Below, piece by piece: positions 1-64,000 of a DNA stretch of 64,000 nt. The notes below the pieces were generated by a model. The model worked only from the letters and a program-made list of their open reading frames with translations, had not been told where the DNA came from and did not search any database. A program made the position numbers and the translations under genes. The stretch is taken from contig NC_134828.1 of the NCBI RefSeq assembly GCF_004210375.1, positions 21,196,400 through 21,260,399 of the forward strand, given 5' to 3'. This DNA is from Tachypleus tridentatus. Lineage: Eukaryota > Arthropoda > Merostomata > Xiphosura > Limulidae. Numbering within the stretch: the first letter of the stretch is position 1; the number at the start of each line of letters is the position of its first letter.

Positions 1-1383
<1,383 letters not shown>

Positions 1384-1521
1384 GTATATCATCTCATTAC
1401 CAAAATTGGAACACCATTGATCATACAAAAAAAAGATTTGTCTCCAGTTTTTAAGAATTTTCTGAACAAATGTTTAGAAGTTGATGCAAGTAAGAGATGC
1501 ACTGCTTCTGAACTTTTAAAG
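1384..1521 (+). CDS. STE20/PAK-like kinase, C-lobe exon
   Basis: Exon of 138 nt (46 codons) between a tttttcag acceptor and a gtatgg donor, phase 0 at both ends. It encodes kinase subdomains X-XI: VYHLITKIGTP, then LSPVFKNFLNKCLEVDASKR with the conserved Arg of subdomain XI, then CTASELLK. The block matches the PAK pattern (…LIATNGTP…LS..F.DFLN.CL..D..KR..A.ELL.H.FL). It continues the protein of the 366-562 exon directly. The next exon should supply the H.F(L/M) end of the kinase fold, and the candidate at 5012 begins LFFMK. Confidence 0.9.
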
Positions 1522-3123
1522 GTATGGTATAAATTACTGTTATTTTACTAGGATATTTTGTTCTACTTTGAACCTAACATCCTAATGTACACAATAACAA
1601 ACAATATCAGTAAATGTAAAGTTCACTGTTATGCTTGGCTGTTCATCTAACAGAATGGGAGCTTCAATTTAAGATACCACCTCATAATTAAATAATGTTT
1701 ATTTTGTAATATTCGTAAATTCCATACAATATCATCTTTTACTGGTGAAAAAATGGAATAATTTTTACATCCCTGATGAATGTAAATATTTTCACCCATA
1801 AAATTTTTTAACTGCATTTAAATCCAGCCATTCCAATTTATTTTAATTGATTTGTAACTGGGAGAAGTGTTTGAACTGAATAGTAATGTTTCTATGATAA
1901 AAGTTTTAACATTACACAACTCGGTTTTGTTGAAGTTCATTTTCAGATACTTTAAATTTTAATGCATTAACCATTGATAGAAAACACTTGATTTTTACTT
2001 TATTTTGTACAGTTCATCTAATAGGTAGTTCTCTATACATATTAGTCATGACAAAAAGTTGTTGAGTGTTAACATTTTTCCTTGCCATCATTCATACATA
2101 CACATGGTGTACATGCATAAACAACTTATATAAATACAAAAATACTATTCCAGTGAAGAAGGATATTAATAACTGTTTTATATTTATGTGTATGAGTTTA
2201 ATAAGATACAATTTGTTGTATAGTAGTAAGAGTTATTTACCCGTTTGTTGTATTTCTATAAATTTTTGCAATAGCAAATGTTTTAAATTCAAAAATAAAT
2301 AAATGACTCACTGCAGTATTATGCATTGTAAATAGAAATAATAATAACTGCGTTAGTGGGTTATGTAAATTCTTTTAAAAAAAGACCATTTATACATATC
2401 TGTGCATATCTTAACGTGATAAAGAATATAAGATCATTCCATATTTTTGAATACTTTCTTTGATGCATGAGTGAGAGAAAACTAAACAAATCTACTAAAA
2501 ATGCATGTACATTAAACTCCCATTGGAAAACAAATATTTATTTTTGAAAATGTTTATAAGTAGTGTAAATATTTGTTTAAGTAATTCATGTAAAAATTCA
2601 TTTCTTTAATGGTTTGAGGAAAGGAATTAGAAGAACCTTGTTGATTTTGTTTTCTTCTTTATTGCTGCTCAGAGTTGAACTCTCATGCCAAAGTAAGGAA
2701 AGTTCTATAGCATGTCATATATTGTTATACAATTGGGAATTGTTCAAGAAGATATAGAAATACTTGTAGGGCTGCTGATGTGTTGTAACTTTTATTTTTC
2801 TAATTTTTTAATGCTCTTTATGATAAAGTATGTGCAACATTTTCTATCAGTAGAATTCAAATCTGAAGACGTGCTTACAGTGGAACGGTTGAAAATAAAT
2901 TCTTATTGATTCTTGTATAGTTTTCGTTGGATTTACAGACTTATAAAACTTAAACTTTTTCCTTTTTCAAGCATCAAAGATTTCATCAATGCTAAGAATG
3001 GTTTAGTTGTATTTCAGTCCAACTTGACGTTTTAGTGTAAATTGTGTTTGTAAAATTTGAAGTTCAATATATGGAATTATTTACTCTTAATTTGCCAGCA
3101 TGTCATTAGAGTGCTGTACACTG
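1522..3123 (+). other. Kinase intron, 5' half
   Basis: AT-rich, with short non-conserved frames only. No exon, transposon or tandem repeat recognised before the SINE at 3124. Confidence 0.5.
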
Positions 3124-3397
3124 GTTTTGTTTTGGAATTTCGCACAAAGCTACTCGAGGGCTATCTGTGCTAGCCGTCCCTAATTTAGCAGTGTAAGACT
3201 AGAGGGAAGGCAGCTAGTCATCACCACCCACCGCCAACTCTTGAACTACTCTTTTACCAACGAATAGTGGGATTGACCGTCACATTATAACGCCACTACG
3301 GCTGAGAGGGCGAGCATGTTTAGCGCGACGCGGCCACGAACCCGCGACCCTCGGATTACGAGTCGCACGCCTTACGCGCTTGGCCATGCCAGGCCGA
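3124..3397 (-). mobile_element. tRNA-derived SINE (family A), near full length
   Basis: Reading the minus strand, the element begins GGCCTGGCATGGCCAAGCGC, a tRNA-like head with a box A-like stretch. A box B-like GGGTTCGTGGCC follows, then a body with a run ending CTAGCACAGATAGCCCTCGA and a tail with GCACAAAGC followed by T/G-rich sequence. It inserts in the kinase intron in antisense orientation. This is the reference copy for the other family A entries in the window. Confidence 0.85.
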
Positions 3398-3557
3398 CAA
3401 ACTGTTTATTTTAAAATTATAAGTAACTACTGTGGTTTGTATCGTAACTCATAACAAGTTTTTATTAAAGACTTTCATGCTATTGTAGTAAGTTGTAGAT
3501 CATTAATACTTTTGTTTTGAGCTTATTTACTGATTACGAATATTATCTTATTGAACC
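3398..3557. other. Unassigned intron sequence
   Basis: Short AT-rich spacer between the SINE and the foldback element. Nothing recognised. Confidence 0.4.
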
Positions 3558-3852
3558 TTACAGCCTTTACAGTAAGGAAGAATATTCTTGAAACAAGCAC
3601 AACGTTTCGATCACTGGTGTGATCATTTTTGAAAACTTGAGAATCATTTCACCAGTACATGTGTTTTTCTTATAGCAAAATCACAATGGGCTAGATGCTC
3701 TGTCAACCGAGAGGAATCGAATTCCTGTGTTTAGCGTTGTAAATTCGAAAACTTTTCGCTCTCCCGGTAGGAGATCGACCAACCATTTCACCAGTGATTT
3801 AAACCTTGTGCTTGTTTTATAAATATGTTCTTCCTTACCGTAAAAGCTGTAA
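3558..3852. mobile_element. Foldback/MITE-like element with ~45-70 bp inverted arms
   Basis: The left arm, from TTACAGCCTTTACAGTAAGG (about 3558), reappears inverted at the right end as the complement of a stretch beginning TTACAGCTTTTACGGTAAGG (ending about 3852). Both arms continue through ACAAGCACAA and ATCACTGGTG. Between them sits a family B SINE fragment. The left arm also has CGTTTCGATCAC…GTGATC, a stem followed (on the minus strand) by GAAAC, similar to the 62.75-kb element. The arms have diverged at several bases, so this is an old insertion. Confidence 0.6.
3662..3776 (-). mobile_element. tRNA-like SINE (family B), degenerate
   Basis: Minus-strand copy of a second SINE family. It is recognised by the tail TTCTTATAGCAAAATCACA at its left end and a box B-like GGAATTCGATTCC stretch. 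It lies inside the foldback element, so either it inserted there or the two are one composite. Confidence 0.6.
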
Positions 3853-4086
3853 TTTGTATTATTATAATTTTCGATCATTGTTGAAATGATTCTTACGTTC
3901 GTGTGATATAACAGTGTAGTTAAGAATAAATTAACTTTAACGCTCTCCTTGACTCTGTTGTAAGTTTAGAAGCTATTGATTTTAAAACGAACATCACGAG
4001 ACAGGAAAAGGTTTTTATTTGTTTATTTATTTATATTTTGACGAAAAAAAAAGCAACAACATCCCGTTGCAGTCATTGTTAAACTG
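3853..4086. other. Unassigned intron sequence
   Basis: No feature recognised. Confidence 0.4.
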
Positions 4087-4740
4087 TTGTGGAAATTTAT
4101 GAGTTTTAACTGGTTATTTGTTTGTTTTGAATTTCGCGCAAAGCCCTGGAGTAGCTTACCATCAAGACGCTTCTGTTCTTCTCCAGTCCAGAGTATGTAC
4201 GCTGAGTCTCATGAATCTTCTCTACACCTCTGCCGTTTGCAAATATCTTTACTGTATACTTCAAATCTTCGATTCATACAACAGCATTCCACTTGCGACT
4301 GTGTTTTCTTCCTCAGTAGTCCATGTTTTGTTCATAATAGATGGTATGCCATTGTTTCTTTTGGCCTTTATATCCAGGTACAGTTGGCAGAATTTGGTTT
4401 GTCCTTAGATGACGTTGCTGTCTCCACTGGTCAGTCCATCCCACCATGGCTTATTACCATCTCCAAATGTGGCTTTTCTTTTGGTCATCTGAAGAAGTCT
4501 TGATTGGAAATACCGTCTTCTATTTGCCAAATATCTTTCAAACCATCCTTCCATTACTATTTATACTGATGGTTTGAAATCAAGTGACTCTGTGGGCTCT
4601 ACCATGTGGTTTGGTGGTTGCACACAGAATCCCCTCTGCAGGTTTTATGTTCACTGCCGAATTGTGTACTATTTCTTTTGCCCTCAGTGATAAATTGAAT
4701 AATTTACTGATTGACTAACTAATTTTCTCTGACCTTGTTA
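4087..4740 (+). pseudogene. Degenerate non-LTR retrotransposon, RNase H domain
   Basis: The region reads on the plus strand through several frames as the C-terminal part of a non-LTR retrotransposon polyprotein. The clearest block is ITIYTDGLKSSDSVGSTMWF at about 4550-4610, which is the RNase H start (YTDG with the catalytic Asp, then K-S-..-VGSA). Upstream frames (SLSLMNLLYTSAVCKYLYCIL and the one ending in LITISKC) look like the thumb/linker between RT and RNase H in I/Jockey/R1-type elements. Frames at 4087-4503 and 4118-4408 overlap on the same strand, consistent with frameshifts. No intact frame survives. A short SINE family A tail (tttgttttgaatttcgcgcaaagc) at about 4118-4144 abuts its left end. 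Confidence 0.6.
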
Positions 4741-5011
4741 TATCATTAATCTTTTTTGCTTACTACACCAAACTTCTAGATATTGCATCATCATGATGTA
4801 ATGAAAAGCTTCCTCAAGTAAACAAACATTTAAAACAAAATATTAAATACACAATTTTTAGTACAGAGTCCTTTTTAAAGTTTACGACCCTCAATAATTT
4901 AGTGTTACGAGGAACAGATCGTGTGATTATACGCATTACTTGTATTCTCTGTCAGTTTACTGTCTAAATATAGGTTAACATTCAAACATAAATATTTTAT
5001 AATTTTCTTAG
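4741..5011 (+). other. Kinase intron, 3' end
   Basis: AT-rich; ends in a pyrimidine-rich acceptor (aattttcttag) at 5011. Confidence 0.5.
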
Positions 5012-5068
5012 CTGTTTTTTATGAAACGTACACCTACTGGATCTTTGGATGAAGTTGATGCTGACTGT
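5012..5068 (+). CDS. Probable C-terminal exon of the PAK-like kinase
   Basis: After an acceptor ttttcttag, the phase-0 continuation reads LFFMKRTPTGSLDEVDADC and meets a good donor (gtgagt at 5069). The start fits the end of a kinase domain, where 'ELL.H.FMK' is expected after the ELLK that closes the previous exon. If the donor is not used, the frame runs VSLQIV to a TGA at 5087-5089, which would be a natural C-terminus. I cannot decide between an internal exon of 57 nt and a terminal exon of 78 nt. The exon lies 3.5 kb from the preceding one across a transposon-filled intron. Confidence 0.5.
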
Positions 5069-5089
5069 GTGAGTTTACAAATCGTATGA

Positions 5090-6267
5090 TTAAAAGTTGC
5101 AGGCTCTTACATTGTGATATTATCAGATACACTGATTTCACAGGACTGCAACTAGGTATCTTCCTATAGCTAGGGCAGTTGTTCTAACAATTTGTGCAAC
5201 TAGCCTTCTTTCCTGATGTATAGGGCCCATGCTTTTAAACATGTCTCAGTCTCATCCTAACATTGTAGTTTCAGGTAGGTAAATATAGTGATAATGACTG
5301 GTAGGGTTGTCAGGAGTTTCAATCTTAGTTGCCACTATGATTGATAAAAAACTACTTGTGTGAGGTAACTTCATCACTGCCAATGTAAATGTCTTTTGAT
5401 ATACCTATGGACATTTGCGAAACTTCAGAAATTAAATTGTGAGGTACAGCCACAGGTAGACTCAATTAGCATGGTAAAGATTGATGGTAATTCAATAGTA
5501 GTTGGGTCCTCATCAACGGGGTCTGCCAGGTCAAACCTGATGTCTTAGAATGGTTGTGAAGGGTTTCAGGTAGTTTATCTTATTAAAGAGTATATTATTT
5601 TATAAGTTTCTTCTTTAAAAGCATAGAAACGAAAATATTCAGTACAAACAGAATGAAAGACAAACATAATTGACTAATTCAGAAAACAAGAGAGTCAGAA
5701 GGGTTAATTGCTTGATTTTAAATTTTAAGAATCAGGATTAAAATGTGAGGTCAAATGTATTTTGATTCACCTACTCATAAATATTTTGATTTGATCCAAT
5801 CAAACTATCTCCCGTTATTGTCACTCAAAACATAAAATGTGTTCCCACCTCCCCTGATATAGTCTGAGTATTTCCTTTACTGTCATCTTTTGTATCAAAA
5901 TTCAGTCCCTGCCGAATATTTCAATGTCAATATTAAAATATTTTATCATTCGCGTCAGTTAAAATAACACTCTCACAATATCTTCAAATAATTCTCTACT
6001 GGTAAGTAATGACAAATATATTTTTCAAATTCTTAACATTCAGATGAAATTGTTAACATTCTTGCTCTGAATAGGTAAAAGTACATATGCCATGAACTTT
6101 TACAGAGTTACGTTCAAAAATTTAATTACACTACTTTATATTCAATGCATATGAATAAACTTGGTGTCGAAATGTAGTTAAGAAATTAAAATGTAATATC
6201 ATATAAATTTTACTTTCTTAATTTTAAAATAAATAAATTCTCAAGCTTCCCTTGTATAAGTATATAT
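5090..6267. other. No gene recognised
   Basis: AT-rich, no conserved coding block, no tandem repeat and no recognisable transposon. It may be 3' UTR or downstream intron of the kinase. Confidence 0.4.
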
Positions 6268-6385
6268 GTATTTTCTTATAGCAAAGCCACATCTGGCTAT
6301 CGTCTGTGTCCCTCAAGGTGAATCAAACCCTGATTTTAGCGTTGTAAATCCGAATAATTACTGCTGTCCTACCGGCGAACTGTTG
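6268..6385 (-). mobile_element. tRNA-like SINE (family B), fragment
   Basis: Contains the antisense tail TTTTCTTATAGCAAAGCCAC, GCTATC, then GAATCAAACCCTGATTTTAG (antisense box B) and GCGTTGTAAATCCG. Same family as 3662-3776 and 10101-10215. Confidence 0.7.
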
Positions 6386-7589
6386 CATGAAATTTGTTCT
6401 CTGGGTCTTTAACTTCTCCAATTTACTTATCAACTCTCACTGAAGTATGGAATTTAACGTGAATTACTTATCATAATAGAAATATTACTAAAACAAATTC
6501 TAATTTTATATCTTTCAATCTTCTTAATTTACTGAGACACAAACAAGAAAGTCAGATACACCTGCCACGCCCACCTATTTCATCGTCTCTTTCACAAATT
6601 GCCAACAACCGACATAAAGACAAAATCTTAATCCATTAAATGACGTATAATGTTACATTGTTCTCAGTACAAAGTACTTTTAATTTCTGCTTCAGTTTGA
6701 ATGTTTACCTTTGAATGCTTTAGCTAGAAAGTCAGTTAAATTACAATAGTTATAGGACGCTGTTTTCTGAATGTTACATTCTGTATTCTTAGATACACAA
6801 TTTAAATAAATAAACGATACATGACGTAGTAGTACCATTGTTATGTGTGATGTTATTCAATAGCATAAGTTGTAATTTCTACTAAAAGTGTGCTAAATTT
6901 CGTGAAAATACATATAAAGCATTAAAAGTCACAGCATGGAAACTTGAATAGTTATTTTGTTGTTACAAGATTAGTGTTATCCACTGAGACCCTCTTTATG
7001 TATTGATTCGTTCGTGTTATACAACAGTTATAGGTAACTTTGTACAATATCCACACATGTGTAAAAGACCACAGATATACTTATATATTGCCATATGCAC
7101 GTGTAATTATTACACATTGTCGCAAACTTAAGACAGCCTGCCTCTGGCTTGTGCAACATTGGCTATGTTCTAGCTATGTTTGATAATTACTGTACTCTAT
7201 TGTACTGCCAACTATAAACTGTTAAATTCAGTACATTTTGATATCACAAAATAAATAATCACTGGCATAATTCAAATAAAGTAAGGTTTCTCTAATCAAA
7301 GTGATTAATATTCTCTAATCAATATTTGTCACCACACCACATATATCAACGCACATTCAAACCAACCTATGATAAATATCTTACCAGATGTAACTCTTGT
7401 AGCCAAACTAACAAAATTGCACCACTCCTCAAAAGACAAACCACTTCCTTCAGTTGGCATTACAGAAAAATAAGTAAAGAAAAAACAAGGACTGTTCGAC
7501 TAAATTTCATAACAACCTGATTCATATACCATTCTGAGAGATCACAACTCCTTCACTGCACGTTTCAGTAACATGAATGTTTGCTCGCT
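6386..7589. other. No gene recognised
   Basis: AT-rich, no exon recognised. A plus-strand frame at 7326-7520 has a CNSC…K pattern that recalls an integrase H2C2 finger but is too weak to call. Confidence 0.35.
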
Positions 7590-7935
7590 CTCCTCATTTT
7601 ATCTAAAATACATTTCAACTTCAGTGAGAACTAATAATGTTGCAGTGATCTATGAAAAGTTGCCCACGAATCATCATTAGTATAACGTAAGACCAAAGAA
7701 ACTGTGGGTATCTTGCTTGTTTATAAGTTGAGATAAGTCTTGTACAGCTGTGGTCTTTGTAGTGTCAGTGACCACTCCTTCTATACTCATAATATAATCA
7801 AACGATTCTACCACCATGTACACAAGTACGTCATTAACTAGTTTCAACTTAAAACCTGCCACTCTTACTCTCTGAATTACGTGATCAGGTTTTCATACAT
7901 TTTACTATACTAGTACTACAGTGAATCAATATGTT
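7590..7935 (-). pseudogene. Degenerate Ty3/gypsy-type reverse transcriptase fragment
   Basis: Read on the minus strand, this is the end of a Ty3/gypsy RT palm and the connection. It runs VLV….HVIQRV, then AGFKLKL (the usual LKLK…KC block, here without the Cys), then MSIEGVVTDTTKTTAVQD (the usual hVS..G+.TDP.K..AV), then HSFFGLTLYY (usual RSFLGL..YYR). In the next frame FVGNFS.ITATLLVLTE follows (usual RFI.NFS.IA.PL..LT). Several stops and a frameshift interrupt it, so it is dead. The catalytic YLDD block is not recognisable. No LTRs were found. This is an old retrotransposon copy rather than a gene. Confidence 0.7.
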
Positions 7936-10100
7936 GCAATAATACTGCTCCTAAATGCACATGTACCACAATATCTTACCAGATATAACTCTGCAAACTC
8001 AACAATGCATCTCTTGGTTGGCATTAACGTGCACATTTTCTCCATAACAAGTGTTTGTTAGTATACAAATAAGTATACAGTTTCATAGTATACGTCAGAT
8101 ATGTCATCATCAACTCTTCTTTAATTTCTCAGCTAAAGACCAATCAATATCTTTAAATCTCATGTATGTGTACCAACTGTCTCCCATTGCAACCAAACTT
8201 CAGAAGTTGCAAGTTCCAAAGTGCACCAGTTCAGTTCAAAAGCATGGCATGATGCAAATTTTATACAAAATATTTTGAGTGATAAAGAAGTTTTAGGTCT
8301 GTTCTTGTCATATAGTATCTGAATTCAAAGTTTAAACTATTGAACCAACATGCTCCTTATAATTTGTCCAGATATTGAAATATCTATGATAGTTGAAGGC
8401 TGTCAACATAAGTTACAATTTTCTCCCATTTACAATTACACTACATTTACAACAAAACCTGGCACAGACCCTTTCTTTCTAATAATCACAACTGTAAATG
8501 CCCAAGACTGCGTGCTCCATACTTTAACATTGACTATATATCAGCACCGGTTTATCCAAATATTCAAGGAAGTCTATTTATCTGTTTTCAGTCAGACACG
8601 TGTCAATTGTATCTACCTGACACTGAGTTACCTTATTTAACCTCAGTTGTTATCTGATCTCTCAAATACGTTAGCACATTTATCCAACAAATCACAGAGC
8701 TTCTGTTACAGTGTTAAAACTAGAGTTTTTGCACAATTCTTAATCAGCAAATTCAAATATATAAATAATCATAAGACATGATGGAGGCAACAAGAGAAAT
8801 ACTGTTAGCTTCAATCACCTCGAATTCATTCACCGTGCAATATGTGAGTGGAAAGTGAATTAACAAACTAACCATACTTTCAGAACTACATTGGGACTTC
8901 AGCATTCCTTGTACAGATTACTGTATGTGCTAGTGTTGCTTGATTTCTGGACAGTAAACAGTACACTTCATATGTTGATGACTGTATCAATTCATTACTT
9001 GGTACCAATGCATTGGACCTCATTTGTAGTAAGTCATGAAACACTACTTGTATAAACGTGGGTATTGTGATTCCATCCATATCATACACTAATGCATTCT
9101 ATACATCCATGACCTTGTCAGCAATGGATGGCTTTCTCATGAAACATCAGTTCAGTTCTCACTCTCTCTTGTATTCTCACAGGAACATACTAATCATCAC
9201 CAAGCCCTTTAAAAGCTAAGTTGGCCAACAAACCTTTAGGTGCAAGCCGTCTTATGAATTTCGCCCAAGTATGTAGTGGTCTTAGATTTAACTAGCTTTC
9301 TGAAGTTGAAAAAGTAGTAACTACTGCTTCATGTTGATTCTAATGTATTTGCTGTGTTGTTGATCAAAACTGATAGTCTCGTCTACCTTTCTGTAGGATA
9401 AGGCACATACAGTTCACTTTAAAGTGACCCAGCATTCATTCCACACAGACCATAACATAGTAGAACGATGAAAGTTACACCTACTCACTGGAAACTGATG
9501 GGTTGTGTTGCAACACCAGGCGTTTGGGTAGTTAGTTAACCTTTGGCCTAGCTCACACTCAATCAGTAGGACATTTTGTCTAAGGTACCACCACACTAGC
9601 TGCTGTTGTAAGTTTGATCTCTTGATTTCTGTTCATAGTTGTTACTTTAAACCTTATCAAAGCAGAAACTAACTTTATTAGAGTAAGTAAATCTCTCACA
9701 CTCAAGTAATCCTTCATTGGTTCTCCAGATAGTCCTTAAATGAACTTGTCAATGAAGATCTGCCAGAGCCATGTGATGGTATATTTTAGTGTACAAATGG
9801 TACACACTACCCATTTAAATTATCCTCTATCAACTCTGATGGATAGCTCCTTTTTCTACTAAGTTGAACAATTGATACAAATTGTTATGACCGTATCATT
9901 ACCTCAGAGTTGCATCTCACTCATGTGTCTCATAGAATCAAAGGCTGAAGTCCAGCCTAGAGATATGATTGCACTACCTATTTATGAGACAAGCCATTCC
10001 AAACATTTATCTCCATAAAGTATTTCGAGAAGTGTTCCACATCCTCATAAGACAAGTTCTCGATTGTTTTTTGTATGGTGTTCTAGAGTAGCTAGTTTTG
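7936..10100. other. Unassigned; possible further decayed retroelement sequence
   Basis: Only short frames. A plus-strand stretch near 9430-9560 has FHTDHN and later hydrophobic text that could be a ruined RNase H of the same element class, but it is not secure. No host exon recognised. Confidence 0.3.
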
Positions 10101-10215
10101 AGTCGTCCCTCTCTGGGACAGCGGTAATTCTTCAAATTTACAACGTTAGAATCAGGGGTTTGGTTCCTCTCGGGGAACACAGCAGATAGCCTGATGTGGC
10201 TTTGCTATAAGAAAA
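10101..10215 (+). mobile_element. tRNA-like SINE (family B)
   Basis: Plus-strand copy: GTCCCTCTCTGGGACAGCGG (box A-like), TTACAACGTTAGAATCAGGG, then GTTTGGTTCC (box B-like), CAGATAGCCTGATGTGGC and the diagnostic tail TTTGCTATAAGAAAACACAT. Confidence 0.8.
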
Positions 10216-10879
10216 CACATACACTGTTTTGAGTCGCATATATATTTTCGATGCAAATCTTATTTGTTACACACATAAACGTAGGAGGCGAGGGGTATGG
10301 AGAAAATTGCCCCAAAATTCTCGCCCCAACAGTTTTCGAGCAAAAATCTCATAATATTCTGCAAAAGCTCCGTACATATCTATAGCTCTTATATTTGGAA
10401 ATTTATTATGCCTTTCAAAACAATATATTACCCCACATGACATTTTCAGTTGCACCTTTTAACCTATTAGTGCAGTAGATTCCGCGTGAAAGTTACCGGC
10501 ATCAGTTTTTCCAAACGACTATAAATCTTATGTATATAATTTAAAAGTTTATTTGATATTTTCGGGCAAAATTTATTTTCGCCCTCAGTCACAATCAAGC
10601 CCCACATCAATAGCCACACATCACTTCAGACTTACTTTATTTCACATTACTATTAACCTATATTCGCATTCCTCTAGGTATGTGTTGTTTCTCGTCATTT
10701 CTTGATCAGTCAAACTAAAGATAAACAGTATATTTTTGAAACGATAGAAATAAACTTGTATTAAATATAAACAAAACAATTATTCGTTATCTATAATGCA
10801 AATAAGCTTGCATTTTATAAAATTTTAGTATTCTCGAGACAAATATTGGCTCATTATTTTCAAAACGATTTGTGATTTA
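10216..10879. other. No gene recognised
   Basis: AT-rich; no conserved coding, no repeat. Confidence 0.4.
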
Positions 10880-11215
10880 TTATTTTATCATTCATCTGAT
10901 ACTCTATATGTTTCAACCGTTACTGACTGATGATTCATCTGGTACTCTGTATGTTTCAGCTGTTACTAAGAGATGATTTATCCGTTACCCTGTATGTTTC
11001 AGTTGCCACTGAATGATGATTCATCCATTATTCTATATATTTCAGCTGTTACTAAGTGATGATTCATCCGTTACTCTGTATGTTTCAAATGATAATGATT
11101 GATGATTTATCAGTTACACTGTATATTTCAGCTGTCGCTAAGTGATGATTCATCCGTTACCCTATATGTTTCAGTTGTCCCTGAATGATGATTCATCAGT
11201 TACTCTATACATGTT
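10880..11215. repeat. Minisatellite, ~43-bp unit, about 8 degenerate copies
   Basis: Each unit has TGATGATTCATC, then GTTACTCTGTATG and TTTCAGCTGTTACTAAG. Alternate units differ at the TTTCAG(C/T)TG(T/C) part, suggesting an older ~86-bp higher-order unit. Ends abruptly at the SINE at 11227. Confidence 0.8.
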
Positions 11216-11226
11216 TAAGCTGTTAC

Positions 11227-11490
11227 CGGCATGGTTAGGTGGTTAAGGTACTCTAAATCGTAATCTAAAGGTCGCGGGTTTGAATCGCCGTCGCACCAAA
11301 CGTGTTCGCATTTTCAGCCGTAGGGGCGTTATAATGTTACGGTCAATCCCACTTAAAATTCCACGTAAAGAGTAACCCAAGAATTGGCGGTGGGTGGTGA
11401 TGACAAGCTGCCTTCTCTCTAGTCTCACACTGCTAAGTTAGGTATGGAAACGTAGATAGCCGTTGTGTAGCTTTGAGCAAAATTCAAACC
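11227..11490 (+). mobile_element. tRNA-derived SINE (family A)
   Basis: Head CCGGCATGGTTAGGTGGTTA (a good tRNA box A), box B GCGGGTTTGAATCGC, then GGCGTTATAATGTTACGGTC, the body and the tail GCAAAATTCAAACC. It inserts at the end of the 43-bp minisatellite. Confidence 0.85.
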
Positions 11491-12439
11491 AATCATCTAT
11501 TACTGGTCTATTAGTAACCTGTTACTGGGATGTTATTCATTTGAATATATTGTTGATTCTTGTTATAAAGTAATAATTCATAAGCTATAGTCTATATTTC
11601 ATGAGTTACTGGATTATTATCCACTTGCAACTTCCAATGATATATTAGTTACTGGATTAAGACTCATCTACAACTAAGACTTATCACGACCTGGTGATTA
11701 GTCGCTCACCAATGGACTTTGATTTCATGAGGACTGTGCTATCTTGTGTTTAAGGTATTTCAACTGAGGTCTCCTCATATTGTAGCTTTTGACAAACTCA
11801 GAAGAGCTAATCAGCCTCTTTGGTTACTTCTGAATGAAAAGGGAGCCATTTGTCCTTATAATTGATCGTTTACTCATGAATTTTATTTTATTTTGATGTT
11901 CATTATTTTAATTATCCACAAGGAATACAGAATGATTCATTACCCATTGACCCCACCCTCCATGGACACTACCCAACTAGGACAGTGTCGCTATGCCATA
12001 GTTTTGTGAGTGTTATACCCAAACATTAGCATCAGACTTACTGCCCATAATACCTGTTGAGAACGTTCAACACCAGTACTCAGTTTACCTCTGCCCAAAG
12101 GATCACATGACTGACTTTAGGGAAAGCATCACAAGTTCACCCAGCTACAGGACTTTACAACCAAAGTGGTGTGTTTCAGTGCCTCCGACGCCTCTCAACC
12201 AATAGAATCCTCTTCTTCCTTCAAGGTCCTACAAGTTCCTCTCGTCATGTAAAGGAATCCACATCGAGAGGTAACCATTTGGACTTGTTTTAAAACAAGA
12301 GTACCAATACACACACAATATATTACAATGGTTTTATCTTAAATCTGAATAACCATCAACTTCTATATTTATTTATAACTTTACAACATGTTTGAATTAT
12401 TAGGAAGAATTATATTATATTCATATTCCAAATCCACCA
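11491..12439. other. No gene recognised
   Basis: Moderately AT-rich, no conserved coding or repeat recognised. Confidence 0.4.
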
Positions 12440-12650
12440 AGTAGTAAGTAGATGTAGATTCTGTTGTTCCATATTAAATATTTGAAGTAAGTGGTTGTAT
12501 AGCCTGTTGTTCCTAATGAAATGTTTCCAGTAAATGGAATGTAGATGCTGTTGCCCCAAACGGAATTTTTCTGGTAGATGGAATGTAGATGATGTTTCCG
12601 CAAATGCAATATCTGTGGTAAGTGGATGTAGATCCTGATACTATATGATG
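12440..12650. repeat. Degenerate ~50-bp tandem repeat, about 4 units
   Basis: Recurring GTAGATG(T/C)…GTTG(T/C)(T/C)CC…AAATG…TG GTAA(G/A)TGGA blocks, for example AATGGAATGTAGATGCTGTT and GATGGAATGTAGATGATGTT. Unit lengths vary. Confidence 0.55.
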
Positions 12651-12721
12651 TTATAGCTTGTGCTCGGTAACATACGCTCATTGTCAAGTCAAAATAAATT
12701 ATAGATCTTTACATTTTGTTC

Positions 12722-12800
12722 TGTTTTATGACTCGGTGACACAGCGGTACCTCTGCGGACTCACAACGTCACAAACCTTTGGTCTTCACTTCAAACCAAT
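12722..12800 (+). mobile_element. tRNA-like SINE (family C), head fragment
   Basis: TGACACAGCGGTACCTCTGC, GGACTCACAACG and a decayed box B. Same family as the copies at 17458 and 31399. Confidence 0.5.
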
Positions 12801-13300
12801 AAACTCTTTAATAAAATAATTTGAAATATAACATTCATTTATTTTTATTGTGTGAATTGAAAACTGAATTAAACCTGATCGTCTAAGTGATTATTGTATT
12901 TTGTGTATGAATATATTATGTCGACTCATCATTCATTACTGCGTGGATAGGTACGTGTAATACATTTCGTGAAATATGAATTTCTTTTGTTGCTTAGAAA
13001 TTTCAACTTTACTTGAAAATGAACCTGAAAATGTTTTTTAGAAGTAACATTTTGCCTCAAGTTTCACATTTGTTAGAACCACTAAAATATTGTTAGAAAT
13101 TATAAACCACCTATATAATATATACATAGTGTGTAATTTATATATATATATTTATATTTAAAACAAAACAGTTGTTGGTAATCGTATCAATTTGACGTTT
13201 TGTTACGATTTTCTGAAAAAAAAACAAAACGTGTTTGTGATTTATATTCCGTTATTGTTTTATTTTTTTGTAATCATGTTTTTTTCATAACTGTAACCAG
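12801..13300. other. Intron upstream of ABHD14 exon
   Basis: AT-rich with a short (TA)n run near 13137-13160; ends in the acceptor ctgtaaccag. The first coding exon of the hydrolase was not found. Confidence 0.5.
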
Positions 13301-13469
13301 AATGTCAAAGTTTTCTACCGTGAAGCTTTACCTAAGGACACTTCCAATTTCCACATCTCCATCCTTCTACTGAACGGAGCAGCGTTTTCTTCCAAAACCT
13401 GGCTGGACCTGGGCACAATACAAGTGCTGGCTTCAATGGGCTACCAGACTGTGGCAATGGATGTACCTG
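13301..13469 (+). CDS. ABHD14: ABHD14-like alpha/beta hydrolase, N-terminal exon
   Basis: First recognisable exon of an alpha/beta hydrolase of the ABHD14A/B group (ABHD14B is also known as CCG1-interacting factor B). It reads NVKVFYREALPKDTS (family FFREALP), then ISILLLNGAAFSSKTW (the oxyanion-hole HG-type turn, here NG; family LLLHG..FSS.TW), then LGTIQVLASMGYQTVAMDVPG (family LGT…LA..GY..VA.DLPG). Acceptor aaccag, donor gtgggc at 13470; 169 nt ending one base into the Gly codon, which the next exon completes with GT. ABHD14B has been described as a lysine deacetylase of the cytosol/nucleus; the activity of this protein is inferred only. The usual HG is NG here. No initiator Met is in this exon, so a 5' exon lies upstream and was not located. 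Confidence 0.88.
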
Positions 13470-13477
13470 GTGGGCTT

Positions 13478-13665
13478 TCAGTTCATTACTAACTTGACAT
13501 TACAACATTTAGAGGTAGGTGTCAGTTCATTACTAACTTAACATTACAATATTTTGATATAGACTCCAGTTTATTGCTAACTTAACATTACAATATTTTG
13601 ATATAGACTCCAGTTCATTGCCAGCTTAAGATTACAATATTTTGATATAGGTGTCAGTTCGTCAC
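13478..13665. repeat. ~53-bp intronic tandem repeat, about 4 units
   Basis: Units contain CAGTTCATTACTAACTTAAC, then ATTACAATATTTTGATATAG. Lies in the ABHD14 intron directly after the donor. Confidence 0.8.
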
Positions 13666-13710
13666 TGAATGAAGAGATAGGTAGGCAAGACCTTTATCAT
13701 AAATTAAATT

Positions 13711-13960
13711 CTTTGTTTGTTTTTTAAATTTCACACAATGCTACACGAGGGCTATCTACGCTAGCCGTCCCTAATTTAGCAGTGTAAGACTAGAGAAATG
13801 TAGATAGTTAACATCACCCACCGCCATCTCTTGGTCTACTCCTTTACCAATAAATATTGGATTTACGGCTGAATGGGCGAGCATGATAGGTGTGACGGGG
13901 ATTTAAACTGGCGACCTTCAGATGCAAGTCAAGCGCCACAACCACCTGGCCATTTTGGAC
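13711..13960 (-). mobile_element. tRNA-derived SINE (family A), diverged
   Basis: Antisense copy in the ABHD14 intron: left-end TTTGTTTTTTAAATTTCACA, body GGGCTATCTACGCTAGCCGT, and at the right a decayed head (CACCTGGCCATTTTGG). It is clearly older than the 3124 copy. Confidence 0.8.
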
Positions 13961-14246
13961 CCTGACCAGTTGTGAATAGAGTTTCAAACACAGTCGTGTA
14001 TCTCTTGTGTAGTGAAATATGCTATCATGTTAAGTATGTAATTAATTAGCATGTTCTTTCTTAGGAATTGAACGTTTTTCAATCTATCAATTGTGTAAAT
14101 CTACAATTGTATTTCTTATTTTCGACATAAATGTGTTATGCAAAAGTTTAATCCTGGTAACCTTTAACCTGCAGTCTACGCAGCGCGATCTTTGTTTGTA
14201 TGTATATTATTTACCTCACATTTATGTTTGAATATTTTTGTAAGAG

Positions 14247-14380
14247 GTTTCGGTAACAGCGAGAGGGCACGCATCTCTGACCCCGGCGAGTTCATTAACG
14301 ATGTAGTTAAAGCCTTGAACTTGATACGTCCTGTGGTGGTCAGTTCTAGTATGAGTGGAGCTTTTGCTGTTCCGTACCTG
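14247..14380 (+). CDS. ABHD14: ABHD14-like hydrolase, nucleophile-elbow exon
   Basis: Exon of 134 nt (2 + 44 codons) after an acceptor taagag; the first GT completes Gly with the last base of the previous exon. It reads FGNSERARISDPGEFINDVV and then ALNLIRPVVVSSSMSGAFAVPYL. VVSSSMSG corresponds to the ABHD14 nucleophile elbow (human-type VVISPSLSG, an SxSxS variant of GxSxG), so the central Ser is the expected nucleophile. Donor CTG/gtaaaa, phase 0. A plain alpha/beta hydrolase GxSxG is absent, and this variant is what ties the gene to ABHD14. Confidence 0.88.
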
Positions 14381-14704
14381 GTAAAACATTGAATATTTCA
14401 GTTTTTGTCAGTTGTGATAAAGTAAAGCTATTCTCCTATATATTTTAATATTTTTTGTATGTTATTGTGTTCAAAGTATCATTCATCGCAAGTATCAAAA
14501 CCCGAATTTTATTTTTTCAAGTTGTGAGACTTCCAGCTTAGCCATGAGAGGAGGGTATCTAATTATTTAATATATTTTGTAGCGAGTAATAAATAAAAAT
14601 AATAAACTTTTAGATCTGTCATCAAAATGTTACTATTTCTTCTTCATGTAAACCATGTCTATCTGAAAGTAGAATGTAGCATCTAATAAACATGTAAAAG
14701 AAGA
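14381..14704 (+). other. ABHD14 intron; no middle exon visible
   Basis: In the family, about 30-35 residues (with the VAPICTDK-type segment) stand between the nucleophile elbow and the 'TPALIVYGD' strand. No such text is readable in any plus frame of 14381-14927. Confidence 0.6.
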
Positions 14705-14895
14705 TATGGAAATCAAGATTATCTCCCCCTCTCTCTACACACACGTCTAGTTTTTATTGTTAGTCTTCTGGAAATAAAGATTATCCCCCCTCTCTTTGCA
14801 CACACGTCTAGTGTTTATTGTTAGTCTTCTGGAAATAAAGATTATCTCCCCCTCTCTCTATACACACATCTAGTGTTCTTTGTTAGTCTTCTAGA
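14705..14895. repeat. ~66-bp intronic tandem repeat, 3 units
   Basis: Three units of GGAAAT(C/A)AAGATTATC, CCCCTCTCTCTACACACACG, TCTAGTTTTTATTGTTAGTC. The first ~36 bp also occurs at 16581-16617 beside a SINE. Confidence 0.85.
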
Positions 14896-14927
14896 AAATT
14901 ATCAATAGTTTTTTTATCATATTTTAG

Positions 14928-15124
14928 ACTCCACTACGTTGGTGGTGTTTGGAGAGTATGATCGTGGGAAAAATTCCGCTCTGTTATGCTTGTTAGCCAT
15001 AAGTCAAGGAGTTGAGATCCCCAGAGGAAACCATCCGGCTTATCTAACTAGCCCTGGACTTTGGCATAAACTTCTTTACAATTTCCTTCGTTATGCTAAC
15101 AAGCTGGCAACTGAGACTCAATGA
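14928..15124 (+). CDS. ABHD14: ABHD14-like hydrolase, C-terminal exon
   Basis: Last exon: acceptor tattttag, two bases, then STTLVVFGEYDRGKNSALL (family TPALIVYGD.D, the catalytic Asp is the one in EYD), then QGVEIPRGNHPAYLTSPGLW (family GAGHPCYLDKPEEW, catalytic His in GNHPAY), then HKLLYNFLRYANKLATETQ and TGA at 15122-15124. The Ser-Asp-His triad is therefore complete over the exons seen. The exon starts two bases into a codon while the previous exon ends in phase 0, so an exon of length 3n+1 is missing between them. AATAAA-type signals follow at about 15367-15372 and near 15510. Confidence 0.88.
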
Positions 15125-16615
15125 AAGCCAGCAGAAGCCAAAAAGACATCATACATATTTGAAATATATCTCACGATTTGTCAATTCTTGGCTGTGGATT
15201 GTAACAAAGAAAAAAAGAGAGATATTAAGAAATATATTGCAATTCATGTTTTAAAGTAGTTTTGTGTAGTGAGAACGTTTTTTTCCTTTTTTGCATTTGA
15301 ATTGCAGATTCCATATTAATGATGTTGAGAAAAAATGTGCTAAAAACCTATCCATGAAGTGATAATAATAAATTTTATAACTATGTATACTGTTATACTG
15401 CTTGTGGGACATACAACAGTGGAAATAATTTGGAAATGTGCAGGTGATTCACACTGATGAGTAAAAGAATGAATAGTTGCATTTAAATGTCCAGCTTGTC
15501 ACTCTTACAATAAATACAAATAAAAGTAGATACGTTCTATAATGTAGTAATTTTATATTTGTTTTAAACCTATCAGTACATTTTGTTCTTACGATAACAT
15601 AAGTCCATTAATGTATCTTTGTTAATTGTTACTTCAAACTGTTATACCACATAAATCAGCTAAATTCCCAGGTTGCTGCTTGAACTTTCCAGTTTCATAT
15701 TAGCCTATACAGCCTCTTAAAATGTTTGTATCTGGACATCTAGCTGGTCGAGACATGATTGAGAGTGATTTTCCTCCTATTTCTTATTCCCTCACATTCT
15801 GCATGTCTGGGATCTTAGTTTGTCTGGATTATGAAACTCTGTCCAACAGGTCTCGTCTTTGAAAGCTGAGACGATGAACAAGATTATGTTGTACTTGTTA
15901 TCTGTCAGGATGCTATGTAACATCACTGGCTGAGATGTGTAGTACTTACTTCACTGAACATGTTATATATTGATACCACTTCCTATTCACGACTAAAGAA
16001 GCTGTCACAAACTTTTGTTAAATGATTTGAATTTGGGTGCATTTGTAAGGACAATCTCCTCAAGCCTTCTAGCGTTTTCGTTTGGTGATTCCATCTAAGC
16101 AGTGGGTTTGGGACAACAAAACATCGACTGAGGCCATACGTATTGTACTGTTCTAGAGGTAACACTCACACTTATATCAGTGTCATTAGAAAAAATATCT
16201 AATATTTTAATTTTATTCACTCTTCACATAATTATTACCTGTACAGCTCAAATAGCGTAGTAAGCAAATTATTTAGAGTTAATTATTAGTTACATATAGC
16301 TTAAAAGGGTCCTGATAGTAGAATAACTGGGTCACTGCAACACACCACTTAAAACTTTAATTCGTTCAGACGGAAAGTTATGAAGTGACTTCCTAAAAAT
16401 CAGTTGGTTGGTCTACTGACTGTCGATGTCAATTGTCTTTGATGGATGTTGAGGACGTTATGTCTAGAATTTGAGTTTGCGTGTAGAGATCATTATATCC
16501 CAGTGTTGCTGCATTTTTTTAAATATGACAGTGTAGCATGTCAGCTTGTAAGACTCCATGGTGGGTGAGTCAGTCGGCCCCAAATCAAGATTATCTCCCC
16601 CTCTCTCTACACACA
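15125..16615. other. 3' UTR of ABHD14 and unassigned sequence
   Basis: Candidate poly(A) signals AATAAA near 15367 and 15510. The stretch 15700-16165 has a slightly higher GC and short frames on both strands (for example minus 15983-16165). It may be decayed transposon but matches nothing I can name. Confidence 0.4.
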
Positions 16616-16800
16616 CGTAGAAGGCGGCTAGTCATCACCACCCAGCGGCTACTCCTTTACCAAAGAATAGTGGGATTGACCGAGACATTATATCGTCCCC
16701 ACGGCTGAAAGGGCGAGCATGTTTGGTGCGACCGGGATCCGAACCCGCGACCCTCGGATTACGAGTCGAAGGCCTAAACACGCTTGGCTATCCGGGCTAA
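16616..16800 (-). mobile_element. tRNA-derived SINE (family A), tail-truncated
   Basis: Antisense copy with the body from GGCGGCTAGTCATCACCACC and a well-kept head on the right (GATCCGAACCCGCGACCCTC; TTGGCTATCCGGG). The tail end is replaced abruptly by the CCCCTCTCTCTACACACACG sequence shared with the ABHD14 intron array. Confidence 0.8.
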
Positions 16801-16976
16801 TTTTAGTGTAAAATATTTTCATTACGCCTTGAAATTAGTTTTCTTACGGAAATCTGGTGTTACTTCAAAAACTTAAGTGCAGGGTGAAACAGGAATTACC
16901 AGTCAATAACAAATGAACATCAGATGACTGCAACATGCTCAATGCTTCGAACACTATGCAATTGTTGCGTTTTTTA

Positions 16977-17229
16977 GGGTTTGTTTTGGAATTTCGCACA
17001 AAGCTACTCGAGGGCTATCTGTGCTAGCCGTCCCTAATTTAGCAGTGTAAGACTAGAGGAAGGCAGCTAGTCATCACCACCCACCGCCAACTCTTGGGCT
17101 ACTTTTTTACCAACGAATAGTGGGATTGACCGTCACACACCCCACAACTGGGAGGGCGAGCATATTTAGCGCGACGCGGGCGCGAACCCGCGAATTACGA
17201 GTCGCACGCCTTACGCGCTTGGCCATGGC
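16977..17229 (-). mobile_element. tRNA-derived SINE (family A)
   Basis: Antisense copy, GGTTTGTTTTGGAATTTCGC to GCGCTTGGCCATG. The flanks GCGTTTTTTAGGG and GCGTTTTAGAGG look like a target-site duplication. Confidence 0.85.
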
Positions 17230-17457
17230 GTTTTAGAGGCTAATCCCTATACTATGTATTAAGTGAAGGAGTAACAAAATCAGTAGGCATGATATTAAAT
17301 TTTATTCCACGTTTTAAAGACTACACTGACTTTCAGTCAGTGGGAAAATGTTTCAAAACAAGTGATAAAAAAACAAATGTAAAATAACGTAGGGATGGCA
17401 GTAACAAAAGTAACGCAAAAAATAATGTAGAAATGATACAGCTATACATAATTTATC
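17230..17457. other. No feature recognised
   Basis: AT-rich spacer between SINE copies. Confidence 0.4.
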
Positions 17458-17560
17458 TCTGCCCTGCCGTATCAGAACGCTAAGTCTGCGGAATTTCAAC
17501 ACGAAAAACCGGGTTTTGATATCTATGGAGAGCAGAGTACAGATATCTGTACAGAGTACA
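17458..17560 (+). mobile_element. tRNA-like SINE (family C)
   Basis: CTGCCCTGCCGTATCAGAAC, GCTAAGTCTGCGGAATTTCA, box B-like CCGGGTTTTGATATC, then a decayed ATGGAGAGCAGAGTACAGAT body. Confidence 0.65.
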
Positions 17561-17689
17561 CGCAAAACAGGTGTTCTGTTTTGTCAAACTGCTTCAGATA
17601 TATTTCTCTTGATGTGTATGTCGTAATAAATATTATTAAAAATTTAATGGTCTGCAAACATTAAAATCTAGTTAATTTTCTCATATGCT

Positions 17690-18500
17690 TCAATGATGCT
17701 CCTTTAATATATTTGAACTATGAACAGCCACTTAGATCAGATGAAGTACACATCCAACCAAAATGCAGTGTTAGACTGTCAGCTGTTTTTCCATCTCAAT
17801 TTTAGAGATCTGATAACGACACATTTTCGACAAACAATTGAAGAGAGTGCCTTTGTATAAGACAGCTTTAAGAGCTGGAAAAAGTGTACAGGTGATTCAT
17901 ATAAGAATAACCTAAAACTTAACCACAATAAATCAGAGTGACACGTTGACTGTAAAGGCAGATATGCTGCATACAAAAAGTAAAACGGCGAAAAATACAG
18001 TATCACATCTAATACATAAACAGCATAAAAGAAACGATGAGTACAAATCGTTAATACATCAAAACTGTAGCGGATACGGTCAGACTAACAGTGGTCCGAA
18101 ACACTGCAACAAAGGAGACATTGAAGACAAATTATGAGGTTAATGAAGTCAATCTCATAACAGTATTAGATCTATGGCAAAAAAAATATTCAGAAATGCT
18201 ACGATCCAAGCTGGCAGAAGAACAAGCTAATGCAGAAGTATAATCATCACACATTACAAAATTCGTTACTTGAAATTATATCAGAATATCATTTTGGATG
18301 AAACAAGGAAAAGTAGCAAATGCAAAGCTATTCTCCATTTTGGTAGATGAATTCAAAGATTTGTCTAGAAGGGAGCAATTTTTTTTAGTTGTTATTAGAA
18401 TATTTCTTCGAATGAGTAATCCATTAAGGATTTACTGGTTTCATGACAGCAGAAAGTTCAAATGCACATGTCCAGGCGGAGCTAGTATAAAGTGTAATTG
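17690..18500 (+). pseudogene. Decayed hAT-type transposase (zinc-finger/ZMYM1-like)
   Basis: Readable plus-strand pieces in shifting frames. Near 18049-18125 the text YIKTVADTVRLTVVRNTATK follows the hAT block '..V..VAE..RFTA.QN.A.RGH'. Near 18298-18400 AKLFSILVDEFKDLSRREQF follows the catalytic 'YFSI..DE(S/T).D.S..EQ' block, with the first DDE Asp apparently in VDE. Many stops interrupt it and the contig gap cuts it off at the 3' side. A TTF-type zinc finger expected upstream is not readable. Treat as a dead DNA transposon, not a host gene. Confidence 0.65.
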
Positions 18501-18509
18501 ATATACAAA

Positions 18510-19009
18510 NNNNNNNNNNNNNNNNNNNNNNNNNNNNNNNNNNNNNNNNNNNNNNNNNNNNNNNNNNNNNNNNNNNNNNNNNNNNNNNNNNNNNNNNNNN
18601 NNNNNNNNNNNNNNNNNNNNNNNNNNNNNNNNNNNNNNNNNNNNNNNNNNNNNNNNNNNNNNNNNNNNNNNNNNNNNNNNNNNNNNNNNNNNNNNNNNNN
18701 NNNNNNNNNNNNNNNNNNNNNNNNNNNNNNNNNNNNNNNNNNNNNNNNNNNNNNNNNNNNNNNNNNNNNNNNNNNNNNNNNNNNNNNNNNNNNNNNNNNN
18801 NNNNNNNNNNNNNNNNNNNNNNNNNNNNNNNNNNNNNNNNNNNNNNNNNNNNNNNNNNNNNNNNNNNNNNNNNNNNNNNNNNNNNNNNNNNNNNNNNNNN
18901 NNNNNNNNNNNNNNNNNNNNNNNNNNNNNNNNNNNNNNNNNNNNNNNNNNNNNNNNNNNNNNNNNNNNNNNNNNNNNNNNNNNNNNNNNNNNNNNNNNNN
19001 NNNNNNNNN
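18510..19009. other. Assembly gap, exactly 500 N
   Basis: All bases are N from 18510 to 19009. A round 500-N length is a placeholder, so the true distance is unknown. The next contig starts inside a minisatellite, which explains the break. Confidence 0.99.
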
Positions 19010-22000
19010 TACTTCGTTCCAGTTACGTGTCTTGAAACTCTAATCACCAACAAAGGTCAGCGTCTTGAAACTCTAACTATCAACAAAATCAGCGTCTTGA
19101 AATTCTAATCACCAACAAAGTTCAGAGTTTTGAGACTGTAATCACCAACAAGGTCAGCATCTTGAAACTCTAATCACTAAAGGTCAAAAGGTCACCATCG
19201 TCTTGAAAACTGTAATCATCGTCTTGAAACTCTAATCACCAAAAGGTCAGCGTCTTGAAACTCTGATCACTAACAAGGTCACCGTCTTGAAACTCTAATC
19301 ACCAACAAAGGTCAGCGTCTTGAAACTCTAATCACTAACAAGGTCATCGTCTTGAAACTCTAATCACCAACAAAGGTCAGCGTCTTGAAACTCTAATCAC
19401 GTCAACCAAACAAAGTAAATCTCTTGAAACTCGAATCATCAACAAAGGTCAGCGTCTTGAAACTCTAATCACCAACAAAGGTCACCGTCTTGAAACTCTA
19501 ATCACCAACAAAGGTCAGCGTCTTGAAACTCTAATCACCAACAAAAACTGTAATCACCAACAAAGGTCAATGTCTTCAAACTTTAATCACCAACAAAGGT
19601 CAGCGATTTGAAACTCTAATCACCAACAAGGTCAGTGTCTTGAAACTCTAAAAATCAGGTCAATCACTTTAATCACCAACAAAGGTCAGCGTCTTGAAAC
19701 TCTAATCACCAACACAGGTCAGCGTCTTGAAACTCTAATCACCAACAAAGGTCAAGCGTGTTGAAACTCTAATCACCAACAAGGTCAGCGTCTTGAAACT
19801 CTAATCACCAACAAAGGTCAGCGTCTTGAAACTCTAATCACCAACAAAGGTCAGCGTCTTGAAACTCTAATCACCAACAAGGTCAGCGTCTTGTAAACTC
19901 TAATCACTCTAAACAAAGGTCAGCGTCTTGAAACTCTAATCACCAACAAAAGGTCAAGCGTCTTGAAACTCTAATCACTAACAAAGGTCAGCGTCTTGAA
20001 ACTCTAATCACCAACAAAGGTCAGCGTCAATGTCTTGAAACCCTCTAATCACCAACAAAGATCAGCGTCTTGAAACTCTAATCACCAGCGTCTTGAAACT
20101 CTAATCAGCGTCTTGAAACTCTAATCACCAACTTGAAAGGTCAGCGTCTTGAAACTCTAACTATCACAAAAATCAGCGTCTTGAAATTCTAATCACCAAC
20201 AAAGGTCAGAGCGTCTTGAAACTGTAATCACCAACAAAGGTCAGCGTCTTGAAACTCTAATCACCAAAAAGGTCACCGTCTTGAAACTGTAATCACCAAC
20301 AAAGGTCAGCGTCTTGAAACTCTAATCACTACCAACTTGAAAGGTCATCGTCTTGAAACTCTAATCACCAACAAAGGTCATCGTCTTGAAACTCTAATCA
20401 CTAACAAGGTCATCGTCTTGTCTAACAAAGGTCAGGAGTCTTGAAAGTCTAAAGGTCAGCGTCTTGAAACTCTAATCACCAACAAAGGTCAATGTGTTGA
20501 AAATCTAATCACCAACAAAGGTCAGCGTCTTGAAACTGTAAGCATCAACAAAGGTCAGCGTCTTGAAACTCTAATCACTAACAAAGATCAGCGTCATGAA
20601 ACTCTAATCACCAACAAAGGTCAGCGTCTTCAAAATCTAATCACCAAAAAAGGTCAGCGTCTTAAAACTCTAATCACCAACACAGGTCAGCGTCTTGAAA
20701 CTCTAATCACCAACAAAGGTCAATGTCTTAAAAGTCTAATCACCAACAAAGGTCAATGACTTGAAACTCTAATCACCAACAAAGGTCAATGTCTTAAAAC
20801 TCTAATCACTAAAAAATGTCAGCGTCTTCCGAATCTAATCACCAACAAAGGTCAGCGTCTTAAAACTCTAATCACTAACACAGGTCAGCGTCTTGAAACT
20901 GTAATCACTAACAAAGGTCAACGTCTTAAAACTCTAATCACCAAAAAAGGTCAGCGTCTTAAAACTGTAATCACCAACAAAGGTCAGCGCCTTAAAACTC
21001 TAATCACCAACAAAGGGCAGCGTCTTGAAACTCTGGTCACCAACCTAGGACAGCGACTTGAAACTCTAATCACTAACAAGGGTCAGCGTCTAGAAACTCT
21101 AATCACAAACAAAGGTCAGCGTCTTGAAACTCTAATCACAAACAAAGGTCAGCCTCTTGAAACTCTAATCACAAACAAAGGTCAGTGTCTTGAAACTCTA
21201 ATCACCAACAAAGGTCAGCGTCTTGAAACTCTAACTATCAACAAAAATCAGCGTCTTGAAATTCTAATAACCAACAAAGTTCAGAGTTTTGAGACTGTAA
21301 TCACCAACAAAGGTCAGCATCTTGAAACTCTAATCACTAAAAAAGGTCACCGTCTTGAAACTGTAATCACCAACAAAGGTCATCGTCTTGAAACTCTGAT
21401 CACTAACAAAGGTCATCGTCTTGAAACTCTAATCACCAACAAAGGTCAGCATCTTGAAACTCTAATCACTAAAAAAGGTCACCGTCTTGAAACTGTAATC
21501 ACCAACAAAGGTCATCGTCTTGAAACTCTGATCACTAACAAAGGTCATCGTCTTGAAACTCTAATCACCAACAAAGGTCAGCGTCTTGAAACTCTAATCA
21601 CTAACAAAGGTCAGAGTCTTGAAAGTCTAATCACCAGCAAAGGTCAGCGTCTTGAAACTCTAATCACCAACAAAGGTCAATCTCTTCAAACACTAATCAC
21701 CAACAAAGGTCAGCGTCATGAAACTCTAATCACCAACAAAATCAATGTCTTGAAACTCTAATCACCAACAAAGGTCAATGTCTTGAAACTCTAATCACCA
21801 ACAAAGGTCAGCGTCTTGAAATTCTAAGCATAAACACAGGTCAGCGTCTTGAAACTCTAATCACTAACAAAGGTGAGCGTATTGAAACTCTAATCACCAA
21901 CAAAGGTCAGCGTCTTGAAACTCTAATCACCAACAAAGGTCAGCGTCTTGAAACTCTAATCACCAACAAAGGTCAATGTCTTCAAACTTTAATCACCAAC

Positions 22001-25000
22001 AAAGGTCAGCGTCTTGAAACTCTAAGCATAAACAAAAGTCAGCATCTTGAAACTCTAATCAATAACAAAGGTCAGCGTCTTGAAACTCTAATCACCAACA
22101 AAGGACAGCGTCTTGAAACTCTAATCACCAACAAAGGTCAGCGTCTTGAAACTCTAATCACCAACAAAGGTCAATGTCTTCAAACTCTAATCACCAACAA
22201 AGGTCAGCGTCTTGAAACTCTAATCACCAACAAAGGTCAATGTCTTGAAACTCTAATCACCAACAAAGGTCAATGTCTTGAAACTCTAATCACCAACAAA
22301 GGTCAGCGTCTTGAAACTCTAAGCATAAACACAGGTCAGCGTCTTGAATCTCTAATCAATAACAAAGGTGAGCGTATTGAAACTCTAATCACCAACAAAG
22401 ATCAACTTCTTGAAACTGTAATCACCAACAAAGGTGAGCGTCTTGAAACTCTAATCACCAACAAAGGTGAGCGTCTTGAAACTCTAATCACCAACAAAGG
22501 TCAGCGTCTTAAAACTCTAATCACCAACAAAGGTCAGCGTCTTGAAACTCTAATCACAAACAAAGGTCAGCGTCTTGAAACTCTAAGCATAAACAAAAGT
22601 CAGCATCTTGAAACTCTAATCAATAACAAAGGTCAGCGTTTTTATACTCTAATCACCAACAAAGGTCAGCGTCTTGAAACTCTAATCACCAACAAAGGTC
22701 AATGTCTTCAAACCCTAATCACCAACAAAGGTCAATGTCTTCAAACTCTAATCACCAACAAAGGTCAGCGTCTTGAAACTCTAATCACCAACAAAGGTCA
22801 ATGTGTTGAAAATCTAATCACCAACAAAGGTCAGCGTCTTGAAACTGTAAGCATCAACAAAGGTCAGCGTCTTGAAACTCTAATCACTAAAAAAGGTCAC
22901 CGTCTTGAAACTGTAATCACCAACAAAGGTCATCGTCTTGAAACTCTGATCGCTAACAAAGGTCATCGTCTTGAAACTCTAATCACCAGCAAAGGTCAGC
23001 GTCTTGAAACTCTAATCACCAACAAAGGTCAATGTGTTGAAAATCTAATCACCAACAAAGGTCAGCGTCTTGAAACTGTAAGCATCAACAAAGGTCAGCG
23101 TCTTGAAACTCTAATCACTAACAAAGATAAGCGTCATGAAACTCTAATCACCAACAAAGGTCAGCGTCTTCAAACTGTAATCACCAACAAAGGTCAGCGT
23201 CTTCAAAATCTAATCACCAACAAAGGTCAGTGTCTTCAAAATCTAATCACCAAAAAAGGTCAGCGTTTTAAAACTCTAATCACCAACACAGGTCAGCGTC
23301 TTGAAACTCTAATCACCAACAAAGGTCAATGTCTTAAAAGTCTAATCACCAACAAAGGTCAATGTCTTGAAACTCTAATCACCAACAAAGGTCAATGTCT
23401 TAAAACTCTAATCACTAAAAAATGTCAGCGTATTCAAAATCTAATCACCGACAAAGGTCAGCGTCTTAAAACTCTAATCACTAACACATGTCAGCGTATT
23501 GAAACTCTAATCACCAAAAAAGGTCAGCGTCTTAAAACTCTAATCACCAACAAAGGTCAGCGCCTTAAAACTCTAATCACCAACAAAGGGCAGCGTCTTC
23601 AAACTCTGGTCACTAACCTAGGACAGCGACTTGAAACTCTAATCACTAACAAGGGTCAGCGTCTAGAAACTCTAATCACCAACAAAGGTCAGCGTCTTGA
23701 AACTCTAACTATCAACAAAAATCAGCGTCTTGAAATTCTAATAACCAACAAAGTTCAGAGTTTTGAGACTGTAATCACCAACAAAGGTCAGCGTCTTGAA
23801 ACTCTAATCACTAAAAAAGGTCACCGTCTTGAAACTGTAAGCATCAACAAAGATCAGCGTCTTGAAACTCTAATCACTAACAAAGATCAGCGTCATGAAA
23901 CTCTAATCACCAACAAAGGTCAGCGTCTTGAAACTCTAACTATCAACAAAAATCAGCGTCTTGAAATTCTAATAACCAACAAAGTTCAGAGTTTTGAGAC
24001 TGTAATCACCAACAAAGGTCAGCGTCTTGAAACTCTAATCACTAAAAAAGGTCACCGTCTTGAAACTGTAATCACCAACAAAGGTCATCGTCTTGAAACT
24101 CTGATCACTAACAAAGGTCATCGTCTTGAAACTCTAATCACCAACAAAGGTCATTGTCTTGAAACTCTAATCACTAACAAAGGTCAGAGTCTTGAAAGTC
24201 TAATCACCAATAAAGGTCAGCGTCTTGAAACTCTAATCACCAACAAAGGTCAATGTGTTGAAAATCTAATCACCAACACAGGTCAGCGTCTTGAAACTCT
24301 AATCACCAACAAAGGTCAATGTCTTAAAAGTCTAATCACCAACAAAGGTCAATGTCTTGAAACTCTAATCACCAACAAAGGTCAATGTCTTAAAACTCTA
24401 ATCACTAAAAAATGTCAGCGTCTTCAAAATCTAATCACCAACAAAGGTCAGCGTCTTAAAACTCTAATCACTAACACAGGTCAGCGTCTTGAAACTGTAA
24501 TCACTAACAAAGGTCAACGTCTTAAAACTCTAATCACCAAAAAAGGTCAGCGTCTTAAAACTGTAATCACCAACAAAGGTCAGCGCCTTAAAACTCTAAT
24601 CACCAACAAAGGGCAGCGTCTTGAAACTCTGGTCACCAACCTAGGACAGCGACTTGAAACTCTAATCACTAACAAGGGTCAGCGTCTAGAAACTCTAATC
24701 ACAAACAAAGGTCAGCTCTTGAAACTCTAATCACAAACAAAGGTCAGTGTCTTGAAACTCTAATCACCAACAAAGGTCAGCGTCTTGAAACTCTAACTAT
24801 CAACAAAAATCAGCGTCTTGAAATTCTAATAACCAACAAAGTTCAGAGTTTTGAGACTGTAATCACCAACAAAGGTCAGCATGTTGAAACTCTAATCACT
24901 AAAAAAGGTCACCGTCTTGAAACTGTAATCACCAACAAAGGTCATCGTCTTGAAACTCTGATCACTAACAAAGGTCATCGTCTTGAAACTCTAATCACCA

Positions 25001-25160
25001 ACAAAGGTCAGCGTCTTGAAACTCTAATCACCAACAAAGGTCAGCGTCTTGAAACTCTAATCACCAAGAAAGGTCAGCGTCTTGAAACTCTAATCACTTA
25101 CAAAGGTCAGCGACTTGAAACTCGAAGCACCAACAAAGATCAGCGTCTTGAAACTCTAAC
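19010..25160. repeat. 33-bp minisatellite, left copy (~185 units)
   Basis: Unit CACCAACAAAGGTCAGCGTC TTGAAACTCTAAT with common variants (CAATGTC, CATCGTC, CACCGTC; CTAAGCATAAAC; CTAACTATCAAC). Higher-order blocks of several units repeat within it. The first ~1.4 kb (to about 20460) is ragged with many indels; after that units are almost all 33 bp. The frame of NKGQRLETLIT is open across long stretches but without in-frame ATG. There are no unique spacers between units, so it is not CRISPR-like. Degenerates at the right end into unique sequence at about 25160. Confidence 0.95.
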
Positions 25161-25688
25161 ATTTTACTTTTAATTCTAACTAATCACCCTTCACCTGTTT
25201 CCTTGATGAAATATTTCACAAAATTTATGTAAATTTGTGTTTCGCGAAGTGTTAAACTGAGAGACAATCGTATAATTAGTTTAAATCTATTTTAGTTTGA
25301 TTTCCCCGTTGTTCATTTGATTCATGTTGTCTCTAAAGAGTCGCTCGTGCCATCAATTCTTTGAAAAAAATCGTTTGCAGGTTGATGCACGTTACTGGCA
25401 TTTCGGAAACGACCACATCAAATAGAACTCGAAACGTAAACACAAATTACTTGATTCTTTTGAAGAATAAAAATAATTTTCCTTTGACATATTAATGGTC
25501 GTCATTGTTTTCAAACAAAGTATGCTTCACTTTTTTTAATAATTGAATGACAATTTTAGAAAACTAAATGTTGTCCTTTTGTTTGTCTCTTGTTGATTAC
25601 TCTATCGACAAACTGTGGTGTTTCGATCAAACTCCGATTTGATATTTATAAACCTTCACAGTTAATGATAAAACAAACACAAACGTGA
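25161..25688. other. Unique arm sequence
   Basis: No coding or repeat recognised; repeated inverted at about 53720-54205. Confidence 0.5.
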
Positions 25689-26100
25689 TAATAGGAAATA
25701 TTTATTAAATGTTTGGGAATCCTCAAAATAAAACATAATTTAATGATAAAACAAAACACAAACGTGATAACAGGAAACATTTGTTAAATGTTTGGGAATC
25801 CTCACAATAAGATATAATAATAAAACAAAAGCACAAACGTGGTAACAGGAAACATTTATTAAATGTTTGGGAATCCTCATAATAAAACATAATAATAAAA
25901 CAAAGCACAAAGGTGATAACATGAAACATTTATTAAATGTTTGGGAATCCTCAAAATAAAATATAATAATAAAACAAAGTACAAACAGAGATAACAGGAA
26001 ACATTTATTAAATGTTTGGGAATCATCAAAATAAAACATAACTTAATGATAAAACAAAGCACAAGTGTGAAAACAGGAAACATTTATTAAATGTGTGGGA
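25689..26100. repeat. ~75-bp minisatellite, about 6 units (left copy)
   Basis: Units contain AAACAGGAAACATTTATTAA-type sequence, then ATGTTTGGGAATCCTCA and ATAATAAAACAAAGCACAAA. Each unit holds the near-palindrome AAACATTTATTAAATGTTT. Overlapping frames on the minus strand come only from the repeat. Confidence 0.9.
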
Positions 26101-26859
26101 ATTCTCACAATTTCATCATCAGTAACGTGGGATAGAAAACAAGCAAATAATATTTGTAATTACAACAGAATAATTACAACACACAAGAATAAAGAACTTG
26201 AATATATAATTATAAGTTGAGGAAACGAAAATGTGGCACGACTGAAATAGTCAAATGAAATGGAGGTTAAATATAGTGAATACTGTGTAATATTTAATGA
26301 TGAAGCAGAGTTTTTTTATGTACAACGTTTCTTTACCTTTAGGTCACGTAGCGGCCTTTGCTAACCTACAAGACATAGGTTTTTCTGTAGGATTTCTGCA
26401 TCAATAGAGTTCTCAAGTGAAAGTACAAACACATTGTTGATGGTTCACTTTTAAGTTTTATTTAACCATCTCATAGTGTAGATACCAGAAGTTGTGTTGA
26501 AAAGTTATATTTAGCCTATTTTCAAATGGGGTGTTCTGACTTTCAATATGATGTACAGCCAATAAAATCACTTTTAGCAGCGACTTGTTGCTGTTTCCCA
26601 ATAACTTTTGATGTGGTAATTAATCAACACAGGCAGAACCACAGTTTTTATCAACAAACTCATACTAACGTCACGCGCTTCCTGGCGCTAACATCGTAAG
26701 GTTTAGTTTTGACGTCTTTTCAATGTCAGAGTAAAAGTATTACTTTTAATTGTCTCACTAGCACGAGGGTTGATTACATTTGAGACAATATTTGAAATGT
26801 TAGACCCTCTTCCAGCAGAATGGTTCTGTTTTAATTCAAAAAAAAGTATTCTCGTCAGT
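26101..26859. other. Unique arm sequence
   Basis: No exon recognised; mirrored at about 52510-53270. Confidence 0.5.
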
Positions 26860-28430
26860 ATTAAATCTCTACAGGATAGCACAAGTTTGGTGGAGTTCTT
26901 TACTGGTATACAGATATTTCCTTAAATCTCTAAGGATAGTAATAGTTTAGTGGAGTTCTTTACCGATATACAGATATTTCCTTAAATCTCTAAAGGATAG
27001 TATTAGTTTGGTGGAGTTCTTTACTGGTATACAGATATTTCCTTAAATCTTTAAAGGATAGTACTAGTTTTGTGGAGTTCTTTTCTCGTATTCAGATATT
27101 TCCTTAAATCTCTAAAAGATAGTACTAGTTTAGTGGAGCTCTTTACTAGTATACAGATATTTCCTTTAAATCACTAAAGGATAGTACTAGTTTAGTGGAG
27201 TTCTTTACTGGTATACAGATATTTCCTTAAATCTCTAAAGGACAGTACTAGTTTAGTGGAGTTCTTTACTGGTATACAGATATTTCCTTAAATTTCTACA
27301 GGATAGTACTAGTTTAGTGGAGATCTTTACTGGTATACAGATATTTCCTTAAATCTCACAAGGACAGTACTAGTTTAGTGGAGTTCTTTACTGGTATACA
27401 GATATTTCCTTAAATCTCTAAAGGTTAGTACTAGCTTTGTGGAGTTCTTTTACTGGTATACAGATATTTCCTTAAATCTCTAAAGGACAGTACTAGTTTA
27501 GTGGAGTTCTTTACTGGTATACAGATATTTCCTTAAATCTCTAAGGTTAGTACTAGCTTTGTGGAGTTCTTTACTGGTATACAGATATTTCCTTAAATCT
27601 CTACAGGATAGTAGTAGTTTAGTGGAGTTCTTTTCTCGTATTCAGATATTTCCTTAAATCTCAAAAGATAGTACTAGTTTAGTGGGTTCTTTACTGAGTA
27701 TACAGATATTTCCTTTAAATCACTAAAGGATAGTACTAGTTTAGTAAAGTTCTTTTCTCGTATTCAGATAGTTCCTTAAATCTCTAAGGATAGTACTAGT
27801 TTAGTGGAGTTCTTTACTGGTATACAGATATTTTCTTAAATCTCTAAAGGAGAGTACTAGTTTAGTGGAGTTCTTTACTGGTATACAGATAGTTCCTTAA
27901 ATCTCTAAGGATAGCACTAGTTTAGTGGAGTTCTTTACTGGTATACAGATAGTTTTTAAATCTCTAAGGATAGCACTAGTTTAGAGGAGTTCTTTACTGG
28001 TATACAGATATTTCCTTAAATCTCTACAGGATACTACTAGTTTAGTGGAGTTCTTTTCTGGTACACAGATATTTCCTTAAATCTCTAAAGGATAGTACTA
28101 GGTTAGTGGAGTTCTTTACTGGTATACAGATATTTCCTTAAATCTCTACAGGATAGTACTAGTTTAGTGGAGATCTTTACTGGTATACAGATATTTCCTT
28201 TAAATCTCTACAGGAGTTTAGTGGAGTTCTTTACTGGTATACAGATAGTTCCTTAAATCTCTAAAGGATAGTACTAGTTTAGTGGAGTTCTTTACTGGCA
28301 TACAGATAGTTCCTTAAATCTCTAAAGGATAGTACTAGTTTAGTGGAGTTCTTTACTGGTATACAGGTATTTCCTTAAATCTCTACAGGAGTTTAGTGGA
28401 GTTCTTTACTGGTATACAGATACTTCCTAA
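26860..28430. repeat. ~59-bp minisatellite, about 26 units (left copy)
   Basis: Unit: CTCTAAAGGATAGTACTAGT, TTAGTGGAGTTCTTTACTGG, TATACAGATATTTCCTTAAAT. Shortened units (lacking the GATAGTACTAG part) occur near 28210 and 28385. The right-arm copy is about 0.35 kb shorter. Confidence 0.92.
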
Positions 28431-29222
28431 TTTTTACGAAGTGTATGTACTGTTTACAAATCTTGGGTTTGAGGCTGAGTGAAACCATGTTGTTGGATTA
28501 TACGGACTGTGAACCTGATGGTTAATGATTCACCGTACAAACAAACATGTTCACACTTTACGCCCATGAGTGCACTTTTCAAGTGTCGGTCCAATCCAAA
28601 TATTTTGTCAAACAAAATAACAGTAGCCTGAGATTTGGTGGCGAGTGCTGCTTTCTCTCCTGTCTATCAGGTCAAAAATTAAAGAGTGCTATACGTAGGT
28701 AACCCCTTTTGTAACCTTGCATGAAAATACGAGACAAAATGTAGTTCGCAAACTGTGTTTCATAAAGTTTCAAGCAAAACATTTTACTCTTGAATATACA
28801 GAAGTGACAAGTATTGTTACTGATATCTAAAGAATTACCCTAATTTGGTTCAAATTTATTAAGTTTCAATCTCCTCAGTGTGGGTTTCTTAAAGATTTAA
28901 GAATGAAGTCTCCATGAGAAATCTCAGACTAATTTAAATTTCGTTAATAAATATAATACTGCCGGCAGCTGAACAGTAAATATAAGGGCTTAAGAATGCT
29001 AAATTTCAGGGTTCACTCCTGTAGAAATACAATGAGGATGGACCATTGTGAATCTCTATGCTTAAAGTAAGTAAACAATGTTATTTTATAGATTGTTCTT
29101 CTGAAGCAGACTACTACAGTTATAAATGTCTCGTTATTGTATACATTTTGGTGACGTCACTTACAGTAGACTTACAAACTTAACCCAACCTAGGAATTGG
29201 TCATCAGTTTTTAATATCTTAC
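28431..29222. other. Intron-like unique arm sequence
   Basis: No exon recognised; lies downstream of the minus-strand PDZ exon. Confidence 0.5.
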
Positions 29223-29323
29223 CAAATAGGTGTCATTTCCCCCTGTGACACTAATCCCCAGTTCATTGTTGTCTTTCTTGAGGACAATAGTTGTATCTAC
29301 AAAATCCTCAATAGTGGTGACAG
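29223..29323 (-). CDS. PDZ-domain exon, left-arm duplicate
   Basis: Minus-strand copy of the exon at 50413-50513, with the same acceptor (aacatccag) and donor (gtaaga). It encodes VTTIEDFVDTTIVLKKDNNE and then LGISVTGGNDTYL, the first beta strands of a PDZ domain with LGISVTGG in place of the carboxylate-binding GLGF loop. 101 nt, 2 + 33 codons. The rest of the PDZ fold is found only on the right side (60499-60783). On this side the sequence runs out of the contig through the minisatellite, so this copy is an orphan exon here. It may be a real duplicate or the second haplotype. Confidence 0.85.
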
Positions 29324-29447
29324 CTGGATGTTGAGAAAAAAATACAAATGTTGTTATTGTTCATGGAAAAATGAAAAAAAATAATTATACAGTTTCATAA
29401 AACTGAAACTAAAAGAAAACTGCAACAAATTTAACTATGAATAACTG

Positions 29448-29598
29448 TAAATTATCTAGAGTTCGAAACGTGAAGTACATACAAACTGTATATTATCTGA
29501 GTTCGAAACGTGAAGTACATACAAACTGTAAATTATCTAGAGTTTGGAACGTGAAGTACATACAAACTGTAAATTATCTAGAGTTCGAAACGTGAAGT
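29448..29598. repeat. ~40-bp tandem repeat, 4 units (left arm only)
   Basis: Units AACTGTAAATTATCTAGAGT and TCGAAACGTGAAGTACATAC. The mirror site at about 50260-50300 has a single unit. Confidence 0.9.
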
Positions 29599-30694
29599 AC
29601 ACCTTTTTTATTTCATTACTTTGACTTTCAAAACACGTTAGCGAAACACTGTAGTATCAATCTTTTATTAGAGATTTAATTTCCTATTATTGTAATAAAC
29701 ATGGATGTTTTTAAATAACAGGATATTTAATACTTTTATGTGAGATAACCTTGAGGTTTTATTTATCCCCATACATGTGGTGTTGATCAGAACTTTTAAA
29801 ATATCTTGAATCAGACTAAACATGCGAAAAGTACGAAAACACTTGAAAATATCACTATCACAAATATACTAAGTACCCTTACCATTTATGACGCGAGGTT
29901 ACTTTCATAACTCTAGTTAAGGTTTCTGGTTATTATTGCTATTTGTAAGTGACACACTTTAATGACTGTTACCAAAGCCTTAAAACTCTCTTAACAATAG
30001 TTATCGTTTATTCCTTACTATGTGATATTTAAATATTTATCTCAAAATTTTATTCACGCACCACAATGACCCACAAAACTGGAACCACATCAGGTCCTCT
30101 AAAACTTGATTCGTGGACTGTATTATTAAACATTGCATACTAAACAAAACTCTATTTAAGGAATAATGTATTCATCAAGAAACACATTTTCAGCCTGACT
30201 TACGCGGCCATCATCTGAAAAATCACAGGAGTTACTGGTCTACAATGTTTTTCAAAGCAAAAACTATTTAAATGGCAAAACTGTAATTTGATAACCCCCA
30301 AACCAAATTCGTTCTAGTATTTATTGCAACTATAAAACTTATACAAGCCAAGTAATATTGGCAATAAAAACTTACTGAATTCTAGTTTTACATAATATGA
30401 AGTTTCATAAAGCAACTTTGTTCTTCAGTTATACAGAACAGACTTCATTACAGAATGAAATGCACAATGTTTTGTTCCACATTACTTAATACTTCGACTG
30501 ACCATGTATCACTTCTCTCAAGCCAACACCATTTGCCACTGATGGCTTCTTCCAAATGTGATCGAACTTCCACGTTTTTAACCTAACGAGTCTTTTTCTG
30601 TCCATTAGCTCTTAGGAAACGAAACTGTAGTTCTAACAAACACAAATTTTGTTGCTCAAAATGTTGGTGCTTACACTCTTATCGTCGTAATTTT
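29599..30694. other. Unique arm sequence
   Basis: AT-rich, no exon recognised; lies upstream of the minus-strand PDZ exon. Confidence 0.5.
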
Positions 30695-30705
30695 ACAAAA
30701 AATGA

Positions 30706-30982
30706 TTTGTTTGTTTGTTTTTGGAATTTCGCACAAAGCTACTCGAGGGCTATCTGTGCTAGCCGTCCCTAATTTAGTAGTGTAAGACTAGAGGGAAGGC
30801 AGCTAGTCATCACCACCCACCGCCAACTCTTGGGCTACTCTTTTACCAACGACTAGTGGGTTTGACCGTCACATTATAACGCCCCACGGCTGGAGGGCGA
30901 GCATGTTTAGCGCGACGCGGGCGCGAACCCGCGACCCTCGGATTATGGTCGCACGCCTTACGCGCTCGGCCATGCCAGGCCG
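30706..30982 (-). mobile_element. tRNA-derived SINE (family A), left arm only, with TSD
   Basis: Full-length antisense copy flanked by the 12-bp direct repeat TACAAAAAATGA (30694-30705 and 30983-30994). The right arm has the unoccupied site (TCATTTTTTGTA at 49152-49163, one copy). This is a clean insertion that postdates separation of the two arms. Confidence 0.95.
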
Positions 30983-30994
30983 TACAAAAAATGA

Positions 30995-31398
30995 AGCATT
31001 TCGCTTCTGTTATTCACGTAAAAGCGTGAATTTATAAAAAAAATCGTAATTGGAATGTAAAAATAAAAGAAAACCTGTTAAAACAGTAGTTTAAATTAAG
31101 GTAATGTAATGATAACTAGAAAATCTTATGAACTTACTTTCAGAAGACATTGGTATTTCAAAATACATACATTCATAATTGCTTACATGTATGGCTTTTT
31201 AAAATTATAGCTTTAATAGTACATACTTCTAACATGCGATTGAAATCACTTTATCTGACAATGGAAGAGAACTTTAAAAGTGTGAAATCAGATTTATTTT
31301 CAGAGTTAACATTTGATTCTATGACCACCTGCCTCTTCCTAAGCCTAACTATTGATAACTTATTGCACCCTTGTAGATCTTCACTTTTCTCTTTAGAA
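30995..31398. other. Unique arm sequence
   Basis: No conserved coding; the 88-codon plus frame at 31150-31416 is not recognisable as protein. Confidence 0.4.
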
Positions 31399-31530
31399 CG
31401 CCCTCCAGTGGTTTAACGGTAATTTTGCAGAATTTCCATACTAAAAAAGTCGGATTTTGATACCTATGTTGGGCATATCATAGATATCCCATTGCATAGT
31501 CTTGTGCTTAAAAATAATCAAACCTAATCT
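31399..31530 (+). mobile_element. tRNA-like SINE (family C)
   Basis: GCCCTCCAGTGGTTTAACGG (box A-like), TAATTTTGCAGAATTTCCAT, box B-like GGATTTTGATACC, then GGGCATATCATAGATATCCC and a tail with CTTGTGCTTAAAAATAATCA. Confidence 0.75.
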
Positions 31531-31724
31531 CCAGATAATTTTTTCTCACGTCTCTATGAAACCAGTTTCTAGCTCTTCAATATTTTTTATACGTTATCTA
31601 AATTTTCTGATAAACTTACTGGATTCGTTACCAAAGGTCAAACAGAGTGTAACCTCTCCAATGGTTTTATTACTTCCTACAAGGCCAGCTGACTTCGCAT
31701 TAAAGTTTTGACTTTGGCAATCAC

Positions 31725-32470
31725 ACCCTTGTGCAAATTAATTGAAACAAGACAGAAAATTACGATTTTCAATTTTTTTTGCGTTTTATTTCTGAGAATC
31801 CAAAATTACTCACAAATTAATACATGATATGACGGCCTTTATTTTTCAGAAGATCATTACTCCGCTTTGTCATTGAATCCACGAGTTGACTGTAATCTTT
31901 ACTAATTTTTGGATTGCGGTACCACACCTCAATTAGCTTATCTTTCGTAGTATAATATTTTCCCGAAGACTTTCTTTACAAATCGCTCAAAGATTTTCAA
32001 TAGGATTTAAGTCCGGAGAGTTTCCAAGCCAGTCCAGCACCTTTATTCGCGTTTTAGTCATAAAATTCTTCAGAAGTTTAGATTTGTGGCACGGAGCCAG
32101 ATCTTGCTGAAAAATGCCAGATCCATCTGGAAATCTCTTTTTCAATTCTGGAACGACTCTTCTCTGCAAAACTTCGATGTACTGTGGTCCTCGCCTCATA
32201 CCTTCTACGACATGTAAGCCTCCGACGCAATAGCAGCTGAAAAGCCCCAAAACATCTTCTTCAAGGGATGTTTTACGAACTGATTGATGTAATATTCCCG
32301 AAGTTTCTCACCTGGAGATCTGCGAACATGCAGACTTCTTTGACCCTGTACGAATAAATGAGTTTACTCACTGAATAACACCTTCCTCCATTGTTCTTGC
32401 GTCCAGTTCTTGTATTTCAGACCCCATTCATACAGTTTTTTCTTCATTGAGTTGGTAAGAAGTTGTTTAA
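31725..32470 (-). pseudogene. Tc1-type transposase remnant (DD34E), left copy
   Basis: The minus strand reads the C-terminal two thirds of a Tc1/mariner transposase: KNWTQEQWRKVLFSE (first catalytic-region block, SDES decayed to SE then a stop), SLHVRRSPGEK, CVGGLHVVEGMRRGPQYIEV, GSGIFQQDLAPCHKSK (second Asp in QQD), then LDWLGNSPDLNPIENL. 34 residues separate this Asp from the Glu of IEN, as in Tc1 (DD34E). A TGA replaces the usual Trp after IENL; the frame then continues AICKESLRGKYY to the C-terminus. The 5' part with the HTH domain and the 5' terminal repeat is missing. A candidate 3' terminal sequence is TCACACCCTTGTGCAAATTA at 31725. Confidence 0.85.
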
Positions 32471-32629
32471 TAACTGATAAACTTACTTCTTATACCAAAG
32501 TATAAATTTCATCATATATCCCCAAAATAAATCGACCGTACTGCAAAACACAGCTAATGACGCCGTTTGTGTGAAAACCTACTGTTGAAGGAAATCAGCG
32601 AGACTAGAAAGGCCGCCATGCTAAAAATA
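32471..32629. other. Unique arm sequence
   Basis: No feature recognised. Confidence 0.4.
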
Positions 32630-32945
32630 TATAGAAATATATAGTTATGCAATCTGTCTCTATATATGTACATACAAATATATAGTTATGCAATCTGTCT
32701 ATATATATACATACAAATATATAGTTATGCAATCTGTCTCTTTATATATACATACAAATATATAGTTATGCAATCTGTCTCTCTATATATACATACAAAT
32801 ATATAGTTATGCAATCTGTCTCTTTATATATACATACAAATATATAGTTATGCAATCTGTCTCTCTATATATACATACAAATATATAGTTATGCAATCTG
32901 TCTGTATATATGTACATACAAATATATAGTTATATATATAACTAT
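32630..32945. repeat. AT-rich ~58-bp minisatellite, 6 units (left copy)
   Basis: Units ACATACAAATATATAGTTAT, GCAATCTGTCTCTCTATATAT. Ends in a perfect TA-rich palindrome (ATAGTTATATATATAACTAT). Confidence 0.9.
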
Positions 32946-32949
32946 ATAT

Positions 32950-33030
32950 ATAACAACTAGTATCAAAACCCGGTTCCTAGCGTTGTATGTTCTTAAACAT
33001 ACCGCTGTGCTATTGTGGGGACTAGTGAAT
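32950..33030 (-). mobile_element. tRNA-like SINE (family C), head fragment
   Basis: Antisense AGTATCAAAACCCGGTTCC (box B), GCGTTGTATG, then ACCGCTGTGCTATT (box A). Confidence 0.65.
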
Positions 33031-33374
33031 GAGATCTGATGTGTACCAGATAAGAGAGAGGGAAACTGTTTTTTAATAACTAAAACTCATTAAAAACTTC
33101 CATATTTAGGTAAACTCTCCCTAAATTACTAGTTCAGATGTAAACAACTGTTACATTTCTTGAGAAGTTGGTTGGCTGATTGTGTGGCGGTTATGTTTAA
33201 CAACAGTTTGAGGTTTCGTGGTGTTCACCCTTTGTTCACATCACTTTCATTTGTTGTTACTTTACTTTAAGTTCTAGATGTCAGGTATTTCTATTAGCGT
33301 GACTTTCTGAGTGAGACAAGAATTTAACACCAGCAGTACAATTAGCCAAACGATACACTTAGTAATAACGCGCG
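33031..33374. other. Unique arm sequence
   Basis: No feature recognised. Confidence 0.4.
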
Positions 33375-33386
33375 AAGTCAATAAAG

Positions 33387-33656
33387 TTTCTTTGTTTTGA
33401 ATTTTGCGCAAAGCTACACGAGAGCAACCTGCGTTAGCCGTCCCGAATTTAGCAGTGTAAAACTAGAGGGTAGGCAGCTAGTCATCACCACCCACCGCAA
33501 CTCTTGGACTACTCTTTTACCAACGAATAGTGAGATTGATCGTCACGTTATAACATCATTTTGAGTGAAAGAGCGAGCATGTTTAGTACGACGAGGATTT
33601 GAACCTGTGGCCCTCATACAAGTCGGGCGCCCTAACCATCTGGCTATGACGGTCAC
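33387..33656 (-). mobile_element. tRNA-derived SINE (family A) with 12-bp TSD
   Basis: Antisense copy flanked by AAGTCAATAAAG (33375-33386 and 33657-33668). Shared by both arms, so it predates their separation. Confidence 0.92.
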
Positions 33657-33668
33657 AAGTCAATAAAG

Positions 33669-34059
33669 ACAAATAGATGTTGTTGTGTTTTTAATCTATA
33701 ATTGGATATCAACCCTTGTTATGTTTAGAAGCCAATACGGGAAACAAATACAAGTTTGTCGCTATTATCAGAAATAATTACCAAGAGGTTTATAATTCAG
33801 TTTTTAGTTGGTAATATGTTGCCTTAACAGGACAGTAAATGAAACTGGAATGTTTTTGATAAAATTACATTTCAAAGTCACCAATGATTTCACATTATTC
33901 ATACTGTATCGTATTTTGAGAACAAAATACTATCGAGAACAAATAACAGGGTAAGCCAGCCACTAGGATTCTTGGTTGGTGGTTGTATTGGTCTCTATGG
34001 TGAAAGTAAGTTGTGATTTTCGGTTGATTTTTATGAAGTACCTTGATTAAATAACACAT
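33669..34059. other. Unique arm sequence
   Basis: No conserved coding; a 60-codon minus frame at 33895-34077 is unrecognised. Confidence 0.4.
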
Positions 34060-34470
34060 AACCTTATGAAGTAGCATTTAACTCCAAAATAACAGCTTGA
34101 CCGACCACTTTACAGCTGTATTACTTTTGTGGTGTTTAATATAACACATGACCTTATGAAGTAGCATTTAACTCTAAAATAACAGCTTGACTGACCACTT
34201 TACAGCTGTATTACTTTTGTGGTGTTTAATATAACACATGACCTTATGAAGTAGCATTTAACACTAAAATAACAGCTTGACCGACCACTTTACAGCTGTA
34301 TTACTTTTGTGGTGTTTAATATAACACATGACCTTATGAAATAGTACTTAACACTAAAATAACAGCTTGACCGACCACTTTACAGCTGTATTACTTTGGT
34401 GGTGTTTAATATAACACATAACCTTACGAAGTAGTACTTAACACTAAAATAACAGCTTTATTTTACAGAT
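34060..34470. repeat. ~90-bp tandem repeat, about 5 units (left copy)
   Basis: Units: AACACATGACCTTATGAAGT, AGCATTTAACACTAAAATAA, CAGCTTGACCGACCACTTTA, CAGCTGTATTACTTTTGTGG, TGTTTAATAT. Confidence 0.92.
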
Positions 34471-35743
34471 ACATTACTTCACCAAGCTGTATGTGACATG
34501 GATTAACGTTTTTTGATGAATCGTTTTAATATATAGATATTTCGTAAAAGGAATTGTTGATTTTCTAGGTGAACAGCACAAAGAACCAATTATAACAGTG
34601 TGACAGGCTCTCACAGTTATTTACGTTGTTTTCATCCAATTACATAGTAGTCCAGTTATACATAACAACAGTTACAAAATAAAATACAGATGTATAAAAT
34701 GTCCGGAGTCTCACGGTTTCTTGTAAAATACATGATTTTACGATATTTTAAGAATGGTCACCTCCTTTGTCATTCAATAATAAGTCGGCTGCAGTTTTCT
34801 ATTAACCAAGGCTATCAGTCTTAGTTTATCATTAGTATATGTGAACTAATTGAATATATTTTAACGGTTTGCGATTCTCATGTGTATTAGGAGGAAATTC
34901 TATTGTATGTTTGTGTGTGTGTGAGTTTTCTTCTTCGTGCAATTCGATTGATAACTACGTGATACATTGCTTATACACTGACCAGTGAAGTGACTGTGAT
35001 CAGTTGTTTTTTTCAGAACTTAACTGTGATAGCTTCTTGAGGTGTTTCGAAGTTAGTTAATTAAGATATGATAAAATATAATTTTAAAAAATACAATGTG
35101 CTCTTTAAAACAAAGTATGGACAGCTCATTACGAAAAATGCTGTATGAACAAATGTTTAAAGGAATGGAAACAAAACTGACCTGTTATTAAATAAACAAT
35201 CACACACACAGTACCGGATTGATGTATAAGCCACATAGGTTCAAATCTAGAGTCACACTAAGCCTTATTCCTGTCCTTCACACACACATATCAAAATGAA
35301 ATCTAATTTTGATTAAAAGAAAAACATGGATACGGCTTCTAGATGTATAACTGAGAATGTTTTCTGCTTAACGTGAACAACAGATAAAGAAAGCACTTGT
35401 CTGCATAGAGTAAGGATCTGTTAAATCAGTAAACAGAGAAAGCAAAAATAGGCTTGGCTTTTGTTATGACAGCGTGAAGAAAATATTTTGATCTAAACAG
35501 TGGAAGGACAAGAACCTAACCCTTTGACTTCAGAATACTCAAGTCCTTTACAATAAACGTGGGTCAGAAGTAATGAATTATAAACTACCAGAAGAATAAC
35601 CTGTTTGTTGAATCAAGGTTAACAACTTTACATACGGAATAAAAATGAACCTCAAATACATTAAGGAAAGTTAATAAACTTCGGTTAATCTACTTCAGTA
35701 TTAAAAGTTTGGTATTTAGATTTTATTTAATGATTGAATACTA
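34471..35743. other. Unique arm sequence
   Basis: AT-rich, no exon recognised. STK11 exons upstream of exon 7 were sought here on the plus strand and not seen. Confidence 0.45.
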
Positions 35744-35752
35744 ACTACGACT

Positions 35753-36009
35753 GGTTGGTTTTGAATTTCGCCACAACAGGGCTATCTGCGCCAGCCGTCC
35801 CTAATTTAGCAGTGTAAGACTAAAGGGAAGGCAGTTAGTCATTACTTCCCACCGCCAACTCTTGGGCTACTTTTTTTACCATCGAATAATGGGATTGACC
35901 GTAACATTATAACGTCCTCACGACTGAAAGGGCGACCATGTTTGGTGTGACGCGGATTCGAACCCGTGACCCTCGGATTACGAGTCGAGTGTCTTAACTA
36001 CCTGGCCAT
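35753..36009 (-). mobile_element. tRNA-derived SINE (family A) with 9-bp TSD
   Basis: Antisense copy between TAACTACGA repeats (35744-35752, 36010-36018). Present in both arms. Head well kept (GGATTCGAACCCGTGACCCT). Confidence 0.9.
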
Positions 36010-36059
36010 TAACTACGATAAAATTTCAATTCATTCTCGAGGTGACGTTTTCCTTTTGC

Positions 36060-36175
36060 TGACTGTGAGTGACCGAGTGGTTTGAGTATCGGAATTTGAA
36101 TTGAAGGATCCAATGTTTCTGTCCCGTTGCGCAAGATCGGGCTTCGTACTTTGGAGTCGTGAATGATTTTTAAAA
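36060..36175 (+). mobile_element. Possible tRNA-like SINE head, degenerate
   Basis: GTGAGTGACCGAGTGGTTTG resembles a tRNA box A; no good box B. Weak. Confidence 0.3.
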
Positions 36176-36624
36176 AGCGACAGTTTTGTTTGAATGGTTG
36201 TTGTTAAGCAAAGCAGCTGAATAATATGCTATCTGTGCTACGACAACTATGTGTATCGAAACCAAATTTTTGAGTTATAAGATTTTGGGATTACTACTGG
36301 GGTGGGAGGGGCTGTTAAATCACATTATTTTATTTAAACTTGATGGGTGCTGTTCACTCGCTGCCGCCTTCTTTCAGCCCTATTTTAGAAACAGTGTTCA
36401 GATTTGTGCGACTATTCAAGACACCAATAATTCAAGTTGCTCCTACCCAGGTCGTGAAGATTTTATAAAACACAATGAGAAGGCGCTGATTTACAATCAT
36501 ATAAGAATATAGTTAGACGGTTAAACCTAATTGAATGTTTTATAATTAGAACGTGTATGAATGTAACGAGGACACCTTATAAACTTTAGCAGGTGTAAAA
36601 TACGTTATTAGGCAAACTTTATTA

Positions 36625-36840
36625 TGCCGGACTGTAGATCCGAGGTTCTGTGGTTCGAGTTACGTTACCGCCAAAGAAATTTGTGCTCTGACCTTGAGCC
36701 CGTGGATCCGTTATAAGAATGAGATTCGAATCACAATAATCGATTAGAGTAGCTCACAGATGGGCGGTATGTGATACTGACTACCTTCCCTGAAGTCTGT
36801 CTCCGTATTAAGGATGGCCAGAGTAGATAGTGCTGGAGTG
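36625..36840 (+). mobile_element. tRNA-like SINE (family D)
   Basis: GATCCGAGGTTCTGTGGTTC with a box B-like GGTTCGAGTTAC, then GTTACCGCCAAAGAAATTTG and a body ending near GGATGGCCAGAGTAGATAGT. Distinct from families A-C, with a mirrored copy at about 43260-43475. Confidence 0.6.
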
Positions 36841-37554
36841 ACTCAGAATATTATTTTTACACAGTTGCTCTATATGAATGACTTACACAGGTTTACTTCT
36901 TATGCGCCTCAGTAAATTTTCCATCGTATTATTTAAACATTACGGTATCAGACAGCACATTTTTTACAATGTTTTACACACATAGAAAAGAAATGACTTA
37001 ATTAAAGTTCTTCAAGTGTGTATTAATAGATGAGTAAGAACGAATCAACTTCCTAATGTACAGTAATGGACACTTGTTTTCCTAATTAACATTACTGTTT
37101 AAAGTACTTGTAAGGTCAAATAATCCAGAAAAGAAAAACTGTCGCCACTGATAAGGACTCGTGGGTTTTGCTGCAGTGAAAGCACGTTGCTTGTCGCATC
37201 GATTCTGAACATCCGTCAATTCTCGTTTACGTTAGAGTGTTTCTGTTAACAAAAGTATTGTCATTACGTGCCACGTTTTAGGTTCTACAACGTGTCAATA
37301 GGAACGTCTACTTGTCCTCTACTCATAACTTTATACCTACCCACTGAAGTTAGGGGACAAAAAGCACTTTATTCCTCAATGTATGTATACAATCAATTTC
37401 TTTTAAATATATGAAACATATAATTTATTCAGATTTTTTTCGATATATTCATATTAAAAAATCACAACAAAAGGTTTTCGATGGTTTACTAAAATTACTC
37501 TTTCGTTTTATTAAGTTTATTCTGAAAGTAAGTTATCCTTATTTTTAATAATGC
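36841..37554. other. Unique arm sequence
   Basis: No exon recognised. Confidence 0.4.
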
Positions 37555-37835
37555 TTTGTTTGTTTTGGAATTTCGCACAAAGCAATTCGAGGGCTATCTG
37601 TGCTAGCCGTCCCTAATTTAGCAGTGTAAGACTAGAGGGAAGGCAGCTAGTCATCACCACCCACCGCCAACTCTTGGGCTATTCTTTTACCAACGAATAA
37701 TGGGATTGACCGTTACATTATAACGCCCCCACGGCTGGGAGGGTGAGCATGCTTTGGCGCGACTCGGGCGCGAACCCGCGACCCTCAGATTACGAAGCGC
37801 ACGCCTTAACGCGCCAGGCCATGCCAGGCCCTGTA
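37555..37835 (-). mobile_element. tRNA-derived SINE (family A), full length
   Basis: Antisense copy, TTTGTTTTGGAATTTCGCAC to GCCAGGCCATGCCAGGCC. Shared with the right arm (42265-42541). Confidence 0.92.
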
Positions 37836-38104
37836 ATAAGACAGTTGTATGTCATTATACACATGATTATTAAAAACTGTTTAATTAAAAAAAAAACCCG
37901 AAGAGTTATACAGAAACTAGAGGGAAAGTTTAAAAGTGTTTAATTTCAGCTACAAATCCCTATTTTCACTCGAACCTTTAATTTGTTTATTTTTGTCACG
38001 AATTTTCATTTTAAGCTGTTTAACTTCTTTCTATAATTTGATGAAAATATGTATCCCACTTCTTAATATTAATTATTTTGATAATCGTTTTATATTCACA
38101 TATA

Positions 38105-38276
38105 TCCATGATGGACATAAACCTGTCTAATGGCAAGTGTACTTTTAGATTGGTCCATCATGGACATAAACCTGTCTCATGGCAAGTGTACTATTTATAT
38201 TGGTTCATCATGGACATAAATCTGTCTAATGGCAAGAGTACTATTTAGATTGGTTCATGGAGACTGGATGTAATTG
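38105..38276. repeat. ~57-bp tandem repeat, 3 units (left arm)
   Basis: Units CATCATGGACATAAACCTGT, CTAATGGCAAGTGTACTATT, TAGATTGGTT. Two units in the right arm (about 41888-41995). Confidence 0.85.
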
Positions 38277-38543
38277 ATATCTCATGCACCAACAGTGTGT
38301 TGTATCGTGATACACATACCAAATGTTATATATATGATTTTAAAATATCCACAGCTACTATAGTTATATATTTAATGTATATACCTTTTTTTCACCTGTA
38401 CCTACTAGATTAGTACAATTGATTGGTAATGACAATATTTTTTTCTTGTATGATGAACAAGATGTTGCTTTTTGTTTCTTTTTGCAGTGTTTTATAAGTG
38501 TTTTGAAGGTATATTTTTTTAGTAATTAATTAAATATTTGCAG
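38277..38543 (+). other. Intron before STK11 exon 7
   Basis: AT-rich; ends in acceptor aatatttgcag. Earlier kinase exons not found between here and 29.3 kb. Confidence 0.5.
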
Positions 38544-38601
38544 GTATGCTACAGAAAGATCCTCAACATAGGCTGGCTATTAAACAGATAAGACAACATG
38601 A
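38544..38601 (+). CDS. STK11: STK11/LKB1 kinase, exon 7 equivalent (left copy)
   Basis: Exon of 58 nt: GT completes a Gly codon, then MLQKDPQHRLAIKQIRQH, then GA of the next codon, then donor gtgagt. LKB1 in vertebrates reads [20 protein letters not shown] at this place, the C-lobe subdomain XI with the invariant Arg. As I recall, human STK11 exon 7 is also 58 nt with the same phases, so the exon structure agrees. LKB1 is the master kinase that activates AMPK-family kinases with STRAD and MO25. Upstream exons were not found on the plus strand of this arm. A probable exon 8 follows at 39200. An inverted second copy of this exon lies at 41549-41606. Confidence 0.85.
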
Positions 38602-39199
38602 GTGAGTAAAAGAAAAGATTTTTTATAAGACATTGGATTCTTTGTTTAATATTAGAGGTTGGTGCCATCTATCTTATCTGTTAAAGACTTGGTTACAGAA
38701 TTTAGATTGTTGATACAAATTGATACAAGAAATCACAAAAATGTATTTTCCACAATTGACAGTTAGATGTGTTTGTATTGTAAAGCTGTATCATAAGTAG
38801 TCCATCACAATGTGACGAATTTTGTGCCCACAAATTCACACGTTTATAATTATCTGCTGAATTCCGATTGGAATGATCATGCTGTTGATTGGTAGCCTTA
38901 TTTCTTAAGATTGCTGCAGTTTATATTGGTGTTTAACAGTTAACTTAATAAAGTATAGTAGAAGTAGGCCAGTCCAAGACTAACAGGTTGGTACGAGGCT
39001 ACAAGTGAGTGCTAGCCTAGCGAGTGTGTATCAACATTGTATGACAATTTTTTTATTGTATGATTTAGATTTTAAAAATGGCTCACTCCTCATGTACCTG
39101 TGCCTTTAACTAAAGTTGGTTAAATTTGTTGAAAAGATAGCAGTTTGTAGAATTTAAGTGAAACTTTGGAAAAAAAACAAAACAACCACTTAAATACAG
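38602..39199 (+). other. Intron; contains the palindrome breakpoint
   Basis: Identical to the mirrored right-arm intron up to 38714, then unrelated to it. Acceptor aaatacag at 39199. Confidence 0.6.
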
Positions 39200-39386
39200 G
39201 GTGGTCCAAAAGAAATCATCTGATGAAGTTTCCATTACCAATTGACATGTCACCAAACACAAGTGGTTATGAAAGGATCTACTTAAAATCACCATCAGTA
39301 ACTGTTCGTGTCCTTCTTTATTTTGCCTCATCCTGTACAGAAAAGGATTTTCATGAGTTGATAGCATTTGTATATAGAATTGAAAA
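39200..39386 (+). CDS. STK11: Probable STK11/LKB1 exon 8, diverged or frameshifted
   Basis: Between an acceptor (taaatacag) and a donor (gtaatg at 39387), 187 nt; human exon 8 is, as I recall, 188 nt. The best frame reads WSKRNHLMKFPLPIDMSPNT, compared with the LKB1 pattern W(F)RKKHP…PVPIPPSPDT that follows IRQHS. W, basic-basic, H, P-(V/L)-P-I and S-P-.-T line up with one gap. Later SVTVRVLLYF loosely resembles the MTVVPYLEDLH segment. The phase is off by one: the W codon is preceded by two bases where one is expected, and the exon is one base short. So there is either a one-base error, a decayed exon, or my match is partly chance. It exists only once; the minus-strand STK11 copy lacks it. 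Confidence 0.42.
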
Positions 39387-41197
39387 GTAATGTTTTTTTT
39401 TGTAAAGATGTGTTAAAAGATTTAGAGAAGCTCAACCCTGGGCTTATAATTATCTAATTAATTATTCAAATTCCATTGCCAATACAATTTTTAAGATGAT
39501 TGTTTAGGAAGAAGTAAATGTTTACTTCTTGTTATGATGAATCTTAGATTGAAGTTAATTATAGTTATGGTGGAACTGAATACCTGTTTAATACCATCAC
39601 ACATGGATGTTCCATACACTAATCCATCTGGAACAAGAAATATAAAAATTACTTCAAAGTATTATTGTTGTTACACACAAAAAACACAATAAAACAATGT
39701 GTATTAACTAACTGGTCCCTCTTAAACAAGAGACTCACAAAAAACATAAACAAACACTGCAACCTAATAAAGATTTTGAAATGTTACAAAACAGTGAAAT
39801 GAAAATACATGTTCTCTAGTTGCATCAAGAAAGATGTAATAGTTCAATTGTATGCAAGAACCCAACATACACTCATTTTCCCTCTTTGACAAACTCAGAA
39901 ATGGCATAAATGTAATAATGTTTTAAAGCTAGCTTCTACATTCACAGTTAGTTTTTCCCTATAAACAAAATCACAACCTATACCTACTGCCTAAAAAAGG
40001 AAGTGTCTAGTACCTCTGAAGTTGTCTTGTCAAGTCTAATTTCTTCAGTTTCAAACACCAATAACACTAGAAGTTTAAAAACAGACTACAATATTGCTCT
40101 TGCAGACATTTAGGTAAAATAATCCCCGTATAAAGACGTATTTTACGAGTGTTACAAAGCGTACTTCACCACAACAGATTTGTGATGAAGTCAAAGATTC
40201 ACTTTTGTGTACAGTTTATATGAAAACATCCTAAAAACAACGAGTAGAACACGGCATAATCAATAGTAACAAACATTCTTTTTGTAACTTTGACAATTCA
40301 AATAGGTTTTTGTTCAAAATGTAGCACAAGAAGTCATACACTATTTTCTTAATAATCAGATTGTTTGAACATGTTACACACAATGGCTTTTCTCACATGG
40401 ACTCCGAACCAAGTATTATAAAAGTATTCATTTATCATTGTTGTGACTTTAAATTAAACATTATGTTGTACATGAATAAATTACAATCTTTTTATTGAAT
40501 AAAGTTTATAGTTAACTAAACTGTAGTAACTAATTAATCACTGAGGCATTCTTGCTAAAGCTCAGAAAAACACTTGAAACTGAGACATTATTAAAGAATA
40601 TACGAATGGCATAGTATAGGTATGATATGTGGTTATCTTAGAACATATTAGGTTTCATCTGTTAACCTGTGAGGTTTCAAATACTAAAACTGTGAAAGAA
40701 AACATAAAATGATTACATTGAATTATCAAAACCCTAAGCCTGTTTAAAGAAAACTCAAACAGCTATCACCTTTGATAAGCGATCAGTTTTCTTTTATCAG
40801 TTCTCTGGAAGTTGTGGTTAAATACTAAAACACAAAACCTGTAATAATAAATGTATTCCATACTTGACTAACAGGTTTTAGTTTATGCTAATTTCTTTAA
40901 ATGAATCTTTAACTAGCAATAAGATACTGGGGAGACTTTCTTTAATAGAAAATGTTTAAGAACTGTCTTACTAAGCTGATTTTTCTTAACTTGCTTAAAA
41001 ATTCCTTGTTTCTGCTACATGTTCTTTCCTTGTTTGTTAAGGAACATTTAAAGTTAGGAGTACAACAGTTAAAAAATACTGGAAACAGTACATTCAGGAA
41101 GCTTATGTTCCAAACTGACTTTCTCCACAGCTGGATGAGCTCGGTATCCTGCAGTTTGAGTAACTCTAAGGGAAATCTCCAAACAACTTTCTTGTTG
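39387..41197. other. Spacer between the arms; 3' UTR-like, orientation switch inside
   Basis: AT-rich, no repeat shared with the arms. Plus-strand STK11 exons end before it and the minus-strand STK11 stop codon lies at its right edge, so the change of orientation must fall in here. The right part is expected to be 3' UTR of the minus-strand copy. Overlapping frames near 40942-41287 on both strands are shadows of the last STK11 exon. Confidence 0.5.
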
Positions 41198-41307
41198 TCA
41201 AGACTGCTTACACGAACTGAACCTTTTAACACTTATACAACTAGGAAGCTTCCGTTTAGGTTTCTTGTTCCGTTTCTTGGAAGATGAAGCATCCATCTGA
41301 CGCATTT
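41198..41307 (-). CDS. STK11: STK11/LKB1 C-terminal exon with PKA site and prenylation box
   Basis: Minus-strand exon: acceptor ttattttctcag, two bases, then MRQMDASSSKKRNKKPKRK, then LPSCISVKRFSSCKQS and TGA (complement of 41198-41200). The end KRFSSCKQS matches the vertebrate LKB1 terminus RRLSACKQQ. It has a basic-basic-hydrophobic-Ser (PKA/RSK site) followed by a CAAX-type CKQS farnesylation box, which anchors the kinase to membranes. The start phase (two bases) equals that of human exon 9. Exon 7 on this strand lies only 241 nt upstream (41549-41606) with no exon 8 between, and joining 7 directly to this exon breaks the frame. So this copy has lost exon 8 or is a chimeric assembly. Confidence 0.88.
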
Positions 41308-41548
41308 CTGAGAAAATAACACCGTTAGAGTTCACACTCGTATCATTCAGAAGAGATAATTAACTTTACTTTTAAAATATTATTTATGTATAAAAATACA
41401 AAGAAAACAAAAACTGTTTCCCTGGCAGATCAATCATCAACAATCTAAATTCTGTAACCAAGTCTTTAACAGATAAGATAGATGGCACCAACCTCTAATA
41501 TTAAACAAAGAATCCAATGTCTTATAAAAAATCTTTTCTTTTACTCAC
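41308..41548 (-). other. Short intron of the minus-strand STK11 copy, with homology breakpoint
   Basis: From 41436 upward it mirrors the left arm; 41308-41435 is unique. An exon of about 188 nt is expected within this interval and is not there. Confidence 0.6.
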
Positions 41549-41606
41549 TCATGTTGTCTTATCTGTTTAATAGCCAGCCTATGTTGAGGATCTTTCTGTA
41601 GCATAC
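41549..41606 (-). CDS. STK11: STK11/LKB1 kinase, exon 7 equivalent (right copy)
   Basis: Exact mirror of 38544-38601: 58 nt, acceptor atttgcag, donor gtgagt, encoding MLQKDPQHRLAIKQIRQH. On this strand the next exon found is the C-terminal exon at 41198-41307. The preceding exons (catalytic core, 1-6) should be at higher coordinates on the minus strand. None is recognisable before the plus-strand PDZ exon at 50413. Confidence 0.85.
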
Positions 41607-41887
41607 CTGCAAATATTTAATTAATTACTAAAAAAATATACCTTCAAAACACTTATAAAACACTGCAAAAAGAAACAAAAAGCAACATCTTGTTCATCAT
41701 ACAAGAAAAAAATATTGTCATTACCAATCAATTGTACTAATCTAGTAGGTACAGGTGAAAAAAAGGTATATACATTAAATATATAACTATAGTAGCTATG
41801 GATATTTTAAAATCATATATATAACATTTGGTATGTGTATCACGATACAACACACTGTTGGTGCATGAGATATCAATTACATCCAGT
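41607..41887. other. Unique arm sequence (mirror of 38277-38543)
   Basis: No extra feature. Confidence 0.5.
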
Positions 41888-41995
41888 CTCCATGAACCAA
41901 TCTAAATAGTACTCTTGCCATTAGACAGATTTATGTCCATGATGGACCAATATAAATAGTACACTTGCCATTAGACAGGTTTATGTCCATCATGG
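41888..41995. repeat. ~57-bp tandem repeat, 2 units (right arm)
   Basis: Mirror of 38105-38276 with one unit fewer. Confidence 0.8.
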
Positions 41996-42264
41996 ATATA
42001 TGTGAATATAAAACGATTATCAAAATAATTAATATTAAGAAGTGGGATACATATTTTCATCAAATTATAGAAAGAAGTTAAACAGCTTAAAATGAAAATT
42101 CGTGACAAAAATAAACAAATTAAAGGTTCGAGGAAAATAGGATTTGTAGCTGAAATTAAACACTTTTAAACTTTCCCTCTAGTTTCTGTATAACTCTTCG
42201 GGTTTTTTTTAATTAAACAGTTTTAATAATCATGTGTATAATGACATACAACTGTCTTATTACA

Positions 42265-42541
42265 GGGCCTGGCATGGCCTGGCGCGTTAAGGCGTGCGCT
42301 TCGTAATCTGAGGGTCGCGGGTTCGCGCCCGAGTCGCGCCAAAGCATGCTCACCCTCCCAGCCGTGGGGGCGTTATAATGTAACGGTCAATCCCATTATT
42401 CGTTGGTAAAAGAATAGCCCAAGAGTTGGCGGTGGGTGGTGATGACTAGCTGCCTTCCCTCTAGTCTTACACTGCTAAATTAGGGACGGCTAGCACAGAT
42501 AGCCCTCGAATTGCTTTGTGCGAAATTCCAAAACAAACAAA
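42265..42541 (+). mobile_element. tRNA-derived SINE (family A), right-arm copy
   Basis: Sense copy starting GGCCTGGCATGGCCTGGCGC, box B GGGTTCGCGCCC, tail GCGAAATTCCAAAACAAACA. Mirror of 37555-37835. Confidence 0.92.
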
Positions 42542-43259
42542 GCATTATTAAAAATAAGGATAACTTACTTTCAGAATAAACTTAATAAAACGAAAGAGTA
42601 ATTTTAGTAAACCATCGAAAACCTTTTGTTGTGATTTTTTAATATGAATATATCGAAAAAATCTGAATAAATTATATGTTTCATATATTTAAAAGAAATT
42701 GATTGTATACATACATTGAGGAATAAAGTGCTTTTTGTCCCCTAACTTCAGTGGGTAGGTATAAAGTTATGAGTAGAGGACAAGTAGACGTTCCTATTGA
42801 CACGTTGTAGAACCTAAAACGTGGCACGTAATGACAATACTTTGTTAACAGAAACACTCTAACGTAAACGAGAATTGACGGATGTTCAGAATCGATGCGA
42901 CAAGCAACGTGCTTTCACTGCAGCAAAACCCACGAGTCCTTATCAGTGGCGACAGTTTTTCTTTTCTGGATTATTTGACCTTACAAGTACTTTAAACAGT
43001 AATGTTAATTAGGAAAACAAGTGTCCATTACTGTACATTAGGAAGTTGATTCGTTCTTACTCATCTATTAATACACACTTGAAGAACTTTAATTAAGTCA
43101 TTTCTTTTCTATGTGTGTAAAACATTGTAAAAATGTGCTGTCTGATACCGTAATGTTTAAATAATACGATGGAAAATTTACTGAGGCGCATAAGAAGTAA
43201 ACCTGTGTAAGTCATTCATATAGAGCAACTGTGTAAAAATAATATTCTGAGTCACTCCA
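42542..43259. other. Unique arm sequence
   Basis: Mirror of 36841-37554; no exon recognised. Confidence 0.4.
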
Positions 43260-43475
43260 GCACTATCTACTCTGGCCATCCTTAATACGGAGACAGACTT
43301 CAGGGAAGGTAGTCAGTATCACATACCGCCCATCTGTGAGCTACTCTAATCGATTATTGTGATTCGAATCTCATTCTTATAACGGATCCACGGGCTCAAA
43401 GGTCAGAGCACAAATTTCTTTGGCGGTAACGTAACTCGAACCACAGAACCTCGGATCTACAGTCCGGCATAATAA
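43260..43475 (-). mobile_element. tRNA-like SINE (family D), right-arm copy
   Basis: Mirror of 36625-36840; antisense GTAACTCGAACCACAGAACC is the box B region. Confidence 0.6.
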
Positions 43476-44085
43476 AGTTTGCCTAATAACGTATTTTACA
43501 CCTGCTAAAAGTTTATAAGGTGTCCTCGTTACATTCATACACGTTCTAATTATAAAACATTCAATTAGGTTTAACCGTCTAACTATATTCTTATATGATT
43601 GTAAATCAGCGCCTTCTCATTGTGTTTTATAAAATCTTCACGACCTGGGTAGGAGCAACTTGAATTATTGGTGTCTTGAATAGTCGCACAAATCTGAACA
43701 CTGTTTCTAAAATAGGGCTGAAAGAAGGCGGCAGCGAGTGAACAGCACCCATCAAGTTTAAATAAAATAATGTGATTTAACAGCCCCTCCCACCCCAGTA
43801 GTAATCCCAAAATCTTATAACTCAAAAATTTGGTTTCGATACACATAGTTGTCGTAGCACAGATAGCATATTATTCAGCTGCTTTGCTTAACAACAACCA
43901 TTCAAACAAAACTGTCGCTTTTTAAAAATCATTCACGACTCCAAAGTACGAAGCCCGATCTTGCGCAACGGGACAGAAACATTGGATCCTTCAATTCAAA
44001 TTCCGATACTCAAACCACTCGGTCACTCACAGTCAGCAAAAGGAAAACGTCACCTCGAGAATGAATTGAAATTTTATCGTAGTTA

Positions 44086-44341
44086 ATGGCCAGGTAGTTA
44101 AGACACTCGACTCGTAATCCGAGGGTCACGGGTTCGAATCCGCGTCACACCAAACATGGTCGCCCTTTCAGTCGTGAGGACGTTATAATGTTACGGTCAA
44201 TCCCATTATTCGATGGTAAAAAAGTAGCCCAAGAGTTGGCGGTGGAAGTAATGACTAACTGCCTTCCCTTTAGTCTTACACTGCTAAATTAGGGACGGCT
44301 GGCGCAGATAGCCCTGTTGTGGCGAAATTCAAAACCAACCA
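44086..44341 (+). mobile_element. tRNA-derived SINE (family A), right-arm copy
   Basis: Mirror of 35753-36009, with the same TSD in complement (TCGTAGTTA). Confidence 0.9.
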
Positions 44342-45639
44342 GTCGTAGTTAGTATTCAATCATTAAATAAAATCTAAATACCAAACTTTTAATACTGAAG
44401 TAGATTAACCGAAGTTTATTAACTTTCCTTAATGTATTTGAGGTTCATTTTATTCCGTATGTAAAGTTGTTAACCTTGGATTCAACAAACAGGTTATTCT
44501 TCTGGTAGTTTATAATTCATTACTTCTGACCCACGTTTATTGTAAAGGACTTGAGTATTCTGAAGTCAAAGGGTTAGGTTCTTGTCCTTCCACTGTTTAG
44601 ATCAAAATATTTTTCTTCACGCTGTCATAACAAAAGCCAAGCCTATTTTTGCTTTCTCTGTTTACTGATTTAACAGATCCTTACTCTATGCAGACAAGTG
44701 CTTTCTTTATCTGTTGTTCACGTTAAGCAGAGAAAACATTCTCAGTTATACATCTAGAAGCCGTATCCATGTTTTTCTTTTAATCAAAATTAGATTTCAT
44801 TTTGATATGTGTGTGTGAAGGACAGGAATAAGGCTTAGTGTGACTCTAGATTTGAACCTATATGGCTTATACATCAATCCGGTACTGTGTGTGTGATTGT
44901 TTATTTAATAACAGGTCAGTTTTGTTTCCATTCCTTTAAACATTTGTTCATACAGCATTTTTTCGTAATGAGCTGTCCATACCTTGTTTTAAAGAGCACA
45001 TTGTATTTTTTAAAATTATATTTTATCATATCTTAATTAACTAACTTCGAAACACCTCAAGAAGCTATCACAGTTAAGTTCTGAAAAAAAACAACTGATC
45101 ACAGTCACTTCACTGGTCAGTGTATAAGCAATGTATCACGTAGTTATCAATCGAATTGCACGAAGAAGAAAACTCACACACACACAAACATACAATAGAA
45201 TTTCCTCCTAATACACATGAGAATCGCAAACCGTTAAAATATATTCAATTAGTTCACATATACTAATGATAAACTAAGACTGATAGCCTTGGTTAATAGA
45301 AAACTGCAGCCGACTTATTATTGAATGACAAAGGAGGTGACCATTCTTAAAATATCGTAAAATCATGTATTTTACAAGAAACCGTGAGACTCCGGACATT
45401 TTTATACATCTGTATTTTATTTTGTAACTGTTGTTATGTATAACTGGACTACTATGTAATTGGATGAAAACAACGTAAATAACTGTGAGAGCCTGTCACA
45501 CTGTTATAATTGGTTCTTTGTGCTGTTCACCTAGAAAATCAACAATTCCTTTTACGAAATATCTATATATTAAAACGATTCATCAAAAACGTTAATCCAT
45601 GTCACATACAGCTTGGTGAAGTAATGTATCTGTAAAATA
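44342..45639. other. Unique arm sequence
   Basis: Mirror of 34471-35743; no exon recognised. Confidence 0.4.
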
Positions 45640-46060
45640 AAGCTGTTATTTTAGTGTTAAGTACTACTTCGTAAGGTTATGTGTTATATTAAACACCACC
45701 AAAGTAATACAGCTGTAAAGTGGTCGGTCAAGCTGTTATTTTAGTGTTAAGTACTATTTCATAAGGTCATGTGTTATATTAAACACCACAAAAGTAATAC
45801 AGCTGTAAAGTGGTCGGTCAAGCTGTTATTTTAGTGTTAAATGCTACTTCATAAGGTCATGTGTTATATTAAACACCACAAAAGTAATACAGCTGTAAAG
45901 TGGTCAGTCAAGCTGTTATTTTAGAGTTAAATGCTACTTCATAAGGTCATGTGTTATATTAAACACCACAAAAGTAATACAGCTGTAAAGTGGTCGGTCA
46001 AGCTGTTATTTTGGAGTTAAATGCTACTTCATAAGGTTATGTGTTATTTAATCAAGGTAC
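45640..46060. repeat. ~90-bp tandem repeat, about 5 units (right copy)
   Basis: Mirror of 34060-34470. Confidence 0.9.
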
Positions 46061-46443
46061 TTCATAAAAATCAACCGAAAATCACAACTTACTTTCACCA
46101 TAGAGACCAATACAACCACCAACCAAGAATCCTAGTGGCTGGCTTACCCTGTTATTTGTTCTCGATAGTATTTTGTTCTCAAAATACGATACAGTATGAA
46201 TAATGTGAAATCATTGGTGACTTTGAAATGTAATTTTATCAAAAACATTCCAGTTTCATTTACTGTCCTGTTAAGGCAACATATTACCAACTAAAAACTG
46301 AATTATAAACCTCTTGGTAATTATTTCTGATAATAGCGACAAACTTGTATTTGTTTCCCGTATTGGCTTCTAAACATAACAAGGGTTGATATCCAATTAT
46401 AGATTAAAAACACAACAACATCTATTTGTCTTTATTGACTTGT

Positions 46444-46712
46444 GACCGTCATAGCCAGATGGTTAGGGCGCTCGACTTGTATGAGGGCCACAGGTTCAAA
46501 TCCTCGTCGTACTAAACATGCTCGCTCTTTCACTCAAAATGATGTTATAACGTGACGATCAATCTCACTATTCGTTGGTAAAAGAGTAGTCCAAGAGTTG
46601 CGGTGGGTGGTGATGACTAGCTGCCTACCCTCTAGTTTTACACTGCTAAATTCGGGACGGCTAACGCAGGTTGCTCTCGTGTAGCTTTGCGCAAAATTCA
46701 AAAACAAAGAAA
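46444..46712 (+). mobile_element. tRNA-derived SINE (family A), right-arm copy
   Basis: Mirror of 33387-33656, flanked by CTTTATTGACTT on both sides. Confidence 0.9.
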
Positions 46713-47069
46713 CTTTATTGACTTCGCGCGTTATTACTAAGTGTATCGTTTGGCTAATTGTACTGCTGGTGTTAAATTCTTGTCTCACTCAGAAAGTCAC
46801 GCTAATAGAAATACCTGACATCTAGAACTTAAAGTAAAGTAACAACAAATGAAAGTGATGTGAACAAAGAGGTGAACACCACGAAACCTCAAACTGTTGT
46901 TAAACATAACCGCCACACAATCAGCCAACCAACTTCTCAAGAAATGTAACAGTTGTTTACATCTGAACTAGTAATTTAGGGAGAGTTTACCTAAATATGG
47001 AAGTTTTTAATGAGTTTTAGTTATTAAAAACAGTTTCCCTCTCTCTTATCTGGTACACATCAGATCTCA
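46713..47069. other. Unique arm sequence
   Basis: Mirror of 33031-33374. Confidence 0.4.
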
Positions 47070-47145
47070 TTCACTAATCCCCATTAATAGCACAGCGGTA
47101 TGTTTAAGAACATACAACGCTAGGAACCGGGTTTTGATACTAGTT
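47070..47145 (+). mobile_element. tRNA-like SINE (family C), head fragment, right copy
   Basis: AATAGCACAGCGGTATGTTT, ACAACGCTAGGAACCGGGTT, TTGATACT. Confidence 0.65.
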
Positions 47146-47149
47146 GTTA

Positions 47150-47515
47150 TATATATAGTTATATATATAACTATATATTTGTATGTACATATATACAGAC
47201 AGATTGCATAACTATATATTTGTATGTATATATAGAGAGACAGATTGCATAACTATATATTTGTATGTATATATAAAGAGACAGATTGCATAACTATATA
47301 TTTGTATGTATATATAGAGAGACAGATTGCATAACTATATATTTGTATGTATATATAAAGAGACAGATTGCATAACTATATATTTGTATGTATATATATA
47401 TAGACAGATTGCATTACTATATATTTGTATGTATATATATAGAGACAGATTGCATAACTATATATTTGTATGTACATATATAGAGACAGATTGCATAACT
47501 ATATATTTCTATATA
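47150..47515. repeat. AT-rich ~58-bp minisatellite, 7-8 units (right copy)
   Basis: Mirror of 32630-32945 but with more units (ATATTTGTATGTATATATAG, AGACAGATTGCATAACTAT). Short frames on the plus strand are repeat artefacts. Confidence 0.9.
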
Positions 47516-47679
47516 TTTTTAGCATGGCGGCCTTTCTAGTCTCGCTGATTTCCTTCAACAGTAGGTTTTTCACACAAACGGCGTCATTAGCTGTGTTTTG
47601 CAGTACGGTCGATTTATTTTGGGGATATATGATGAAATTTATACTTTGGTATAAGAAGTAAGTTTATCAGTTATTAAAC

Positions 47680-48425
47680 AACTTCTTACCAACTCAATGA
47701 AGAAAAAACTGTATGAATGGGGTCTGAAATACAAGAACTGGACGCAAGAACAATGGAGGAAGGTGTTATTCAGTGAGTAAACTCATTTATTCGTACAGGG
47801 TCAAAGAAGTCTGCATGTTCGCAGATCTCCAGGTGAGAAACTTCGGGAATATTACATCAATCAGTTCGTAAAACATCCCTTGAAGAAGATGTTTTGGGGC
47901 TTTTTCAGCTGCTATTGCGTCGGAGGCTTACATGTCGTAGAAGGTATGAGGCGAGGACCACAGTACATCGAAGTTTTGCAGAGAAGAGTCGTTCCAGAAT
48001 TGAAAAAGAGATTTCCAGATGGATCTGGCATTTTTCAGCAAGATCTGGCTCCGTGCCACAAATCTAAACTTCTGAAGAATTTTATGACTAAAACGCGAAT
48101 AAAGGTGCTGGACTGGCTTGGAAACTCTCCGGACTTAAATCCTATTGAAAATCTTTGAGCGATTTGTAAAGAAAGTCTTCGGGGAAAATATTATACTACG
48201 AAAGATAAGCTAATTGAGGTGTGGTACCGCAATCCAAAAATTAGTAAAGATTACAGTCAACTCGTGGATTCAATGACAAAGCGGAGTAATGATCTTCTGA
48301 AAAATAAAGGCCGTCATATCATGTATTAATTTGTGAGTAATTTTTGGATTCTCAGAAATAAAACGCAAAAAATTGAAAAATCGTAATTTTCTGTCTTGTT
48401 TCAATTAATTTGCACAAGGGTGTGA
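47680..48425 (+). pseudogene. Tc1-type transposase remnant (DD34E), right copy
   Basis: Plus-strand mirror of 31725-32470. From QLLTNSMKKKLYEWGLKYKN (linker after the HTH domain, itself absent) through KNWTQEQWRKVLFSE-stop, MFWGFFSCYCVGGLHVVEGM, FQQDLAPCHKSK, LDWLGNSPDLNPIENL, TGA in place of the Trp codon, and on to NDLLKNKGRHIMY and a stop near 48329. Both arms share the same disabling changes, so the element was dead before the arms separated. Terminal sequence AATTTGCACAAGGGTGTGA near 48410-48425; no 5' partner. Confidence 0.85.
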
Positions 48426-48614
48426 TTGCCAAAGTCAAAACTTTAATGCGAAGTCAGCTGGCCTTGTAGGAAGTAATAAAACCATTGGAGAGGTTACACT
48501 CTGTTTGACCTTTGGTAACGAATCCAGTAAGTTTATCAGAAAATTTAGATAACGTATAAAAAATATTGAAGAGCTAGAAACTGGTTTCATAGAGACGTGA
48601 GAAAAATTATCTGG

Positions 48615-48750
48615 AGATTAGGTTTGATTATTTTAAGCACAAGACTATGCAATGGGATATCTATGATATGCCCAACATAGGTATCAAAATCCGACTTTTT
48701 TAGTATGGAAATTCTGCAAAATTACCGTTAAACCACTGGAGGGCGTTCTA
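48615..48750 (-). mobile_element. tRNA-like SINE (family C), right copy
   Basis: Mirror of 31399-31530. Confidence 0.75.
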
Positions 48751-50412
48751 AAGAGAAAAGTGAAGATCTACAAGGGTGCAATAAGTTATCAATAGTTAGG
48801 CTTAGGAAGAGGCAGGTGGTCATAGAATCAAATGTTAACTCTGAAAATAAATCTGATTTCACACTTTTAAAGTTCTCGTCCATTGTCAGATAAAGTGATT
48901 TCAATCGCATGTTAGAAGTATGTACTATTAAAGCTATAATTTTAAAGAGCCATACATGTAAGCTTAATTATGAATGTATGTATTTTGAAATACCAATGTC
49001 TTCTGAAAGTAAGTTCATGAGATTTTCTAGTTATCATTACATTACCTTAATTTAAACTACTGTTTTAACAGGTTTTCTTTTATTTTTACATTCCAATTAC
49101 GATTTTTTTTATAAATTCACGCTTTTACGTGAATAACAGAAGCGTATTGCTTCATTTTTTGTAAAATTACGACGATAAGAGTGTAAGCACCAACATTTTG
49201 AGCAACAAAATTTGTGTTTGTTAGAACTACAGTTTCGTTCCCTAAGAGCTAATGGACAGAAAAAGACTCGTTAGGTTAAAAACGTGGAAGTTCGATCACA
49301 TTTGGAAGAAGCCATCAGTGGCAAATGGTGTTGGCTTGAGAGAAGTGATACATGGTCAGTCGAAGTATTAAGTAATGTGGAACAAAACATTGTGCATTTC
49401 ATTCTGTAATGAAGTCTGTTCTGTATAACTGAAGAACAAAGTTGCTTTATGAAACTTCATATTATGTAAAACTAGAATTCAGTAAGTTTTTATTGCCAAT
49501 ATTACTTGGCTTGTATAAGTTTTATAGTTGCAATAAATACTAGAACGAATTTGGTTTGGGGGTTATCAAATTACAGTTTTGCCATTTAAATAGTTTTTGC
49601 TTTGAAAAACATTGTAGACCAGTAACTCCTGTGATTTTTCAGATGATGGCCGCGTAAGTCAGGCTGAAAATGTGTTTCTTGATGAATACATTATTCCTTA
49701 AATAGAGTTTTGTTTAGTATGCAATGTTTAATAATACAGTCCACGAATCAAGTTTTAGAGGACCTGATGTGGTTCCAGTGTTGTGGGTCATTGTGGTGCG
49801 TGAATAAAATTTTGAGATAAATATTTAAATATCACATAGTAAGGAATAAACGATAACTATTGTTAAGAGAGTTTTAAGGCTTTGGTAACAGTCATTAAAG
49901 TGTGTCACTTACAAATAGCAATAATAACCAGAAACCTTAACTAGAGTTATGAAAGTAACCTCGCGTCATAAATGGTAAGGGTACTTAGTATATTTGTGAT
50001 AGTGATATTTTCAAGTGTTTTCGTACTTTTTCGCATGTTTAGTCTGATTCAAGATATTTTAAAAGTTCTGATCAACACCACATGTATGGGGATAAATAAA
50101 ACCTCAAGGTTATCTCACATAAAAGTATTAAATATCCTGTTATTTAAAAACATCCATGTTTATTACAATAATAGGAAATTAAATCTCTAATAAAAGATTG
50201 ATACTACAGTGTTTCGCTAACGTGTTTTGAAAGTCAAAGTAATGAAATAAAAAAGGTGTACTTCACGTTTCGAAATCTAGATAATTTACAGTTATTCATA
50301 GTTAAATTTGTTGCAGTTTTCTTTTAGTTTCAGTTTTATGAAACTGTATAATTATTTTTTTTCATTTTTCCATGAACAATAACAACATTTGTATTTTTTT
50401 CTCAACATCCAG
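48751..50412. other. Unique arm sequence upstream of the PDZ exon
   Basis: Contains the unoccupied SINE site at 49152-49163. No further exon recognised. A 72-codon plus frame at 49972-50190 matches nothing known. Confidence 0.45.
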
Positions 50413-50513
50413 CTGTCACCACTATTGAGGATTTTGTAGATACAACTATTGTCCTCAAGAAAGACAACAATGAACTGGGGATTAGTGTCACAGGGGGAAA
50501 TGACACCTATTTG
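50413..50513 (+). CDS. PDZ-domain scaffold protein, first exon of the last PDZ domain
   Basis: 101-nt exon, acceptor aacatccag, donor gtaaga, encoding VTTIEDFVDTTIVLKKDNNE and LGISVTGGNDTYL. The LGISVTGG block stands at the carboxylate-binding loop (GLGF position) and leads into strand beta B. It ends in phase 0, and the next exon found is 60499-60582, reading EAIVVTDV, which continues the PDZ fold exactly. The intron is about 10 kb and holds four minisatellites and several SINEs. PDZ domains bind C-terminal peptides of membrane and junction proteins. The style GAAFQDGRLKRGDALLA recalls multi-PDZ scaffolds of the MPDZ/PATJ type, but the orthologue is not identified. Confidence 0.88.
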
Positions 50514-51304
50514 GTAAGATATTAAAAACTGATGACCAATTCCTAGGTTGGGTTAAGTTTGTAAGTCTACTGTAAGTGACGTCACCAAAATGTATACAAT
50601 AACGAGACATTTATAACTGTAGTAGTCTGCTTCAGAAGAACAATCTATAAAATAACATTGTTTACTTACTTTAAGCATAGAGATTCACAATGGTCCATCC
50701 TCATTGTATTTCTACAGGAGTGAACCCTGAAATTTAGCATTCTTAAGCCCTTATATTTACTGTTCAGCTGCCGGCAGTATTATATTTATTAACGAAATTT
50801 AAATTAGTCTGAGATTTCTCATGGAGACTTCATTCTTAAATCTTTAAGAAACCCACACTGAGGAGATTGAAACTTAATAAATTTGAACCAAATTAGGGTA
50901 ATTCTTTAGATATCAGTAACAATACTTGTCACTTCTGTATATTCAAGAGTAAAATGTTTTGCTTGAAACTTTATGAAACACAGTTTGCGAACTACATTTT
51001 GTCTCGTATTTTCATGCAAGGTTACAAAAGGGTTACCTACGTATAGCACTCTTTAATTTTTTGACCTGATAGACAGGAGAGAAAGCAGCACTCGCCACCA
51101 AATCTCAGGCTACTGTTATTTTGTTTGACAAAATATTTGGATTGGACCGACACTTGAAAAGTGCACTCATGGGCGTAAAGTGTGAACATGTTTGTTTGTA
51201 CGGTGAATCATTAACCATCAGGTTCACAGTCCGTATAATCCAACAACATGGTTTCACTCAGCCTCAAACCCAAGATTTGTAAACAGTACATACACTTCGT
51301 AAAA
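50514..51304 (+). other. PDZ-gene intron
   Basis: Mirror of 28431-29222; nothing recognised. Confidence 0.5.
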
Positions 51305-52515
51305 ATTAGGAAGTATCTGTATACCAGTAAAGAACTCCACTAAACTCCTGTAGAGATTTAAGGAAATACCTGTATACCAGTAAAGAACTCCACTAAACTA
51401 GTACTATCCTTTAGAGATTTAAGGAACTATCTGTATACCAGTAAAGAACTCCACTAAACTAGTACTATCCTTTAGAGATTTAAGGAACTATCTGTATACC
51501 AGTAAAGAACTCCACTAAACTAGTACTATCCTTTAGAGATTTAAGGAAATATCTGTATACCAGTAAAGAACTCCACTAAACTCCTGTAGAGATTTAAGGA
51601 AATATCTGTATACCAGTAAAGAACTCCACTAAACTAGTACTATCCTGTAGAGATTTAAGGAAATATCTGTATACCAGTAAAGAACTCCACTAAACTAGTA
51701 CTATCCTTTAGAGATTTAAGGAAATATCTGTATACCAGTAAAGAACTCCACTAAACTAGTACTATCCTTTAGAGATTTAAGGAAATATCTGTATACCAGT
51801 AAAGAACTCCACTAAACTAGTGCTATCCTTTAGAGATTTAAAGAACTATCTGTATACCAGTAAAGAACTCCACTAAACTAGTACTATTCTTTAGAGATTT
51901 AAGGAAATATCTGTTTACCAGTAAAGAACTCCACTAAACTAGTACTATCTTTTAGAGATTTAAGGAAATATCTGAATACCAGTAAAGAACTCCACTAAAC
52001 TAGTACTATCCTGTAGAGATTTAAGGAAATATCTGTATACCAGTAAAGAACTCCACTAAACTAGTACTATCCTTTAGAGATTTAAGGAAATATCTGTATA
52101 CCAGTAAAGAACTCCACTAAACTTGTACTGTCCTTTAGAGATTTAAGGAAATATCTGTATACCAGTAAAGAACTCCACTAAACTAGTACTATCCTTTAGA
52201 GATTTAAGGAACTATCTGAATACGAGAAAAGAACTTTACTAAACTAGTACTATCCTTTAGTGATTTAAAGGAAATATCTGTATACCAGTAAAGAACTCCA
52301 CTAAACTAGTACTATCCTTTAGAGATTTAAGGAAATATCTGTATACCAGTAAAGAACTCCACTAAACTAATACTATCCTTTAGAGATTTAAGGAAATATC
52401 TGTATACCAGTAAAGAACTCCACTAAACTATTACTCTCCTTTAGAGATTTAAGGAAATATCTGTATACCAGTAAAGAACTCCACTAAACTTGTGCTATCC
52501 TGTAGAGATTTAATA
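51305..52515. repeat. ~59-bp minisatellite, about 20 units (right copy)
   Basis: Mirror of 26860-28430 with fewer units. Confidence 0.92.
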
Positions 52516-53269
52516 CTGACGAGAATACTTGTTATTTTTTTGAATTAAAACAGAACCATTCTGCTGGAAGAGGGTCTAACATTTCAAATATTGTCTCAAA
52601 TGTAATCAACCCTCGTGCTAGTGAGACAATTAAAAGTAATACTTCTTACTCTGACATTGAAAAGACGTCAAAACTAAAACCTTACGATGTTAGCGCCAGG
52701 AAGCGCGTGACGTTAGTAGGAGTTTGTTGATAAAAACTGTGGCTCCTGCCTGTGTTGATTAATTACCACATCAAAAGCTATTGGGAAACAGCAACAAGTC
52801 GCTGCTAAAAGTGATTTTATTGGCTGTACATCATATTGAAAGTCAGAACACCCCATTTGAAAATAGGCTAAATATAACTTTTCAACACAACTTCTGGTAT
52901 CTACACTTATGAGATGGTTAAATAAAACTTAAAAGTGAACCATCAACAATGTGTTTGTACTTTCACTTGAGAACTCTATTGATGCAGAAATCCTACAGAA
53001 AAACCTATGTCTTGTAGGTTAGCAAAGGCCGCTACGTGACCTAAAGGTAAAGAAACGTTGTACATAAAAACTCTGCTTCATCATTAAATATTACACAGTA
53101 TTCACTATATTTAACCTCCATTTCATTTGACTATTTCAGTTGTGCCACATTATCGTTTCCTCAACTTATAATTATATATTCAAGTTCTTTATTCTTGTGT
53201 GTTGTAATTATTCTGTTGTAATTACAAATATTGTTTGCTTGTTTTCTATCCCACGTTACTGATGATGAA
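52516..53269. other. Unique arm sequence (PDZ intron)
   Basis: Mirror of 26101-26859. Confidence 0.5.
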
Positions 53270-53720
53270 ATTGTGAGAATTCCCACACATTTAATAAATG
53301 TTTCCTGTTTTCACACTTGTGCTTTGTTTTATCATTAAGTTATGTTTTATTTTGATGATTCCCAAACATTTAATAAATGTTTCCTGTTATCTCGTTTGTA
53401 CTTTGTTTTATTATTATATTTTATTTTGAGGATTCCCAAACATTTAATAAATGTTTCATGTTATCACCTTTGTGCTTTGTTTTATTATTATGTTTTATTG
53501 TGAGGATTCCCAAACATTTAATAAATGTTTCCTGTTACCACGTTTGTGCTTTGTTTTATTATTATATCTTATTGTGAGGATTCCCAAACATTTAACAAAT
53601 GTTTCCTGTTATCACGTTTGTGTTTTGTTTTATCATTAAATTATGTTTTATTTTGAGGATTCCCAAACATTTAATAAATGTTTCCTATTATCACGTTTGT
53701 GTTTGTTTTATCATTAACTG
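53270..53720. repeat. ~75-bp minisatellite, about 6 units (right copy)
   Basis: Mirror of 25689-26100, with the near-palindrome AAACATTTAATAAATGTTT in each unit. Confidence 0.9.
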
Positions 53721-54207
53721 TGAAGGTTTATAAATATCAAATCGGAGTTTGATCGAAACACCACAGTTTGTCGATAGAGTAATCAACAAGAGACAAACAA
53801 AAGGACAACATTTAGTTTTCTAAAATTGTCATTCAATTATTAAAAAAGTGAAGCATACTTTGTTTGAAAACAATGACGACCATTAATATGTCAAAGGAAA
53901 ATTATTTTTATTCTTCAAAAGAATCAAGTAATTTGTGTTTACGTTTCGAGTTCTATTTGATGTGGTCGTTTCCGAAATGCCAGTAACGTGCATCAACCTG
54001 CAAACGATTTTTTTCAAAGAATTGATGGCACGAGCGACTCTTTAGAGACAACATGAATCAAATGAACAACGGGGAAATCAAACTAAAATAGATTTAAACT
54101 AATTATACGATTGTCTCTCAGTTTAACACTTGGCGAAACACAAATTTACATAAATTTTGTGAAACATTTCATCAAGGAAACAGGTGAAGGGTGATTAGTT
54201 AGAATTA
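53721..54207. other. Unique arm sequence (PDZ intron)
   Basis: Mirror of 25161-25688. Confidence 0.5.
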
Positions 54208-57200
54208 AAAGTAAAATGTTAGAGTTTCAAGACGCTGATCTTTGTTGTTGCTTCAAGTTTGAAGTCGCTGACCTTTGTAAGTGATTAGAGTTTCAAGACG
54301 CTGACCTTTCTTGGTGATTAGAGTTTCAAGACGCTGACCTTTGCTGGTGATTAGACTTTCAAGACTCTGACCTTTGTTAGTGATTAGAGTTTCAAGACGC
54401 TGACCTTTGTTGGTGATTAGAGTTTCAAGACGATGACCTTTGTTAGTGATCAGAGTTTCAAGACGATGACCTTTGTTGGTGATTACAGTTTCAAGACGGT
54501 GACCTTTTTTAGTGATTAGAGTTTCAAGACGCTGACCTTTGTTGGTGATTACAGTCTCAAAACTCTGAACTTTGTTGGTTATTAGAATTTCAAGACGCTG
54601 ATTTTTGTTGATAGTTAGAGTTTCAAGACGCTGACCTTTGTTGGTGATTAGAGTTTCAAGACACTGACCTTTGTTTGTGATTAGAGTTTCAAAAGGCTGA
54701 CCTTTGTTTGTGATTAGAGTTTCAAGACGCTGACCTTTGTTTGTGATTAGAGTTTCTAGACGCTGACCCTTGTTAGTGATTAGAGTTTCAAGTCGCTGTC
54801 CTTTGTTGGTGACCAGAGTTTGAAGACGCTGACCTTTGTTGGTGATTAGAGTTTTAAGGCGCTGACCTTTGTTGGTGATTAGAGTTTTAAGACGCTGACC
54901 TTTTTTGGTGATTAGAGTTTCAAGACGTTGACCTTTGTTGGTGATTAGAGTTTCAAGACGCTGACCTGTGTTAGTGATTAGAGTTTTAAGACGCTGACCT
55001 TTGTTGGTGATTAGATTTTGAAGACGCTGACATTTTTTAGTGATTAGAGTTTTAAGACATTGACCTTTGTTGGTGATTAGAGTTTCAAGACATTGACCTT
55101 TGTTGGTGATTAGAGTTTCAAGACGCTGACCTGTGTTGGTGATTAGAGTTTTAAGACGCTGACCTTTTTTGGTGATTAGAGTTTGAAGACGCTGACCTTT
55201 GTTGGTGATTAGAGTTTCAAGACGCTGACCTTTGTTGGTGATTAGATTTTCAACACATTGACCTTTGTTAATGATTAGAGTTTCAAGACGCTGACCTTTG
55301 TTGGTGATTAGACTTTCAAGACTCTGACCTTTGTTAGTGATTAGAGTTTCAAGACGATGACCTTTGTTGGTGATTAGAGTTTCAAGACGATGACCTTTGT
55401 TAGTGATCAGAGTTTCAAGACGATGACCTTTGTTGGTGATTACAGTTTCAAGACGCTGACCTTTTTTAGTGATTAGAGTTTCAAGACGCTGACCTTTGTT
55501 GGTGATTAGAGTTTCAAAACTCTGAACTTTGTTGGTGATTAGAATTTCAAGACGCTGATTTTTGTTGATAGTTAGAGTTTCAAGACGCTGACCTTTGTTG
55601 GTGATTAGAGTTTCATGACGCTGATCTTTGTTAGTGATTAGAGTTTCAAGACGCTGACCTTTGTTGATGCTTACAGTTTCAAGACGCTGACCTTTGTTTG
55701 TGATTAGAGTTTCTAGACGCTGACCCTTGTTAGTGATTAGAGTTTCAAGTCGCTGTCCTAGGTTAGTGATTAGAGTTTCAAGACGCTGACCTTTGTTGGT
55801 GATTAGAGTTTCAAGACGCTGACCTTTGTTGGTGATTAGAGTTTCAAGACGCTGACCTTTTTTGGTGATTAGAGTTTCAAGACGCTGACCTTTGTTGGTG
55901 ATTAGAGTTTCAAGACGCTGACCTTTTTTGGTGATTAGAGTTTTAAGACATTGACCTTTGTTGGTGATTAGAGTTTCAAGACATTGACCTTTGTTGGTGA
56001 TTAGAGTTTCAAGACGCTGACCTTTGTTGGTGATTAGAGTTTCAAGACGCTGACCTTTTTTGGTGATTAGAGTTTCAAGACGCTGACCTTTGTTGGTGAT
56101 TAGAGTTTCAAGACGCTGACCTTTGTTGGTGATTAGAGTTTCAAGACGCTGACCTTTGTTAGTGATTAGAGTTTCAAGACGCTGACCTTTGTTGATGATT
56201 AGAGTTTCAAGACGCTGACCTTTGTTGGTGATTAGAGTTTCAAGACATTGACCTTTGTTGGTGATTAGAGTTTCAAGACGCTGACCTTTGTTGGTGATTA
56301 GAGTTTCAAGACGCTGACCTTTGTTAGTGATTAGAGTTTCAAGACGCTGACCTTGTTGGTGATTAGAGTTTCAAGACGCTGACCTTTGTTGGTGATTAGA
56401 GTTTCAAGACGCTGACCTTTGTTGGTGATTAGAGTTTCAAGACGCTGACCTTTGTTAGTGATTAGAGTTTCAAGACGCTGACCTTTGTTGGTGATTAGAG
56501 TTTCAAGACATTGACCTTTGTTGGTGATTAGAGTTTCAAGACATTGACCTTTGTTGGTGATTAGAGTTTCAAGACGCTGACCTTTGTTGGTGATTAGAGT
56601 TTCAAGACGCTGACCTTTGTTGATGCTTAGAGTTTCAAGACGCTGACCTTTGTTGGTGATTAGAGTTTCAAGACGTTGACCTTTGTTGGTGATTAGAGTT
56701 TCAAGACGCTGACCTTTGTTGGTGATTAGAGTTTCAAGACGCTGACCTTTGTTGGTGATTAGAGTTTCAAGACGCTGACCTTTGTTGGTGATTAGAGTTT
56801 CAAGACGCTGACCTTTGTTGGTGATTAGAGTTTCAGGACGCTGACCTTTGTTGGTGATTAGAGTTTGACCTTTGTTGGTGATTAGAGTTTCAAGACGCTG
56901 ACCTTTGTTGGTGATTAGAGTTTCCTGACTTTGTTTGATTAGAGTTTCAAGACGCTGACCTTTGTTGGTGATTAGAGTTTCAAGACATTGACCTTTGTTG
57001 GTGATTAGAGTTTCAAGACGCTGACCTTTGTTGGTGATTAGAGTTTCAAGACGCTGACCTTTGTTGGTGATTAGAGTTTCAAGACGCTGACCTTTGTTGG
57101 TGATTAGAGTTTCAAGACGCTGACCTTTGTTGGTGATTAGAGTTTCAAGACGCTGACCTTTGTTGGTGATTAGAGTTTCAAGACGCTGACCTTTGTTGTT

Positions 57201-58005
57201 GGTGATTAGAGTTTCAAGACGCTGACCTTTGTTGGTGATTAGAGTTTCAAGACGCTGACCTTTGTTGGTGATTAGAGTTTCAAGACGCTGACCTTTGTTG
57301 GTGATTAGAGTTTCAAGACGCTGACCTTTGTTATGATTAGAGTTTCAAGACGCTGACCTTTGTTGGTGATTAGAGTTTCAAGACGCTGACCTTTGTTGGT
57401 GATTAGAGTTTCAAGACGCTGACCTTTGTTGGTGATTAGAGTTTCAAGACGCTGACCTTTGTTGGTGATTAGAGTTTCAAGACGCTGACCTTTGTTTATG
57501 CTTAGAGTTTCAAGACGCTGACCTTTGTTGGTGATTAGAGTTTCAAGACATTGACCTTTGTTGGTGATTAGAGTTTCAAGTCGCTGACCTTGTTGGTGAT
57601 TAGAGTTTCAAGACATTGACCTTTGTTGGTGATTAGAGTTTCAAGACGCTGACCTTTGTTGGTGATTAGAGTTTCAAGACGCTGACCTTTGTTGGTGATT
57701 AGAGTTTCAAGACGCTGACCTTTGTTGGTGATTAGAGTTTCAAGACGCTGACCTTTGTTGGTGATTAGAGTTTCAAGACGCTGACCTTTGTTGGTGATTA
57801 GAGTTTCAAGACGCTGACCTTTGTTGGTGATTAGAGTTTCAAGACGCTGACCTTTGTTGGTGATTAGAGTTTCAAGACGCTGACCTTTGTTGGTGATTAG
57901 AGTTTCAAGACGCTGACCTTTGTTGGTGATTAGAGTTTCAAGAGATTGACCTTTGTTGGTGATTAGAGTTTCAAGACGCTGACACTTGTTGGTGTGTAAC
58001 ATGAC
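54208..58005. repeat. 33-bp minisatellite, right copy (~115 units)
   Basis: Unit GTTTCAAGACGCTGACCTTT GTTGGTGATTAGA. It is more homogeneous toward 56000-58000, where many units are identical, and more varied near 54200-55700. The minus strand has an ATG-started frame of 144 codons (57568-58002) made only of the 11-residue repeat QRLETLITNKG. It ends sharply at about 58005 into unique sequence. Confidence 0.95.
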
Positions 58006-58339
58006 AATAGGAATTGATAAAATCCTGTTTAGAATGAAATTGATTCTTTACCGGTTTTATTTCGAACGTAGGTTGTTTGGTGACGATTAGTGAGAAGGAA
58101 GACATCTTCATACTTCTCGACGGAACTGTTCGTGACCAGAAGCAAGCTACCTAATAATAAAAATCAGAACGAGAAAGAAATTTGATATTTAAAGATACTA
58201 GTCTCCGTGACAGGCTGATAAAAGATACTTAACGTTCCTAGTCAATATCAGAAAACTATCATAATTAGAATGCATTAGTTGGGAACCATTACTGTTAACG
58301 ACATTTTTGGCCGTAATTCCAATAATATCTATTCGCTCT
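58006..58339 (+). other. PDZ-gene intron, unique
   Basis: First sequence outside the inverted repeat on this side; no feature recognised. Confidence 0.5.
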
Positions 58340-58420
58340 GGGTGAAACCTAGTGGTTAGCTTACCAAGATTAGAAATGCGACGATTTCTGTTCGAGTTCC
58401 ATTGCTGAAAAAAACAACAA
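58340..58420 (+). mobile_element. tRNA-like SINE head fragment
   Basis: GAAACCTAGTGGTTAGCTTA (box A-like) and TTCTGTTCGAGTTCC (box B-like), followed by an A-rich run. Confidence 0.5.
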
Positions 58421-58432
58421 ATTCCAGTGTAG

Positions 58433-58677
58433 ATAGGTGGTTAGGGCATTCAATTCGTAATCTCAGGGTTACGGGTTTGAATCCCCATCCTACCAAGCGT
58501 GCTCGCCCTTTCAGCCGTGGGACGTTGTGATGTTATGGGCAATCTCATTCTTAGTTGATAAAGACTAGCCCAAAAGTTGGTGATGATGACTAGCTACCTT
58601 CCCTTTAGTTTTACACTGTTAAATTAAGGACAGCTAGCGCAGATATCGCTCGTGTAGCTCTGTGTGAAAGTCAAAAA
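58433..58677 (+). mobile_element. tRNA-derived SINE (family A)
   Basis: Head GATAGGTGGTTAGGGCATTC, box B GGGTTTGAATCCCC, diverged body, tail GTGTGAAAGTCAAAAACC. Confidence 0.82.
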
Positions 58678-58843
58678 CCGTTAACTCTAGGGCTACTCTT
58701 TTACCAACGAACAGTGAGATTGACCGTGACATTATAAGGCCTTCACGGTTAAAAGACGAGCATGTTTGGTGTGGCGGGGATTCGAACCCGCGACCCTCGG
58801 ATTACGAGTCGAGCGTACTAACCACCTAGCTATTCCAGGACAG
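58678..58843 (-). mobile_element. tRNA-derived SINE (family A), truncated, head-on with the previous copy
   Basis: Antisense copy lacking the tail: from GGGCTACTCTTTTACCAACG to a well-kept head (GGATTCGAACCCGCGACCCT, ACCACCTAGCTATTCCAGG). It abuts the preceding plus-strand SINE tail-to-body. Confidence 0.82.
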
Positions 58844-60051
58844 ACAATAATTTTTCACCATATTCGGACATCTTAAGAGATATACATTAGTTCCAAATTC
58901 TATGGTAAAACAATGTTGAATATTCTTTAAAATGTACTTTTAAAATATTTAAACATTGCAGAAAAACTTAATTAATCAAATATCTATAAAGAAAAATAGG
59001 TTTGGTTCTTATATACAAAACACTAGTACAAGAAAGTGCGTAAATTACTAGTTAAGACTAACGATTTGGCAATTTGTTGTTTTTTACGCACATTGCTATG
59101 ATGACAGAAAAGTGTGCGTAGTTTGTTAAAAACCAATAACTGTCAAGATTTTACTGTATGTAAATTATTAGCCACTGGGCTCACACAACCTTAAATCCGC
59201 CACTGCACACTTGGCTTATGACAGCTAACGTTAGTTCAGGACATGTTATATATAACTTGTCGGTGTATGACATACTAGGTTTAATGAAAGTGAACGTTAT
59301 TTGAAGACATCTTATAACTTGTCATGTGTGACACACTAGGCTTGTGACACAAAATTCAAAAATATGCTATGTAAGTCAATATAAAACCAAAACTAGAGAA
59401 TAAATGAATTAGTGAAATGTTTAATACATATAATGATGGATGCAGGGTAAATTATTGGTTATAAAGAATGTCTCATTCAAATATTGGACAAATTAAGATA
59501 ATACGTGTGATAAAAACTGATAACAGTGTCATAATAGTTGTCACACTGAAATAATAAAATAAGAGTTTTATTTGTAAATTATAGAACACATAATTAATTT
59601 GTAAATTATAATTAAGTCTAGACTAAATTGTTTGATGTAATCACATCTTAAGACACCCACAATGCGCCTTTGTCCAATTTAATAATTTACCAAATAATAC
59701 CTTCTGCCTATGAAAGCACCGTCCACTTTTGTAAGACCAATGCAGGTAAATATATTAAAACTGTAAACATAAGTTGAGAACAACTGAAATCTATAAGCAG
59801 TTCTACGAAAGTAATAGTTTCCAATCCTATATAAGCTTGGTAATAACATCTACTAATAGATCCCTTGGTTACAATATCTGTTTCTAGGAGTGCACCCTCT
59901 GTTACTAGTTCGTCGCCTAGCAACACGCTCTATGTTGAATAACCCTTAACTATATTATCACATGGCATCTCCTAGCAACGCATTATTTGATACTACTTCC
60001 TAACATAATCGTATCTGGTTTGTAGGACAATGAGATCGTTACACGTGTCAC
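58844..60051 (+). other. PDZ-gene intron, unique
   Basis: AT-rich; no exon or repeat recognised. Confidence 0.45.
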
Positions 60052-60252
60052 TCTCTGGTGGCGGACCATGAAACACTCGCCCTAATTACAACACCACCTA
60101 CCGTTAACTCTTTCCGTGAAAGAGTAGTGGGATTGACTGTGGCTCTGTAAACCCCATAACTGAAAGGGCAAGCACGTTCAGAAACGCGGTTTCGAAGTCG
60201 TGGCCTACAGATTGCGAGTTAGGAGCTCTAATTACCAAACTATGCACGGCCT
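60052..60252 (-). mobile_element. tRNA-derived SINE (family A), old copy
   Basis: Antisense, diverged: GTTAACTCTTTCCGTGAAAG, GTAGTGGGATTGACTGTGGC, head remnant near CCAAACTATGCACGGCCTG. Confidence 0.7.
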
Positions 60253-60498
60253 GTATTAAATAAAAACAAAACTATAGATTTATAATTGAATGGCATAACT
60301 AGAATTAATTAAACGTTATATGGCTTATTTTAAATATTAACTCTACGTTATAGATCAGAATTTGTTTTACAAGTAAATTATTCGCTTGGAGAATAAACAG
60401 TTTAAGATCTTTAGTGAGAAAGCAGCTTATCAATAGAACTTGTCGTGAGTCTAATACAATAATAATTGTTATTTAATAGCTCACATCTTATCTTATAG

Positions 60499-60582
60499 GA
60501 GGCCATAGTTGTAACAGATGTTCTTCGCTATGGTGCAGCTTTCCAAGATGGCCGTCTAAAGAGGGGAGATGCTTTGTTGGCT
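60499..60582 (+). CDS. PDZ-domain protein, second exon of the last PDZ domain
   Basis: Acceptor atcttatag; 84 nt, 28 codons: EAIVVTDVLRYGAAFQDGRL and KRGDALLA. This is the PDZ core: strand beta C/D, helix alpha A (GAA), the turn DGRLKRGD and strand beta E (LLA). The next exon begins VND, so the join LLA-VNDMSL is the standard 'GD.LL.VN...L' and fixes the exon end at 60582. The base after it should begin a GT donor. The sequence there is ATAAGT, that is a GTAAGT consensus with A at the +1 position. Either this copy cannot splice normally, it uses a rare donor, or there is a base error. No alternative GT donor nearby keeps the frame. Confidence 0.88.
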
Positions 60583-60678
60583 ATAAGTCGAATCATTTTA
60601 TTAGTTTCAAAGTTTATTCCAGCACGATTTAATATGAAAAAAATACAACATTTCCTTTGTCTCCTACGGATTTTCTAG
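60583..60678 (+). other. 96-bp PDZ intron with non-canonical AT donor
   Basis: Starts ATAAGTCG, ends ggattttctag. Short compared with the other introns here. In-frame read-through from the upstream exon (ISRIILLVSKFIPARFNMKK…) stays open for a while, so intron retention is conceivable. Confidence 0.7.
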
Positions 60679-60783
60679 GTGAACGACATGTCACTGCGGG
60701 ACATCTCCTTCAAAGAGGCTGTGAAACTGTTACGCGAGACAGCATCGCCTGTTCGACTGTTGGTTGTTATAGAAAATCGCTAA
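60679..60783 (+). CDS. PDZ-domain protein, C-terminal exon
   Basis: Acceptor ggattttctag; reads VNDMSLRDISFKEAVKLLRE (helix alpha B, residues that line the peptide groove) and TASPVRLLVVIENR (last strand), then TAA at 60781-60783. 105 nt including stop. The PDZ domain is thus at the extreme C-terminus of the protein, which argues for a scaffold ending in PDZ rather than a MAGUK. With 50413-50513 and 60499-60582 it gives a complete domain of about 90 residues. Upstream domains lie beyond what can be read here. Confidence 0.88.
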   Translation: MNDMSLRDISFKEAVKLLRETASPVRLLVVIENR

Positions 60784-61504
60784 ACCTTATTTACAACTCA
60801 CCAGAGTAAGTTATTTAGCAGTCTAAGCTTTTATATAATCTTAGCAACTGTTAATTCAAACTTTTATATGTCTGGTTCCAAAGTCAGGCTTAGCGTTGCC
60901 TCCCGCCAACATTACTTTTGAGCCTTTGTCTAGTTCAATACTTTCAGTAATTTTGTTTTATAGGGAGTCGAGGCTAGATAAAATGAAAATTTACACAGAA
61001 CGTAGTAATATTTTATTATAAGAATTACTACAAGTACTGTTTGGATTAAAATTCAGAATAATGTAAGTCTGAGGTAATATTTTTTCTAAGAATTGCTACA
61101 AGTACTGTTTGGATTAAAGTTCAAAATAATGTAAGTCTGAGTTTTTACGTAACGAAAGGTGATCTTATGAACTTTTAGATCAACCTCAAACATTCTGGAA
61201 AATCAATACGCTTATTTTTTATTATAAATAGCTCTTTGTGGCTAAACATTTTACCTTTTATTATGTTTAATTTTTTAGATTTCAAATGTTGTTTTGTTTT
61301 GAATTTCACGCAAAGCTACACGAGGGCTGTCTGCGCTCACACGTTGCTTCATTCCACTATTCGATTTGCTTCTATTATTAATTTTATTTAGTTTTCTGCA
61401 TTTGCAGCAGGTTTTCTTCTGCTGTTATATTTTCTCCTATTATTATGCTTAACTTTTTAGCTTTCATGTATTATTTTCTTCTGTTAATTTATGTTGATAT
61501 CAGG
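60784..61504 (+). other. 3' UTR of the PDZ gene and SINE tail fragment
   Basis: A ~65-bp direct duplication (AGAATTACTACAAGTACTGT near 61021 and AGAATTGCTACAAGTACTGT near 61088). At 61290-61340 a family A SINE tail fragment (TTTTGTTTTGAATTTCACGC, AAAGCTACACGAGGGCTGTC). No coding seen. Confidence 0.55.
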
Positions 61505-62480
61505 TTTACTACTTTGTTCATTGTGGTAGTTTTATTCCATTCATTGTTTTATCTGCTTTACTACTTTGTTCATTGTGGTAGTTTTATTCCATTGTTTTGT
61601 CTGCTCTACCACTTTGTTCATTGTGGTAGTTTTATTCCATTGTTTTGTCTGCTTTACCACTTTGTTCATTGTGGTAGTTTTATTCCATTGTTTTGTCTGC
61701 TTTGCTACTTTGTTCATTGTGGTAGTTTTATTCCATTGTTTTGTCTGCTTTACTACTTTGTTCACTGTGGTAGTTTTATTCCATTCATTGTTTTGTCTGC
61801 TTTGCTACTTTGTGGTAGTTTTATTCCATTCATTGTTTTGTCTGCTTTACTACTTTGTTCATTGTGGTAGTTTTATTCCATTCATTGTTTTGTCTGCTTT
61901 ACTACTTTGTTCATTGTGGTAGTTTTATTCCATTGTTTTGTCTGCTTTACTACTTTGTTCATTGTGGTAGTTTTATTCCATTCATTGTTTTGTTTGCTTT
62001 ACTACTTTGTTCATTGTGGGAGTTTTATTCCATTCATTTTATCTGCTTTACTACTTTGTTCATTGTGGTAGTTTCATTCCAATCATTGTTTTATCTGCTT
62101 TACTACTTTGTTCATTGTGGTAGTTTTATTCCATTGTTTTGTCTGCTTTACTACTTTGTTCATTGTGGTAGTTTTATTCCATTGTTTTGTCTGCTTTACT
62201 ACTTTGTTCATTGTGGTAGTTTTATTCCATTCATTGTTTTGTCTGCTTTACTACTTTGTTCATTGTGGTAGTTTTATTCCATTGTTTTGTCTGCTTTGCT
62301 ACTTTGTTCATTGTGGTAGTTTTATTCCATTCATTCATTTTTTTAACTAAATTCATTTCATTTTTTTTATTATTTTATAAAGTTTACTTTGTTCATTGTG
62401 GTAGTTTTATTCCATTGTTTTGTCTGCTTTGCTACTTTGTTCATTGTGGTAGTTTTATTCCATTCATTGTTTTGTCTGCA
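61505..62480. repeat. ~48-52-bp minisatellite, about 19 units
   Basis: Unit TTTACTACTTTGTTCATTGT, GGTAGTTTTATTCCATTCAT, TGTTTTGTCTGC; a 4-bp CATT block is present or absent, giving 48- and 52-bp types. A non-repeat insert (about 62338-62390, TTTTTTAACTAAATTCATTT) splits off the last two units and a near copy of it follows the array at 62486. All long frames here, on both strands, come from the repeat. Confidence 0.93.
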
Positions 62481-62738
62481 TTTTTTTTTCTATAACTAAA
62501 TTCATTTCATTTTTTTTATTATTTTATAAAGCTTTCAGAAAAGTAAAGCTAACCAGAACACTTTATAAACAAGTATAAAAAATAAAATCCATATAGTGAT
62601 TAACATGGGCAGTTTTTAAAAAAAACTTTGATCAAATAACAATGAAAATTGATACGTCTGGTTAAGTAATACAGTTTATTACGGATGAGCCTCCGATTTA
62701 TTATCTTATGTATTATGATTTTAAACAGCCAGAAATAT
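62481..62738. other. AT-rich unique sequence
   Basis: Nothing recognised after the second TTCATTTCATTTTTTTTATT copy. Confidence 0.4.
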
Positions 62739-62751
62739 TAATTTAGAAGTT

Positions 62752-62961
62752 ATATGCAAAAACGGCTCGTTTGGGTTGAGAAAATATTTTACATAGAAGA
62801 GCGAACAACGTTTCGACCTTCTTCGGTCATCGTCATGACCGTCATGTCGATGACCGAAGAAGGTCGAAACGTTGTTCGCTCTTCTATGTAAAATATTTTC
62901 TCAACCCAAACGAGCCGTTTGCATATAAATTCTCAACAAGTGGGTTTCTCGACATCACTGA
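62752..62961 (-). mobile_element. Foldback element with ~80-bp near-perfect arms and 14-bp flanking repeat
   Basis: The left arm (about 62750-62832, CGGCTCGTTTGGGTTGAGAA … GACCTTCTTCGGTCATCG) returns inverted at 62848-62928, with a 15-nt loop. A unique tail (TCTCAACAAGTGGGTTTCTC, GACATCACTGA) follows on the right. The direct repeat TAATTTAGAAGTTA at 62739-62752 and 62962-62975 looks like a target-site duplication. The arms carry GACC…GGTCGAAACG, a stem followed by GAAAC as in a hammerhead ribozyme core. Penelope-like retroelements are known to carry such motifs and inverted terminal pieces, so this is a candidate non-autonomous relative. That assignment is inference. Confidence 0.7.
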
Positions 62962-62975
62962 TAATTTAGAAGTTA

Positions 62976-63440
62976 ATTGAATCCTGGTATTTATTAAATT
63001 TATGATATTTACCAACTAGATTGATACACAGTTTTTTTTTCTTAAGACAGATAAATTGAATATACAAACAACAATACAATTTATAATAATGGTTATTGGT
63101 TATTACAAATAATATTTTTAAAAAGTTTACAAACAGTGCTGGTTCTTCTATCTGATCTGGAATTGAATCTTTTAGCGGCAGTTCATGATGAACGAATGAA
63201 TTCTCTGTTGATATACAGGTACAATTCACTTGACGGGAAGCTAGCTAGTTCTGTTCTTAGCTGACCTTAAAAGATTTATATGCTAATTTTTCATCAAGGA
63301 AGATATGTCATGCCTTCATAGAAATACTGACGTCCGAAGTTAATTTTCTGAAGTTGATTGGTTGTAATGTTCGAAATCTGTAAATATTCCTTGTCATATA
63401 TCTGTAGTTTTCCAATTAATAAACGTTTATCAAATATCAA
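62976..63440. other. No gene recognised
   Basis: AT-rich; an 87-codon minus frame (62966-63229) is not recognisable. Confidence 0.4.
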
Positions 63441-63672
63441 GTCATCCCGTAAGTGATGTCTGAAAAGCTAATACAGGAAGTTCATCATCATTTTTATCTT
63501 TGTAAAAAGCTTTAATGACAAAAATATGTAGTAGAACATGCATAAAAATGTTCAAACAAATAGAAGAAACTAACCCAATACACTTTTTCAGATCATTAAT
63601 CAAATAACCATTATGAAGATGGATGTGTCTGAGGAGCACATAAGACATATAAGTAACTGGTGATGTCATCCC
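63441..63672 (+). mobile_element. mariner 5' end, truncated
   Basis: Begins with a terminal-repeat-like TCATCCCGTAAGTGATGTCT, then a ~160-bp 5' leader and ATG at 63619 reading MDVSEEHIRHI, the usual start of mariner transposases, before breaking off into a stop. Closely matches the copy at 63783. Confidence 0.8.
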
Positions 63673-63782
63673 ACAAACACATTTATTTCATTTAATAGTT
63701 TCCCTTTATAATTTAGGTGTTTCTATATATATTTATCAATAAGTTGATGACATCTAATTTGTTTCGACCAGTATATATCAAA

Positions 63783-64000
63783 CCATCCCAAAAGTAATGT
63801 CCAAAAATTTAATACAGAAAGTGTATCATCATTTCTTCTTTATATAAGGCTTTAATGACTAAAATATATAGCAGGACGTGTATAGAAATGTTCAGACAAA
63901 TAAAAGAAACTAACCCAACTCCACTTTTTTCAGATCATTAATCAATTACACCCTTATAAAGATGGATGTGTCTGAGGAGCCCATTAGGCATATAATGCTT
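63783..64000 (+). mobile_element. mariner 5' end, runs off the window
   Basis: Second copy: CCATCCCAAAAGTAATGTCC, same leader, ATG at 63962 and MDVSEEPIRHIML to the window end. The rest of the transposase (HTH and DDD catalytic core) would lie beyond 64000, so intactness is unknown. Confidence 0.85.

Follow-up and report, generated by a model that had tools for sequence, protein, structure and literature searches.

A large and probably genuine palindrome around a truncated LKB1 copy in the horseshoe crab Tachypleus tridentatus

A stretch of 64,000 nucleotides in the horseshoe crab Tachypleus tridentatus (C4:21196400-21260399, here called the window; the assembly comprises 2.167 Gb in 205 contigs) contains two long inverted arms on either side of a short, asymmetric spacer. 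This palindrome is probably real. Our preferred reading, to which we assign a probability of about 0.82, is that of a real large palindrome in which a duplicated segment from the LKB1 side, together with a truncated piece of LKB1, was copied head-to-head onto itself, and the centre of which was later trimmed. The arms and their junctions, the LKB1 exons, the markers that the arms share and a second palindrome on the same scaffold can all be read directly from the sequence. The horseshoe-crab origin is borne out by the Coagulin family, which is not known to occur in other animals: it matches at C11:9.016-9.022 Mb, in four pieces over positions 1-70 and 75-174 of 174, and has a match in 0 of 14 control genomes.

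Architecture and divergence of the arms

The left and right arms in the window are named WL and WR, and those of the second palindrome PL and PR. The window palindrome is laid out as follows, with the strand in brackets:

18510-19009 (no strand): scaffold gap of 500 N, which cuts the outer end of WL
19010-38714 (+): left arm WL, as assembled (self-BLAST)
19029-25159 (+): 33-bp minisatellite array, left (TRF)
26861-28428 (+): 61-bp minisatellite array, left (TRF)
30694-30994 (+): SINE-like insertion in WL, bounded by 12-bp target-site duplicates at 30694-30705 and 30983-30994; the empty site in WR is 49152-49163
38715-41435 (no strand): asymmetric spacer of 2721 bp, composed of segments A and B
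41436-57994 (-): right arm WR, the inverted copy (self-BLAST)
51346-52513 (-): 61-bp minisatellite array, right (TRF)
54219-57994 (-): 33-bp minisatellite array, right (TRF)
57995-64000 (+): outer part of the same duplicated unit as the arms

Self-BLAST aligns the arms in collinear inverted matches: 30983-38714 against 49163-41436 (98.1% including gaps, E 0, centre at 40073-40075), 29565-30705 against 50293-49152 (99.65%, E 0) and 27227-29479 against 52513-50257 (95.9%, E 0), beyond which the 33-bp arrays detected by TRF (19029-25159 and 54219-57994) lie outermost. A chance origin of these matches is excluded. Both arms carry the same elements in the same order from the inside outwards, namely about 8 kb with a few short tandem arrays, the SINE site, and then the 61-bp, 75-bp and 33-bp arrays. 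The spacer, at 2.7 kb, is far shorter than the inverted arms that it separates, which measure at least 16.6 and at least 19.7 kb.

A previous sequence-only reading of this DNA had described a palindrome of about 39 kb with two inverted arms, a 2.7-kb spacer, a centre near 40.07 kb and sharp stops of homology at 38714 and 41436. Self-BLAST confirms this layout and both stops, which leave 2721 bp between them. The left limit of 19010 given in that reading needs qualification: since this position is the edge of the N gap, the true outer end of WL is invisible, and because the arms of the second palindrome continue further out, it is the gap that sets WL's apparent limit. The caution expressed over the 500 N is justified for the outer boundary; the centre is free of gaps.

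By substitution the arms are 99.8% identical, a figure that becomes lower when minisatellite arrays and indels are counted. Over 9809 aligned columns (28429-38714 against 51346-41436), WL and WR differ by 18 substitutions, comprising 11 transitions and 7 transversions. The same comparison contains 39 gaps, 31 of them of a single base, from which we judge the assembly to be noisy; the five gaps of at least 10 bases are the SINE and minisatellite units. When all four arms are aligned, within slightly wider limits, WL and WR differ by 23 substitutions in 10009 columns, and the short gaps, which fall mostly in homopolymer runs, may in part reflect faulty base calls. Between the 33-bp and 61-bp arrays, WL and WR show 10 differences in 1696 columns. 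Base changes, repeat numbers and a SINE had been named earlier as differences between the arms; the SINE and the repeat units hold up, whereas the base changes are few and some of the short gaps may be errors of sequencing.

Spacer, junctions and LKB1 exons

Compared with its relatives elsewhere in the assembly, the spacer is a rearranged piece of DNA that otherwise adjoins LKB1, and the centre of the palindrome falls within a truncated STK11/LKB1 copy. The features concerned are:

38385-38643 (+): LKB1 exon with flanking intron in the left arm (259-bp piece), starting at a junction whose two sides are about 19 kb apart in the C4:122 Mb copy
38544-38601 (+): STK11/LKB1 exon, left arm, matching human residues 285-306; splice acceptor and donor seen by eye
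38713-39445 (+): spacer segment A; in canonical copies it is separated from the end of B by about 565 bp and is inverted relative to B
39445-41507 (+): spacer segment B with its 72-bp end; the 72 bp belong to both arms (38643-38714 and 41436-41507)
41549-41606 (-): STK11/LKB1 exon, right arm (tblastn)

What we term the canonical order, B reversed, about 565 bp and then A, is found at six other loci on C4 and C2, and each of these six copies adjoins the last LKB1 exon found. The peptide beside the canonical copies matches STK11/LKB1 structures (8vsu, E 7e-07; 2wtk, E 1e-05). A tblastn search with the human protein sequence as query located LKB1 exons at the six canonical loci and an LKB1 exon in both window arms, on opposite strands. 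The match in the window is weak when taken alone (E 0.05); the same exon sits between neighbouring LKB1 exons at the canonical loci. The last-exon peptide maps to six loci (C4:4.52, 6.36, 7.92 and 122.19 Mb; C2:0.32 and 0.39 Mb; 10 of 10 candidates scored), and only at C4:6.36 and 7.92 Mb is its match uninterrupted over the whole query. Eight places carry the 259-bp exon piece complete or almost complete (8 of 9 candidates scored): the window accounts for two of them, the second palindrome for one and other loci for five, and a sixth other copy was found besides those five. The LKB1 gene region is multiplied in this genome, with several of its copies broken.

The junctions were read by eye, with the C4:122 Mb copy providing the canonical letters and, for 38384/38385, also against five arm copies. 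At 38384/38385 about 19 kb are missing on the scale of the C4:122 copy and there is a 5-bp filler; at 38643/38644 about 5.1 kb are missing, including the next LKB1 exon and a satellite, and 1 bp is shared. Both junctions are present in WL, WR and PR, and because they occur in both window arms and in PR they probably predate the fold-back. The junction at 38714/38715 is confined to the left arm and skips segment B together with the 565 bp, with 2 bp shared; as these are gone from one side alone, this is a secondary, asymmetric deletion of the centre. The junction at 39445 is the inversion itself and links the distal end of A to the beginning of B on the opposite strand. Relative to the six canonical copies it joins opposite strands of a once-contiguous template with little microhomology, as in a fold-back (2 bp shared, by eye, against the C4:122 Mb copy). 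This junction is known from the window only; the second palindrome is without that part. A central transposon with 72-bp terminal inverted repeats was considered and rejected: the 72 bp are single, with no inverted partner found in the three of the six canonical copies examined.

Minisatellites and other repeats make up most of both arms, and no kinase could be made from the LKB1 pieces present here. Inside the palindrome, the open frames of at least 120 aa are those of the minisatellites and of a single weak mariner fragment, and the window yielded neither an Rfam family above its cut-off nor a tRNA; on this content, a giant mobile element or virus is rejected as carrier. A mariner-like DDE_3 fragment in the right arm (47781-48158) scores 24.8 bits, under the Pfam cut-off of 28.6. 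Among five open fragments from the canonical copies, one bears a Mos1 HTH_48 domain (C4:122.19 Mb copy), and the remaining four matched nothing in Pfam at E 1 or below. Outside the palindrome, the window holds a 153-aa frame at 4042-4503 and a kinase exon at 413-547 (tblastn E 0.04), which we take to resemble a member of the PAK family. We expect no molecular function of the palindrome. It is possible in principle that a putative transcript of the spacer would form a hairpin with the LKB1 exon in its stem, feeding small RNAs against the parent gene.

The second palindrome and the dispersed arm unit

The stretch C4:60425001-60445000, which contains no N, is a palindrome of the same arms as those of the window, and its full locus spans about C4:60.41-60.46 Mb. 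Window positions 58000-61000, outside the right arm, match both of its sides, at C4:60415080-60418049 (-) and C4:60461316-60464294 (+). One of its arms reaches at least to the equivalent of window position 63644 and the other at least to that of 61848; the pieces read from its flanks contain no N. The two flanks are 0.12% apart from each other, and 0.38 and 0.50% from the window. The centres of the two palindromes differ. In the second, the position equal to 35419 is followed by 1262 bp and then by segment B from 41047 on. This 1262-bp piece (C4:60.4325 Mb) holds an RVT_1 fragment (37.1 bits against a cut-off of 29.6; the sole other Pfam family listed falls far below cut-off), which, to judge by its motif, is probably of Penelope type. 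A second frame in the piece, with the look of GIY-YIG, had no Pfam match. Of the reverse-transcriptase fragment, 87 bp also match the window at 62750-62835 and 62845-62929. The presence of a second palindrome suggests that the one in the window is real DNA and no mistake of assembly.

Several markers pair the four arms crosswise. The SINE, flanked by an identical 12-bp target duplication, occurs in WL and PR but in neither WR nor PL, and these latter two are the only arms to have lost a 122-bp piece that consists of three 41-bp units. Because one C19 copy, taken as outgroup, is without the SINE and has the 122 bp, the gain of the former and the loss of the latter both look derived. The four-arm alignment contains 47 gap-free variable columns, including 33 singletons (PR 12, PL 12, WL 5, WR 4) and one three-base column. 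Its two-against-two columns group WL with PR and WR with PL at 7, WL with WR and PL with PR at 6, and WL with PL and WR with PR at 0; a few one-base homopolymer gaps show the last of these groupings. The outer block 52520-54215 of WR matches PL at 100%, WL at 99% and PR at 98%. Since the SINE, the 122-bp loss, seven substitutions and the outer block all pair the arms crosswise, a palindrome with two distinguishable arms probably predates the separation of its two copies.

Only 13 columns are informative about pairing and they conflict, 7 against 6; we infer gene conversion for the six. These six columns (WL=WR/PL=PR) and the low divergence of the second palindrome's flanks are hints, at few sites and on small counts, of conversion between arms, which we regard as likely. 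Overall divergence does not follow the cross-pairing: it is lowest for WL-WR (0.30%), followed by WR-PL (0.34), WL-PR (0.40), WR-PR (0.45), PL-PR (0.45) and WL-PL (0.47). When 43 variable columns are rooted with the C19 copy, derived states are common to WR and PL at 5, to WL and PR at 1, to WL and WR at 5 (4, since the bases differ at 30077) and to PL and PR at 1. At 7 further sites WL, WR and PL agree and PR is the only arm with the C19 state, a pattern that suggests exchange with another copy; the remaining columns are single-arm or more complex.

The unit of which the arms are made is dispersed. A 2.1-kb arm probe (28600-30690) matched 26 times, at 22 places distributed over six scaffolds (all 22 candidates scored). 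C4 and C19 have nine places each, and C3, C7, C12 and C14 a single one apiece; the arms of the two palindromes account for four of the total. Divergence over 35500-38384, a stretch that PL is without, was compared between the other three arms and five of the 13 other copies listed as covering it whole: WL, WR and PR are 0.18-0.24% apart, and 1.39-1.56% from the five. The C12 and C19 copies have no substitution between them over about 2.9 kb, which could mean that the unit spread very recently, that homogenisation is strong or that the assembly contains one copy twice, and the C7 copy is 1.43-1.49% from the other four of the five. A head-to-head pair of the unit occurs at a third place, C19:3.72-3.74 Mb. 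Its arms lie at 3722408-3725351 (+) and 3735740-3738683 (-), their outer flanks are mirrored, and the 1.5 kb inside the first match the inside of the second, inverted, at 99.1%; about 7.4 kb lie between the stretches compared.

Other repeats occur in and near the window. Positions 14900-18509, left of the gap, belong to a different dispersed unit, which among the matches listed has long copies at C19:35.2-36.7 Mb and on C8, together with copies of 98% identity that stand in reverse at C4:21.018 and 21.089 Mb. To the right of the window, the matches listed include a satellite-like array with copies about 500 bases apart, at C4:21.308-21.326 Mb (+) and 21.378-21.432 Mb (-), and two matches at 21.682 Mb. 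The two opposite blocks are perhaps another, larger mirror arrangement.

Origin of the palindrome and its counterparts in other genomes

The order of events that we infer begins with a truncated LKB1-linked segment, which would have been copied head-to-head at 39445 to give a palindrome with a spacer that then comprised the 565 bp and A. The 2 bp shared at the fold-back junction, and the 1-2 bp or 5-bp filler at the others, would fit fold-back repair, end joining and template switching alike. Entry of the SINE into one arm and loss of 122 bp of 41-bp units from the other would have marked the arms, and the palindrome would afterwards have come to exist also at C4:60.4 Mb. The unstable centre in the window would then have been trimmed by loss of the left copy of B and of the 565-bp piece, creating the junction at 38714 and leaving the asymmetric spacer of 2.7 kb. 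The centre at C4:60.4 Mb, which holds the reverse-transcriptase fragment, would have been trimmed differently. Gene conversion from arm to arm may keep the arms similar.

One alternative is compatible with head-to-head copying, and we consider it conceivable though rather unlikely: the window locus and the palindrome at C4:60.43 Mb could be two haplotypes of one locus, the latter having been put in the wrong place during scaffolding. Both are on scaffold C4, and their arms pair one to one with 0.34-0.40% substitutions between paired arms. Probes of 1 kb from about 30 kb outside each palindrome had no match near the other one among the matches listed, which argues weakly against misplacement, both probes being repetitive and the first one's own place being absent from those matches. 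The window palindrome would be real even if the two were alleles.

It is doubtful, to a greater degree, that two distant inverted single units were brought together by large deletions of the DNA between them, with no fold-back at all. Inverted pairs of the unit do exist at other places on C19 and C4, and the centre does carry deletions. Both arms nevertheless share the junctions 38384/38385 and 38643/38644 and are 99.8% alike by substitution; independent units would not be expected to have both junctions in common, although strong gene conversion could hide an independent origin.

The sequence-only reading had offered two interpretations, a real inverted duplication and two haplotypes joined head-to-head. 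The former is supported here; the latter, with the assembler joining two haplotypes of one single-arm locus, strikes us as very improbable. The contig does start inside the left arm at the N gap, a place where assemblies err, the 0.18% of substitutions between the arms is a size that haplotypes could have, and WL and WR are the closest pair among the four arms. A single-arm diploid locus, however, supplies at most two arm sequences, and the assembly holds four distinct ones, in two palindromes with different centres and crosswise markers, so that a haplotype join could be upheld only with additional loci and with the same type of false join made twice. The centre also has two sequence-level junctions relative to the canonical copy, for which a join of contig ends has no need. 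Finally, B adjoins the opposite kind of arm in the second palindrome, as if the spacer had been flipped by crossover between the arms; no such flip has to be assumed, however, for an ancestral palindrome that carried B twice, once per side, and from which the two copies suffered different losses.

A palindrome formed by head-to-head copying and trimmed at its centre, as preferred here, is of a known kind, and large palindromes are known from other genomes. The large palindromes of mammalian X and Y chromosomes, P8 among them (PMC6790999, PMC8981503), have long inverted arms more than 99% alike by substitution, a short spacer, gene conversion and structural change, and PMC6790999 deals with the birth and death of a human Y palindrome. 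The palindrome in the window is like these in its long inverted arms, short spacer, identity above 99% by substitution and structural change, and it shows hints of conversion. It is unlike them in belonging to a horseshoe crab, in having mostly non-coding arms of minisatellites and a gene fragment, and in possessing a second copy on the same scaffold.

The ODIRA model predicts an inverted triplication, with an inverted middle copy, that includes a replication origin. Fold-back inverted duplications as presented in PMC10766186 (the ODIRA model, DUP-TRP/INV-DUP) resemble the structure found here in their inverted copies, little microhomology and secondary central deletion that widens the spacer, and the same paper reports secondary deletion of palindrome arms in human inverted variants, with junctions of little microhomology. 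In contrast to these, the present structure occurs in more than one copy in the assembly. Segmental duplications, or low-copy repeats, provide a further parallel, given the 22 places on six scaffolds matched by the arm probe and the 0-1.5% substitution among copies (five others measured); here, unlike there, copies occur in either orientation and minisatellites abound in the unit. Among the papers listed in searches of the open-access literature, none reported horseshoe-crab palindromes, LKB1 copies or the present locus.

A broader idea, which we regard as distinctly unlikely, is that the LKB1-linked segment spreads as inverted pairs, by fold-back, breakage and trimming of the centre and copying of the arms to other chromosomes. 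If it were true, the inverted pairs on C4 and C19 and the substitution-free C12 and C19 copies would be one self-reinforcing amplification process with no transposase. Independently of this, anyone counting LKB1 pieces in this genome should be warned that broken copies are among them.

The large palindromes of the papers cited here are mostly mammalian and sex-chromosomal, and the present one allows base-by-base dissection in a horseshoe crab. The earlier order can be read from six relatives that escaped rearrangement, and the sister palindrome shows which changes probably came before and which after copying. The birth of a palindrome, the trimming of its centre and conversion from arm to arm are in this way opened to study in an invertebrate.
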